Source: Heterotrichella gracilis (lineage: Eukaryota > Sar > Xanthophyceae > Tribonematales > Xanthonemataceae). Taken from it: DNA of 64,000 nucleotides. The first letter of the stretch is position 1, and each line of letters opens with the position of its first letter. The stretch is taken from contig JAULBX010010988.1 of the NCBI GenBank assembly GCA_032358255.1, positions 42,399 through 106,398 of the forward strand. Direction: 5' to 3'. Made by a program: the position numbers and the translations under genes. Positions 1 through 64,000 of the stretch are shown here, one piece after another. The notes under the pieces were generated by a model. It was not told the DNA's origin. It did no database searches and saw only the letters and a list, made by a program, of their open reading frames with translations.

Positions 1-14
1 TCAATGGCTTCCAG

Positions 15-142
15 GTGCTCAAGAACAACATGTACGACCTCAGCAAGGTAAGGGGTACGCTGTATCCTAGAGGTACAACCCTAAACCTTAAACGTTGAAT
101 GGGTCTCAGGTGCTGAAGAGCAACATGTATGACCTCAGCAAG
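15..142 (+). repeat. Exon-edge duplication (micro-exon 15-47 and copy 110-142)
   Basis: The 33-base exon encoding VLKNNMYDLSK is repeated 95 bp downstream as a near-identical 33-mer. The upstream copy has both an AG acceptor and a GTAAGG donor. The downstream copy keeps the AG but runs into ATGAG instead of a donor. Which copy is ancestral cannot be told from the window. Confidence 0.75.
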
Positions 143-2630
143 ATGAGAGACCAAAACCCTTAGACCCTAGGCCGTGTCTTGTCCCGCTAAAAAAGAAGAA
201 TAAGAATAAGGCTTAAAATATATAATGAGTACCCGCCGCCGCTCATTTTTATCCTTGGTGTCGCTCTTCAATGGTGCATCCCCTGGCATGGTTTCAATTG
301 CTTCCATTTACACCCCACTCTTGGTGCAGGGCGAGCCCTCTGTGTTTGCCCGGGAGGCCGCCACCATGTCCGCTATAGAGTTGTTACTCCCTCGCACACA
401 ATCATCTTATGACTGTAGCTGTTACCTCCTCATCTTATGGCTGTCTCTCCTTTTCAATGGGCCATCCCTGGCATGCGATTTTCTGACTGCTTTGATTTTC
501 ACGTGCAGGGGGAGCCCTCGGTGTTTGCCCGGGAGGCCGCCACCATGGCCGCCCAAGCAGCGGAGCCCACCCAACGGCGCCGCAAGTCGCAGGCCGCGGG
601 CCGCGACTACGGTCACAGCGACTTCTGCCAGGTGTGCTGGGACGGTGGCGACCTGCTGTGCTGCGACCAGTGCCCATGCAGCTACCACCCAGAGTGCCTG
701 GGGTACAGCGAGGAGGTGAGGAGTGGGGAAGAATGGGTGGTGGGGGGATTTGGATAATAGCGTGCACTTGTTGCCCGGTTGAAAAGCTTGCGTATTTCAG
801 ACTCACATCTGGTGCGTCCCCCTGCGTGTACGCCGTAAACACTTTATTTTCTTTCTTTACCCCTGCCATAAGTTTTTATCCTCGTGGAATTTCCCGCTGT
901 ACAATTTGGGCCTACCCACCACCACACCGCGGCAGCACCAATTCCCCTTTCCCTCCCCTCATCCCCCCCCCACCCCCCACCGCAGGAGGTGGCCCGCCTG
1001 ACCATGTGGGCCTGCCCCCACCACCGCTGCGACATCTGCCTCAGGAAGACGCAAGCCGCAGGGGGCCTGCTGCTGCGCTGCGAAATGTGCCCCTCCGCAT
1101 TTTGCGAGGACCACCTGCCGGCACACGCTGAAATCATCGGCACATGCGCGCGGTTCCAGGAGCTGGGCCAAGAACAGCCCAAGACGGTGAGTGGGAAGAC
1201 ACCCAATGCTTCAGAAAAGGCCATTTCTGCCTCCCCACCTTCATTCTACTGCAGGGTGCTTCCATCCCCATCACCGTTGCCGTTGCTTGTTACTATCTCC
1301 TACGCCCTGGCTAACAGGCTGCCTTCATCCACAGCTTCACATGCTGCCTACATCCCTATCTACACCCCTTTTGCCACTCCATCCGAATCATAATTCTTAG
1401 CCTGCAGGCTGCCTTCATCCACTGCTGCACAGACTGCAAGCATCTCCATTCTCATCCCATTCCCATTCCAATCCAATCCCACTCCAATCACAATCCAACC
1501 CTGACCACCCCTTACCCGCAGGCTGCCTTCATCCACTGCTCCACAGACTGCCAGCAGTTTGCCAAGCGCTACTACGCGTGGGGCGACCTCAAGCAGGCCC
1601 CGCTGGCCCAGCAGCAATACGCGCTGACGGCGCCGGAGCCAGAGGCGAAAGGTGGGTGGTGGGGAGGGTGGGGAGGGGAGGGGAGGGGCAGGGTTTTGTG
1701 TGGACCCTTAGAAGCGGTACACAGTGGCGGTGCCATGGGGCAGAGGTGGGTGGGTTGTTGGAGGAGGCAAGTCAAGAGCAGGCACCAGTGGGCCAGCAGG
1801 AATATGTATTCTGCACGGTGACAGCACCTGTGCCAGGGGGAAAGGATGGGTGGGATGGAACGGGAGTGGCAAGGACATGTATGCTATGAGTAGGGTTTGG
1901 CTGTACAGCCCAAGCAGCAGTCCAGTTTAGCTGAAACCCTAAACCCTAAACCTTAAAGCAGTACAATATGGCCGAGACCCTAAACCCAAAACCCCAAAAC
2001 AACACAATGTGGCTGAGACCCTAAATCCTACACCCTAAAACAGTACAGTGTGGCTGAACCCTGAATCTTCCCTATCAACCCTTGCAGTCACAGGCCACAA
2101 ACGCACCGGTGCCAAGGGGGCAAAGGGGGGCAAAGGCAAGAAGGTAAAAATGGGGTCGGCCACCAAGTCCCCCGCAGCAGGCACCTCCGCACGTGAGTAC
2201 CCAAACGGGCTATAACGGGCAAGGTGGGTGTGGCGTCGTGGTTTGTGCCCCTACGGAAGTCTCCTTCCTTCTCCACCGCACGCAATGCAGTGCTGTGAAT
2301 CAGTATGGACCAACTGCCATACGCGCCAGTGCTTTGTCATCGCTCCACGTTGTGTTCACCATGCTTGTTTAGGGTTTAGGTTTCAATGCTTACACCCTAA
2401 ACCTTTAAGTGGTGTAGGATGTCTGCTGCTTTGGCTGATTGGCTGTGTCATGTCAACTGTGCCATCCCATCCCACCCAGTACTGGCTTGCGTGCAGGTCA
2501 AGGCCTGACACCCAACGCCATGGCGGTGGCAATGGGCGCAAGGGGCACGGCAGCCGCTGCCGCCACAGCTCTCAAACCCTCCGCACCTCCCGCGCCCCAC
2601 CCCTTCCCCCGGATGCCAGCCCCCGCCTAG
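15..2630 (+). CDS. PHD-finger chromatin protein, C-terminal part (5' end outside the window)
   Basis: Six exons join in phase: 15-47, 509-715, 986-1186, 1522-1651, 2088-2192 and 2497-2630 (stop TAG). The second exon encodes a PHD zinc finger with Cys pairs in FCQVCWDGGDLLCCDQC followed by SYHPECLG. The third carries another Cys/His cluster (CPHHRCDICLRKT, then LLLRCEMCPSAFCEDH), like the extended second half of a tandem PHD module. The fourth exon adds HCSTDCQQFAKRYYAWGD, and the tail is basic (Lys/Gly-rich), then Ala/Pro-rich. PHD fingers read histone H3 tails, so a nuclear chromatin role is likely. From memory this Cys-rich arrangement resembles PHD tails on some SNF2/ISWI-type remodellers of algae and stramenopiles; that is inference, since no ATPase domain is visible here. 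The 11-codon exon 15-47 is the least certain. Introns contain degraded copies of exon edges and CCCTAAA motifs. A convergent neighbour (coatomer zeta) lies downstream. Confidence 0.75.
267..548 (+). repeat. Tandem duplication of intron end plus start of PHD exon (~180 bp period)
   Basis: The segment around 267-366 and that around 452-548 are related: both carry a CAATGG...CCCTGGCATG block, then an acceptor, then coding sequence for GEPSVFAREAATM. The real exon begins at 509; the echo begins at 330, still preceded by CAG. It diverges after the duplicated ATG. Confidence 0.75.
1318..1560 (+). repeat. Two echoes of exon start 1522 (at 1318 and 1408)
   Basis: The acceptor-side sequence CAGGCTGCCTTCATCCAC occurs at the true exon (1522) and twice upstream, at 1318 and 1408. 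Identity is higher in the 1408 copy, which also repeats the following CTGCNCAGACTGC. Both copies keep the AG and lie between C/T-rich stretches. Confidence 0.8.
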
Positions 2631-4502
2631 GCCCCGGCTGGGCCCGACGCAGCCCCGCTTTCTGCAACCCCATCTCCCAATGGTGGGGCAGGGTGTTGCT
2701 AACTCAGTGTGCCCCGCATGGGTTCAAGGGGGATGCGAGGGGGGCGCATCGTGAGCCTCAATCCTCGATGGTGTCCAGCGGCACGGTGGCTCAAGGCAGG
2801 GTGTTGCTGGCGGACCCCTCCTCTCCCTGGCGCTCCCCGCTGGTGCTGGGAGGTGCAGGGAAGGCGCCCAAGCGTGGGGGCGCAGGTGCAGGTGGTGGTG
2901 AGGGTAAGGAGAATGCGCCACATGGCAGTGGGTGATGTGTCCAGCAGGATGGTGCGCCACTGCAGATACCTGCTCACTGCAGATGATGACAACCAGGGTT
3001 TACGTCAATGGAACAGGCAGTCAAATTTGGTGAAAATGTTGTATGCATGCATTGCAAGGAGGACGCGCCATGTCAGCGGGTGATGGGGGGGCCAAGTGAG
3101 GTGCTGCACATGGCCCTGGGTGGGCGCACAAGGGGTGCAGGGTCGATGGTTTCATTGTGGGGCTTGGGATGTTGTTGTAAGGAGAGTACTCCACATGGTG
3201 CTGGCTATAGCAAGGAAGCCAGACCATCTTCTGCGAGTGGCTGAAGTATGCAGCGCCACGGCTGTGCTGCTTGGGAGCTATGGCGGAATGGCGTGGCATG
3301 ACAACCATCGCTTGATAAGGCAGTACGGCAAAGTTGATGGAGTGTCGGGTTGGTAGCATGCTGCGCAGCAGTTTTCACTGTGACGGGCTGGTCCAGAATG
3401 CTGTGCTGCAACATACCTAGCTGCGCTTTTATCGCTGGGATTGAATCAAGGCCATTATTTATCTCGATTTTTACAACGCCATTTATTCTCTTATGCAGCC
3501 CCTGGTCGTGAGTAGCATTGCCAGCTTGTTTCGGGTGAGCTTTCACATATACTACTGCACAGCGGTGTCCGTTTCTAGTTGCACATCTTTATATCATTAG
3601 CGGCAGCTTCATTCAGGCCATCCTTGGTGCAACATATTGTCCAACTTGCAATGAGGCTATGTGACTGTTCGAGATGCATATCGGTCGTTTGTTGAGCCTC
3701 CAGTATGGGTTGTTTCTCCTGTGCTGCAGCTTCTATCCCACTGGCAGTATTTAAGGAGTATTAAGTTGTATGGTTTGTTGCAGCTGGTTGGCAATACACA
3801 GTACATATATCGGACGTGTTTACCAACCCAAACTGTCACGCATGATGGAGTTACACACACGTCACCAAAGAAACCTTGTTCCAAAAGGTGTGAAGTGGGA
3901 AGCAGCCACTCACTGCTAGGGTGTTACACCCAGACTGTAACAGGAGCCATTGCACCAGGCTGCCCCCCCGGCTATGGGGTACATACACTGTTACACAGCA
4001 CACTGCCGCCGTGTTGGTTGGTTGGTGAGTTGTGCTTACAGACTGGGTGCTGCTGCCACAGAAACAGGGCAACAGGCTCCTTGTGAGCCACACGCAACAC
4101 ACACTCCGGGTACTCCAAACCCAAATGGAGCCCAATGGAACCCAGATGCACATATACGCCATGACTGCAGCCAGGTCGCAGCAATGGTGCACGCTACCAC
4201 CCTCTTGAAAGGTATCTCAGCCCTCGGCTGTCTCTTTGGCAGTTCCAAGAGCAGGGCTGAGGCCTGGCAAGGTGGATGGGGCTAAAGGAAACCAACAGCC
4301 CCTGAAAAATCCATCGTAATATTTGAACAGCTGTGTTTGAACACCTACCGCACGACCGGCAATCGCTGAACGGCTGAACAACACATTTTTCTGCCCATCT
4401 GCCCACAGCCCCTGTGCTGGCTTGGACTCCAAGTGAGAGCTGATCAAGAAAAGCGCTGTCACTATCCGCCAGCAAGGAGCTCGTGGTATGCGGGCCAGCA
4501 AG
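2631..4502. other. Convergent intergenic stretch between PHD gene and coatomer zeta
   Basis: No convincing exon was found on either strand. The stretch presumably holds the 3' UTRs of both flanking genes. Imperfect local repeats occur (for example GCAGGGTGTTGCT near 2690 and 2798). Open frames here have no recognisable domain and lack splice support. Confidence 0.5.
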
Positions 4503-5568
4503 CTACTTCAAAAGGGACCGCGTGATTTGCTCCTTTGCTGAAGCCAAGGCTTGCGAGAAGGTCTGCACCAACCCACCATGAGTAAGCAAGGACAGGAGTC
4601 GAGGGGTGCGACGAGACAAGCTTGGCGCACATGGTTACCTGCTCTGACAGTGGTACTTCCTCGGTGCCCCGCATGGATACCCGCCGCACAATCTCATTCG
4701 CGTCGGTTTCCAAGATCAGCCTGCACAACCAGGTGCCAATGAGCTACCATACGGTGCAAAGCCACAAGGGATAATCCTAGCGTTGAAACAGCCTGATGCA
4801 GGAATGGTTATACAGCACCAGGACTGCGCTGTGTAGGACAGACTGCTGATCTTGCTGTATTGCTTGTATGCATGTCACACCCTAACATATTAGGCTGGGA
4901 CATGTGGCTGCACTCACCCCCCGTCGATGATCTCATCCATGGCAAGCAACACCAGGTCCAGGTTCTCAAGCACGCTCTTCTTGTCCAGGGCACCCCTGCC
5001 AGTCAAAGAGAGAAAGCCTGGTGAGCAATTCTTTGCAAGATGTAGGCACACTGCCCTTATGCCAGAGCAAGGGAGGGAACCCACCTGAGCAATAGCGACG
5101 AGGACTCGTAGAATGCCTGTAGGACTGTGTAGAGGATGAACTCGTTCTCTTCTTGTGAGCCAGTGACGTAGAACATCAAGTCCCCAACGAACTTGTACAC
5201 CACCAGGACATCATCAAACATCGTGATCTCAGCTGCATCGTGGCACTACCCTTTTCATATCTCCCAATTGAAGAGCGTGACATACAACGCACAGAACTCA
5301 AAGTACTTTCCAATACCTTCGCCACGTGCGTTTGTCCTGCTTGTCTTTGCAAACACTGACTTCTCATAGTTGGCTTGGGAATTTACTGTCGTCCTGCCAA
5401 CCCAAATCACCCATGTCAACAATATGCTGCTTAGCAAAATATGCACTGTAATGGGACAGTCAACTATACTCACCACTCTGGCGTGAAGTACTTGACTGCA
5501 ATACGCTTTCCCTCCGAGTCCAGCAGAAGCATGTTTCGAACAACTGGGACAGTGGGATCGATATCCAT
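4503..5568 (-). CDS. COPZ: Coatomer subunit zeta (COPI coat)
   Basis: Six exons on the minus strand join in phase to give 179 aa: 5568-5474, 5393-5317, 5232-5085, 4995-4918, 4720-4639 and 4562-4503. This is the usual length for the family. The product begins [20 protein letters not shown] and contains [18 protein letters not shown], the central [20 protein letters not shown] strand-helix core, [17 protein letters not shown] and [13 protein letters not shown]. It ends in ITRSLLK. These match the longin-like fold of zeta-COP, which pairs with gamma-COP in the F-subcomplex of the COPI coat for Golgi-to-ER retrograde and intra-Golgi vesicles. The ATG at 5568 matches the conserved start. Introns are short and, unlike those of the other genes here, contain no obvious exon echoes and almost no telomere-like repeats. 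It is divergent from the nucleotidyltransferase-JmjC gene. Confidence 0.95.
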
Positions 5569-6818
5569 TGTGGCAGTGCGTGCTCAGTGTGGGTTCCTGT
5601 GTGGGTTCTTGGGCTTTTGCAGCTCACGCCCAAACTCAACCTGCTTTGAATACACCAAGAATCTGGCAGATTGCCTCCAAAGTATTGCGAGGTGGGTGTC
5701 TCACTCAAGTCCTATTCAGTGCAGGTTTGAAACACGGCAGGTGCGGCTTCAAGCTCCAGGCATCAGTCACGGCTTGCAGGCACCACGACTGGGTTTGCAA
5801 GTGAGCTCAGGTTTGACAGTGGAGGCACTGGAACTGCGCCAAGCTTCCTTAACAAACCTCTGCAAAGGCATGATGCATGGTGGTCAGGTGGGTTAACCCA
5901 CATTAGCCTCAAGCGGGGAGGCAAACCACACATGCATGCATGCATAAACCCAATTGCAGCTCGCTGAGGCAGCCTAGATACTGTGGCAAACCACCAGGCA
6001 GAAGGCAAAACAGCCCCTGTACCCATCCTCCATATAGGCTTAGTTAGGTTGTCATATCTCACTCAAACGAGACGTTAAGAGTGGCATCTGCCCAACTGGA
6101 CGCCAGCACCATTTGCCCAGTCCTCCTAAGAAGTCCCAAACCGTTCGCGTCTAGTCTTGTCGGTCTCACTTAAGAATCAGAATGGGTTTGTGAAAGTAGC
6201 TGCAGCCCTAGCAATGTGTGCGATGTGAACCCGAGGTTCCTGGCCTCAGCATGTGGTCCAGCCATGGTCTACTTGCCAGTGGAGCAACGTCACGCCACAC
6301 TGTCAGCTTATCACGCACCCACACCCACAACGACAACCCACGTCTGGCCAGGGCTATCTTACACAGACACAAGCCCCTGCCAAAGCCCTCCCACGCAAGC
6401 CACATATCCAAGCATCCCCAGCTAGCCCGTGCACTCCAGCAGTCCGTCACCCACCATGCACCGCAACCCAGCACCCTACCTTCCACAGTCTCCTGGAAGC
6501 AAGCACGGTGCCTGACGTCACTGGAAGAAGCACAGCGGTTACAGCTCGTGCAGCCCATAGAGGAGTCTCCTGGCAACAAGTTGGAAAATGGCGCAGTTGA
6601 GCCCACAGCATCCCTTGACAAGGTGATTGTCTACTGATAAGTACCTGCCTTCCCGCTGCAAAATAGCAAGAACAGTCTAGTAGATCTTTGGCACATTCCT
6701 GTATAGAGCGACTGCAGTAGCCCGGCACACTGGCACCTAAACCCTAACCCTAAACCAGCTGCCTCAACTGCGCCGCCATGACTTGTCACCCACACCTCAC
6801 CCCTTCCACCCCTTTCAG
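5569..6818. other. Divergent intergenic region; possible unplaced 5' exon of the next gene
   Basis: It separates coatomer zeta (-) from the nucleotidyltransferase-JmjC gene (+), so it should hold both promoters. A plus-strand open frame ends with ESPGNKLENGAVEPTASLDK at about 6616 beside a GTGATT donor, in phase 0, matching the phase of the exon at 6819. That makes it a candidate upstream exon, but its start and acceptor are unclear. A short CCCTAAACCCTAACCC tract lies near 6737-6756, inside what would be the intron. Confidence 0.4.
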
Positions 6819-9800
6819 GTCTCCCCACAATTCTTCCCCCTGGTCCATGCCGCAGTGGCGGCCTACCAGCGGGTGCTGGGCGGGCGCCTGATTGGGGTGT
6901 ATGTCAGGGGGAGCGTGGTACAGGGGCTGGCAAGGGAGGGGTTTGCTGACCTGGACACATATGCGTTGTGCTTCTCTCAACAGTCTGCTGAAGATGGAGC
7001 AATTGGCGCAGCAATTGACGGGGAAATTGGGGAAGGTGATTCACCCACTGAGGGTGATGCGCAGCTGCAGGGGGTGGGGGAGCAGCTGCGGCAGCAGCAC
7101 CCTTGGTGCACCAAGGTGGGTGGTGGGGGGAGCCGGGAAGATGGAGGGTGATGCCGAGATGGTACATAGGTGTACACACCGCTTGGTGGGAGCAGGGAAG
7201 AAGAGGGGGTGTGATAATTGAGCACACTGTGGGTATTTTTGTCTGGGGAGTATGTTGATGGATGTGGAGGGGAAGATGCCATTATGGTACTTAGATGCGC
7301 ACTAACATACCCCGATGGTACTGAACCGCTATGTTCAACACAGTCATTAATACCAATTATCTCGAATAAGTGCTTGCCTTGTAGCAGGTGGAAGCCCAGT
7401 AACTAACACCAATCAAATGGTGAAAAAATCCTTTCTGTTTAACACCAATCAAATCCTGAATTTATTATTTTGTTTTAGGCCTTGAAAAGAACTTCGCATG
7501 TGGTCAGGTGGAAATGAAGGTGCACTTCATCGACCCAGCCTCCCATCTGGGCAAACACCTCCACACCCTCCAACAAACCCACACCACCACCACCACCTCC
7601 ACCACCGCTGCCATCACCACCACCACCACCACCACCACCACCAGCCACCACCCCTTCTCACCAGCCTTGCTCCACCAGCTACCCATGGCATTTGAGCTCA
7701 AATCAGCATCGGTGTGCGCCCACGGGCTTGACCTCCCCCACATTTTGCCCCCAGAGGCCGCCCTGCCCCGCTACACCCTCCTACCCCGCTTGGTGGAGGA
7801 TGTGGAGTGGGCCGTACCCCGGGAAACCCCCCCACAGCGGGGGACAGGCGGTGATGCTCCCCTTGGGCTGCCAGCTGGGGAGGGCGAGGGTGCGATTCCC
7901 TCCCAGGGAGGTGCGGCAAGCGGGGCGCGACTCAGAGGGGAGGGCGGAAATTCTGTCCCCTCCCGGGGGGTGGCAGGTGTCGGGGGCAAAGGGGAGGGCG
8001 AGGGTTCGATTCCCTCCCAGGAGGTGTTGCACAGCGGGGGCGGAGGGGAGGAAGTGGGCGCGGTGCGGCGGGCGAGGTGGGCGCTCAAGCGGTGCATCAG
8101 GGGGGCATTCGAGCTGGTGCAGGAACGGGGGGAATGGTACAGCAGGGATTTGTACTGGTGTACCCACCTGGTCAGTAAAGAGCTTCCGCAGCTGGAGGCG
8201 CCCCTCGCCCAGGCCCTGGTCGCCTATGTGCACCTTGAGCGGTGGCTGGGGGAGTCACCCAAGGGGTATGGCGGTGATCATGGTCAAGGGGTGGGGAGGG
8301 GGAGGGGGTCACTGGCGGATCCTTCCGAGGGTGGTGGTGGTGGTGTCCAAGGGGACGATGGTATGGATGGTGGTGGCCAAGGGGAGGAACTGCGCTACCA
8401 CTCCCCCATGGAGTTTGTACAGGCGCTGGTGCATGGATTGGCGCACCAGCTGGATGGCATGTTCCTCAAACAGATGCTCATGGTGGAGCCGCATTACCCT
8501 AGGCTGCCCCAAAACCCTACTGGCTCCACCCTCGAGGGGGGCCACCAGCCCACGGCAACCCCCCCTTCAGACGCATCCCATGGAGGCGGGTCCATGGGGG
8601 GTGGAGCAGTGGGTGGAGGAGGGGGTGGGGCAGTGGGGACCCAAGGGGGTGGAGGGGTGGGTGCACAAGGGGGGGGAGCAGTGGGGGCACAAGGGGGTAA
8701 ACACCGACCACAAGGGGGGTTGGACCGGGTGCAAGCAAAACGGCAGGGCAAGTTGGTTCCCAGTGCGTGGGATCGCGCTCGGCTGTGGGTGCAGGACTTG
8801 GATGCAGGCGCAGAGGGGAGGGACCCCGAGCCAGTCGACGTCACCATCAGCGGACAGGTGGGGTAACGAGCTTGACCTTAAACCCTAGACCGTCCCTCTC
8901 TCTACCTTCATTGTAGCGCACCTGAGACTGCCTTTTACTGTAACTGTGTTATACCTCCTCCTGTTTCCGGGGGGCACAATTTCTGAACAAGATTATCTGC
9001 TGTGCTGCATGGGCTCGGATGCTCAATCCTCAACCCTAAACCCTGAACCCTTGCTCACAGACTTGCACACAGAGGGCACCAGCACTTGCATGTCCACAAA
9101 ATTCTGATGTTACAAAATAAGCTGATAATTGCTACAGGTGGCGGCGTATGAGTGGTCGCATCAAGGGGAGCGAGATGCGGCATGTGCCAGGGTGGCGAGT
9201 ATGGAGACAGGGGGGGTTGGCCTGGGCAGCCCGGGGTATGGTCCGGTGGTCATGCGGGTACGTGTAGGGTTTACGTAGGGTGCTCGAGCCCTGATTGTGA
9301 CATTCAAAATCGTGTAGGGTATGTGTATTGAGTGTCTTACTCAAAATTTGTGTTCATCCCACCAAAAGGGAGCAGCAGCGCACTGGCCGCACACCCCCAT
9401 GCCCATATTAAAATGTTCATTTTACATTCGTAATAGTAGTAACTCGGCAGCGCATTAGCCGGCGGCAACGCCGGACAGGTACACCCATTTTTGCCTTTTT
9501 TCAAATGTTTTTACATGTATCCACAACATGGAGCGGCAGCGCATTGGCCAGCGGTGGGCAGATGGACCCTCACATGGCTGGCCCGGTACACCCCGGTTAT
9601 GCTATGTTTTGTAGCTGTTTTTTATTCATCTAATATTATTTCCATGTCAGGGAGCGGCAACGCATTGGCCAGCGGTGGGGAAATGGACCCTCACATGGCT
9701 GGCCTGGAACACCCTTTTATGCCATTTTTTGTTTCTTTTTATAAGTTTAATATTATTATTATCTGCACCACAGGGAGCGGCAGCGCATTGGCCTGCGGTG

Positions 9801-10940
9801 GGCAAATGGACCCTCACATGGCTAGCCAGGTACACCCCCTTTGATGCCCGCGTGCGCCTCTCCCCCTCCATGCGCTTCCCCTTCTGCGAGCCAGTGCTGA
9901 TGCGCCACCTGGCAGCTGCGCAAGGTGAGCACTCCCTATTGAAAAAAATGAAAACAGTTAGGGTGTAGGGTTTCCTGGGCCCAAAACCCTGCTCTGGGCT
10001 CATGCTGCCAGCTGGCAGCATAAGGTGAGCACTTGCTGCGGAGGATATGGAAGTTGTGGGAATGTGTGCCTACCTCGGAGTGGGCTGTTACGAGTGCGAG
10101 AGGCTTGCGCATTGGCGGGTGGCAACACATGCTAGTGGTTGCAACTTGCATAGTACTTTGAAGTGGAAAAACATCATCTGACATGGATCACGATTTTGCG
10201 CCAACCAGCCCTGTCTTGCCACTGTTTATACCATCACTTGCAATGTCAACGCAGCAAATCGCATAACGCCAGGTCAGCGCAAGTCTTTAACTACAAAATA
10301 ACTTGTCGTCAAATAGGGTAATGTCTACTGCCTGATCAGTCATGACATAAGCCACCTTTTGGAATCCGCAGGCCTGCAAGCCGCACCCAGCGTGCTCCTG
10401 AGCATGGACCTGCGGGAATTTGCCCTGCGCCTGCAATCCCACACCGCCTTCAACCCCCTGGTGTACACCCAAGCCCCAAGGGAGCAATACTACCTTCAGG
10501 CTGTCCTCCCCAATTTCCTCATCCGTGACACGCACCTTGACGCGCCGCCATTCGCGGTTCCTGCGTCCCCGCACACGCGGCGCCAATCCCAGGCCGCCAA
10601 GGTGTGGATCGGGCCCCGCGGGTCGGAATCCCCGCTGCATTTCGACGCCTCGGGGTCCTTTCTGGTGCAGGTCACGGGGAGGAAACGCATGCTGTTTTCC
10701 CCCCCTGAGGACCTCCCTGCCCTCTACCCCTACCCCGATTGGCACCTGCTGAGGAGGAGGTCTCGCGTGGATGTGCACCGCCCCGATTTTTCCAAATTCC
10801 CCCTGTTTTCTGGCGCACGGTCCCTGGAGGTGGTGCTCCATCCTGGGGATGTGCTTTTCTTCCCTGCCAGGTGTGCGCATTACACCGAGAATCTGGACCT
10901 GTCTGTCTCGGTTACATGCCGCTTTGTTGGCGCCAGCTAA
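6819..10940 (+). CDS. Nucleotidyltransferase fused to a JmjC (cupin-8) Fe(II)/2-oxoglutarate dioxygenase
   Basis: Exons 6819-7115, 7508-8857, 9138-9257, 9774-9924 and 10372-10940 join in phase to at least 828 aa; the start lies upstream and is unresolved. The N-terminal domain has the nucleotidyltransferase signature: GVYVRGSVVQGLA, then ADLDTYAL (GS...DxD), and a later acidic strand KVEMKVHFID. It is followed by LKRCIRGAFELVQERGEWYS and RDLYWCTHLV, a helical region common in bacterial minimal nucleotidyltransferases. A long Gly/Thr-rich linker (7576-7660, 8310-8700) follows. The C-terminal domain begins PVVMR-GAAAHWPAVGKWTLTW, has an HxD iron site in SPLHFDASGSFLVQVTGRKR, and the distal His in PARCAHYTENLD. 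JmjC/cupin-8 enzymes hydroxylate or demethylate proteins or RNA. The substrate is unknown. Alternatively these could be two adjacent genes, but phase-0 joining across 7508-9257 argues for one protein. Confidence 0.8.
7576..8700 (+). repeat. Low-complexity coding repeats in the nucleotidyltransferase-JmjC linker
   Basis: The large exon contains a CAC/ACC run coding for poly-Thr (about 7581-7645). Three repeats of a ~55-60-base unit at about 7875-8025 code for GEGEGAIPSQ, GEGGNSVPSR and GEGEGSIPSQ. A Gly/Val/Ala-rich GGGG repeat lies at about 8580-8700. These segments are probably disordered linkers between the two catalytic domains. Confidence 0.75.
9369..9840 (+). repeat. Echo array of the JmjC entry exon (about 9369, 9440, 9530, 9651; real exon 9774)
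   Basis: The start of the exon coding GAAAHWPAVGKWTLTWLARYTP is repeated upstream. Copies at 9530 and 9651 are nearly full length over about 60-65 bases and lie 121 and 123 bp apart; those at 9369 and about 9440 are more decayed. Each is followed by a T-rich stretch ending in TAATATTATT or similar. Only the copy at 9651, like the real exon, is preceded by CAG. Confidence 0.85.
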
Positions 10941-12271
10941 GCAACCCACTGGTGTTCAACCAGGTTTCTGTAGGGTTTAGGAGTTGACATTGAGAGTTTG
11001 TGTGCTAGGTGTACAGTTTAGGGGTTGGGGCTTGCTGTTTCACTCTATTATTTGGCGGCTTTGGAGTTGGTTTCATATGCTGTTCATTTTCCTCCTTTGG
11101 CGGTTTTCTATTCTTTTTTCTTTAAAATGAAGTGGTATGGCCTGCCAGTGTGGGGAAAACCCTGCTAGGGCTCTGCCACATAACCTGCTTGCAAGTAGCT
11201 AATGTGCACCTTCATTCTCACCCAGCATGCAGAATTATAAACACTTCCACAGGTTTGGGCTTTCCAAAATCATACACACATTTGGATATCCATGCAGCGA
11301 TTAGCCCTGGCTGGTCAGTCGCCCCATCAGTTTAAATCAACTCAGCAGTGTGAGTAGTGCAGCTCCATAGTAACGTGACCAACTTTAGAAAGAAAGAAAG
11401 AAAGGGAACGCACAGAGGCATAGTTAGGGGGCCATTGGCTCGCACCAGGGCACCACACCAGCCAGAACGGCTGGTCAAGTATTATAGGCCTTGAGGCTTA
11501 ATTAGCCAATGCCCCTTTATTCAAGTTAATTTTCAGTAGGCTCCTTGCACGCTCACCCTGTTGCCAAAGTGCCTTAGTGCAGCAGTTTCCTGCCACGAGT
11601 GTTGAAACGGTGTGCAATCGGTTTCAGCCCGCAAGCGCAGGCAGCATGTAGTGTGGTGGGCACCCTTGAAGAAATTTACGTCATGATGACTGCACTTTCC
11701 AGCACCCCCTCAATGTGACTCTGGTTTAGGCTTGAAACTGGACTCTGTAAAGGGGCAGCCGCTAGCACTGCACCTAGCATATGACAACAGCAGCCTGGGG
11801 TGTACGAAATTCCAGGTGTCACGGGGGTGGGACCACAAAACCCTAGGCTAGGGCAGAATCCACGCAGGCCCTGGAGTGAACCCACCAGGCAGGGCCGACG
11901 CGTTTTGCACACAGAGTTTAAACAAATGTTCCTGCATAAGAACCCAAACCCACGGTTGCATTGCCCCACAAAACTCCTTTCTACGTTGGTTGTCGTTCCT
12001 CGGCTATATCGCGCGGCAGGTGCTCTCAACTCGCACCGCTGTAAACCGTTGCTATATATTTCACATCGCACCCAAGGTGCTGTTAGGAAGCAGTGACCTG
12101 TGCCCAACTCAGCCTCTTGACAAACCCACTCTGCCCGGGCAAAAAACTCTGGTCTCGTTCCCCGCGTCAACGTTCACAGGTTCCCAAAGTGGGTGGTCTT
12201 AGCCGGCCTACATTGCGTTCGTCACGTTCACCCTCGCTGCCTTCCAAGGGTGTGACAGCGCTGCAAGGGGA
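10941..12271. other. Intergenic region after the JmjC gene
   Basis: No exon is recognised. It holds the 3' UTR of the upstream gene and the promoter of the next plus-strand gene. An (AAAG)n tract lies near 11388-11404. Open frames on both strands (for example 11676-12170 minus) have no recognisable content. Confidence 0.5.
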
Positions 12272-15200
12272 ATGAGGCCCATCGCCGTGACAGCAGCAGC
12301 AGCAGCCTTTGCCATGGCTATGTTACAAGCGAGGAGGGCGTTCGGTAAAAGGTGCGAAACTGTGAATGCAGTGGAGAACAAAGTGGGCGTGAACGCCTGT
12401 GGCTCAACCCATATGGGTGATTAGCAGACAAGGCGCCGGTGTCACTGTCACTGCTTGTATGCATATCATATGATACTGCCTAAACTACTTTGCTGAGTGA
12501 AGTGCGTGGGTGTAGACCTGAAGGCATTGTGCAGCTGTTTGCTGTGTCACAGAAAAGAGCTTGCGCGCTGCATGTTGTTTTACTTGTGTACTACAGCAAT
12601 TATTATTGGTACTCTTGAAGGACTAGGCACGACACCCTTCTGTACGTGATAGAATTTACAGGCTACAAAAGGACACAAGAGATTTCTTCACTCTATTTCT
12701 TAACGCTTAATATCGGATGTAGCAGACCCATTGTATTCAACGTTGTTAATTGACTGCAGGCCAAGCCCAAAGAAATCTTCGAAGCGGTCGCCACCCATAC
12801 CACCAACACCGCCACCAACTCCAACCAAGTCTAGAAAGGCACCAGGTATTACCTTCGACATCAAAGTCAGCTGTGTTAGCCACCCTCTGCAGCTGCCCGC
12901 CCCTCACCCTGCCCAGGTATGTATAGCTATTGCTCGCACTGTATGCATGTATGCATGTATGCACTGGGAGTCATGACGCACACTCCCCCATAAAAAACGA
13001 GGTTTCCCAGCGTTTATATTAGGTATATTAGGTGCCAAGCAAGTAGGATATTCAGGCTAGCTGCTTTCCACAGTGCTCAAGACGCATAGCGCCGCGCGTA
13101 CTACACTTACAGCTCCATATATGCATACTGCTCAATTGCAATGCATGCATGCACCATAAGTGGGCATCCCTCTTTTACTGGCTGCAACTACTGCAACCTC
13201 TGGCCAGGATGCCTAGGATTTATGAGGCATACAAACCCCCTTCAAAGCTGCCAAACCCCAGAACCTGGCGCCCAGCCGCATCGCCCCTCTTTGATAGCCT
13301 AGACAGCCCAACCCTCTAACCTTATACTCTCTGGGGCCTTGTAGGCCTTGCACTCTCTCTACTCTCTCTCACTCCAATCCTTCAACCCTAACCCTTGAAT
13401 AACCCTCAGCAACACCTCCTACACCTCCGCTTGGGCCAAGCTTTGCTGCACCAGAGCACCAGTACAATATTCCACTACTTTTCATATGCAAATTCTAGTT
13501 TATCAGATTGGAAGCCCGGTCTCAACTCCCCTCCGCCTACTCCACCCCCCCGTGCAGGAGGCGCTAGAAGAGGTCCTCATCCCCTACTACATCACCCAAC
13601 TTTTCAACTACCAGGACCCCAATGCGCGTCTGCACGCAGTGCTGGTGCTGGTGCGCCTGTGCACCGCGTTAAAGAGGTAGCTGAAAACCCTTAACCCTAA
13701 ACCAAAACCCTAATTAGAGGACCCAAAGACGCGCATGCACACAGCGCTGGGGTGCTGGTTTGCCTGTGCGCAGTATTACCCATAACAAAGAGCTGACACA
13801 GTTAGCTATGGCAAGCATGGCAATTTCTTTGCGACTCTGCTTCGCTTCTCCTGAGCATGGCGTCAGTACTAAACCTCTAGGTCTACTCAGTGACACTTGA
13901 CTGTGACCTCTCAGCCTGCCTTTTCACCCTTCAAAAGTTGGGGGTAAGGTATGACGCATCTTGTATACGTCTAGCAGATGCTTCAACTCTTATCCGCCTC
14001 AAGAGGGTCCTTTAAGGGTTAGGGTTGAAGGTTAGTGCACCTGCCTTCAGTCTGTGCAAGAGTGTTCATGTGTATCCACACCTAATTAATTTAATTCATT
14101 TCCAGTCTGCTTCCTTCGGCCTTAAAGCCAAGCGCCCCCCACCTCCATGACTTCCAGCAAGTAATAAAAGAAATAACGAAATAAATCAAAGAGATAAAGA
14201 AATGATAGCAAGTGAATGAATACCATCCACATCCATGACCGCCAGCAGTGTCCTAGTGCATATGCTCAATCAACCCTATGCTCCTACATGCACTCCCAAA
14301 TAAAGCCAGCGCCCTCTATTTCGTTGTCACAGAGCTTTGTGGGCACGGCCATAGCTTTATTTTCTGGGTTCAGTACCTACTGGGTTTAGTACCTAGGTTT
14401 AGCAAATGGGTTTGAACCAGAGATTTGATGATGAGCCCCCCCTTATTCTCCCACTTTGCAGGACGCTCCACCTTCTGGCCAAGTTTGACGAGCTGCTGCC
14501 TGCAGTGCTGGAGCTCGCCAGCGCATCACCCAGCCTGGTGTCGGCCAAATTCAAGGCCCTGCCATGGGCGCAGGTAAGAACCCTAGTACAGGGTGGCTGC
14601 TGTAGGATTTAGAGTACAGGGTCTAGGGTTTTGGGCATACCATTTGTTGCCCTGAGGCGCACCCAAGCTGCAGCCTTATGGTAGACTATCATAAAACCTC
14701 TAAACAAATCTGAAATAAAACCAGGTACTATAAAACCCAAATAACATCTTGACAAAATGCCTACCAACGCCTGGTCCTCCCCTCCGCTCACCCCACAAAC
14801 CCTTCCCCCCTTGCAGTTGGAGGCCTTGAAGGGCACCCAGCACCAGCTGCAGCACGCGGGCCTGTGCCTCATGAGGGTCATGGTGCACAGCCGCAGGTTC
14901 CTGCGCAGCGCAATGGCACACCCCTTCATACCTACAACCACCGTGAGCCATACAGACATCATAAAACACCATGCTCCTGCACATGTTAACATCAATTAAT
15001 CATGAAATTCCTCCACCCTTGCAGTTGGAGGCGCTGAGGCGCACCCAGCACCAGCTGCAGCACGCGGGCCTGCGCCTCATGGCGGTCATGGTGCGCAGCC
15101 ACAGGTTCCTGCGCAGCGCCATGCAGGACCCCCTCACCACCACCCTGCTGCTCGATGCAATGTGCCTGGACGCGCGGTGCGATGCAGCGGACGCAGCGGC

Positions 15201-17472
15201 CATGCAGGTGGGGGACGCAGAAGGGCTGAACCCTAAACCCTGAATGAAGGGCATTGCAGAATAGGGTTAGGGTTTAGGACGCATGGTGCGATGCAGCGGA
15301 TGCGGCGGCCATGCAGGTAGGGGATCCCCAATCCAGATGCAGAAGGGCTGAACCCTAAATCCCAAATGGAGGGCATTGCAGATTAGGGTTAGGGTTTAGG
15401 GCGCGCAATGCAATGCAGCGGATGCGGCGGCCATGCAGGTAGGGCACAGATGGGAGAACCCTAAACCCTCTACAAACCCTAAAGCCTGAATCGGAACGCT
15501 CTCCAATTCTACACAATATCGCTCCCTGGCTCCTTGTCTTTGACCGATTGAACCAGCGTGCCCGTTCAGGAACAGGCTGCACAGTCATTCCTTCACTTAT
15601 AATCATTTCAAATTACTTGTAATTTCAATTTACTTGCAATTTGAGTTATTTCAATTTGCCATGCAGGACGCCTTGCGCGTGGTTGTTGCGATGCTGCGTG
15701 CCACGGGCGCAGAGCTGCACAAACCGGAGTACAGGTACTGTACAGGGCATTGCAGGTACTGTACATGTATTACAGATACTGCACATGTAACAGGGAATTA
15801 CAGGTACTGTACAGGGAATTACAGGTACTGCACATGTAACAGGGAACTGTGGACAGGAGGGGTATGGCGTGGCTTGGCTCATGCATGGGCATGCCCCTCA
15901 ACCATGTCGATGTTAAAGTAGAGGCTGCGTAAGAATGTTCAGCACCTTGGATTTGCCATGCTTCTAATTACTGTGTTGTCTATGTGTGATACAAAGTACT
16001 GAGCTCCCTGTCTGACCTGGTTTGGTCCTCTGATTCCGATTTTGGTTTTAGAAAGAATGGACTCGCTCCAATTTCCTTGCTGATTCTGACTTGGATCCAT
16101 TTAATTATTGCCGTATGTTACAAGATTTACAAGATTTTATTTGACAGTCACATATTCTTGCAGGGGAAAGCAGCATGTGCGTGAGTTGATGGTGCTCGTC
16201 GACGGAGTGAGGCAATTGCCAGACCCCACGCCAGTCTACCGACAGCTGGCAAGGCAGGGGGCGATGGAAGCCATCGCAACGGGGATGCTGGCCTTCCTCC
16301 CCTGCCTCCACCTGCCTCCAGAGGGGGTTGACAAGACCGACGAGGGGAGGGGAGGGGAGACACGGAGGGGAGATAAAGCAATTCAGGGGAGGAGGCGCAA
16401 CTGTGGTTTGGACACCCACTACACCGATTCCGCCCAATTCAAGCTCGCGCACTCCCTCGTCCCCCTGCTGCACCAGCTCCTCTCCAGTGCGGTGGGCAAG
16501 TGAGTGGCACTGCTCTCCTCTGTTCTGTGAGGTCTAGGTTTAGGGTTTAGGGTTCAAGAATCGCCCTCCTCTGTGCTGACTTTCCTTCCCCCGGCCTGAT
16601 GCTCAGCGTGAGCGAGGCCATTTGTTCATATCTACTTCTTTATAACAGTCTATGTAGTCAGTTGTTTTTGTAGTTGAGGGTGGAGAGCCTTCCGCCCGGG
16701 CCTGTTACACTGTACCTTTCTTTATTTTTCTACTCTTTATTTCTATAATTGGCTTATTGTTGTTTGCAGGTTGCGGGTGGAGAGCACTCCCGGGCTGCTG
16801 CCTAGTGTTTCCGAGGCCATGGGTCGGGTGTCCCTCCTGCAGGGCAGTGACGCATTCATGGTGGCGGAGGTGATGCGCCACTTCATGCACCTGCTGGGGG
16901 TGCTCCAGTGCAGGGCAAAACGGCAGGTAGGCGGTGGGTGGACAGGGTAACGTTCATTTGCTGCATGGCGTGTGCGTATTGAACGGAGGTATTGGTTTCA
17001 TGAATAGGTGGGTTTGGCACAAAACGACAGGGTATGTGGCATGCCACAGGGTCGAGTAGCTTGAGGCGGTTCTCCCCCCTGCCCGGCTGGGCCCATATGG
17101 TTGCAACTAGCGGATGGCAGGCAGCCAGCTGTGCGCATGCGGAGCTGCAGGACCCATATATATATTGGGCCCATTGCATCTAGCTGGTTACAGCAAGCTG
17201 GGGTAGCTGGGGGTGCGCAGGGAGCATATGGTGCGCAGCAGGCAGTGGAGGAGGGGGCGGTACCGGTGTGCGGCCTAGCCCTGGGGCGCTCATTATTGCT
17301 GGCTGGCTGGTGGACTGCAGAGCAAGGGCCATGTGGACAGAACCTTGTGGACCGCCATGGGAGCATGCCACAGCAAGGTGCATATGTACTGCAGGACAGT
17401 GGCGTGGAGCAGGGGATGTGCCAAAATGCCTATGCTTTGGAGCAGCAGGCAGGGGGACTTTGCGATGCCTAA
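12272..17472 (+). CDS. Unrecognised alpha-helical (HEAT/ARM-like) protein
   Basis: I do not recognise the family. Nine exons fit in phase: 12272-12351, 12760-12916, 13558-13676, 14462-14573, 15025-15207, 15667-15734, 16164-16499, 16770-16926 and 17194-17472, for about 496 aa. The proposed N-terminus MRPIAVTAAAAAFAMAMLQ is hydrophobic and Ala-rich, so it could be a signal or transit peptide; a Pro/Lys-rich segment (PSPKKSSKRSPPIPPTPPP) follows. The body is a series of amphipathic helices such as EALEEVLIPYYITQLFNYQD, NARLHAVLVLVRLCTALK, HLLAKFDELLPAVLELASA and SLVPLLHQLLSSAVGK, as in helical-repeat scaffolds. The first two exons and the last are joined only on phase and splice-site grounds and are less sure than the core. 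An extra copy of the fifth exon lies just upstream (14817-14942). Confidence 0.55.
14817..15207 (+). repeat. Complete duplicated exon with its own splice sites (14817-14942 and 15025-15207)
   Basis: Both copies begin TTGGAGGC(C/G)(T/C)TGA after a TTGCAG acceptor and encode LEAL(K/R)(G/R)TQHQLQHAG and a RFLRSAM helix. The first copy diverges after SAM and reaches a GTGAGC donor at 14943, giving 126 bases (42 codons). The second is 183 bases (61 codons). Both lengths are multiples of three, so either, both or one could be spliced without shifting frame. Confidence 0.75.
15208..15450 (+). repeat. Donor-side echoes of exon 15025-15207 with telomere-like motifs
   Basis: The exon end GATGCAGCGGACGCAGCGG followed by CCATGCAGGTGGGG is repeated after 15290 and after 15412 as GATGCAGCGGATGCGGCGG followed by CCATGCAGGTAGGG. 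Copies are about 120-130 bp apart. Each block also repeats AACCCTAAACCCTGAATG-like and TTAGGGTTTAGGG sequences. Confidence 0.85.
15735..15845 (+). repeat. Short tandem repeat of donor motif TACAGGTACTG
   Basis: Directly after exon 15667-15734 the motif TACAGGTACTGTACAGGG recurs four to five times with small changes (GCAGGTACTGTACATG, TACAGATACTGCACATG). Each unit preserves an AG/GTACTG donor-like site, so the true donor is followed by several decoys. Confidence 0.75.
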
Positions 17473-19683
17473 TACCACCTGAGTTGGCTCTTTAGGGTTT
17501 AGGGTGTTGGGGTTTGGCTCTTTGATCCTACCAGGGTCTAGGGTTTGGGCTCTAGCTCAGGGTTGCTAATGAAAGCAGCCATATGAGGCAGGATATGGAG
17601 TAGAGGTGCAATGTGTGGGTGCTGCGCTGGCTTCCATCCATGGGGTCTTTACTGGCAGAGCATGGAAGGGAGGAGAGTGTGGTAGTAGAAACCTAGTCTA
17701 GCGATACGAATGGCTTTTATTTCCCCACCTGTGGTTGGTTTTCCATGTGACCTGCGGCGGCTGGCAGCGTTTTTCCTAGCTCAAATTGACACAGAACATT
17801 TTACTCCCCTTTTCCCTTCTCAGAAAAGAGTGGCACCCAGTTTTGCGAATAGGTAAGATGTAGGTGTACTCGTTCATCTATAGATTATAATGAGTTGTAC
17901 TTGGTTATCCATTAATGCATCTGCGAATGGCCGGCAGCCAGGCACCAGCCACTGCTATGCGCCATGGCATGTGATGCGCTCACTGTTGAACGTGATCCAA
18001 TGCATGATTTGAATGAACGTCATATTCACGTCACACTTTTCTCCTGTTTGTTGCATACCGTATGTACCAATTGGTACAATGACATTGCCCTAATAGGTAA
18101 AACCATGGGGGTCTCCTCAGTTAGATTTACCAGTTGAAATTGGCAGCTTAGTTTGCATGTGCACAAGTTTTCCACAGGTGGGATATTATTTTTTGATCAA
18201 AAATAGAATAAGCTGTAGAATAGATGCTAGGCAAAATGCTGATGACCAGCGATGACGGCTTGGAATGCCTTTTGTTTGTTACATAAGTAGACAGGTAGAT
18301 ATTAGGTAGATATAATGTATTATCCAATTTGGCAAACACAACTCTCATAGGCCAGCTAGTTTTTAGATAAATTTTTGAGTAAAATAAATTTTCTGCCACT
18401 CGTATTCCATTCTTACGTTAGGACGCAGTTACCCTTGCAAATTCTGAGGCATAGGTTTAAACTTGTCCATTTACTCAGTAGCCTAGGCGGCCTGTAGCAC
18501 ACTGATTAGTCTTGAGTTCTCAGCCCATTAATCCTGCATCTTTTGAGCCAATGGCATGATGAATCTCAAAACTTTGAATGTGTAGCATCTTATGGGCAAT
18601 AAGCCGATGACGGCTTGGAACGCCTTTTGTTTGTTTGTTTGTATATATACGGATCTCCAGTTATTAACCAAGATCCACATGGCATTGCCAGCAGGGTTCT
18701 AATTCAGATTGATTGTTCCAACGATGTCTGATTGTCACAACGATATTGCATATACCAGGATCCGCAGTGGTGGTACTTGTCATTCCCCCTACTTGACACG
18801 CCATCCATACACATAAACCCCACCGCAGGGAACTGAAGACCCCGCCACACCTCACCCGCTCCATCAGGGCGTATGACAGACAAAAAATGCATGCGCAGCA
18901 AAAACAATACGCAGCAGGGCTTGACGCCACTCTGACAGGCTTGACGCACAGTGTGCACCAACTTGGACACCAGGTAGCGCGTGGCACCCCACACTGTGCG
19001 AGGTGGCCTGTGTACCCAAAGCGCTCTTGCTGCCTCGCCACCGCATGGAGCAAACCCCCTTCAACAAAACCCTACAACCCTACAACTGTTAACCTTCACA
19101 GCCCAGAAGCTGCGGCACCAACTCCCACCCTGCTGCCGGCTGATGCCACGCCCCCCTGCCCCCACCCCCCCACAGGCCCAGCCACAAGACAGGGTCCAAC
19201 TATCACTGCCCCACCCCTTGACCCCCATTGCGAAGCCCAAAGCGATCACAAAAAGCCTCCCCAGGGGTAAAAAGCCATTGTCCTGACTCATTCCCGCGTA
19301 CCCACCATGTGCCCCTCCCAAGCAGCCCCCTTGTTGCTGGGCCCTTGAATGCCACATGCACCTGGCCACACATGACGGGAACAACCCTTGCAAGGGTTGT
19401 TGCACGCTCACAGGCACCCTTTGGCGTGGAAACAGGGTGGAAACAGCCATTTCCTGATTGTTGCACGCTCACGGGTACGCATCCTCCAGAGGATGATACG
19501 ATCTTCTCCTGGCTGTTGAGCCTAGCCACCCCCGCAGGTACAGCCATCAGGCGCCCAAATAACCCTCTGGTAGGGTTTGCTGGCTACGCGCCCCACAGAC
19601 ACACACCTCTCCAGCGCCCAAAAAAAGGCCCACCCAGGATTGCTGCGCGCATACAGGCACCCTCATCCAGCATCGCACCCAGT
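17473..19683. other. Convergent intergenic stretch with 3' flanking repeats
   Basis: Lies between the helical-protein gene (+) and AKR2 (-). TTTAGGG motifs occur just past the stop (17494-17510). A direct repeat GATGACGGCTTGGAATGCC followed by TTTTGTTTGTT occurs at 18251 and again at 18606 with one change. The 19380-19680 part, on the AKR2 side, contains copies of AKR2 3' exon sequence (for example ACGATCTTCTCCTGGCTGTT at about 19498, resembling 19711-19730). No other gene was found. Confidence 0.5.
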
Positions 19684-22600
19684 TCAGAGGTATGCCTTCT
19701 CCAGTGTGGACACGATCTTCTCCTGGTTGTTGAGCCGGGCCACGTCCAGCGGGATCTTGCCATCGAGGTTCTTGGCTGTGCAGTCGGCGCCACTACGGGA
19801 GGGGGGAGGCGGGGGTAAGTAGTGTGTGGGAAGGTGTTCCGATGTTGGGTAGGGTGCAGAGCTGTGCGGTTGACGTGCAGCATGCCTGGCGCTAGGCGAG
19901 CGATGTGCACATGTGCCCTGTCCATTATCACTCATAATTTATGAGCCAGGATCTTGCCATCAAGGTTTCTGGCGGTGCCAGTCGGCGCCACTGGGGGCGG
20001 GGAGGAAGGGAGGGTTAGGGCAGGCTGTGGGTTCAGGGTTAGGTGACATCAGATGGTGAACGGTGGCTCCCTGTCAGCAGGCACTTGACCCTAAATCCTA
20101 AACCCTAAACCAGTTGTCAGGGCCTTGGTGTCCAGGCACATGGCGGTGGCGTCGGCGCCGATGGCAGGGCGTCAGGGCCAAACTCTAAACCCAAAAACCA
20201 TGCATATGGCAAACGACTCCAGTCCCACAGCACCCAACAACCCCACCCCCACCCACCGCAGGACCCTCCACCCTCACACCATACACCTAACGCACCTCTT
20301 GAGCAGGACCTCCACGCACTCCAGCTGGCCATACCCGGCGGCATAGTGCAGCGCGGTGTTCTTGTTGTTGTCGAGCGCGTTCACATTGGCGTGGGCGCCG
20401 ATCAGCGCCTCTGCGCACGCCAGCTCGCCGTAACCGCACGCAAAGTGCAGCGCGGTGCGCCCCTCCTCGTCCTGCTCGTCTATCGCTGCCCCCTCGTCCA
20501 GGAGCGCCTGCAATTGGGCCACGTCGCCTGCGGATTGGGTGGGGTGGGGTGGGAGTCAGTTGAATCCCTGGATGAGGGCGGTTTTTGTGTATGGGGTGTG
20601 GGTGTGGGTGGTTCCCTCCTCGCCCTGCCCATCTATCGCTGCCCGCCTGGTGCAGGTGCATCTCACATCAAACCACACCACATCACCAACCTTACCCCCC
20701 CCCCCCCCACTACTACAACCCTCCCCACGCACCTGTGCTGGCTGCGCCATGCACACTTGGCTCCTCCTCTCCCTCATCCTCATCCCCCGCCACAATGCCG
20801 CTGCCCACCCCCTCCTCCCGGGTACCCTGGCCGATGCTCACCCCCTCAAATGCGCTGCTCATGGCGCCGCTCAGCTTCTCCATCATGGCAGGGTCGTTCC
20901 AGTACCTGGGAAGCGGGAGTCCAGGATATTAGGGTTAGGGCATGTATTATGGGGTTCAGGGCAGAATGCCGCCATAGCGCCGCTGAGCTTCTCCATCATG
21001 GGCGGATCCTTTCAGTAAACGAGGTAGCTGCTTATTCACAAAGTGAATGAAAACAGTTCCATTCTTTTTTTAAATACTATTTTTACTTTTAGGTCAAATT
21101 AAAGACTGTAACGTTTTTTTTAAATACTAGTTTTACTTTTAGGTCAAATCAAAGACTGTACCGCACTCCCTTCATCAAGGCTGCTGGCCCACCCCTCTCC
21201 TCCCCGTGCGTATGCAAGATCATGCTTCTGGCCAAAGCTTTCCACCTCCAAACCTACCTACCCTCGCACCTCAAGGGACTCAAGGACTAACCCCATGCAT
21301 GCGCAAACCCCGGCCCCCTCCCGCAACCCACCCATAGCCACTCACTCCATCATGGCTGACGGCCCTCCCTCCCTGCCCCGCCTACAACACCCTCACGATT
21401 CCCCAAGAAAACGATACAAAACCATACACAAAGTCAACGCAAAAAAACAATCCATATTCTGTATCTACTTTCAACTTCTCATTTTGATAATATGCTGTAC
21501 CGCACTCACTTCATCATGGCCGCTGGCCCGTCCCTCTCCACCTCCTCCATGACCTTTGCGTAGTCTGGGTCGTCCTTGAGCCCCTTGAGCTTGCTCTCTA
21601 TCTGCTCGCGCACATCCGGGGACTGCATGGACTGCATCATGTTCACCAGGTTGGGGTCCGACTGCAAGGGGAGAAGAAGAAGTTAGTGGTTGCTTAGGGT
21701 CTACTAATCAGGGTTTACAACTGCGAGGGGCTCAGAGCTGGGTGGGGTACAGCATGGACTGCATTATGTTCAAATTGGGGTCCGACTGCAAGGAGGAGGG
21801 AAGAGGGGTGGGTTAGTGGCTGTTTAGTACAGGTTGTAATGGTTGTGTTGGGTTGGGTAGTGCATGGACTGCATCAACTTGACTAAGGTGGGGTCCGACT
21901 GCATGGGGAGAGCAGAGGTTTTAGTGGCTGTGTAGGGTTCAGAGTTCGGCACTGGGGGCCTGCTTGGACTGCAACATGTTCAACAGATTGGGGTCCGACT
22001 GCGAGGAGAGGAGGGAAAGGTGGTTAGTGATTGCCTAAGGTTCATGTTTTGGGTTTTGCGCTGGGGTGAGTACTGCAGGATGCTGCATGGACTGCTGGAT
22101 GTTGACCAGCTTGCGGTCCGACTGCGAGGAGAAGGGAGAAGGGGTGGTTAGTGGTTGTGTAGGGTTTAGCGCTAGGTGGGGTACTGCATGGACTGCATCA
22201 TGTTGGCCAGGTTGGGATCCAACTGCGAGGAGGGTTGGAGGGGTGGTGAGTGGATGTTTGTGGCTTACTACTTAGGACTTAGCGGTGAGGTGGGTACTGC
22301 ATAGACTGCTGGCCAGGTTAGGATTCGACTCCTGCTAGGGCAACCACCTTGCCCCCGCCAGCACCCCCCAGGGGTTACCTTGAGGCGCCTGAATTAGTCC
22401 CCAGGGCCAGAATCGCAGCCACCACCACCCGACGCACCTCCATGCTTTCCGTGCCCAGGCTCTGCGCCATGTCGACAACTCGGGGTTGCTCATGGCCTGC
22501 GTTCCCTAGCTGAGTATAACCCTAAACCCTAAACTGTGAACCCTAGATCGCCTCGCTTGCCACCGAAAACGCAGCCGCCCCACCACCACCACACAACCAC

Positions 22601-23763
22601 CACCGCCAGCCACCGCCACCTGTCGCACCTCCATGATTTTCGTGCCCAGGCTCTGCGCCATGTTGACAAACTCGGGGTTGCTCATCACGCCCTGCATGGC
22701 CTGCATGTACTTGGTGGGGTCAAACCCTGCCATAGGGTCCACGCCGCCAGGCCCGCCTGCCGCCCTGGGTGCCTCTCCCGAGCCGCTGCCCCCCCCTGCA
22801 CCAAGGCCCCCTGCAGCAGCGCCAGGGGCCAGGAGACCTGATATACAGATTACAATACAGGGATTAACGTGAAAAATTATACAAAACACATACGCCTACA
22901 GTGGCATATAGAACTACAAGAAAGGCTCGGGGCTTCCAAGCTGCCCCAACCATTGGGTCACGTGCCAAGTGCGCAGCCACTCCCAAACCACTGCCCCCTG
23001 TGGCATTCCCCGGGGCCTGGAGACCTGATGTACAGGTTTAAGAATGCCTCTCACAGTATTCAAATGCGGCTGTAGCTTGGATTACCTGACATGCTCTCCT
23101 GCAGGGCCTTGGTCATCTCCTGGAAGCTTGGGTCCAGCGAGATCTGCTCAGCCATCTGCTTGATGCTGGGGTCCTGTTGGTGGGGAGGGAGGGTGTGAGG
23201 CTGCGTGATCAAGGGCAGCTAGCACGGGGTTGCAGTGTCTGGACCATGGGTCACTAGATTACACAATACTAGGTAGTGTACCGCTGGAAGGACAGCAGAG
23301 GTGCTGAGGGGACTACTGCTGACTGAATAATATTTGGATACGAATTTGCATATGTATATGCATCAAAACCACGGGGAAAGCTGTGGTATACCTTATGATA
23401 CTGTGTTGAAGCTGCACCAGCACAGGGCAGGAACGTGCAACGGGGGTCACTACGTCCCACAACGCCCTAATGCACTAGTGAATATGTGTTTTCCAAACGT
23501 TTAGGTATCCAACTACCAGCTGGTTGTTATCACCAAAAACGACCGAGCCAAACGGTGCAACCCCATACCACCACCAGCGTTACAACCCGGCCTAACGAGA
23601 CCATGGTTTCGCTGGATATTGTTTGGCTCTGTCCCAAGCTGCACCAAGAGACATCAACCTGATGGCTATGGCCCCACCCCCATACACGTACGTTCAGTGC
23701 CGCCTGCAAGGCGGAAAAGTCGAAGCCTCCCGGCATCCCAGGAAACGGAGGTGCCCCTGCCAT
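19684..23763 (-). CDS. AKR2: AKR2-type ankyrin protein, chloroplast outer-envelope targeting factor
   Basis: Seven minus-strand exons join in phase to 347 aa: 23763-23692, 23173-23086, 22837-22620, 21661-21510, 20905-20733, 20527-20296 and 19792-19684. The order of segments matches plant AKR2A/B: a short N-terminus ([20 protein letters not shown]), [60 protein letters not shown], an acidic linker ([17 protein letters not shown]), then ankyrin repeats [20 protein letters not shown] and [19 protein letters not shown], ending [24 protein letters not shown]. In plants AKR2 binds signal- and tail-anchored outer-envelope proteins in the cytosol and delivers them to chloroplasts, with Hsp17.8 and plastid lipids as partners. 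It is divergent from the F-box gene, 565 bp apart. Its introns are the richest in exon echoes in the window. Confidence 0.93.
19945..21400 (-). repeat. Exon echoes in AKR2 introns 4-6
   Basis: Copies of the neighbouring exon edges lie inside the 3' introns. Sequence like the start of the last exon occurs at about 19950-19995 and, more weakly, 20120-20160. The acceptor side of exon 20527-20296 recurs at about 20618-20650. Part of exon 5 (CGCTGAGCTTCTCCATCATG) recurs at about 20980-21005. The donor end of exon 4 recurs near 21170-21200 and 21345-21375. Two ~58-bp tandem copies of a T-rich unit lie at 21062-21165. Confidence 0.7.
21620..22345 (-). repeat. Six-copy echo array of the start of AKR2 exon 4
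   Basis: On the plus strand the true exon edge reads CATGGACTGCATCATGTTCA then CCAGGTTGGGGTCCGACTGC (minus-strand acceptor at 21662). Recognisable copies recur near 21754, 21863, 21965, 22087, 22187 and 22297, spaced about 100-125 bp. Each is followed by a related GAGGAGGG...GGTTAGTGG spacer and a GGTTTA/GGGTTC motif. Copies decay with distance from the exon; the two farthest have lost parts of the core. Confidence 0.9.
22415..22540 (-). repeat. Echo of the donor end of AKR2 exon 3
   Basis: The end of exon 3 (plus-strand CGCACCTCCATGATTTTCGT then GCCCAGGCTCTGCGCCATG) recurs at about 22433-22495 with small deletions, inside intron 3. A CCCTAAACCCTAAAC tract at 22521-22536 separates the copy from the real exon. 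Confidence 0.8.
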
Positions 23764-24328
23764 CGCTGATGTGCTTTGTTTGCTCGAGGTTTTCTTACTG
23801 ACCCTGTGTGGAGTTTAGCGCAGCTAAACAGCGGAAAACTGGAGGTGGCGAGGGCAGGTTTTAGTTTCAGGGCATATACAGACGCAAAGAATGGCTCTTT
23901 GTGTAGCGATTGCGAGGAAGAAAGAGGGGTTGCAGCCTAGAAAACAGGCCTTATCCTGTGTGATAAGAATGGGTGGCTGCTGAAAAGCTCCTCAGTTTAC
24001 AGTTGAGGAAAGGGGACAGATAATAGTCAGCGGGGAGGTAATTGAAGACACCCTCGCTTTCTTTTCAGTGTAGTCTTCCCCTTGAGACGTTTCTCTGTTG
24101 CTGAATGCCATCGCCCAAGTCCTTTTTCGGTGACACAGCGGGCTGGAAAGCAGTGTTCGGAACAGCCGATGCCATGTGCGTAATGGTGTTTCAACAACTC
24201 GCCAGCGGGAGCACTGCACAAAGTTTGCACTCACGGAATGTATCCCCATGCCACCCAGTGGGTCCAAAACTGAATTAATCACGCACACCCCTATGGCAAC
24301 GTCCTGATTCATCGGTTATCACACCAAC
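23764..24328. other. Divergent promoter region AKR2 / F-box gene
   Basis: 565 bp between two head-to-head start codons, so it should contain both promoters and 5' UTRs. No specific regulatory element was recognised, and no exon echoes or telomere-like motifs are visible. Confidence 0.5.
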
Positions 24329-27300
24329 ATGGCGTCGAATTCCAGTTTCCGTGACTGGACGGAGCTACCAGTAGACATCTGCGAGCAAGTCGCACGCCAT
24401 CTGAACAACGAGGCCATCTTGCAATCTCGTGTCAGCAAGTCCTGGGCACTGTCCTTCACCACCGCCATCACCTCAGCCCGCCTCATCGCGCCCTCCCCCA
24501 CCACCCCACATTTCAGGCCATCGTCCCCAAGCCACTTCAAGCTGCGATTCCCCAACCTCTCCTCCATCTCCCTGTTCCTCCCCAGCCTGGGCTCAACCCA
24601 CAACAGCCTCGTTGCCCTCACAAGCCTGCCGTGGCTGACTGGCCTCACCATCGAAAACGCAAACTGGCACTGCCTCTGTGGTTTTGGGCACCTCAGCAAG
24701 CTTACTCACCTCACCAGCCTCTCCATATTAGAAGCACCCAGCACAGGTAAGCTGCTGGGCAGTTTTGAACCCATGTCGTGCAAGTATTTCACATATTACC
24801 AACACTGTCAGGTCACCCACACCGCCGCTGTCATGGCTTCCTGTTGTATCAAGACTTGGCCACGTTGTGCCACGCCGCAGGCGCCCAAGTTGGGTTGGAA
24901 ATTAATTTCTTTTTCCAGTCAAGTTCCGTTATATTTGGCGTTCATGCCCATGTGTTGCAAGTCATTCCGATCCGGAGCATATTTGCTGAAACTGTTTGTA
25001 ATTCTGATTGCACAGGGCGCGAGGAGACCCAGCCCCAGGAGTGCTGCAGCGCCTGCGGGAGCGACATCAAGGCATGGAGCAGGCTGTTCAGGGTTCTGGG
25101 CGCCATGCCACAGCTGCTAGAACTGACCATCGTTGAGGGCAGGCTCCGAACCCCCGCCTCCTCCGACCCCGCGCTCCTGGCAAAGGTGTGGTTTTATTAA
25201 TAATGTTATTTTTTATTTCTCAAGATAATTCGACTAGAGTACGCTTTTGCTACAAAGGACTTGGAAAGCGTTGTATGGTTGCTCGCCCTTACACTGCTAC
25301 TTCACTGTCCATTTTCAACTTGCGTGTGGTAATCACTAGCACTAATTTAGGGAATTGCCTGAAGCTGTGTTACTGTATGCGTACACTCATTTTGGTGACA
25401 CAGTTAGGTACGTTCTATTTGGTGACTACTTACATTGACGTGCTGTGGCTTGATAATGATTTAGTCACATCGGACCGTCATTCATGGTTGCACGTCCAAC
25501 TCCATGCCTGTGGTAACCACTAGCACTCCTTCATTAGTTAGTTAGTTAGCTAGTTAGTTAGTTACATGCATTCCAGCAAAATAGCCAGATTAGCACTCCT
25601 TCATGGCCAGGATTAAAGCCCTTATGTTTTCACCCTTTTATCCATTTTCACAGGTGTTTTCCAGCCTGAGGCACCTGAAGCGCCTCCAGGCGCTCGACCT
25701 CACCCTGAGTGGCGAAGCTTCCCGCCCGGGCGCGCTGGGCCAGTCCGCAGCGACGCCTGGAGCAATATGCCGCGCCCTGGCGGGCCTCAACCACCTCACT
25801 CGCCTGGCCCTGCGCAACTGCATCATCGTACCCCACTCCAGCGACATCCAGCCCCTCGCAGCCCTCCAGCACCTGCGGATGACGGGCTTCGCCAGATACG
25901 ACGATGACCTCAATGACCTCCCGAGCAGCCTCACTGCCCTCCATGTGGACGTGAACACCCCCACGCTGTACTGGGCATCCCGGGGAATGGAATTTGTTCA
26001 GGGAATGGAATTTCAGGAAGCATCCCAGGGATTAACCGCCATCCTGCCCCAGCTGGTGGAGTTTTCAGTTGATGTGGAATGCTGCACCCCCCCCCCCGGG
26101 GCCGCCATTTTAGACCTCCAGCTTCCCCCAACCACCACCTCCACCGCCTTCCGCCTCTACTCAAAGCGCACCGAGGTCACAGCCATACTCGAGCGCCTGT
26201 GCCACCCCAGCTTCCACCACCATTGCACCCTCCAGAACCTCCAGATCGGGGAGGTCGACGGCCCGGCCCTCAACCTGGCATCGATCAGCAACCTGACAGC
26301 CCTCACGTCCCTATCTGTGCGCAACTTCAACCAGCAGGCCAATCCCGGGGAAACCCTGCTCGACTGCCTGGGGACCCTCACCAATCTGAAGAACTTGGAG
26401 CTGGACTGCCCCGCGGTGCTCTCCATCGAATGGGGCATGTCGGACGACCGCATGGCCGCAATAGCTTCCACCCTCACCAGCATCACCAGCCTTGTGGTTA
26501 CCGACAGTTGGTTCACGCCCCGCAAGGGCAGGCCTGCGCTGGGGGACAAGGGGGTGGAGGCCCTGGTGAAGGGTTTGCCTGGGCTGGTGTCACTGGAACT
26601 GGCGCTGAACACAGTCTCTGAGGCGGGGTTGGTGCACCTGGGGGCGCTGTCCAGGCTGCAGCACTTAAGGTAAAACCCTAAACCGCAACCCTAAACGATG
26701 GCAAGGCAATGACTGGTGCCATGGTTGAACGTGCTCCATGCGATGTACCGTAGAGGTTCTGGGGTTTAGGGTTTCAAGGTTTATGGTTTGTGTCATTTGA
26801 GCTGGCGTTGAACACAGTCTCTGAGGCGGGGTTGGTGCACCTGGGGGCGCTGTTCAGGCTGCAGCACCTCAGGTAAACTCTGAACCCTACTCGTGTGCAA
26901 CAAGACTCCAAACCCTAAACAGCAATGAATCCCTTACCCTAAAACACGCTGTAGAACCCATGGGCAGCAAAGCAATGACCGGATTCCCGCCACCCCCCTC
27001 ACACACCACACGCACCTCACACACCACCATCCCCCACCTGCAGGCTGGCCTCCTGGTTTTCTGCGCAGCACCGCACCCCCTGCTCCCCCCCCTTCCCCCT
27101 CTCCGAGTGCGCCATTTCCACCTGGCCCCGCACCCTCCGCAGCCTGGTGCTGGACCATGATTGGGCAGTGAGCGACCAGGTAGGTGCTGTGAACAAGGCT
27201 GCCTATTCACCCGCCCAGAGCTGCATGCGCAGCGCCTCTGGATTACCACATGGCATTGGGTGTAGCACTGGCTTAAAATGCACAGCTATTTTAACCACCG

Positions 27301-28555
27301 GACTTGGCTGCCTAGCCGTAGACCACCTTGACGAGGACCCTACCAAAACCCTACTAAAACCCTGTCTAAACCCTAGCAAACAGTGGTTAAGTGGCCGATT
27401 CGTTGCAGATTCTGTGCGCCATCGCCACCCTGAGCATAGACCACCCGGAGGAGAACCCTAGCAGAGGGTGTTGGTCTTGGTCTGAGCACCCTATAGGAAC
27501 CCTATAGGAACCCTATAAGAACCCCAGCTGAGGGTTTAACCTGTGCAGGTGCTGCACGCCATCGCCACCCGGCTGACGGGGCTCACCAGCCTGGCCATAG
27601 ACCATCTTGATGAGAACCCTACGAGAACCCTAGCTGAGGGTTTTACCCGTTGCAGGTGCTGCACGCCATCGCCACCCACCTGACAGGGCTCACCAGCCTG
27701 GCCATAGACCATCTTGATGAGGTGTGTGGCATAGGGGGGACGCGCACCATCAGTGAAACGGGGCTGGCTGAGCTGGGGCGCCTCCACTGCCTGCGCGACC
27801 TCAGGCTGCACTGGCAGGGGGACATGCAAGGTGGGACGAAAGACAAACTGCAATCTTTATAACATCTTGATCATTGTATTTGTAAGGCGGTATCGTAATC
27901 ATACCCTTAGCAGGATGCGCATCTAGTTGAAAGTGTTATTTAGTATGCATGGGGGGGGTGTGGCGCCTGCACTGCCTGCGAGAGCGCACAGTGCATTGGC
28001 AGGGGGACATGCAAGATGGGGCATGCAGAGGATGGGACTTGGGGTAATAATAAGTGCAGAACAGTACCACTCCATTCCAGTCCGCCCCACCCCACCCCAC
28101 CAGCCACCCACCCCCTGCAGGCCTGCGCCGCACCCACTTCCAGTCCCTCCCCTCCCACCTCACCGCCCTCTCCCACCTGCACGCCATCAGCCTGCGGCCC
28201 CTTACTGAGGCAAACTGCTCCTGGCCCGGGTGCCAGCAGGACAGGGTGCAGTACTACCGCGCGCTGCAGGTAGGATTTTAGGGTTTAGGGCTTTAGGTTT
28301 AACCAAAGGTTTAGGGTTTTGGCTGCCTGCAGGATAGGGTGCAGTGCTACCGCTATAGTTTCGTTGCTTTCCATCTCCTGTCTTTCCTTATGCTCTTTCT
28401 GATTTGCAGCTCTCACGTGTGCTCTAACACCAGGTTGCTTTTGTATGTTTTTTGTGTCTGCTAATATATCCTCACCTTTGCTGCAGGCGCTGCAGGACAG
28501 CAGCCCCCGCATCATGCTGCCGGGGCATCTGGTGGGCACACGCGCAGGGCTGTAG
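24329..28555 (+). CDS. F-box / leucine-rich repeat protein
   Basis: Seven exons join in phase to 710 aa: 24329-24746, 25016-25185, 25654-26669, 27044-27179, 27656-27830, 28121-28269 and 28487-28555 (TAG). The N-terminus has an F-box-like motif (WTELPVDICEQVARHL, then AILQSRVSKSW). The rest is a series of irregular leucine-rich repeats such as LVALTSLPWLTGLTIENANW, LNHLTRLALRNCIIV, LTALTSLSVRNFNQQ, LTNLKNLELDC, LPGLVSLELALNTVSEAGL and LTGLTSLAIDHLDE. F-box/LRR proteins are usually substrate receptors of SCF ubiquitin ligases, with the LRR arc binding the target; large LRR families of this type are common in green algae. The target is unknown. The last intron ends in a duplicated GCGCTGCAG, so two in-frame acceptors 9 bases apart are possible. 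Confidence 0.85.
26595..26885 (+). repeat. Donor-side echo of the large LRR exon
   Basis: About 75-80 bases at the 3' end of exon 25654-26669 (coding ELALNTVSEAGLVHLGALSR) are repeated at about 26800-26875 with very high identity. The copy keeps the following GTAAACTCTGAACCC, like the real donor GTAAAACCCTAAACC. TTTAGGG motifs lie between the copies. Confidence 0.9.
27295..27725 (+). repeat. Three acceptor-side echoes of exon 27656-27830
   Basis: The exon start coding VLHAIATHLTGLTSLAIDHL is preceded by copies near 27305, 27412 and 27547. Identity rises toward the real exon; the 27547 copy is almost perfect and has its own TGTGCAG acceptor. Copies are joined by AACCCTAnnAAAACCCTA / GAACCCTAGCTGAGGGTTT linkers. 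Confidence 0.9.
27935..28020 (+). repeat. Donor-side echo of exon 27656-27830
   Basis: GGCGCCTGCACTGCCTGCGA and GGCAGGGGGACATGCAAG from the exon end recur at about 27962-28018, followed by ATGGGG in place of the GTGGGA donor, so this copy has lost its splice site. Confidence 0.8.
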
Positions 28556-28690
28556 AGCTTTAGGGTTTAGGGTTTAGGGTCATGCTGCAGAGGCACCTGA
28601 TGGGCACGCGCCCAGGGCTGTGGGGGTGTAGGGTTTAGGGTTTAGGGTCATGCTGCCGGGGCACCTGGTGGGCCCCTGCACAGAGGCTGC
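28487..28690 (+). repeat. Terminal-exon echoes linked by TTTAGGG repeats
   Basis: The last coding segment (CATGCTGCCGGGGCATCTGG then TGGGCACACGCGCAGGGCTG) is repeated at about 28579-28620 and again, shorter, at about 28648-28680. Each copy is preceded by (TTTAGGG)2-3 GTCATGCTG. The stop codon is not preserved in the first copy (CTGTGG). Confidence 0.9.
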
Positions 28691-30095
28691 CTTGTGGAGG
28701 GTAGGTGGCGGGGTGGGTGAGGGTGTGGGTTGGCAAACCCTGGGCGCTGGGGCGGTGTGGCGTTATGGTGGGAAAGGCTGGGAGTGAAGCTGTGAGTGTG
28801 GTGGCTGTGGTGGCGCGTGCATTTGACGGTTGGTTGGTGCGGTGTGGTTGAGAAAGGGGGAAACTTGCAAGTGACCTTCAGGGAAGGACTATCAGTGATA
28901 TAGCGTATCACTCTATGTGCTATAGCCGCAGGGTGCGCGTAGGGCCAGTGGTTGATGGCCCAAGTTGGCCGCAACAGCCCGGCTGACAGGCCCCAACAAA
29001 GGGTTTTCAATATCATTTGCCAACCAGTGGTGTAGACAGTGTCAGGCCAAACTTTTTGTGGTACGGCAATGAGGTATTGCCCCTCTTCGTGGCTGCTTCC
29101 CCAGCAGCAACAGTGCCAGCTGTGTGTCGTGCGTTTGTGTACCGTGACTCATCTGCGGCATGCAACCCCCCAAGGGTCCGTAACACTTTGCTAGGATCTG
29201 TTTACAACACTTTGCCGCTGGCTGGCTGTGCCCTCAACGGACCTCAGGTTGTGTGTTCAACGCACGACCTGACCAGCAGACGAGGCTCGCTGACTACGCT
29301 GGCAGGCTCTAGAAGCGCACCTCATGAGAGGTGCAAGCTTCCACCGTGGTGGTGGTGCTAGTTTTGTCACAATGCGTTGTGACTAAACCCTCTAGAGTAT
29401 TCGGCCACCTCAGCTCCTCCTGAACCAGTCTTCGCCCTCGGCTTTGTCTCGGAACAGAAGGACTGGGTTTCGGTTAACGCTTCAGCATGGATATGCAGCT
29501 TCGGCTCAGCAAATGGTTAGGGCCTCAGCAAATGGCTAGGGCTGTTGATGACTCATCTCAAAACTTGCACCCGTGTAACCATAGCCACGCACATGCGTTT
29601 ATGGTGACCATCCCTGCCCGTCAGGGTGTTAAGATGCAGAGCCCCCTGTTGTTTGGTCGAGCAGTGGGATGCATACGCCGAAAGCCCTATCTAGTGGCGA
29701 GGGGCGCAGGACGAAGCTGCAGGCACGTGACCCACGTGATTGGAAAAAGATTCAAACGGTGCCATGTGGTGTGATCACATGGGGGACTTTTAGCCGACTG
29801 GCCCGGGCCGCCCGGCCGCAGCCGCAGGCCAGGGTCTGCTCGCGGACCTTCCTCGGAAGGTAGCGCCTTGCTGGGCAGTACATAGGCCCAAGTGGGAGGA
29901 ATGGTGTGTCTCTTTTGCTCTGTTGGTCGCCAGTTTACGTTTGGCAACCTTTTAGCACCTCGTGCGCCGTCCTGTTTTGCAATCAGAGCTACAGATAGCA
30001 ATCAAACTGGGGTGTTCCTCCGCTGCAAGCGAGGTACCGGTGTTGTCACGGCAAACACCTTCCCACAGTGATCTACAGCTGTTTTGCCAGCGATC
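28556..30095. other. Intergenic region upstream of the first kinase gene
   Basis: Beyond the terminal-exon echoes (to ~28690) no exon was found. A short perfect palindrome GCACCTCATGAGAGGTGC-like hairpin lies at about 29318-29335. Open frames at 29017-29361 and 29487-29774 have no recognisable domain. The promoter of the kinase gene should lie near its 3' end. Confidence 0.45.
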
Positions 30096-33000
30096 ATGGG
30101 CGCCCGAGCCCACTTTGTCAACTTGAAGAACAAGACGTTCAACTTCTTCAGCAACTTGAAGAAAGCAGTGGTGAGTGAAGCACCTTTCGCTGTGCACCGG
30201 TACACCTCAGCTCCAGGATGATGAAAAAAACACGTTTTGTGGATTTTTGAAGCCATTTGAAACTGTTTGCACCACTAACCCTTTGACAAGACACCGTTAT
30301 GGGTTGTGGAATTTGGTTCAAGTGCCCTTGCCGCTTCCTTTGCAGCTGTTCGCTCTTGCGTGAACTGCGGCACACTGCGATTGCAGGGCGACACTGAGAT
30401 ACTGTGTGTTCAGTGCCACTACTGTCCAACCCGCACAGCTAATGTGCAATCCCACCCTACAAAACAGCTTTTTTCACCAGTTTCCGGACCCCGCCCTTGC
30501 TTTTGCTCCCAGGAACACGAGTGCGTCATCCAAGCCGATGAAAGCCTGTTCGACCTGCTCGGTCGCCTGGTGGTCGCCCCTTTGGTGGCAGTCCACACTA
30601 TCCACACTGACGAAGCTCACGATGACAACGCTGGAAACGCCAGTGACAAGCTCATCCTGCCCTCCTACCCAAGCATTGAAGCCACCCCAACAGCGCCCAT
30701 CGCCATCGCTGCCACTGCCACAGCCACCATGAGCTCACCACCCGCCCCCAGGCCAGAAGCTACAACGCCCCTGCAAGCACCAGAGGTGGTGAACAGGTGG
30801 GTGCGCTGTGCACTCATAAGTGTATATAGTATGTAGTGCAGCTGGTGCTGTGTATGGTTCCCTCCACGTGACTGTCACACTCAGCACCTTGCCTACTCCA
30901 AGTTTCAGTGCAGGTACAATGTGGCACAAAGCAGCGCTGGGAAGCTAGGGAAGCTGGTGCTGTGACAGGGAATAGCAGGGTTGCTGAACTTGCCCTATGC
31001 GCTGAACTTGTGCAACGCATTATTGTACCCGCACTGAAACTTGGATTGGGCTTCCCAGCACTGCATTGTGCCACAGTAATGTGGCACAAAGCAGCCCTGG
31101 GAAGCGCGGTGCTGTGACAGGGTTGCTGAACGTTAACTTGCCCTATGCGTTGAAGTCAAGCAACGCACTACCCTGTTTTTTCCCACAAGTGACTTGCACA
31201 AACGCGACTCAAACTTACCCATTGGGCGCCAATGTTGAACCACCTAGCTAGCTGTAGACCCTAACCCTGAAACCTAAACCCATCCTGTACTGTTTGCTCC
31301 ATCCCAAACAACCTCACGCACACCACTTCAACCTAACGCTGTTTCCTCACCGCCTACACCGCCCCACCCGCTACATACCCCTGGCTTCTCTCCCCTTGTC
31401 CAGAGGATCCAGCCTGAATAGCTTGAAGAGGAAGGCGCACCCAGCAGCCGGCGTGGAGGGCACAGCTGGAAGGCCTAGGCTGAGTTGCAAGAGGAGGAAT
31501 GGCAGAATGAGGAGGGCGAGGAGGGCGCAGGCAGCTCCAGGGGCATCCAGCAGGCCCAGCGCTAGCCGAAACAGCCTGAAGAGGAAGGCACAACCAGGTA
31601 AGCCTCCATCAGCTGACAACCCCATAGTAAGAACCCTAACCGTAAAACCTGAACCCTAAGCCAGGATCCCCACCCACCCAGGAGGTCCTCCACCAGCTGG
31701 CGTCCCCTTCTTCAAGAACCCTAAACGTTAAAGCTAAACCCTAATCCCCACCTACCCAGGAGAAGATCCTTCACCAGCCGGGCAACCCCATCTTCAAGAA
31801 CCCTGATCGTAAAACCTGAACCCCAACCCCCCCTCACCCATGGTGTGCACACCTGCAGGAGAGGAGGCCGCGGCTGGGAGTGGCAGGCTCTGTCAGAAGA
31901 GGCGGACGCAGGCTACGCAGGCGCAGGGGGAAGGCTCAGCAGGGCCAGGTGAAGCAGCTCCAGGGGGAAGCAGTAGGTGCAGTCGGAAGAGGAGGACCCA
32001 GGCAGGAGAGGGGGACGCAGCTGGGAATGGAGACAACCTCAGCAGGAAGAGGCGGTCGGCCCAGTTGGGAGGGGAGGCGCCAGCCTGTAGTGCCTGCAGC
32101 CACGCACCGCAAAACCCTAACTGGTGAGTCGCTCAGGTTGCCTAAGTATGGAAACCAATGCGCTGGGGTTGCTGGGAGGGTGTTGAGGGTGTTTATGTGC
32201 AGCAGTACTAGTATGCAGAAGCAGCAGAAGCTACAGAAGCCTTGCAGTTGTTTCATTGTTTTAGGATTTAGGGTTTTGTAGGGTTCAGTGTTGGGGAAGG
32301 GAGGGTACTGTGTACTGTGTGCACCCTATCTTGCCCAACTTGCGTTGAGTAACTGATGCGCTTGATGACCATCAGTGCAGATGCTTTAGATGCTATAATT
32401 ACATGTGCTGTGATTGATGAACATCATTCACAGCAGTAGATCTCCTTACCTGCTTCCCCGTGCCCTCTCCGCAGCGCGCCCACCCCACCCCAGACACCCG
32501 AGAAGGCCATCGTCGTCGCTGCCCCCGCCAGTCCTGCTACCCCTGCCGAGCCTGCGCCGCTGCGCCTGCGTGCCCCCACCTCAGGGTCTGCGGGGTCCAC
32601 CCTGGCTGTGCCAGCTGCGCGCCTTCAGAGTGCCCTGGTGGTCCACCCCATGCTAGCAGTGCTGCCGCTGGAGGGTGAGCTCTTCAGGCGGTCACAACAG
32701 CCGGAGCCCGCACCCCTCCCCCCCCACCACCCCACCCGGGAGCCTGCCGATGACATCCTGGAGATGCTGGAGGCCCTTGAGGCAGCGGTGCAGCCGCAGC
32801 GGATGTTCCATGGCATCCACCGCCAGCAGGCAAGGGAGGAGGGGGCAGCGCCATGGCCAGGGCCGCCCCTCGCCACCCCTGCGCAGCCTGTGCCGCTGAG
32901 CGTGCGCACGCGTGGCCCGCTGCTAGGGTTTGCGGGGTTCAGCCAGGCTGTGCCACATGCGCGGATCCACAGCTCCCAGGCGGCCCACCCCATGCTGGCA

Positions 33001-36000
33001 GGGCTACCACGGGACCTCACTGACACCCTCGACACCCCAGAGTACCCAGATGATGAGGCACGCCTCCAGATCCCCGGGATCCCCCAAGCCCCCAGCCCTG
33101 AGCCCATCACTGGCTACGAGGACATCGAGGCCATGCTGCAGGCATTGGAGTCACCGGCGGCGCCACAGGGGCTGTTCCAGCAGCCACATCCCGCGCCCCA
33201 CATGCCCATCCGCGCTACCCCCGCACAGCCTGCGCCACTGCCCGCGCGGGGTCCCCGGGGCCCGCCACCTGGCTTCGCTGGGTGCAGCCTGTATGCGGTG
33301 CCACCTGAGGTCCTGGAGCAGTGCCTGCTGGCCAAGTCGCTGGGGATGGCTGGGTGTGGGATCAGTGGGGTTTCTAGGGTTTCTGGCAGTGGCCGGTCCA
33401 GCCAGTCCTGCCAGCTGGCAGCGCCTGGTGCAGTGGCGCTCCCCACTTGCTTCATCGGTGTGGAGGATATGGAGGTGGAGGAGGAGGGGAGGCCGGGCAG
33501 CGGTGGCAGCGGCCAGTCTACTCAGCTGTTGTCCAGGCGGGCGGCAGCGCTCAGGGGAGTGGTGCTGCCATCCGGATTCATATCTGTCAAGGAGGAAGAA
33601 GGGGAGGGGAGCCCGAGTGAGAGCCCCTGCTGGCTGTGGGGCGCCCCGCCTGCTGGGTGAGTCTGAAGCTGGAATTGCATCTACCAGCCCTGCTAGCCCT
33701 GCGCATGTAGGAATATGGATAAATAATCTATGTAAAATGAGTGGTTGCAATGTTATATATTGTGTATCACTAGCCCCTTGATGGCTCAGTAAAGTCGGCC
33801 TATTGGGGTCAAACTTGCTGGGCCAGAAGGGTCTAGCGCGCAATATAACCAAGGCAAATCCCTATTGCATTGTTATAAATTGTCTATGGCTAGCCCCTTG
33901 AATCAGTAAACATGGCCTGTTTTAATCAAACTTACTGGGCCAGAAGGGGCTAGCGCGCAATATCATATATTGTGTATCACGAGCCCCTTGATGGCTCAGT
34001 AAAGTCGGCCTGTTTTTATCAAACTTACTGGGCCAGAAGGGGCTAGTGCGTAAACTAACCTAATAAACCATAGCACATCTCTGTTGCACTGTTACAGTGT
34101 ATAATGATTATCATAGGTACATGTGTACATTCGATGCATGCATGTTGCCACGTGACTAACCCCACCTTGCTCACCTTCTTCTCCCCATTGATGTCCAGCC
34201 CTGTGCCAGCGTGTGGTGGGGAGGAGGCCAGCCCAGGGAGGGCATGCGCAGAGAGGAAGCCAACACCAGCTGAGGCTGCCAGAGCGCAGTGGCAAGAGCA
34301 GGAGCGCGTGAGGCTCAGCCTCCTGGCGATTGCAGCAGAGGACCCCGTCCGCAGGCAGGGCGGGTGCTGCATTTACCTGACATCGGCAGAGGAGGCGATC
34401 CTGGCGGAAGGTTCCGCGCGGCTGAGGGCCATGCTTCTGTACAGCAAGGTGAGGGGACGAAGTGAATACCTAGGCAGCCTGTTGTTGAACAGGCGCATGG
34501 GTGAAGAACAGAGGGCGATGCTGGTCTACAGCAAGGTGAGGGAACAAAGTAGGAAATCATGCAGGATTTCACGACCGCGTTCCCTTACCCTGTTGTGGAT
34601 CATCATCGAGCTTTCTTCTCAACCAACGCGCCTGTTCAACAGATTGCTATTTTGGGAACGAGGTCATGAAATTTTGCATGATTGGTGCTTTCTCACTGTG
34701 TCCCTTCTCAACCAATGCCCTCATACTAGAAATGGGGAGTATTTTTACCAACTCTCCCCATCTGATTGCCCCCAAATGAGGTTAATGTCCATATCTGTCA
34801 TACAGGACCTGATGTAAAATTACACCCTCATACAGGAGGTGAGTATGTTTTATTCTGTTTATTATTTCATTATTTTGAACTTTATGTTTCCCATTTCTCT
34901 GCAAGGTGTACGCAGCTTTGGAGGCCGGGGCAGGCGTGGCGTTGTACGACTATGACCGCTTGATCCGGGAGGGCATCATCGCCTGCGGCTCCTTTGGAGC
35001 GGTGCTCAAGGTGCAGGACCCTGACAGTGGAGCTGCCCTGGCCCTCAAGGTCAGCGTTGGGCTGATCCACAGGGACAACCTGCAGGCCCTGCAGGAGGCA
35101 AACTACCTGCCCCAGGCTGGAGACCTGAAGGACATGGTACGTGCTCACAGTGGATTAAAGCTTGCAGCCATTTGCAGCCATTGGTGTAGGACATATATCA
35201 ATAGGATCCCACATGTGAGTGGACTGGTTCAGCGTTCAGATCTTCAGCGGAGGTATGCACCTCATGTCCTGCAAGGCTGTGCCGGTTGATATGCCCTGTG
35301 CTGACCTAGAGGGCCAGTGCTGGTCCTTGTGGTCAGTGCTGGCCCTCAAGGTCTGCGTGGGGCTCATCCACAGGGACAACCTGCAGGCCATGCAGGCGGC
35401 AAACTACCTCCCCCGCCCGCAAGACCTCAACGACATGGTACGCATAGTGTCCTTAAATATAATTAGAAAAATCAAACAAAGATTTACGCAACCTGTCCTT
35501 GAACAGGCGCGTTGGTTAAGGAAGAGGAGATGTTTCAAAGTAAGTAAAGCTTGCAAGCAGCGGCAGCATGCGTAGCATGTGCTTGAGATTGCCGGCGGGT
35601 GTGTGTACCTCATGTCCTGCAAGGCATGCAGGCTGTGCCGGTCGACATGCCCTGCGCTGATCTTGAGGTCCAGCGCTGGTCCTCAAGGTCAGTGCTGGGC
35701 ACGACAGCAGGCACAGCCTCCAGGCCATGCATGACATGAGGTACATACCCTCCCCATCAAAGATCTCAAGCACATGCTAAGCGCACTGCTGCCGCGTGCA
35801 GGCACTTGCAACGCTACTTGCAGAATGGCACCACTGCTTGTACTGCATCATATATTTAAAGCAAAATTTAGTTTTGAAAATTAAAATTTCAAAACTTTAA
35901 AATTATGTTGAACATCATCATGAAAAGCTACTCGATGGTGCTGTCGTCCTGGGGTGCAGGTAATCAGAGGGTGAGCTAGGTGAGAGAGTAAACCCTAAAC

Positions 36001-37771
36001 CCTGAACCCTCCCACCTTCTACTGACCTGCTCCCAGGGGGACGAAACCATCCAGGAGCTGTTCCTGATGATGTTTAAAACCCTCAACCCTAAACCCTCTC
36101 ACCTTTTACTTACCTGCTCCCAGGACGCCAGCACCATCGAGGAGGTGTTCACCATGTTGTTTTGTGGCGGGAAGTACGTCATGAAGTGCGTGGGGGTGGC
36201 AGTGGTTGGCAACCGCTGGGTTGGAATCATGATGCGGCAGGCAGAGGGGGACCTGGACACCGCAATCAGGTATAATATAGACTTGAAAAAAGGCATGATT
36301 GTATTGCATTATCTAGGTGAGTTGCTTATTATCATTACTTTTTAATCATGATGGAGCAGGCAGATGCCAGGGACCAGGGACCAGGCAATCAGGTACCGTT
36401 GCCATGTCACCTGCATTTGGTGATGTACTTAACAGTTTGGTAATCGTGATTGGATTATAGCATACACTTGATTGAATTGTCCTCACATGTGGTTGGTTAG
36501 TAGCAGAATGAGATACATAGTCACAAGTTGGCAATACTCCGCACGCTACATAGCTTTACCTGCTGTTCTGTCCCAGCAATTGGCGCTACACAGACTCTGT
36601 TGAACTGATGTCTGACTAATGTGATAAGAGCTCAGTGTTTAAAATGAGACATGCGGTTCAAGTGGATGATGTGTATCTGGGTAGAGATAAATGCATTTGG
36701 TGTTTTTACTCATGTGCACACCATGACTGAATAAAGACAGCGCAAGCAAAGCTGTTCCCTGTATTGCATCCCTTCTGGAGTGCACACACATGCTGCTGTT
36801 AACTGCCCCTTGCGCCCCCTTTGCAGGTCCTACCTGGTGACTGACGCTCACAACCGCACCTATCTGCCCCCCGTCAAGGCGCTGCAGTATGGAATGGAGA
36901 TGGCGCAGGGCCTGGCAGACCTCCACGCCCTGGGGTTTGTGCACGGCGACGCCAAGCCCTCCAACATCCTGCAGGTTGATGGGAGGATGATGATTGCGGA
37001 CCTGGGGGGTGCAAAGGTGCTCACCAGCGAGGGGGCAGCGATTGAAGTGTACGTGGGAGCCATGCGCATTTGGTGCATGTGCCTCTGTGTATGTTTCCTA
37101 TGCTGTGTGCATCAGGCAATAGTTCATGAGATGCACATGCGCAGCCATTTGCGCAGCACATTTTTGGTGCATCCATGTGCTCTACAGCTGTGCATCCATG
37201 CATGCAAGATACACATCAATAGGCACCTTATGTACTTGCTGAACGCAGATGTGCACATCATTGTGCGCTGTATCCATTTGCCTGCAAGTAGCGTAAGGGT
37301 AACTTGATTGCATGCAGTGTCAATCACCACCCCATGCACATGTAGCACATACGCCACTGATCATGTTCCAGAATCTGACCTCCCCTTTGCCCATCATGCA
37401 GGCACACCCCGCTGTACGCCCCGCCGGAAATCACCCGCGTCAGGGGCTCCAGCATCTGGACACCAGCGGGTGATGTCTGGTCCGCTGGAATCATCCTTTT
37501 TGAACTTGCCACGGGGCACAGGCCCTTCGACGCGGTGGGACAGGTGGTAATTTCTGAGGCTGTGGAGGAGGGCTGCTTGGGTGATGTCACCAAGGTGGTT
37601 GTGGACCAGCTGTGGCTCGAGGACGAGTGGTTGACCCAGCATTGGCGCCAGCTGGTCATGTGGTGCCTGCACCAGGACCCGGAGGCAAGGCCCAGCATGG
37701 CGCAAGTGCGGGAGCGGCTGAGGCGAATGGGCCAGCAGTACCTGCAGGGCGCAGCAGGCCTGTTGATGTAG
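30096..37771 (+). CDS. Divergent protein kinase with long basic and Pro-rich N-terminus (kinase family copy 1)
   Basis: Ten exons join in phase to about 1114 aa: 30096-30170, 30387-30796, 31404-31597, 31859-32123, 32475-33656, 34199-34448, 34906-35136, 36124-36269, 36827-37048 and 37402-37771. The kinase domain is C-terminal: glycine loop ACGSFGAVLKV with ALKV lysine; catalytic loop FVHGDAKPSNIL (HGD for HRD); ADLGGAKV (DLG for DFG); activation segment YAPPEIT; DVWSAGIILFELATGHRPF; and a terminal RPSMAQVRERL helix. Exons 3-4 carry about six basic motifs (SLKRKA, CKRRNG, QKRRTQ, RKRRTQ, RKRRSA), probable nuclear-localisation signals. Exon 5 is Ala/Pro-rich with two DDILEMLEALE / YEDIEAMLQALE helices. 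The target and pathway are unknown. It shares exon layout with the two downstream kinase genes. Confidence 0.75.
30897..31160. repeat. Foldback plus direct repeat in kinase-1 intron 2
   Basis: CCAAGTTTCAGTGCAGGTAC and GTGGCACAAAGCAGCGCTGG (30898-30944) occur inverted at about 31026-31075 (CCCGCACTGAAACTTGG, then CCAGCACTGCATTGTGCCAC). The GTGGCACAAAGCAG...CTTGCCCTATGCG block is also repeated directly at about 31081-31150. The element could fold into a long stem and may be a small non-autonomous transposon remnant. Confidence 0.7.
33745..34055 (+). repeat. Three-copy ~100-bp minisatellite in a kinase-1 intron
   Basis: Units begin with TATATTGTGTATCACTAGCC and contain CCTTGATGGCTCAGTAAAGT, CAAACTTACTGGGCCAGAAG and GGGCTAGCGCGCAATA. 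They are found at about 33752, 33868 and 33962. The CTAGCCCCTT near each unit start pairs with AAGGGGCTAG near its end, so each unit can form a hairpin. It lies between coding exons 32475-33656 and 34199-34448. Confidence 0.85.
34490..34555 (+). repeat. Donor-side echo of exon 34199-34448
   Basis: The exon end AGGGCCATGCTTCTGTACAG-CAAGGTGAGGGGACGAAGT recurs at about 34512-34551 as AGGGCGATGCTGGTCTACAG-CAAGGTGAGGGAACAAAGT, with the donor intact. Confidence 0.85.
35225..35720 (+). repeat. Echoes of kinase-1 N-lobe exon
   Basis: The second half of exon 34906-35136 (GGCCCTCAAGGTC, then CACAGGGACAACCTGCAGGC, ending GACATGGTAC) recurs at about 35340-35440 with its donor. A preceding GTATGCACCTCATGTCCTGC segment is itself repeated near 35599-35625, and further decayed pieces extend to about 35720. 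Confidence 0.8.
36030..36080 (+). repeat. Acceptor-side echo of exon 36124-36269
   Basis: CTGCTCCCAGGGGGACGAAA followed by CCATCCAGGAGCTGTTCCTG (36029-36068) resembles the real exon start CTGCTCCCAGGACGCCAGCA followed by CCATCGAGGAGGTGTTCACC. AACCCTAAACCCT tracts flank both copies. Confidence 0.75.
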
Positions 37772-38677
37772 AGAGGACTGCCACCGGGTATCACTACATA
37801 TAGTGTTGCCATCTTCTTTATTTTATTGCCCCAATGTATAGTACAGTGTCCGGCAGTAGTATGCTGCGGGACAAAACGTATGATGGTACATGATGATACG
37901 ACGTTTCCCATGCCCAACACCTTCAGACCCAGTCGCCATTGCGCCGCTTAGTTTATATGGTTGTGATCTTTTGCCTGTGTGTGCCTCGTGCCATGCACGG
38001 ACTACCCAGCTGGCCCACAGTGCTAGATGTCACCATATTACAGTTTGTCCTAAATAGTATTCAAATGTTGGCCTTTTTCTGACTATCTGGCTGGATGGCT
38101 GTATCGATGAAGGGCAGGCAACTTTAGTGTATTTACATGTTGCCTATTCTGATGTGACGTTATATTGCCCCTTCCATTTTGTGCTCTGCTATAACCTATT
38201 TGACAGAGGATACAAATATGAATCAACGCATCATGGGTAGGGAAGTGTACATACCTGGTTTCAACCAGTACTTGACAGATTAGATCAGAATCTGACATAA
38301 GTGCTTTCCCCGCTGATGACGTGCGGGACGGAAGTGTTTTCCTCCTAACCATTTTCCTGTGAAATCTTTCCCTGCAATTGCAGTTGACAACAAGCTCGAG
38401 GGTCCAAACCCATGCCATCCTTGTACATGTAAGTGGTGGCAGAGGCTGGTGCTGTAACGCTACAGAAATATTGACCATTGGTCTTGCAATATTTGCAATT
38501 AGATCATGTTACAGCATGTGTACGCCACTCAATGCATGTTCCCACCATGTGCAGAGGTAGCATAATTAGCAAGGTATGCCAATGACTCATCATCGGAAGC
38601 TGGACATTGCACATTTGGTGTATTTATGTGTGCATCGGTGCAACCATGTGCGTAGCACATGCCCGGTGCATTTATGC

Positions 38678-38720
38678 AGGGGTATACTGATAATACTAGT
38701 TGTATTATTAGTATACCCCT
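38678..38720. repeat. 43-bp hairpin-forming inverted repeat
   Basis: Arms AGGGGTATACTGATAATAC and GTATTATTAGTATACCCCT are complementary over 19 bases with one mismatch, around a 5-base TAGTT loop. No coding sequence is near. It could be a miniature transposon end pair, a small structured RNA or chance in AT-rich DNA. Confidence 0.8.
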
Positions 38721-38969
38721 GATCCATGTATATATATTACTCCATGTACGCATCACGTGCTCTATTTATCCATGCGATGGCAGGCATAAAGTACATATAT
38801 ATGGGCACCTATGGGCACCATGGGTACTTCCTGCATCCACATGTGCACATTGCGCGCTGTGTACCCATGCGCTTGGAAGGAGCCTAACTGCGTTCATTGC
38901 ATGCATGCTGTCCATCACCACCCATGCGCATACGCCATTGAGCATGCATTTTACCTCCCCATCAACCAT

Positions 38970-40200
38970 CAAACAGGTGCACCCCCTGTATGCCCCACCG
39001 GAAATCATTTGGCACCACAAGAAGAGAAGACTGCAGATGATCACCAGCAGGTGTTGTTTGATGGATCACAAAAACTACGCATCCGGTGGCCCAGACGTTA
39101 CCTGCTGAGGTCCAAATGGGCTACCTCTTCTTGTGGGTGACTTCCGGTGGGGTTCTGCCTGGACGATGGTCAATGTAGAGGTCAGAAACATGCCCAGTAG
39201 CGTATGCGCATGGGTGGTGATTCACAACATGCGTGCAATCAGGCTACTTGCCAACATTTGCACGAACAGGATATCCCCACGGGGTGCACACCCTTCAAAC
39301 AGATGAGGTAGATGAGACGATCTTTCTCCAAGGCTGTGCAAGAGGGCAGCTTGGATGAGGTGAGCATGACAAGCTGCCCCCACTGCTAGCTCAGCCATTC
39401 CTCCCCTAGCCACAGCTAGTTAACCAACGTTCACAGCTGTGGACCAGCTGTGGCTCGAGGATGAGTGGCTGAGCCAGCAGTGGTGGCGCCTTGTTAAGTG
39501 CTGCCTGCACCCCGGGGGCCAATCCCAATATGGAACACGTGCGGGAGCGGCTGAGGAGGATGGGCCAGCGGTACCTGCAGTGCGCAGCAGGGTTGTTGAT
39601 GCAAGTTATAACAGTCCCAGCGTCCCAGCGCATGTAAGCTTTCACAGCAATCGCAATCATGAATTGCCACGATATGTGAGCCAGAAAAGGACATAGACAG
39701 CACAAGCATGCTTTGTTCCCTGTATTTCCTCACCTTTGGAGTGCATTAGCTGCAGCTAACAGCCCCTTGTGGCCCACTTGCAGGTCCCACCTGGTGACCG
39801 ATGTCGAGGACCGCGTGCGCCTTAGCCAAGCCCTGCGCCGTCTCCATGCCATCCTTCAGTGTGTTCAAGGGAGGTAGGCAGGTGACCTGGTGACCGATGT
39901 CCAGGACCGCACCTACCTGCTTCCCTCAAGGCACTCAAATATGGCATGGAGTACATGGAGATGGCGCAGGGCTTGGCAGACCTCCACTCCATGGAGTGTG
40001 TGCATGGCAACCAGCTGTGGCTGGAAGAGCCATTGCCTACCCAGCAGTGGCGGCAGCTTTGTCATGTGCTGCCTGCACCTGGATCGGGAGGCAAGGTCCA
40101 GCATGCTGCCCCACCCGTTGGGGTTGTTATGATTATTGCAGCTGCTGCCCAATCCGCCTTAGCTTCTCCCGCACTTGTTCCATGCGCATGCTAACCCTTC
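38970..40200 (+). pseudogene. Rearranged kinase pseudogene (fragments of kinase copy 1)
   Basis: Pieces homologous to kinase 1 lie out of order. 38976-39012 matches the HTPLYAPPEI exon start. 39436-39605 matches the terminal VDQLWLEDEWLTQHWRQLV region with a frameshift near 39510. 39781-39830 and 39885-40010 match the SYLVTD...MAQGLADLH exon, the first piece being a further short duplicate. At 40010 the catalytic loop (CVHGN) is fused directly to QLWLEEPLPTQQWRQL, deleting the activation segment. No open frame could encode a complete kinase. Confidence 0.8.
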
Positions 40201-42124
40201 AAAGCTGCGCATGGAGCAAAAGAACAAGAGAGGCTGAGGCTGATGGTAGAGCAGCTGCGATAGTCACAACTACCCTAACGCATGTGTAGTTCACAGCAAC
40301 ACTGCACACATATCCTACCAGGACTACCAGGACTGGGCCAGGCGTACACAAACTGGCCTGCACTGTCCTTCAGGTAATGGCACTGCATTACCAGCTATAC
40401 CGCTACCAGCAGGACAGTGCAGGCATGTTCATGTAGAAGCGGCAGTCCTGATACTGAAGTGAGTGCTGTGTAGACGTCACACCAACATGCGCTGCTTGGA
40501 ATAAGCAGGCACAGCATTGCAACTATTGCAACCCAATACCACCATGCAAGTTGCACGAGTCTGGGTCAGACCAGTGGCTGTTCCAACTATTCCAGCATGG
40601 GCAATAGCTGCTACTTACAAGGTAGCCTCTCGAGGTTAGGTAGCCTGGAGGTGCTCACTCATATTCATGGATCTGCATGGTTGGCCTAGCATGCTTAGCA
40701 ACTACGTTAGCTGGTTCCTCAATGGTTTTGAACAAGGGTATTGCATGCAAAGTGTAAAAGCAAGCAGTGTACTACACCCGTCCTTGATATGTCCCTGGAT
40801 ATGTCCTCCTATCATTATCTTTCGGGCGTTCTCAGAAGCTGTTTTCTGTGGACGTTAACCTGTCTACGAAGTTTTGCTTTTTGGTTGGCTACTCAAGCTT
40901 TTAGGCTTTCAAGGCCCTTGGCCCTTGGCAGGTCGGACCCCACTATAGCGATTGGTAAAACTGAAGAAGAACGTGGTTGGTTTGATATTGTTGATGGCGG
41001 GAACCCAAAGTGCCCACGAACGAGGGCCGTTGAAAGTGGTCTCTCGAGATCTCAAATCCCTCACTGAGAGCCTCAGACACCCAACTGGTAGATACTGCCT
41101 CTTCAGGTAGCAAAGCAAGGGTGTGGCAAATTCTACAGGTACTTTGAACGAGAATTTCACAGGGGTTCCAGTTATTCCAGCTGGTCTGATCAGCGCCACT
41201 ATCTCTAAAGCACGAGAGCTCCTCTTCAAGAGCAGTGCTTATGACTACAGGCCCACCTTGCCAAACTATCCACCTGCTGAAGAGACAACCTTGCCAGAGT
41301 ACCCACCTGCTGAAGAGACAACCTTGATGGTCTATGTCGTCACTGACTGTCCCAAGCCTGGTACGTACACACGGTAGGTCTAGACTAAGTACATCTGCCC
41401 AAACTCAGATTGGGGTGGTGCCAGTTTAACGTGTTTGCGTCTACAGGTGTTTGCAAACTGGCATCGCATAAGCTTGGGTGCTTCAGGTGTTTTTAAAGGT
41501 GCTTTGGTACCCGCCTCGGGCCACTTGCTGTCCCTTGTAGCCCATGGCTGGCTGTCCTGCCTCGTGAGGTGAACCCGTTCTGCAGCAGTGGTGTCACGGC
41601 GTGGCCTGGCTATTTAGGCTATTCAAGATTTTGAATACCGTGGCTACCATAAAAGGTGACATTGATTAGCATTGCTTCACACATGCACCTGCTGACTGTA
41701 CTTGCTTGGAAACCACATAACCACATACAACGCTGCCCAGGGGTCTGTCTGCCCTTTCTGGTCCATAACTGGTCCTGCTCAAGCAACTAAAGCAATGCAC
41801 CTGCAGGCCAGAGCACCCCCCGGGGCCTACACTTCTGCGCAGCATGCTGCCAGCCAGAAAGCACATGGAGGCTGCCTACAGACCTCCTGCATCTCCAGGA
41901 GTGCACAGGCAGCGCAAGGTCTGAATTGTGTGGCATGGCTATGGTGTATTTGAAACCCATGCACCATTGTAAACCACGTACAACGCTGCAAACATCTGGG
42001 ACATGGATGTACATAAAATTTCGCATTCCCTACATGGGCCAGGTGTGATCTAGTGTTCTAGTGTTGAGACGTGCGGCCATTTAGGCACCCTAAGTAACCC
42101 ATTGGACGTCCATAAGCAGATCTT

Positions 42125-42235
42125 CTGCGGCTTGACATTGTCAACCACAAACTGCATGGTGTGCAAGGCCTTGATTGAACCAGGGCAAGCACGGTATGGA
42201 GCTTGTGGTTGGCAATGTCAAGCTGTCCAATATCT
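42125..42235. pseudogene. Inverted pair of kinase catalytic-loop fragments
   Basis: On the plus strand at about 42188-42235, GGTATGGAGCTTGTGGTTGG-CAATGTCAAGCTGTCCAATATC resembles the kinase-1 catalytic-loop coding region (LGFVHGDAKPSNI). The same sequence lies head-to-head on the minus strand at about 42131-42168 (CTTGACATTGTCAACCACAA). A third, weaker copy of the flank occurs near 42320-42350. Confidence 0.6.
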
Positions 42236-42879
42236 GCATATGGAAGAGTAGGGGTCACGGTGTCCCAGGTCTGCCCACCACTATCTTTTTCCATGCGCAT
42301 GTTGATAGCCGTGGTCTTGCTATGGACAAACTGCATGGCATGCAGGCCAGTCAGGGCCTGGGTCCCAGCTCACAATTCCACCTGTGCAGTTAGTGCAGCA
42401 AGATTAGCATCGGTGGCCACAGATCATGTGCACTCGGGATTTCATTATGGGTTGACTCGGAATTTTGACCTGCTTGCTTGCGTGCATGAAAGCTGATGCT
42501 GGTCGTCATGGTTCAAAGCAAATATTGCCTAAACCTTGGCATATTCGCACAACAGCGCACTGCATGGTCTACATGGTCCACATTATCCACATGCATGTGC
42601 CATTAGAAGGATGATTTGCAAATGATTTAAATGATTTGCCCAACACCAAAACTCAGCTTATAGCATTATAATTTTGCCCGCAGCAATAGTCGCGGGTCCC
42701 CCACGAGTTGAATTAAATGGTTTAGCAACTAAATTCTGTGTTGTGTAGGCTGCGCACCTGGGCATGCTAGGCATGCCTCAGCCTGACCCGTACTTTGTCC
42801 ATGCTCGACCACTCTCAGGACCCTAGGGACCCTGATCAAGGCACAGCATGACAAGCTGATACTGGGCAGCTGTAGAGGC

Positions 42880-42960
42880 TGACCACCAGCTGTGGCTTGG
42901 CAACTGCTTGTTTGCTGTCGCCTTGATCAGAATCCCAAGGAGCGGCCAAGCACACACCCA
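42880..42960 (+). pseudogene. Kinase C-terminal fragment
   Basis: CCACCAGCTGTGGCTTGGCA followed by a region reading CRLDQNPKERPS resembles kinase-1 DQLWLED...CLHQDPEARPS with an internal deletion and a frame change. It is isolated from other exons. Confidence 0.6.
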
Positions 42961-43119
42961 TGCACATGGCGTGCTCTGCCACCACCATTACCACCAATTG
43001 CACCCCTTGTCTGCCCCCCTCCTGGCACCTTTCTGCGTGGTCTGCCCCCCTTCAAAACCCTACACCCCCTTGTCCTGACCCCTCCCCCCTGTGTTCCCAC
43101 ATGGAGCAGGTGTGGTGCA

Positions 43120-43205
43120 GGTTGAGGCATGTGGGCTGTGGGCCTCATCCTCTAGGAGATGGTGAATGCTGTGAAGGATGCTCTGGAAGAGCAGCCTGCA
43201 GGTTT
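43120..43205 (+). pseudogene. Fragment of a copy-2/3-type kinase C-lobe
   Basis: The translation MWAVGLIL-stop-EMVNAVKDALEEQP aligns with MWCVGLMLEQILEGALEEQP of the kinase at 49466-49531. The in-frame TAG (around 43154) marks it as a relic. It shows that both kinase subtypes have left debris here. Confidence 0.65.
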
Positions 43206-43849
43206 GTCACCATGGCTGGAACAATGTACAGGTGCGACAATATACAGGTGAGACAACATACGTAGTGGGTACCCTATAGGGGATGAAGTGGGGACAATGC
43301 ACTGGGGAGAATTATGAAAACGAAGTGGCTGAATTGTCCATATAGTATACATGGGCAAAAGTAGTTATTAATTAACGGTGTCAGCCTGTGTGACCTATGT
43401 GACCTGCATGGCAACCTTAGCAACCCCTGGTGTACCAGGTGCTTCTGTGGCGGTCATTGCGGCACTGCAGAAGCGCTGGTGGTCTTGCATATGCTCCTGA
43501 TATACATGTAAGTACCAGGACCATGCGTTATGATTTTACAGGTGTATGCTATGGTGAACATCTGTGCAATGTGATCCACTCGCTGTGCACCTAATTAGCA
43601 TGGACCCTGTGTATTCTGTTCACAAGTCGATCTTAACTACCATAACACATGGTGTATGTTTAGTATCTTAAGGTGTACATGGTGACAGGATCCACAGGGT
43701 CCATGGTATCCAGGTTCACAGTGAGTGGATCACAATGCACACGCTACACACGTGCAGCAGTGGGTTGAAAGAGTTGAACAGGTTGAAGTAGTAGAACATG
43801 TGGACTTGGCTGAAATTAGTGACACAGTTGATGCCATGCCAGACGTCAT

Positions 43850-44150
43850 TAACGTCATGCACATACCCAGCTGAGGGTAATTCGAGGGTAATATTCTGAA
43901 GAGGGTGTGCGTACTTCATGTGTTGTACAGTCTAATAGTCTTAAGACTATTAGACTGTACAACACATGATTTTCAGTACAGGCATACCGGCAGTACAGCA
44001 CATATGTGCACGCATATTCCATATCCTCATGGGTGAAATACTGGTGAGGATATGGCATATGCATACCCAATGTGCTGCAATGTCTTATTGTTGCCCTCAT
44101 CAGTATATCCCCCATAAGCTACCCTCAGCTGGGTACGTGCATGATGCCAG
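43850..44150. mobile_element. Nested foldback element with a perfect 54-bp palindrome
   Basis: A perfect palindrome runs from 43916 to 43969, centred on TTAA with no spacer. Outer arms TCATGCACATACCCAGCTGA (43855) and TCAGCTGGGTACGTGCATGA (about 44125-44145) are inverted copies of each other. Inner arms around 44005-44030 and 44043-44068 (ATTCCATATCCTCA / TGAGGATATGG) are also inverted. No transposase is present. It resembles a foldback or MITE-type element, but no terminal target-site duplication was identified. Confidence 0.6.
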
Positions 44151-44397
44151 GTATGTGTAGGATGTGCCAAGAGTTATCAAAGGGGTACAATGCATGTGAC
44201 TCCAGGTACCCCATGTGAGGGCACTTGAGGTAATTGAGGCATCTTGACCCTCATGTACCTGATGGGTGTAATGAGTGTGCGCACGCAGGGCCCAGCTTCT
44301 ATCGATATCGCCTAGTCATGGCTGACTAACCCGTGGTGCAAGCGTGCGCAGTTCGAACTCCCTGCAGACCTGCTCCGATTGCCAAATCATTTGGCAA

Positions 44398-47300
44398 ATG
44401 GCGACGAACAACAAGTGCGGAGAGTATTTACTCCTTCCACAGAAGACCTGCTTGCGGATGCTCAAGACTATTTGCAGGATCGTCGTCCACACCGTGGTGG
44501 TGAGTGACTGCTGCCTGATTCCCTTTGCTCCATGCATACAGACACGCTTTTTTTGCACCATTCGTGAACGATGGTGTCGAAGGGCAGTTGCAACCTCAAC
44601 CAGCTGTGCAAGTATTGTATCTTAACCATATTTGACCCACGACCAACTTTCTTCCTCCCTTTGCCCCGCAGGGCAACACCCGTGCTGGTGCCACTGGCCG
44701 TGGTGGCGAAGCGCGTGATCATGGCCATGGGGGTTATAAGGATGCTCAAGACGCGGCTGGGCGCCGGCGGCCCGCTTCTGCACCTGCAGAGCCCCACGCT
44801 GCCATTGCTGAGGCTCCCACCAGCAAGACGATGGCTCTCCAGCCCTCCAGTCGCAGTGCGCAGCCCAGCACTGGCCCTGATGGCCCCGCGCCGTCCACCC
44901 CAACCGGCACTCCCCCATCGACGTCGACTTCCTGCAGCTACCCCCTAGGCGGCTCCTCCTCCCCTCCCAGCCTATCCCCAACCCCACCGCTCCAAGAGGA
45001 CGGGCTCTTGGCCGCCCCCTCGTCGCCTGCAGAGAGCGACAGCGGCCATACAGTGGCCCAGCCTCTGAGCAGCAGGTAAGTGCTAGAACTACTAGAACCG
45101 CTATGTGGGTGGTGGTAGAGCACAGATCACGTAGATCAAAAGGCAGGAATAGTAGGAAGAGCACTTGGGCAAGTGGCGCGTATTCAGTTGGTGTGTACAT
45201 ATTAGTGACAGTCCCTTACTTTCACTTGCCACCACTGTAGCAATAGTTCTAGTTTTTTTGTGGCTACATGCGTGTGGAAGTGTTGGTTGCCTGGAGTGCG
45301 CATACTTGCAATACTTCAGTGACCACCAGTGCCACCACGTGCGCTTAGCCAATCAGGGATAGCACTTCTTTGCCCCGCACAAGCCCTTGCTTGCAGTCTG
45401 TTAACCACGTTAAACTAGTTAAATCTTAATGTACCCTACAGGGTTTGGCTACGCCATGAACCCTGAAAGCCTTACCTCTAAATACCTTAAACAGGCTAAA
45501 CTAGCTAAATTGCTAAACAGTGTATTGCGGATCTATTTGACACACAATATTTTCCCTTCTGTTCCATCTTGCCACCCTCCCCTTGCAACCCTGCAGTGCG
45601 CCCGCTCCACCATCAACCCGCCCGACTGTCCCTATAGCTACAGAGCCTGTGCCACAGGCTACAGAGTCTGAAACCCCAGCTCTCTCTACCCCTTCTACCC
45701 CTCCCACCCCTTCCCCCGCCAACCCCACCAGCGCTCCTGCCCCACTCCCACCCATGGAGGCAGTCCTCGCAGAGCCTGTGCCTACTGCGCCCCAGCCCCA
45801 GGCCCCTGGTGCCCCCTGGCTCACGCCAGCGTCAGCCGCCATGGTTGACAGCCAGCCTGCGCCTGCACCTGTGCTTCCAGGCGCCTCAGAAACCCTAGGG
45901 TTGGGACCACCGGTACCGGCAGGGTTTGAGGCCTACCAGGCCCTCGTGCGGAAGCTGCAGGCCAACAACCCCTGCCACCACCCCGCACCAGCAGCGCTAC
46001 CAGGAGTACCAGGAGTCAGCCTAAACATCACGTTGGGCGCGCGAGTGCAAGGTGCGCTGGCCCTTTATTGAGTGGAGTAATTATAGAGTATGAACCTAAG
46101 AAATCTGGCCATTTTTGATATATTATCATGCATTACGCTTAGCCAAATGGTTGGTTAATCAGGTTTTGCTGGTTTTCCTACTACAGAATGCGTCCCTATG
46201 ATCAGTGTTCCTAGTTTTCCTTGATGCTGTAGGTGCTGCAGACCAGATACATGGCCCTGTGTACTCTTGTGTGGTATGTGGGCATTTCTAGCACCACTTC
46301 CACGCTTGTTGCCTCCTATTGGAGCGTGATACAACGTTTTGCTACACCACCATTTGTACCTCCTCCTTTTTTCTCACATTGTTCGCCTCTCCTTGCAAGC
46401 GTTCCAGTACAATTAGTGCAATCCCCCCCTAAAGCTTAAACCCTGAACTCCCTGAACCCTAACAGTGTGTATAGTGTTCCACCATGCTGTGCTTCTCTCG
46501 CCTGCTTGTCCGCATCCCCACGCAGTCGCCCCCATGGTCCAGCGGCCCCCGCGGGAGTCCTACCACGACTGGCTAGCCAACCCCGAGCCCGAGTTCCTGG
46601 AAGCCCTGGAGGCGCCCACCATCCCGCCAGATACCCTTGGCAACCTGCCCCGCTACGTCCAGGAAGCCGCACAGGAGGCGCGCGACAACCCCGTACTGAC
46701 CGTCACCCTCGGGGAGCATAGGGAGCAGCGCGTGGATCTGGGGGCCATGGAGGTGGACCTGCTGTGTACCCCACCGGATCCAAAGGACCCACACCAGGTG
46801 AGTCAGCATGGGGATCCTTTCGGTCCATGATGAAAAGGGACAAAATAAATTCCAGCAAATATTTTATGTGTAAAAAAAAGCAACCTCATCTGGAGATGAT
46901 TACCATTGCCCTGACCATCACCTTCAGGGAGCAGAGGGTGAACCCTAAACCCTAAACCCTAGACAGTAAATTACACTTCAGCCAATTGAACCTGATCAAA
47001 TACTAAAAAAGCATTTGAGCTAAAACAACCTCATCTGGGAATGATTACCCCTGCCCTGATCGTCACCTTCGGGGGTATCGGGGGGCAGAGCGTGCACGCG
47101 TGGGCCTTGGGGTACGTGGGGCCATGGAGGGGGTCCTGCTAGTCCTGCTGTGCACACCACCGGATCCAAAGGACCCACACCAGGTGACTCAGCATGGGGA
47201 TCCTTGTGAAAAGAGCAAAATGAATTTAAAAAATGTATATTCCTGCCGAAGGAGGTGGACTGGCTGTGCTCCCCACCGGATTTAAAACACACACACATGG

Positions 47301-49868
47301 TGACTCAATTTGGGGATCCTTGATCCTCACCTGGGGATGGTTACCCCCACCTTATGTTGCTGTGTAAATGCTTTCTAATGCGGATTGCTCGCCACTCCCC
47401 GCTGCAGGGAATTCGAATCCAGGCAATGCCTGCTATGCCTGCCCCTGTTCTGCGTGTTGTGTATATTCTCCAAGATGCGGTGGTTACCCATTATTTACAT
47501 CTGTGTTCTTATTTCCATTCCAGATTGCGGTGTCGCGGGCGGTGCTTGGCCACCTCCTCCTCCGCCTGACAGCGGCCACCGGCATCCCCTTCTACCGCGA
47601 TTCAGACCTCACCCATGGCCCCCTGCTTGGCCTGGGCGGGATTGCGGCGGTTTCCCGCGTGGGGGTGCCGGGCGTGGAGGAGCTGGTGGCCTGCAAGATG
47701 CCCCTGGAGCGGGAGAAGCGGAAAGACGACTGGGAGGCGGTGGATCTCGCCCTGCGCGAGGCGGTGTGCATGGCCCTGCTGGCTGGCTGCAAGCACGTGG
47801 TGCAGCTGAAGGGGTTTATTGTGGCGTGGAAGGGGCACCCTCGGGGGGTACTCATGCCCGAGTGCCAGCACTCCGGCACCACCATGTGGAGGTGCGCCAC
47901 GTGAAAACCCTATACCCTAAAACCATACACCCCAACCCTGAGTCAGTGGTGGTGGTGCATGTCAACTTCAAAACCCTAGAACCCCTGTGCCAGTGATGCA
48001 CGTACACCCTGAAACCCTAAACCGCTTGGCCTGCTCATGCGCGGGTGCCAGCACTCTAGCACCAGCATGTGGAGGTGCGCCACGCCCTGCCTACCCTTGA
48101 ATCTATGAACTTCACTGCACCCGCCTGTGTAGCCTGTCCAGGACCGCATTGTCACCCTGTGTCTGTGGTGCAATTTAACCCTAAGATAATGAAACTCTGT
48201 GTCAGTGATGCATGTTAACCCTGAAACCCTATATTGCTGGACGTGCTCATGAGCGTGTGCCATCACTCTGGCACCACCCATGTGGAGGTGCATCACGTCC
48301 TGTGTATCCATACACAGGGATATCCCTGTAATACCCTAAACCCTATATCCATCACCAAACCCTAACCCACTACTGTGTTAGGTACCTCCTGTGGCTAGAT
48401 AGGCTAACCACTTCGTGCTCTACCCCTGTGCAGCGAGCGCCTGCAGGCCGCGCACATGGCCGCCAACGAGGGCCGCCTGGAGCGCGACATCCTGAGCATT
48501 ATTGCAAGCATCGCGGAGGGTGTGGCAAGGATGCATGCGCGGGGGTGCGTCCATTTCGACCTCAAGCTGGACAACTTGCTGGGGTACATGGAGCACGGCT
48601 CGGGCACACCAAAGCTCTGGATTTCGGACGTGGGGGGCGCGTCGATCCCTGGGAAGAATGGGCTGGCGTTTCCGTTTATGTAAGTAGCTGACATGCAGTC
48701 GCCTGTGCCTCCTTGCTACACCTACACTCTGCTAAGCCTAAACCCTAAACCCTAAATAACCCACGTGTGCCTCCTTGCTGACCTCAACCCTTAGTACTGA
48801 AGTAGCTGAAGCCTGGGACTCCTTACTGACCCTAACACTAAACCCTAAACCACTTTTGTTTTGCCTGTCAGTCCCTGGGAAGGATGGGCTGATGTTAGCA
48901 GACACTAAACCCTAAACACTCAACCCTAAGCACTCACCCGTGATACCCATGACTCCTTGCTGACCCTCAACAATGAACCCTCAAGCGCTCACCTGTGACT
49001 CCTCTTTTCCAAATTTGCCTTTAATACACCAGGTGCAGTACATCTGTGTCTAGATGTATTTGACTTCCAGCAAGCCATCACTGCCCATGCCTGCACACTT
49101 GACGCTGTTGCGCTCATGCAGTGCGTAGATAGTTACTCATTCTACCCACACATTTGCTGAGGCTGCGGCATATATGACATACTTGTCGTCCCCTTAATCA
49201 GTTAGATTATTGAGGTCCGTCATCCCTTGCCCATGCGGCCGCCCATCACCTCGAAATCCACCCACCTTAACCCACCCCCCCATTCCTGCCTCCCCCTGCC
49301 TCGCCCCTCACACAGATGCACCCCGTCCTGCTACCCTCCTGAGATCTTGAAGCCCAAGCAAAACTGAAACCTAAACCCTAAACCCCTCCCCCACAGGTGC
49401 ACCCCATCCTGCTACCCCCCTGAGGTCCGGAAGGGCAAGCGCATGGTGCCCGGCCGCGCCTACGACATGTGGTGCGTTGGCCTCATGCTGGAGCAGATCC
49501 TGGAGGGCGCTCTGGAGGAGCAGCCCCACCAGGTGCCGAGGTGGCTCAAGCGCAGCCTCAAGGGTGTGGTGGGCGCCTGCCTGCGGGAAAGCACCTGGTG
49601 GCGGTGCACAGCGGAGGGCCTGGTGTGCAGGGTGGAGAAGGCCCAGCGCCGCAGCGCAGCGGCAGCCGCCAGGAAGACGGCGGAGGAGCAGCGCAGGAGG
49701 GCAGGGGGCCACAGGGCCGCGCGGCAGGAGCCGGTGCCAATGGCGGTGCCGCTGGCCATCCCCATCCCCATCCCAGGCCCGGTCCCCACGCCTGCTGCCA
49801 GGCCCATCCCCAGGCCTTTCTCATTTTGGAAGTGGGCAGTTCCCATGCCAGCGCGGATGCGGCTCTAG
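44398..49868 (+). CDS. Divergent protein kinase, kinase family copy 2
   Basis: Seven exons join in phase to 772 aa: 44398-44499, 44672-45075, 45597-46051, 46526-46797, 47524-47891, 48434-48679 and 49397-49868 (TAG). The product starts MATNNKCGEYLLLPQKTCLR, continues with Ser/Pro/Ala-rich disorder (PLQEDGLLAAPSSPAESDSG), then a helical block (YHDWLANPEPEFLEALEAPT). The kinase domain has a degenerate glycine loop (GLGGIAAVSR), ACKM lysine, catalytic loop VHFDLKLDNLL (HFD for HRD), DVGG for DFG, CYPPEV and YDMWCVGLMLEQI. The tail is basic, then Pro-rich (PLAIPIPIPGPVPTPAARP). The catalytic Asp and Asn are kept, so it may be active, but the loop changes leave room for a pseudokinase. Introns contain echoes of exon edges. 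Copy 3 lies 9.7 kb downstream in the same orientation. Confidence 0.78.
46930..47330 (+). repeat. Donor-side echoes of exon 46526-46797
   Basis: CCACCGGATCCAAAGGACCC-ACACCAGGTGA and GTCAGCATGGGGATCC from the exon end recur at about 47156-47204 (nearly perfect) and, decayed, at about 47270-47322. The upstream GGAGCAGAGGGTG / GGGGGCAGAGCGTG segments near 46927 and 47078 copy an earlier part of the exon. CCCTAAACCCTAAACCCTAG lies at 46943-46963. Confidence 0.85.
47870..48310 (+). repeat. Donor-side echoes of exon 47524-47891
   Basis: The exon end TGCCAGCACTCCGGCACCAC-CATGTGGAGGTGCGCCACG recurs at about 48047-48084 and about 48257-48296, with two and several changes. Blocks such as CAGTGGTGGTGGTGCATGT / CAGTGATGCACGTACACCCT are repeated between them, with AACCCTAAA motifs. 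Confidence 0.85.
48625..49400 (+). repeat. Intron 6 of kinase copy 2: echoes from both sides and telomere-like motifs
   Basis: GTCCCTGGGAAGGATGGGCT at about 48871 echoes the donor-side exon (ATCCCTGGGAAGAATGGGCT). Repeats of CCTCCTTGCTGACCCTAACA plus AAACCCTAAACC follow about every 60-110 bp. Near the acceptor, GATGCACCCCGTCCTGCTAC-CCTCCTGAGATC at 49316 echoes the real exon start at 49397. Confidence 0.85.
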
Positions 49869-49919
49869 TGGATGGTACTCAGCATGGGAGCTTTGAGCTT
49901 TTAGGGTTTACCTAAACCC

Positions 49920-50205
49920 CAGGGTTTGCTGGCAGACGCGTCAGCTGGTAGGGATGGCATTGGCCAGGCGCGGGTGAACGGAGCACGCCTTGGTAGGAGG
50001 TTTCTACAGTGCGCCAGCAATTGCTGCTGCGCATTTTTGCAGGCAGCCATTTTAGCCATTTTCCCCGGCAGGTGGCGTCATGCATTGTGTGGCTGGCAGC
50101 ACTGCGCTCATACCCTGGCAGTGCCGCTGAGGCTCACTAAGCACAATGCTGTGGACACACCATGCTGCATTTGCCTGTATGCGCACGTAGCGCACAGGCG
50201 TACCT
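49920..50205 (+). repeat. 3' flank duplicated with 59465-59795 (kinase segmental duplication)
   Basis: GCTCATACCCTGGCAGTGCC-GCTGAGGCTCA and GCTGCATTTGCCTGTATGCG-CAC occur after both kinase copies 2 (50106-50200) and 3 (59703-59793), as do GGCCAGGCGCGGGTGAAC-like sequences nearer the stops. The duplicated unit therefore extends at least about 330 bp past the coding region. Confidence 0.85.
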
Positions 50206-50758
50206 TTTTCCCATTAGTGATCGATGCGCACAGGCTTACTTTTTTGGGGGATCCATACGCACATAGCGCACAGACGCACTCTCTTTTTTCTGGGTCAATG
50301 GCCGTTGGCACACTTGCAACGTGCCAATAATATAAGACGGGTTACCTTTTGTACATGACGATATGACGTCAGTACCGCTGCTGGCACTGCGCAGCTGAAG
50401 CAGCTTGAACAAGACAGATGTATAGATTCGACATAGGTGGTGGCATGGCAACTAGTTGGGAATAATAGAAGGGAATCTCTAGAATAACACTCCAGGCAGG
50501 TTGTCAACATTTCATTTGAGAAAGTGTGAAGCCATCCATTACGAATTTCCCTCCTGGAAAGCACGTGTCTAGTTTCCAATCGATGGCACCATAGTTATGA
50601 CAATAGCATAGTAAAGGGACTCATAAGTAGCCCAGGTATTACACGTTCATGCTGTGCAGATTGCAATTTTGAAGGATATTTTACTTGTTTTTCAAAGGCT
50701 TCAGACTTCATTCATTGCCGCATGGTGACAAGTTTGCTCACCATGTACTACCGTGACT

Positions 50759-50860
50759 GCAGTGCATCATGATCAGAAATGGCTTCCCGTTGTACCCTGC
50801 ATATGGTGCACTACACCATGCGGCCCCGGAAGCCATTTTCTGATTATGATGCACTGCTTG
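50759..50860. repeat. Foldback (hairpin) element
   Basis: GCAGTGCATCATGATCAGAA-ATGGCTTCCCG at the left is complementary to CGGAAGCCATTTTCTGATTA-TGATGCACTG at the right, with a spacer of about 38 bases. No coding sequence is present, so it is probably a MITE remnant. Confidence 0.75.
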
Positions 50861-52565
50861 CTAATTTGATCTGCTGAAACGCATGTAAGGAAGTAGACAG
50901 CTTGATTATTGCCAATGATCGACATGATTGCTGCACAGGGCATGTATATATGCCATTGAATCAGGCAGTGTGACCATTCCGGATGGCACTGTCATTGACG
51001 TAATTAACATCTGCATGGATCTCATTTCAGTGTGACCATTACCCCTATCTGTAAGTTTGAAATGACTTGGCAAGAACAGTACATGCAGTGACCACTGGCA
51101 ATTGCAAGCACTGCTGTGGATTTATCGCCACTTGCATGTCACCCTATACCGCCATGCATGCCACATGGTCAACTTGGTCAACCTGTCAGGGCTGAGGCAT
51201 GACAATGATTCAAGAGGTAGACAAGTACTCTGTTCAGGCATGGCATGACATGCGCACCACTCCTACCACTCTGAAAGCATGCTACTGTTATGGGGGAAAA
51301 TGCTGAGATCCTATCAGCTAAAACCATTATGTTACCCATTATCAAGCCCCATTTTCTGTAAACCAGGATAATAATATTTTAATTAGCCTCGGACAGTCCG
51401 CCTTCACAAAAAGTGGCGGGAACCTGTGTGGACAACGAAACGAAACCAGGTAAATACACCCAACTGGCCTCAGCCCTCTCATTCAAGAGGCACTGTGCCC
51501 ATGACGTAGCTATGGGTACCATAAGATATCCCTGTGAACTGCGAATGGGGTTCATTCGTTGCAGTAGCACAAGGTTGCCCATGCTTTTTGGCCCATGACT
51601 GTGCTCAGCAAAATGCTCTCGAGTTGTTGCTCGGCCCAGCAGAACTGTTTCCTGTCGGTAAGTCGCAAGCCAGGACCCTTTGAAACTCGTTGTATATTTG
51701 ATGTTGCGCCACTGAGTATGTTATGTTTCCTTGACCTGACATGCCATACGGTAACGGTGGTCACCTACTTAAATTGACCTTGCAAGTGCATCAGCTTCTG
51801 AGAAAAGAACACCTGCCTCCCGGTGACTTGCCCACCTCTTAAGAAAACCCAGATTCACATCACTCCCACAGTCAAGTTCCATACGTTGTCACGACAAGGA
51901 CTCAGCTGTTCCTGAATCAGCTTTTCTTGCTTTTAGAAGGACAGTCACACTGTCCACATAGTACACACTATACAAACAGTAACCCCTGCACCCAAGGCAA
52001 TTCAGGCAAGTTGAGTGTAGCTGTAATAGCTGGCTAAGCTGGCCATCGTTGACAAGGTCTACTGGGCCTACAACGCCGTTGGTGACCATGAGTGATAGAG
52101 TGACATGCAAGAGGAATAACCTTGAATAATCACAACCTTGTACTCAGACGCAGGAAAATTTGTCAGAGTAGCTACTCCCACCTTGCAACAGCGCACCTGC
52201 TGGTGTCAAGTCACACAAACCCACAACCATATTGAGCAATAATGCCTTAAAGGTTGCACTGGTGATGCTCACTGCAGTGGGTATTGGCCCTGATCCAACT
52301 GTTTCAAACCCCTTGTCAGCAGACAACCATTGCCAATGAAGTGTACATGTGTGAATTGCATGAGCCTAGGCCTGTCCTGATTGCCTGCAGGCACTGCCAT
52401 GGCATACTGGCTATGCTGGCCTGCAATCTTGGCCCAATCTTAGCGGCTATCATACGCTCCATTAGTGCACCTAACCCATCTCCCCAAGCAAGTTGTCAAG
52501 CTCCACATCCAGACGGCAGCCGTGTTTCATTTCAGATTCACATTTTACACTATTCTCACCCACAG

Positions 52566-52704
52566 CGCTGGTCATGGCTGCTGAGCATGCAGGGCTAATG
52601 GCTGGCGGCATGGCAGAGGTGAAAGAGCGAGGCCTGCGGTCGCCATCTGGCCTGGAGCTTTACATCAGGCTTGGGGAGTTGCAGCACATGACGGCAGTAC
52701 TCAG
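52566..52704 (+). other. Isolated exon-like segment of unknown identity
   Basis: An open 139-base segment is bounded by a C/T-rich CACCCACAG acceptor and a CAG/GTACGA donor, and encodes ALVMAAEHAGLMAGGMAEVK and LELYIRLGELQHM. I do not recognise it and find no partner exons, so it may be an orphan exon or chance. Confidence 0.25.
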
Positions 52705-54131
52705 GTACGAAGAAACCTTCGTAACCTCCTGCACCTCCTGGTATGGTGTATGAGGTAGGTGTGGCTAGTGCGCATGCGGCGCTTGTGTGTACATCCCCAT
52801 GCATGGCCCATGCACCCCCTCATCATACTCATCATACCCATGTCTGTATGCAATGCAAGCTGGTGGCTGATCATGTAGACTTTGTGATCATGTAGATTCT
52901 GTATGCTGCAGGGGTTGTTTGCAATTGCGCATGCTCCCCATCAATTTCCGCCTTCCCCACCCCCTCCAATCTTCTACATGTCTCGCTAATCTCCTACCCC
53001 TTTCCTGTCAATCACCTTGCTTGACCCCTGCTGTCTACAGATTCCCTTAATCCACCTCATTTCTCTTCCCTGTCATCTGCTTGTCAGTGACTCCCCCTTT
53101 CCCCCTTTGGTGGCTCAGGGCCTCCCTAATCTTTCCCCCAAAGCTTGACGGAGGTCACGAGCCTCAGTGAATGGGCTAACTGCGCCCCGCCCGGGCCTCG
53201 TCATCTCCTGGAGCATGCACTTCATGTGAGCAGTGCTGGTAGACAGGTAGGACACGCTGAGTGAACAGGACACACATGCAAGTGGATCCACATGAATCAC
53301 GTTGTACTCGTGCATACAAGTGGAGTGAGCTAGTTGACAATATTACAGATGTGTATGTATACTGTACAGTATACATGCGCTACATGCGCACACGCTCGTA
53401 TGAAGTACATGATCTGCTGCATCGTAGTGCATGCATTTTCTTTATCATGTCCTCACCATTGTGTCACCCATGCATGTAACCCATTTGCTATATGTGCTAC
53501 CCTCACATGGGTAACTGCATGGTGTTTGATATGTCTCAGTTCACTTGTGTGCGCACGCAGGCCAGCCATCCAGGTTCAACTCGCCAATTAATGCAATTCC
53601 TGTTTACCCTGACACAGCAGCTGCAGCAGTAATATGCATGAGGAGATGGCTGGAGCAATAAGCAATGGGCACAGGCTGGTGTGGGCTCAATGCGCTGGAC
53701 AGGGCACAGGCCACACGAGCTGGAGGGTCAGGCACAGGTATGGGGCTTGCGGTATACATGCAATTTTTTTTTGGTGCTTGATGCAGACTCTGTAATACGG
53801 GTGCATATATGTATTTGAAGTTTCGAGTAGATGTTTGCAAACCCAGTGAAAACCCTCTTGTAGGGTTTAGGGTTTAGGGTTTTCCCGTTTTTTCAGAATT
53901 ATATTACATCCACCCTTGTGTTGCTGCAGCCTGTATATAAACATGGTGGGTGTCGTTTGTTGTGCAAAACCTGTTTCCGTCACCAACTTGTCCCGTATTG
54001 CTGCCCTCCTTGTGAGGTACTTGTCGTGGTCCATTGCCGTGGTGTGCAACCATGTCGCCTGTCCTAGCTGAATAACCGTGGTGCAGGCTTGAGCGTTCGA
54101 TTGCCCTGCTACAACCTGTTCCAGGTGCCAA

Positions 54132-57100
54132 ATGGCGACCAACAACTGCGGAGGTTGCTTACTTCAGCCGTCCAACATTTGCCTGAGATTCACCAAGACC
54201 CTGTGAAGGATTGTCGCCCTCATCGTGGCGGTGAGTGAAGCTGCTGCCTGTTTCCCTTCGCTCCATGCATACAGACACGCGTTTCCTGCATTTTTCGTGA
54301 ACGATGGTGTCGACGGGCAGTTGCAACCTCAACCAGCTATGCACGTATCGTATCTTCACCATATTTGACCCACGACCAACTTTCTTCCTCCCTTTGCCCC
54401 GCAGGACAACCACTTCGCTGCCCGTGCCGGTGCCACTGCCCTTGGCCAGGCGCACCAAACCCCCGAGGATGCTCAGGGCGTGGCTGGGCGCCGGCGGCCC
54501 ACTTCTGCAACTGTAGAGCCCATCACAGCCGTTGCTGGGGCTCCCACCTGCAAGACGCTGGCTCTCAAGCCCTCCAGTTGCGCTGCCCGGCCCAGTGTTG
54601 GCCCCGCATCGTCGACAACGGTGGCGCTCACCCCAACCTCACCTTCTGAGACCTACCCCCCAGACAACACCTCCAGCACCCCTGCCAGCGTGCCTCCTAC
54701 GCCACCGCTCCAAGAGGATGGCCTCTCGGTCGCCCCCTCGTCACCTGCAGAGAGCGACAGCGGCCATACAGTGGCCCACCCGCTGAGCAGCAGGTACAGC
54801 TAGGTCTAGCTTGGTGTATACATGTTGGTGGATCACGCGATCTCATGCCTGGAAAGGGCAGAAAGGGCGCTTGGGCAAGTTGCGCATATTCAGTTGGTGT
54901 TTACATATAGAGGTAGTCCCTTTCTTGTTCTTGCCTCCGGGTTTGGCGGCAGTTCTAGTTTTATCTGTGGCTACATGCATGTGGAAGTGTTGGTTGCTGT
55001 GGTTGCCTTGATTGCCTGGAGTGGGCATACTTGCAATACTTCAGTGACCACCACTGCCACCACGTGCGCTTAGCCAATCAGGGATAGCACTTCCTTGCCC
55101 CGCACAAGCGCTTGCTTGCAATCTATTAACCATTCTGTTCAACCCTATGCTACCTATAGGGTTTGGCTAAGCCCTTACACCCTACCCCTACATACCCTAA
55201 ACTACCAAAATAGGCTAAACAGATTAAACTAGCTGAAGCACTAAACAGTCACTTGCGGATCCTCATCCAACTGACACACAACCTGTCCCCTTCTCTCCTA
55301 TCTCACCAACCTCCCCTTGCCTCCCTGCAGTGCACCCACGCCACCCTCGACCCGCGCGACAGTCCCTGCAGAGCCTGCGCCACAGGCCACACAGTCTGAG
55401 TCTGCAGCCCTCACGACCCCTCCTTCCCATTCCCTCGTCAACCCCACCTACCCCACCAGCGCCCCTGCCTCCCTCGCAACCCTGGAGGCAGTCACCGCAG
55501 AGCCTGCGCCCCAGCCCCAGGCCCCACGTGCCCTGGCCCTGTCGCCAGCGTCAGGCGCCATGGTGTGCAGCCAGCCTGCGTCCGTGCCTGTGCTGTCAAG
55601 CACATCCACTTCCACTAATCCCACCACGTATGCCATAAACAGCTGCCTGCGGATGCTCCTGGACCACAACCCCTTCTACCGCCCGCCAACGGTGGCACCA
55701 GCGGCGCTATCAGGTCTATCAGGTCTCAACCTGATCCTGAACAGCAGCCACCAACACCAGGCACAAGCAGCTCTGGCCCCATGCGGAAAGGGCGTCAGGG
55801 TGCCCTTCAGCCACTGCCACCAGGCACCAGCTGCTCTCGCCCCATGTGCCAAGGGTGTCAGGGTGGGCAGCCTGCTGAGCACTCCAGTGCAAGGTGCGCT
55901 GATCCTGTATTGAGTGGGGTACCTGTGCATGTACAACCTGTATGTTTAGTTAGTTTAGTACATATGTTGTGTGCTGCTGTAGCTACTTTCGCTGGCCGCT
56001 GCCTTGCAAGGCGGGCATTCATATTGTATTCTTATTTAATGCCATTAAGGTTGGTATTATACAACAAACCTATGAATGACTAGCTTTACTTTGCTAATAT
56101 AGCTAATTGCCTCTGCCACTTCCGCTGCAGACTACCAAGCAGCTCTGGCGCCATGCGGGAAGGGCGACAAGGTGCCCTTCAGCCACCGCCACCAGGCACA
56201 AGCAGCGCTGGCGCCATGCGCCAAGGGTGTCAGGGTGGGCAGCCTGTTGAGCAATCCAGTGCAAGGTCCGCTGATCCTGTATTTGAGTGGCACACCTGTA
56301 CATGTACGTATTGGTGTGCAGTATGTGCACCTTCACCTACTTTGGCTGCCTTTCAGTACTGAATATATAAATAACCTGTAAATGACTACCTTTGAAGCGT
56401 ATTTACTAATGACTTTGCTTTGGGTACTTTGGCTGCAGTCATTTATAGGCTTATCAAATTGTATTATGTAAGTTATGTTCAAATGACTAGCTTTAAAGCC
56501 AATTTACTGATGACTTTGCTACTTCCGCTGCAGATTACCACCTCCAACCACCAGCAGCGCTGGCGTTATGCGCCAAGGGCGTCAAGATGCCCTTCAGAGG
56601 CACCACCATCAGACACCAGCACCACTGGCGCCATGTGGGAAGGACGTCAAGGTGCCCTTCAGCAGCCACCACCACCAGACACCAGCACCACTGGCGCCAT
56701 GCGGGAAGGGCGTCAGGGTGCTCTTCAGCAGCCACCACCACCAGGCACCAGCTCTGGCGCCATGCGGCAAGGGCGTCAACGTGCTCCTCAGCTACAGCCA
56801 CCAGGCACCAGCTCTGGCGCCATGCGGTCAGGGTGTCAGCGTGTGCAGCCTGCTGAGCACTCCGGTGCAAGGTGCGCAAGCTGCCCTATCTAGCTAATCT
56901 GGCCTGTCAGATGTAGCAGATGAATGGCGTACCTGTATAACAACCCGTATGTTGCCGTGGTTGCTAGTTTGGCTGCTGCTGCCCTTGCAAGGATGGCTGG
57001 ACTAGAGATCACAATGGTGATTTTTTTGGTATATATGGACAATAATTAGCTTTGCTGATTGGCTTTGCTACTTCCGCTGCAGACCGTGCTAACTGTGCAG

Positions 57101-59415
57101 AGTGTGACTGTTGTGACAGTGCATTTCTGATGCTGTATATGCTGTAGATCTGACCACATGCCTAGGCCACATTTTCACACTGTGTATATAAATGTCTGCG
57201 TACATCTAACCAAAAATTTTTATACATACATATGTGTGTGCATAAACCCTTAACCCTAATCCCTAAACCCTAATTTTGTTGCACGATTCTGTGTTTTCCT
57301 CACTTTCTTATTATATCCCTACGCAGGTGCTGCAGTGGCGCAGCAGTCCCCACTGGAGGCCATCCTGGCCTGGCTGGCAAACCACGAGGCCAGGCCCTTC
57401 GAAGCGCCCACCATCGCGCCCAGCACCCTGGCCAAGCTGGCGCCCTACATCGCATCAATCGCGCAGCAGGCGCACGACAGCCCCGACCTCACCGTCACCA
57501 TCTGCGGGCACAGCGTGGGCATCGCGGCCATGGAGCTGTTCTGGCTGTGCTCCCCAGCACCCCTCGCCAGCCCACACCAGGTGACACAATTTGGGGATCC
57601 CCAACTGGGGATGACTATAATGTGTACCCCCACTCTGTGTTGCCCTGTGCATACTTTTGAGCGCACTTATTGCTCGCCATCCCTCCCCTCCAGGGAATGC
57701 CTGCCCTGTTCAGTGTGTTGTCTATGTCTCTCCAAGGTGCGGTGGGTACCCATTATTGTTCTTATTTTTATATCTATTAATATTCTTTCCATTTCCAGAT
57801 GGCGCTGTCTCGGGCGGTGCATGGCCACCTCCTTCGGCTGACTGCGGCTGCCGGCATCCCCTGCTACCGCGCTTCAGACGTCATTGAGGGCGACGAGCTG
57901 GGGCGGGGCGGGTTTGCGATGGTGAGCTGTGTCCAGGTGGCGGGCGTGGAGGAGCCGCTGGCCTGCAAGACGCTGCTGCACCCCATTGACGGGGGGGAGG
58001 CGGTGGACCTGGCCCTGCGCGAGGGTGTGTGCATGGCGCTGTTTGCTGGCTGCAAGCACATTGTGCAGCTGGAGGGCGTGGTTGTGGGGGAGAGCGGGCG
58101 CCCTGCGAGCCTGCTCATGAAAAAGTTCCAGCACTCTGGCGAGAGCATGTGGAGGTGCGCCACACCCCGCAAACCCTAAAATACCCTAGACCCTGAACCC
58201 TGTGTTACCTGCGTCAGTGGCGCATGTAAACCCTGAAACCCTCAACCCTAATGGGGTGCGTCACGCCCTGTGTACCTGGCATACTATGGGTCTTGACTGA
58301 CCAATTGCGCATGCGCATCTTTAATTGGCCCCATGCCGCTGCCTGGGAGAATGCCAGTCACTAGTTACTGCCTGCCGCCTGCCTTTGTAGCCTTTGACCA
58401 CATGTCACGTTCTGCATCTGTGCAGGGAGTGCAGGGAGGCTGCCTGGGCTGCCATTGAGCGTGGGAAGCAATCGCAGCTGCTGCGCGACATGCTCTGCTT
58501 CACTGAGTGCATCGCCCGCGCTGTGGAGGAGATGCATAAGCTGGGCGTCCACTTCGACATCAAGCTGGAGAACTTTCTGGGGGGTTTCGATGCCGCCACT
58601 GGCGCTCCGATCCTCAAGATCTCGGACATGGGGGGCATGCAGGTCCCTGGGGTAGATGGGAAGGCGCGGCCTTGCATGTAAGCGCTCACTCTTGCCCTGC
58701 CCATATTTTCTATCAACGAGGGCTGACTAGGCTGACATCCTTTGCTGTGGCCCATCACCTCGAATCACAGTCTTCTCCCCTCCCCTGGGCAAGCCTTGCT
58801 CCGACTCTCCCATGCACCTCCCCGTTCATGTACCATCAATGTGATTTGTCGTCCAATTTGTGGCCCATTACCTCAAAGCTCCACCCCCCCTTCTCCTCCC
58901 TCTCATTGCCCATATCTGACTTCCCCTTGCCCTCCCCTCCCCACAGGTTGACCGAGGACTACGCCCCCCCTGAGTACCACAGCGGGGAGCGGGAGGTGCC
59001 AGGCCGCCCCTATGACATGTGGACCGTGGCCCTCATAGTGGGCAAGCTGATGAAGGGAGCACTCAAGGTGCAGCCTGTGCCGGGGTGGCTGCAACGCAAG
59101 TGGTCGGAGATGGTGGCTGCCTGCCTGGAAAAGGACCCAGAGCAGCGGTGCACAGCAGAGGCGCTGGTGGCTATGGTGGAGAGGGTGCAGGGCCTCAGCG
59201 CACTGGCCAGGAGGATAGAGGAGGAGCAGCGTGGGAGGGCGGGGATCCCCAGGGCCATGCAGCAGGTGCCAGTGCCAGTGCCGATCCCAGTCCCAGCCCC
59301 GGTGGCCATCCCCATCCCAGTCCCAGTTCCCATCCCCATGCCAGTGCCAGTGCTGGTGCCCGTCCGGGTCCCCAGGCCCATCCCCATGCCCATCCCAGTC
59401 CCATTCCCAGTGTGA
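54132..59415 (+). CDS. Divergent protein kinase, kinase family copy 3, with an in-frame TGA in exon 1
   Basis: Exons homologous to copy 2 are 54132-54230, 54405-54793, 55331-55893, 57327-57580, 57799-58154, 58426-58677 and 58947-59415 (TGA stop). All join in phase, about 793 codons. Codon 25 (54204-54206) is TGA where copy 2 has TGC (Cys). It could be a nonsense mutation, a selenocysteine codon, or a sign that translation starts elsewhere. The kinase domain is intact: GRGGFAMVSCVQV, ACKT, catalytic loop VHFDIKLENFL, DMGG, YAPPEYHSG, YDMWTVALIVGKL. The tail is an almost pure Pro/hydrophobic alternation (PVPVPIPVPAPVAIPIPVP and onwards). Exon 3 ends with an array of ~21-residue units, and two further cassette-like exons of the same kind lie in the next intron. 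It is probably a recent duplicate of copy 2. Confidence 0.65.
55740..56880 (+). repeat. Coding minisatellite (~63 bp unit) and duplicated cassette exons in kinase copy 3
   Basis: The unit encodes HQAPALAPCGKGVRVLFSSH. Two units end exon 55331-55893. Two more lie in a segment at 56131-56268 and about five in 56534-56870. Both extra segments begin after CTTCCGCTGCAG and end in GTGCAAG/GT, and both have phase-1 borders, so inclusion or skipping could be neutral. In 56534-56870 a one-base deletion near 56597 shifts the frame and brings a TGA at about 56854. The acceptor motif recurs again near 57070-57082. Confidence 0.8.
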
Positions 59416-61306
59416 TTGGAGCAGGCGGTACTAGTGGATGCCAGCATGGGAGCTTTGCGCAGGGTTTAGGGTTTGCTGCCAGCTGTCCCTACTAGGTGAT
59501 GTGGGTGGCACTGGTCAGGCGCGGGTGAAAGGGGCACGCATGCAGGATGTTTTTACTATTTTGACTGTTTTTACAGTGCACCACAAATAGGCCACCTTTT
59601 TACGCTCACCAACTTTACCTGGCAGGCTGTGCGCACTTTCCAGGCAGCCATTTCCCAAGGCATGTGGCGGCATGCATTGTGTGGCTGGCGGCACTGGGCA
59701 GGGCTCATACCCTGGCAGTGCCGCTGAGGCTCAACAAGCACAATGCTATTAACACCACATGCTGCATTTGCCTGTATGCGCACATAGCGCACAGGTATCT
59801 TTCAGTGATCATTGGTACAGTGGCCAGTGGTATGAAATAAGTTTGTACGCATGCGTACTGGCTGAAACCTGCAGCGTACACGTGCATTATGATGGGTTTT
59901 CAAAGAAGTTATGGGCTGACGGCCGTAGCAATGATTGAATTTTATACCAATGGCAATGGAAGTGGCCTGGAGCTGGCACTTTGTGTCTCAGCGCTGTCAG
60001 CGTTTGAACAATGAACATATTTTGAACAATGAACAAATCTTGAACAGTGACCTGGTCCAGCGTTTGAACAGCTAGTGAACAAATCCGTGAACAAATCCGA
60101 TGTTTAGATTTAGTACCTAGATTGACAGGGATGATGGGTTAAATGGTTAGTTCCAAAAGGAGTTGTTTTACTCTTTCCAACAGCTAGATGCAAAACAGAC
60201 TAAGTGCCCATTGAATGAATAATAATTATTGGGACAAACAGTATCAAAATGTAGCACGGGAGATTAGGAAAAGTGCATCTGCTACGCAAGGCTGCAAACG
60301 CGAAAATTACTTGACGTGCGTTCTTCAGTCATTGCAATATTGCTGAATGCTCAAGTGCTCCCAATAGTTGACAACCAGTCGTTGTGACACACTGCACCAT
60401 TCAGCCTGAGGCTGATATTCCTGGCCAGGAATGGTTTCACAATCTGGACAATTGTTGATGCTGTAATAAAGTTGCAAAAGTGGGTTCATCATGTAATTAT
60501 GTATTTACAAACTCATCATGGAAAGTCAAAATCATGTTCGCTGTCGGCATCACCAACCACTGTGACAGCGCAATATTGCTGATTCAGAATAGCATGTAAG
60601 TCACAGTACTTATGCACTGCATGCCCGTAAAAATGCCGACAATATCAATTGCAACAGTCGCAAGTTACTTCAGTATCCATTCTGAATCAATGCCGAGCCA
60701 TTTACTTCTAATCGCAACACAATTATACACCATCATGGGGCATGATGCGCCCACTACCAACGATCACACTGGAAAGCAGTTTGTACACACTCCTGCATCG
60801 TTGCTACCGGCCCCAAAAAGACAATCAGTGCACGAGGTAATTACTGTAGGATTAATCCTACAGCCTAGCACAATTATACACCATCCTGCATGTTAAACAG
60901 CCATCAGCCGCTCAATTTGCAAATCCTAGACCCTAAACCACATGCGCTTTCCTGCTGCCAACATGCTCGCTCTACAGCATCCACAGCATCCCGCAAAGTA
61001 GCGTACACAACACTCTGCAACAACCCCCACAATGAACCTATACAGCAGGTCCAGAGCATCCCCAATCTCCCCACTCCCATCCCCACCAATCGGTCCCACT
61101 TCCCTATGCACCCCAACCCAAAGTCGATACCCCATCCTGCGTCTTGCCATGCCCCCTTCCCCCCATCTCCCCCCCACCCCGACCCCCAACCATTTCTAAG
61201 GGTAGAGGGTCGAAACATCCGGACACACGTCCGTCGCGTGCTCCATCCCTACACACACCCCTAGCAGCGATACCCTACACCGTACAACCCAAGGCGGCAG
61301 CCCAGC
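59416..61306. other. Convergent intergenic stretch between kinase copy 3 and cysteine synthase
   Basis: It starts with the duplicated 3' flank of kinase copy 3. AT-rich sequence follows, with short repeats of TTGAACAATGAACA (60004-60080), a palindrome CTGTAGGATTAATCCTACAG (about 60844-60863) and a direct repeat CACAATTATACACCATC at about 60718 and 60869. No gene was recognised. Confidence 0.5.
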
Positions 61307-63676
61307 TCACAACCCCAGTGGCGGCACGTAGAACTCGCGCCCCGCCATATCCGACAGCCTGATGCGCTCCCCCACCCCCATCTGCGTGCACTCCTCGCGG
61401 ATGCTGTTGAACAGCACAGAGGACAGGTAGCGCTCACCAAAGCTGGGCAGGATGACCACCATGAGCTTGCCCTTGTTCTCGGGCCGCTGGGCAACCTGCA
61501 GGTTTAGGGTTTGGAGGTTTAGGGTTTAGAGTTTGTGGTTTTGCGGTTCAGGGTGACCACGATGAGCTTGCCCTTCTTCCCGGGCCGCTGGGCAACCTGC
61601 AGGTTTAGGGTTTGGAGGTTTAAGATTTAGGGTTTTGAGATGTAGGGTTTAGGATGACCATGATCAGCTTGTCCTTGTTCTCGGGCCGCTGGGTAACCTG
61701 CAGAAAGGCGGTACGTCAGGGTATAATTTAGCGCTTGCGAAATCATGTTGCTTTGATCATGCTGTCTTAGATCATGCTGCGTCGATGATGCTCCTATGCT
61801 GCTATCGATTGAAACCAATCTTCCATGCTGCCTGCTGGCGTGCCCTTAGGCAGTCAGAGTAACATCGAGGTGCCTGCCGCAAGGATTCGCCTGTGCGATC
61901 CAACGGCATAGCCAAGTCAGCATTTTGCTGGGTATGCCCCACTCCTGTCCTCGAGCCGGGGACTCTCGAGTCGCCGCTTGCAGTGTTGATGCAAATAGGT
62001 GCTGAGCCACTGCTGACCATTCATGTCGCTCAAGCGCACATCCAGACAATCCACCTTGCACCCCCAAACCCGCACCACCTGTATTGCTGCCAAATTCCAC
62101 AGCACATGGTTGCAGCCCCTAGGTTGCCACCCATTTCCAACCGCAGGGTGCACCCGCTTGCATTGCTACCCAAGTTGCATCCACAAATTCACCCACCTGA
62201 ATTGCTGCCACCACCGCTGCCCCAGATGAAATCCCAGACAGCAGCCCCTCTTCGCATGCCAGCCGCTTGGCCATGGTGATGGCAGCCTCGCTCCCCACCT
62301 TGACAACTTCATCATACACCTTGGTGTTGAGGACCCCAGGGATGAAGCCTGGGGATGGAAAGGGGAGTCAGTGCGATGCTGAAACTAAAGGCTCTCTACT
62401 GCAATGTTGTGGACGGCAGGGTGTAGATTTCGGGGTTTTCAGTGCCGCGACCTGCCCACGCTCATTCATCACCACAACACCCGCCATTCCTATTGGGTGA
62501 TCAACGGTATCCTCCCTCACCTTCCCAAACGCATGCAAGTAATAGTAGTGCCGTCCCTCACCTGCCCCGATGCCCTGGATCTTTAGGGCTTAAGGTTTAG
62601 GGTTTTCACGCCTGCCCCAACACCCCATGTAACCAGATGGAACCCTCGCCTGCCCCAATGCCCTGGATCAACGTTTAGGGTTTACAGGTTGATATTTGTT
62701 GCCTGCACCACAACCCATGTGACTACATTGCAGCCTCACCTGCCCCGATGCCCTGGATCTTGTGCGCCCCCGGCGTCCCCCCCGACAACACAGGGCTCTC
62801 CTCAGGCTCGACCGCCACGATCTGGACGCTAGGGTTTTGCTGCAGCAGGTATTCCCCTACCCCAGTGACAGTGCCCCCCGTGCCCACGCCAGAAACAAAA
62901 ATGTCCACCTGCAGGTCACATGTGCATTTACGTGAATTTGGCCCCAGTGACAGTGCCCCCGGTGCCCACGCCAGAAACAAAAATGTCCACCTGCGCATGC
63001 GCAATTTCCCAAATTTGGCAGGGTGCAAAACAATGTCCACCTGCGCATCTGTGTGGACGGAGAGTGGCAGGGTGCACAAAATTGTCTCTTTGCAAATTTT
63101 GCGTGATCACACTTTGGCTGGGTGCACAAAAATGTCCACCTGCAAAATCTTGCATGATCACAATTTGGCAGGGTGCACCAAAATTGTGCTTGCGGTGTGG
63201 CTTTGCCCAGCTCCTGATGCCGTCATTACGACGGCATTTGCAGCACGCTGTCTGTACGACGCTAAACCCTAAACTAGGGCGTAGCCACGCCGCCTGGCCA
63301 GCAGCGCCCCCCATATTTTGAGCCCCTGGGTCACCCGGTGGATGGCCGCATTTGCAAAAGAAATGGAGGAGGGATGAACCAAAACCAGCATAAAAGCGCA
63401 GGCTATAAAGCTATGGTACACCGCCGACCAGGCCAGTGCACGCATTGGATGACTGCCCTCCAAAATGATACAAATTACCCTATAACCCACCTGGCCTGCC
63501 GTGTCCCGCCATATCTCGGGCCCCGTGGTTACCCGGTGGATGGCCGCATTTGCCGGGTTCTCAAACTGCTGCAGGATGAACGCGTCCTGGGTGGTTGCGG
63601 CAATCTCCTCTGCTTTGGCCACCGCTCCCTTCATACCCTTGGCAGGGTCTGTCAGGACCAGCTTGGCCCCAAAGGC
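61307..63676 (-). CDS. Cysteine synthase (O-acetylserine (thiol)lyase), C-terminal part; 5' exons outside the window
   Basis: Four minus-strand exons join in phase to the last 231 aa: 63676-63491, 62908-62740, 62348-62197 and 61495-61307. The sequence follows plant and bacterial Cys[53 protein letters not shown], the PLP-phosphate loop [63 protein letters not shown]. The enzyme makes cysteine from O-acetylserine and sulfide using PLP. The PLP-binding lysine and any transit peptide lie in exons beyond 64000, so cytosolic, plastid or mitochondrial location cannot be judged. The C-terminus is somewhat extended past SIREECTQM ([20 protein letters not shown]), slightly longer than typical. Each intron is filled with exon-edge copies. 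Confidence 0.92.
61496..61705 (-). repeat. Two acceptor-side echoes of the last cysteine synthase exon
   Basis: The plus-strand sequence GATGACCACCATGAGCTTGC-CCTTGTTCTCGGGCCGCTGGGC-AACCTGCAG of the exon start is repeated at about 61552-61602 and 61652-61702, each with its CTGCAG. Each copy is followed by GGTTTAGGGTTTGGAGGTTTAG-like telomeric sequence, so the period is about 100 bp. Confidence 0.92.
62550..62740 (-). repeat. Two donor-side echoes of exon 62908-62740
   Basis: CTCACCTGCCCCGATGCCCT-GGATCTTGTG at the real donor (62736) recurs as CTCACCTGCCCCGATGCCCT-GGATCTTTAG at about 62559 and as CTCGCCTGCCCCAATGCCCT-GGATCAACG at about 62646. Both are followed by TTTAGGG-type sequence and keep the donor dinucleotide (AC on this strand) except where mutated. 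Confidence 0.9.
62908..63180 (-). repeat. Acceptor-side echoes of exon 62908-62740
   Basis: GTGACAGTGCCCCCGGTGCC-CACGCCAGAAACAAAAATGTCC-ACCTGC is repeated at about 62946-62995, then only the last part (AATGTCCACCTGC) at about 63031 and 63132. Intervening GGCAGGGTGCACAAAA / GCTGGGTGCACAAAA units form a short tandem array. Confidence 0.9.
63295..63360 (-). repeat. Donor-side echo of exon 63676-63491
   Basis: CATATTTTGAGCCCCTGGGT-CACCCGGTGGATGGCCGCAT-TTGC (63311-63356) copies CATATCTCGGGCCCCGTGGT-TACCCGGTGGATGGCCGCATTTGCC of the exon (63511-63556). The GCCTGGCCAGCAGCGCCCCC just before it resembles the exon's donor end. Confidence 0.85.
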
Positions 63677-64000
63677 CTGTGGAAAGAAAATACATGCATA
63701 AATAATCGAAGTGGGGGATTTAAGTAATGTAATACCATTATAGTATACTAGTATTATAGTACAACCTAAAAAAGCCATCTTCCGTGCCACGCTCCCTTCA
63801 TACCCTTGGCAGGATGTTTAAGGACCAGCGTTGCCCCACAAGCCTGTCTGACAACAAATTACATGTTGAGGTTGTAGCGTGGGAGCCCTTTTTTGGTAAA
63901 AAGGTCTTAAATGCTAACAATCAGAGATATCACACCGCCTGAGCCGTGCAGGTGGCGCCTTTGCGTCGCTCAGAGGTGTTTTGTGGCATAACAGGCGCAT
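63677..64000 (-). repeat. Window end: intron with an acceptor-side echo of exon 63676-63491
   Basis: GCTCCCTTCATACCCTTGGC-AGGATGTTTAAGGACCAGCG-TTGCCCCACAAGCCTGTC at about 63790-63850 copies the exon start (63625-63680) with several changes. No further cysteine synthase exon is visible before the window ends. Confidence 0.8.

Follow-up and report, generated by a model that had tools for sequence, protein, structure and literature searches.

The window, that is, the whole stretch of 64,000 nucleotides analysed here from Heterotrichella gracilis (Xanthophyceae; contig JAULBX010010988.1), holds genes in whose introns copies of the adjoining exon edges, here called exon echoes, can be read. In the cysteine synthase (OASTL) gene, located on the reverse strand by tblastn with joined exons and chlorophyte homologues and by reading the sequence, the acceptor edge of the last exon (exon D, 61307–61495) is the source of two echoes, at 61549–61602 and 61650–61709. 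The first has telomere-like filler on both sides, giving an X-telo-X-telo-X arrangement in which X is the duplicated stretch, and the filler tracts interleaved with these echoes (61501–61653) read TTTAGGG on the forward strand and CCCTAAA in the gene sense. Exon B (62740–62908) is accompanied by two donor-side echoes of its end with CCCTAAA filler between the copies (62556–62669), and by acceptor-side echoes of its start (62942–63190), the nearest of which is about 53 bp long with 98% identity over the exonic 49 bp, followed by further, shorter copies. Exon A (63491–63676) has a donor-side echo of its end at 63311–63355 and an acceptor-side echo of its start at 63790–63843.

The AKR2-like (ankyrin repeat protein 2) gene, also on the reverse strand, has an exon (21509–21661) that is the source of an acceptor-side array at 21662–22330, read from the sequence as five clear copies and a fragment, with AG before all five copies and a CTAAC motif before three of them. 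Its donor-side unit (22416–22685) consists of 79 bp copies at 91% identity around a filler with a telomere-like tract. On the forward strand, the LRR-protein gene carries a donor-side X-filler-X with 98 bp copies at 90% identity and telomere-like tracts in the filler (26587–26886), an acceptor-side duplication of two 107 bp copies (27508–27721), which is among the few head-to-tail cases, a donor-side X-telo-X (28231–28353) and an X-telo-X-telo-X at the end of its coding sequence (28512–28689). Also on this strand, kinase-1 has an acceptor-side X-telo-X with a telomere-like tract on its left outer flank as well (36013–36162), and kinase-2 has a donor-side X-filler-X with CCCTAAA-like tracts (47851–48084) and an acceptor-side X-telo-X with 49 bp copies and 32 bp of filler (49311–49440), the site of which is empty in two paralogues. 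The PHD-finger gene (forward strand) shows a probable donor-side echo with a telomere-like tract between the copies (3–142), a probable acceptor-side echo (264–552) and an acceptor-side X-filler-X (1396–1556). Three copies of a 123-bp unit, probably acceptor-side, lie upstream of the JmjC exon on the same strand (9522–9838), the last copy entering an open frame that is a putative exon, and a 122-bp array at 15217 fits the simple tandem type. Coatomer zeta was identified only by a 25-residue piece (E = 0.004), and no pair of copies less than 4 kb apart lies within 2066–7876.

Exons in the window were defined by a codon-usage scan, homology and manual exclusion of obvious echoes. Fourteen genes were entered into an exon-edge test and 13 were counted, JmjC being a single exon with no internal edge. 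A copy of the first or last 60 bases of the exon was present in its own adjoining intron at 26 of 88 internal edges (acceptor 11/44, donor 15/44), against one of 88 for the intron on the opposite side of the exon and none in 268 comparisons with other introns of the same gene. Controls in the own intron gave a match at one of 88 edges for the reverse complement and at none of 88 for shuffled sequence. The original prediction, that exon edges are copied into adjoining introns, with acceptor copies lying upstream and donor copies downstream, is therefore upheld in both fact and position. Self-alignment also exceeded shuffled controls: across 26 chunks (seven from the window and 19 fetched stretches) 131 direct and eight inverted pairs were no more than 1 kb apart, whereas the Markov-shuffled chunks (one shuffle each) yielded no pair. 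Self-BLAST of the window returned 102 direct and 19 inverted pairs, 58 of the direct pairs being less than 300 bp apart.

The window is an echo-rich region. Of its seven genes with testable edges six carry at least one echo (22/46 edges), no tested edge of kin3 having one, and the pattern extends to 17 of the 23 introns in these seven genes and to 54% of their intron bases. The pattern was weaker in 11 chaperonin genes elsewhere in the draft assembly (903 contigs, some of which look bacterial), with echoes at 9/86 edges and in 10 of 43 introns (11.6% of intron bases), so the predicted pervasiveness describes the window genes and not the chaperonin panel. A Pfam search supplied the chaperonin loci, of which the first six had been chosen because their exons lie far apart and without regard to repeats, with five added later; the set excludes C409 (two matched pieces), C180 (one) and C263 (one piece with no testable edge). 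Hand-drawn gene spans suggested an enrichment in genes (79 pairs in 38.8 kb versus three in 25.2 kb), but a mechanical coding-based partition assigned only 44 of 82 pairs to 27.8 of the 64 kb, and specificity to genes is therefore not claimed.

The unit most often takes the form X-filler-X, in which about 30–100 bp are repeated on either side of single-copy filler, and in many introns repeated local events seem to have left new DNA enclosed between duplicates of a short sequence, frequently an exon edge. Identity between copies ranges from 98% to barely detectable, with differences mostly of 2–35%. The tandem duplication originally proposed accounts for a minority of cases but not for the main form: of 134 pairs, including those inside arrays, 110 are spaced by more than 5 bp, six are adjacent and 18 are overlapping arrays (18 sequences: the window, L010 and L012–L028 without L022). 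A simple short tandem duplication across the splice site, through slippage or unequal exchange and with later divergence mimicking the spacing, would fit that minority, for example the LRR-protein duplication and the array at 15217, and arrays probably expand by this route once an initial event has occurred. Such duplication is mostly refuted as the main form, and we judge it improbable as the general explanation, given that in all 25 of the 25 young single pairs the filler is unlike either flank (every score below 30, highest 29). In chaperonin C395, the youngest long case, X is identical at 57 of 58 positions around 55 bp of filler, and the loss of a second spacer is not credible at 98% identity. 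Furthermore, at the kinase-2 X-telo-X, two of two paralogues have the intron with one X, without the second X and without the tract. These paralogues already possess the intron, so at this sole locus with paralogues we see intron lengthening and not intron gain, the two outcomes that the original prediction had considered. The evidence supports local duplications across splice junctions as a cause of longer introns and of possible decoy splice sites.

Most of each copied segment is exonic (median 49 bp, against a median of 5 bp of intron), the exon part being the longer in 31 of 31 echoes. There are 43 exon-intron pairs and 14 intron-intron pairs, although equal numbers would be expected if placement were uniform; the corresponding clusters number 29 and seven, or 17 and three when a pair of at least 85% identity is required (18 genes), and young pairs number 22 and four (18 genes), or 21 and three in an 11-gene subset, the seven genes outside it including one with intron-intron pairs. 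Both observations would suit a splice-linked mechanism aimed at exon edges, either repair that uses pre-mRNA as its template or breakage at splice junctions, though we consider such targeting improbable. Pinning of the duplication boundary to the splice site is very significant only when compared with a naive model of uniform placement and divergence of up to 20%. When the divergence and indels of each echo were modelled, the shortness of the intronic part stood out only weakly (one-sided p = 0.08 with all 25 echoes, 0.04 with the 20 of at least 85% identity and 0.03 with the 12 of at least 90%), and boundary pinning is consequently not claimed. Six of the 31 echoes, in which the aligned copy falls short of the splice site (two acceptor and four donor), were left out of the modelling of decay and boundary. 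Slower decay of the exon copy alone predicts, by our estimate, an excess of about 2:1, to which the 17:3 ratio of young clusters is somewhat superior, and in an informal, unsystematic look no copy was noticed running on into the next exon, as would be seen with spliced cDNA.

A mobile element, or an Introner-like family with long target-site duplications, is also conceivable, as a target-site duplication likewise consists of two flanking copies around inserted DNA. Such an origin is very unlikely here, since none of 58 fillers from single-pair clusters (5020 bp, telomere-like words masked) was matched at any other place in 234 kb, and 34 bases taken from the C395 filler occur once in the whole 68.5 Mb assembly with up to three mismatches allowed. 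The predicted distinction from Introners accordingly stands. In the parts of PMC9860276 available to us, Introners are described as adding much intron sequence, mainly in fast-evolving lineages such as green algae, a likeness to the process seen here; however, they form dispersed families, whereas the fillers tested here are single copy, and X, at about 30–100 bp, far exceeds the 3–9 bp duplications of some Introner families.

The echoes decay as unconstrained DNA. In 25 echoes there are 52 synonymous and 80 non-synonymous differences from the exon, with frameshifts in five and stops in two, and the substitutions are those expected when only one of the two copies is under constraint: the synonymous share is 39%, against about 40% expected by our estimate for such a pair, and third codon positions hold 57 of the 132 differences (p = 0.03) because one copy is constrained while the other is free. 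As to the claim that copies keep AG or GT, AG is kept in 9 of 12 acceptor echoes and GT in 9 of 19 donor echoes; the claim that they lose identity with distance found no backing (Spearman −0.19, p = 0.21, n = 43, 18 genes; −0.14, p = 0.39, n = 42 in the 11-gene count). The retained splice dinucleotides and the third-position concentration are what alternative or cassette exons maintained as tandem duplicates would show, but the frameshifts, the stops and a synonymous share close to that of one constrained and one free copy make this very improbable; of the earlier suggestion of cassette exons or decoy sites, the possible decoys are supported and conserved cassette exons are not. An assembly artefact, which a draft of this many contigs, some bacterial-looking, might invite, is scarcely credible when the copies differ from each other, the fillers are single copy, and echoes keep to exon edges on one contig after another.

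In many cases the filler resembles telomere repeat (TTTAGGG/CCCTAAA), a feature absent from the account given in the original prediction. In a search for telomere-like tracts over 18 sequences (L001–L009, L011, L013, L015, L022 and L025–L028 left out), the window contains 57 and each of three shuffles contained none. Of 87 clusters, 36 hold telomere-like tract words, compared with an average of 19 and a maximum of 32 for random spans of the same length (2000 draws). In 51 of the 87 the telomere-like words inside add up to less than 10 bp, so telomeric filler is either a minority or decayed. Telomere-like words cover 6.2% of spacers and 5.0% of copies, the latter because some alignments run through a tract, compared with 1.2% and 2.5% of the outer 100 bp and 1.5% of the background. 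Repeat copies lie within 15 bp on both sides of 15/110 tracts versus 26/1100 random positions. Contigs C70 and C140 start with perfect CCCTAAA arrays, and the insert is the organism's own telomere repeat for part of the echoes only. In some arrays a tract is also present on the outer flank, as duplication of an X-plus-telomere unit would give, and at L063, a locus from a genome pattern search, neither of the two tracts has flanking repeats. Viral contigs with the telomere 21-mer (22 stretches, 66 tracts) had no tested tract flanked by direct repeats at a score of at least 30, although these are a weak negative control, coming from other organisms, and one tract lies at a sequence end.

We consider it probable that exon echoes are scars left where staggered double-strand breaks were mended by an error-prone process, at times with telomeric filler. 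Two opposite-strand nicks about 30–100 bases apart, or an equivalent break, would leave overhangs carrying X, and if both overhangs were filled in with foreign or newly made DNA placed between them, L-X-R would become L-X-filler-X-R, the filler being a telomere-like repeat in a good part of cases. A scar within an exon would usually destroy the frame, while one in an intron or across an exon edge would be nearly harmless, in the latter case because one complete exon edge survives, and the scars that persist would thus lengthen introns. Those at exon edges would stay recognisable longest because selection holds the exon copy while the other decays freely, so exon edges need not be targeted at all, and repeated events or secondary expansion could turn some introns into arrays. 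What can be read directly, in a single assembly, is the X-filler-X structure, one empty site, fillers that are single copy, an excess of telomere-like words between the copies, and decay free of constraint; from these we infer the break, its stagger, the fill-in and the origin of the telomeric filler. Against this explanation count the absence of any local direct pair from 11 of 18 sampled stretches, the 17:3 ratio of young clusters, the outer-flank tracts of some arrays and the unflanked tracts of L063.

The original prediction that no named element behaves in this manner was too strong. The parts of PMC2246262 and PMC7215372 available to us describe mammalian short interstitial telomeric sequences (ITS) that are inserted at double-strand breaks, with flank duplication ascribed to staggered breaks at some loci (6/130 in rodents, 4/25 in primates and 3/66 in horse, the last without complex cases). 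The echoes resemble these in that telomere repeat native to the organism sits at an internal site, that a counterpart without it exists and that the flank is directly duplicated. They differ in that the duplication, which is minor in mammals, is here the visible signature, lies in introns and has copies of about 30–100 bp, and the filler is often not recognisably telomeric. The mammalian fingerprint of telomerase, break bases in register with the telomere repeat, is not enriched here, with at least one such base at three of 11 readable loci (15 examined) where chance gives about 25%, the tracts being decayed and the sample small. As far as the accessible parts of the sources go, fill-in by CST-Pol alpha-primase makes small duplications at 3' overhangs (PMC8355091) and patch-mediated break repair occurs in rice (Vaughn and Bennetzen 2014, via PMC7407515); both share with the echoes a duplication of tens of bases from the filling of overhangs or paired nicks and a small genome expansion, but are treated there as general mutations, not as the process from which introns gain most of their sequence, together with copies of exon edges and telomeric filler. 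Similarly, in what we saw of PMC4974935 on potato RdRp, a duplication across an intron-exon boundary supplies splice signals from which a new intron arises, unlike here, where the intron pre-existed and was lengthened wherever paralogues tell, and the copies are mostly separated by filler. Among the matches listed for open-access titles and abstract openings, with subscription papers mostly outside, there was no report of exon-edge X-telo-X in introns. Each ingredient is known, and as a source of intron length no report was found in this literature.

Since scars of many ages can be read beside their source, the rate, spectrum and survival of break-repair insertions become measurable, and the effect of scars on splicing could be tested. 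To our knowledge, the growth of long introns is poorly understood apart from transposon insertion. The echoes also offer a natural system for asking if, in organisms other than mammals, the enzymes of telomeres work on internal breaks.

A bolder extension of the break-repair reading, which we advance tentatively and think rather unlikely, is that the telomere machinery serves as everyday break repair: telomerase would add TTTAGGG at 3' overhangs and C-strand fill-in would complete both, giving X-telo-X in one step. Tracts with CCCTAAA in the gene sense would then survive preferentially, as CCCTAAACCC gives a branch-point-like, pyrimidine-rich 3' splice region and TTTAGGG gives decoy AG sites, and splicing would filter the intron length built from scars. 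Among genic tracts, 34 of 48 read CCCTAAA in the gene sense, with gene spans drawn by hand and tracts of the same array counted separately.

Copies of exon edges within the neighbouring intron (echoes; acceptor-side echoes lie upstream of the exon and donor-side echoes downstream) are a real feature of this DNA, as the original prediction held. Up to 60 bases were taken from each exon edge and a copy was sought in the introns, for 88 edges from 13 testable genes. A copy was present within the edge's own intron for 26 of the 88, compared with one of 88 in the intron across the same exon, none in 268 comparisons with the remaining introns of the same gene, one of 88 on the reverse strand of the own intron and none of 88 once that intron had been shuffled. 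Local direct repeats in the window outnumbered inverted ones (102 versus 19), and shuffled sequences, used as a control for the former, gave no repeat pairs. Seven window genes have testable edges, and six of these contain echoes; none was found at the tested edges of the kinase gene kin3, or in the coatomer zeta region, which had been predicted to lack them. All three complete introns of the cysteine synthase gene contain echoes (intron 1 at both edges, intron 2 on the donor side and intron 3 on the acceptor side), and the acceptor array of the AKR2-like gene holds five clear copies plus a fragment; a CTAAC motif, as read from the sequence, precedes three of the five.

The repeated unit is mostly something other than a head-to-tail repeat. 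Among 134 pairs in 234 kb, 110 lie more than 5 bp apart, six are adjacent and 18 form overlapping arrays, with a median spacer of 102 bp and a median copy of 61.5 bp. Local tandem duplication, the origin first proposed for the echoes, fits the adjacent and overlapping pairs but is not supported as the main form by the spaced majority, nor by the finding that the spacer resembles neither flank in 25 of 25 young single pairs (at least 85% identity and a spacer of at least 20 bp). The clearest example, in a chaperonin gene, begins with 54 bp of exon end followed by GTGG; 55 bp of novel sequence come next, and then the 58 bp recur with one difference. A 34-base piece of this filler occurs once in the entire assembly, allowing up to three mismatches. 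Likewise, 58 fillers from single-pair clusters, with telomere-like words masked, had no other match in the 234 kb. Because the pairs are spaced and the fillers unmatched and single-copy, we read the unit as L-X-filler-X-R, i.e., an insertion flanked by a long duplication of its target, where X is a stretch of some 30-100 bp and L and R are the outer flanks. GC content is 0.50 in spacers, 0.61 in copies and 0.57 in outer flanks. Elsewhere in the window, an AT-rich 50-bp unit in an AKR2 intron (21065-21160) forms a plain tandem repeat of two nearly identical head-to-tail copies without filler, and repeats of 63-66 bp are densely arrayed at 55742-56877, upstream of the mapped kin3 exons.

The filler is often telomere-like (TTTAGGG/CCCTAAA). 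The window holds 57 such tracts, compared with none in each of three shuffles, and telomere words fall inside 36 of 87 clusters, whereas 2000 random placements averaged 19 such clusters and never exceeded 32. These words cover 6.2% of spacers and 5.0% of copies, against 1.2% and 2.5% of the 100 bp outside and 1.5% on average. Across 18 sequences, 15 of 110 tracts are flanked on both sides by the two copies within 15 bp, whereas the same holds for 26 of 1100 random positions. The X-telomere-X form is visible in individual cases, some of which have an additional tract at one outer flank, which suggests that the unit expanded afterwards. In 51 of the 87 clusters, the telomere words inside amount to less than 10 bp; telomeric filler is therefore frequent without being the rule. 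CCCTAAA stands in the gene sense in 34 of 48 genic cases, counted on hand-drawn spans with tracts of one array taken separately.

An L-X-filler-X-R structure is the expected outcome when a staggered break is repaired with both overhangs filled in and with DNA captured or newly made between them. Telomeric repeats inserted with flank duplication are reported at 3 of 66 loci in horse, 6 of 130 in rodents and 4 of 25 in primates, and the horse paper ascribes the duplication to staggered breaks (PMC7215372, PMC2246262). CST-Pol alpha-primase, a telomere fill-in complex, is described as yielding small duplications at 3' overhangs (PMC8355091), and a review ascribes rice insertions to asymmetrical nicks (PMC7407515). 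Each part of the process is thus already known; their combination in introns was not found described in the portions of the literature searched. Mammalian telomerase insertions have bases in register at the break, whereas here such bases occur at 3 of 11 readable loci, which is chance level; telomerase is therefore a possible origin of the telomeric filler, and capture of telomeric DNA fits equally well.

Staggered-break repair requires no targeting of exon edges. Exon-intron pairs outnumber intron-intron pairs by 43 to 14 (29 to 7 as clusters). Equal numbers would be expected under uniform placement, but this excess is mostly explained by exon-intron pairs staying detectable for longer, about twice as long by our estimate, because the exon copy hardly changes. 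Restricted to clusters with at least one pair at 85% identity or above, the counts are 17 exon-intron and 3 intron-intron. The intronic part of copies is short (median 5 bp), but under a decay model, support for a duplication boundary fixed at the splice site is weak (p = 0.08 with all echoes, 0.03 with the youngest).

Echoes had also been proposed as a source of cassette exons. Across 25 echoes, 52 differences from the exon are synonymous and 80 non-synonymous, with frameshifts in five echoes and stops in two, and judged by sequence they do not look like conserved cassettes. Third codon positions hold 57 of 132 differences, a slight over-representation (p = 0.03) as expected when one copy is constrained and the other free. 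The predicted loss of identity with distance did not appear (Spearman -0.19, p = 0.21, n = 43). Retention of splice dinucleotides held for AG (9 of 12 acceptor echoes) and less so for GT (9 of 19 donor echoes); surviving dinucleotides may make some echoes candidate decoy splice sites.

Intron lengthening by this process is real and quantifiable. In seven window genes, duplication spans occur in 17 of 23 introns and make up 54% of the intronic bases, compared with 10 of 43 introns and 11.6% of the bases in chaperonin genes, so the window is unusually rich. The chaperonin sample comprised 11 of the 12 loci with two or more Pfam-matched pieces, all but the two-piece locus on C409, picked irrespective of repeats, and has echoes at 9 of 86 edges (six loci gave 4 of 42, the other five 5 of 44); a locus with one Pfam piece, on C263, had neither a testable edge nor a local repeat. 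Local direct pairs were present in 7 of 18 stretches from other contigs and absent from 11. The pattern thus extends past the window at a lower level. In kinase-2, a telomere-filled unit precedes the last mapped exon, and a whole-assembly search with this region returned two other loci, paralogues about 69% identical, one being kin3 in the window. Both have the intron with a single X and no tract; the kinase-2 event thus took place in an intron already present, unless it was lost on two occasions.

The window forms the terminal portion of a 106-kb contig in an assembly of 68.5 Mb and 903 contigs. Its cysteine synthase shares 73-80% identity with the first 14 of 120 matches listed, and the named entries among those 14 are green algae (Chlorella, Micractinium, Coccomyxa), which marks the host as a chlorophyte. 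Perfect CCCTAAA arrays open two contigs; this plant-type telomere is described as ancestral for green algae (PMC8226300). Two of the 18 stretches, which were sampled at steps of contig number, have 35% GC, namely L011 (contig C1), which is 91% open frame, and L022 (contig C100); the assembly is mixed and probably includes bacterial contigs. Both stretches probably derive from bacterial companions of the alga, although L022 is perhaps an organelle.

At 7877-8051, inside an open frame, a 54-bp unit recurs in roughly three imperfect copies with a GGTTCGATTCC-like motif, which we take to resemble a tRNA T arm; ARAGORN found no tRNA in the window. Related protein-kinase genes are grouped in one stretch (34880-40110, 44600-49930 and 54240-59420), the first gene being followed by fragmentary partial copies of itself at 38.8-40.1 kb. 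Another kinase-2 relative sits on contig C135 (locus L066), and two of the kinase open frames end in proline-rich repeats with 12- or 24-base periods (49717-49810 and 59267-59420).
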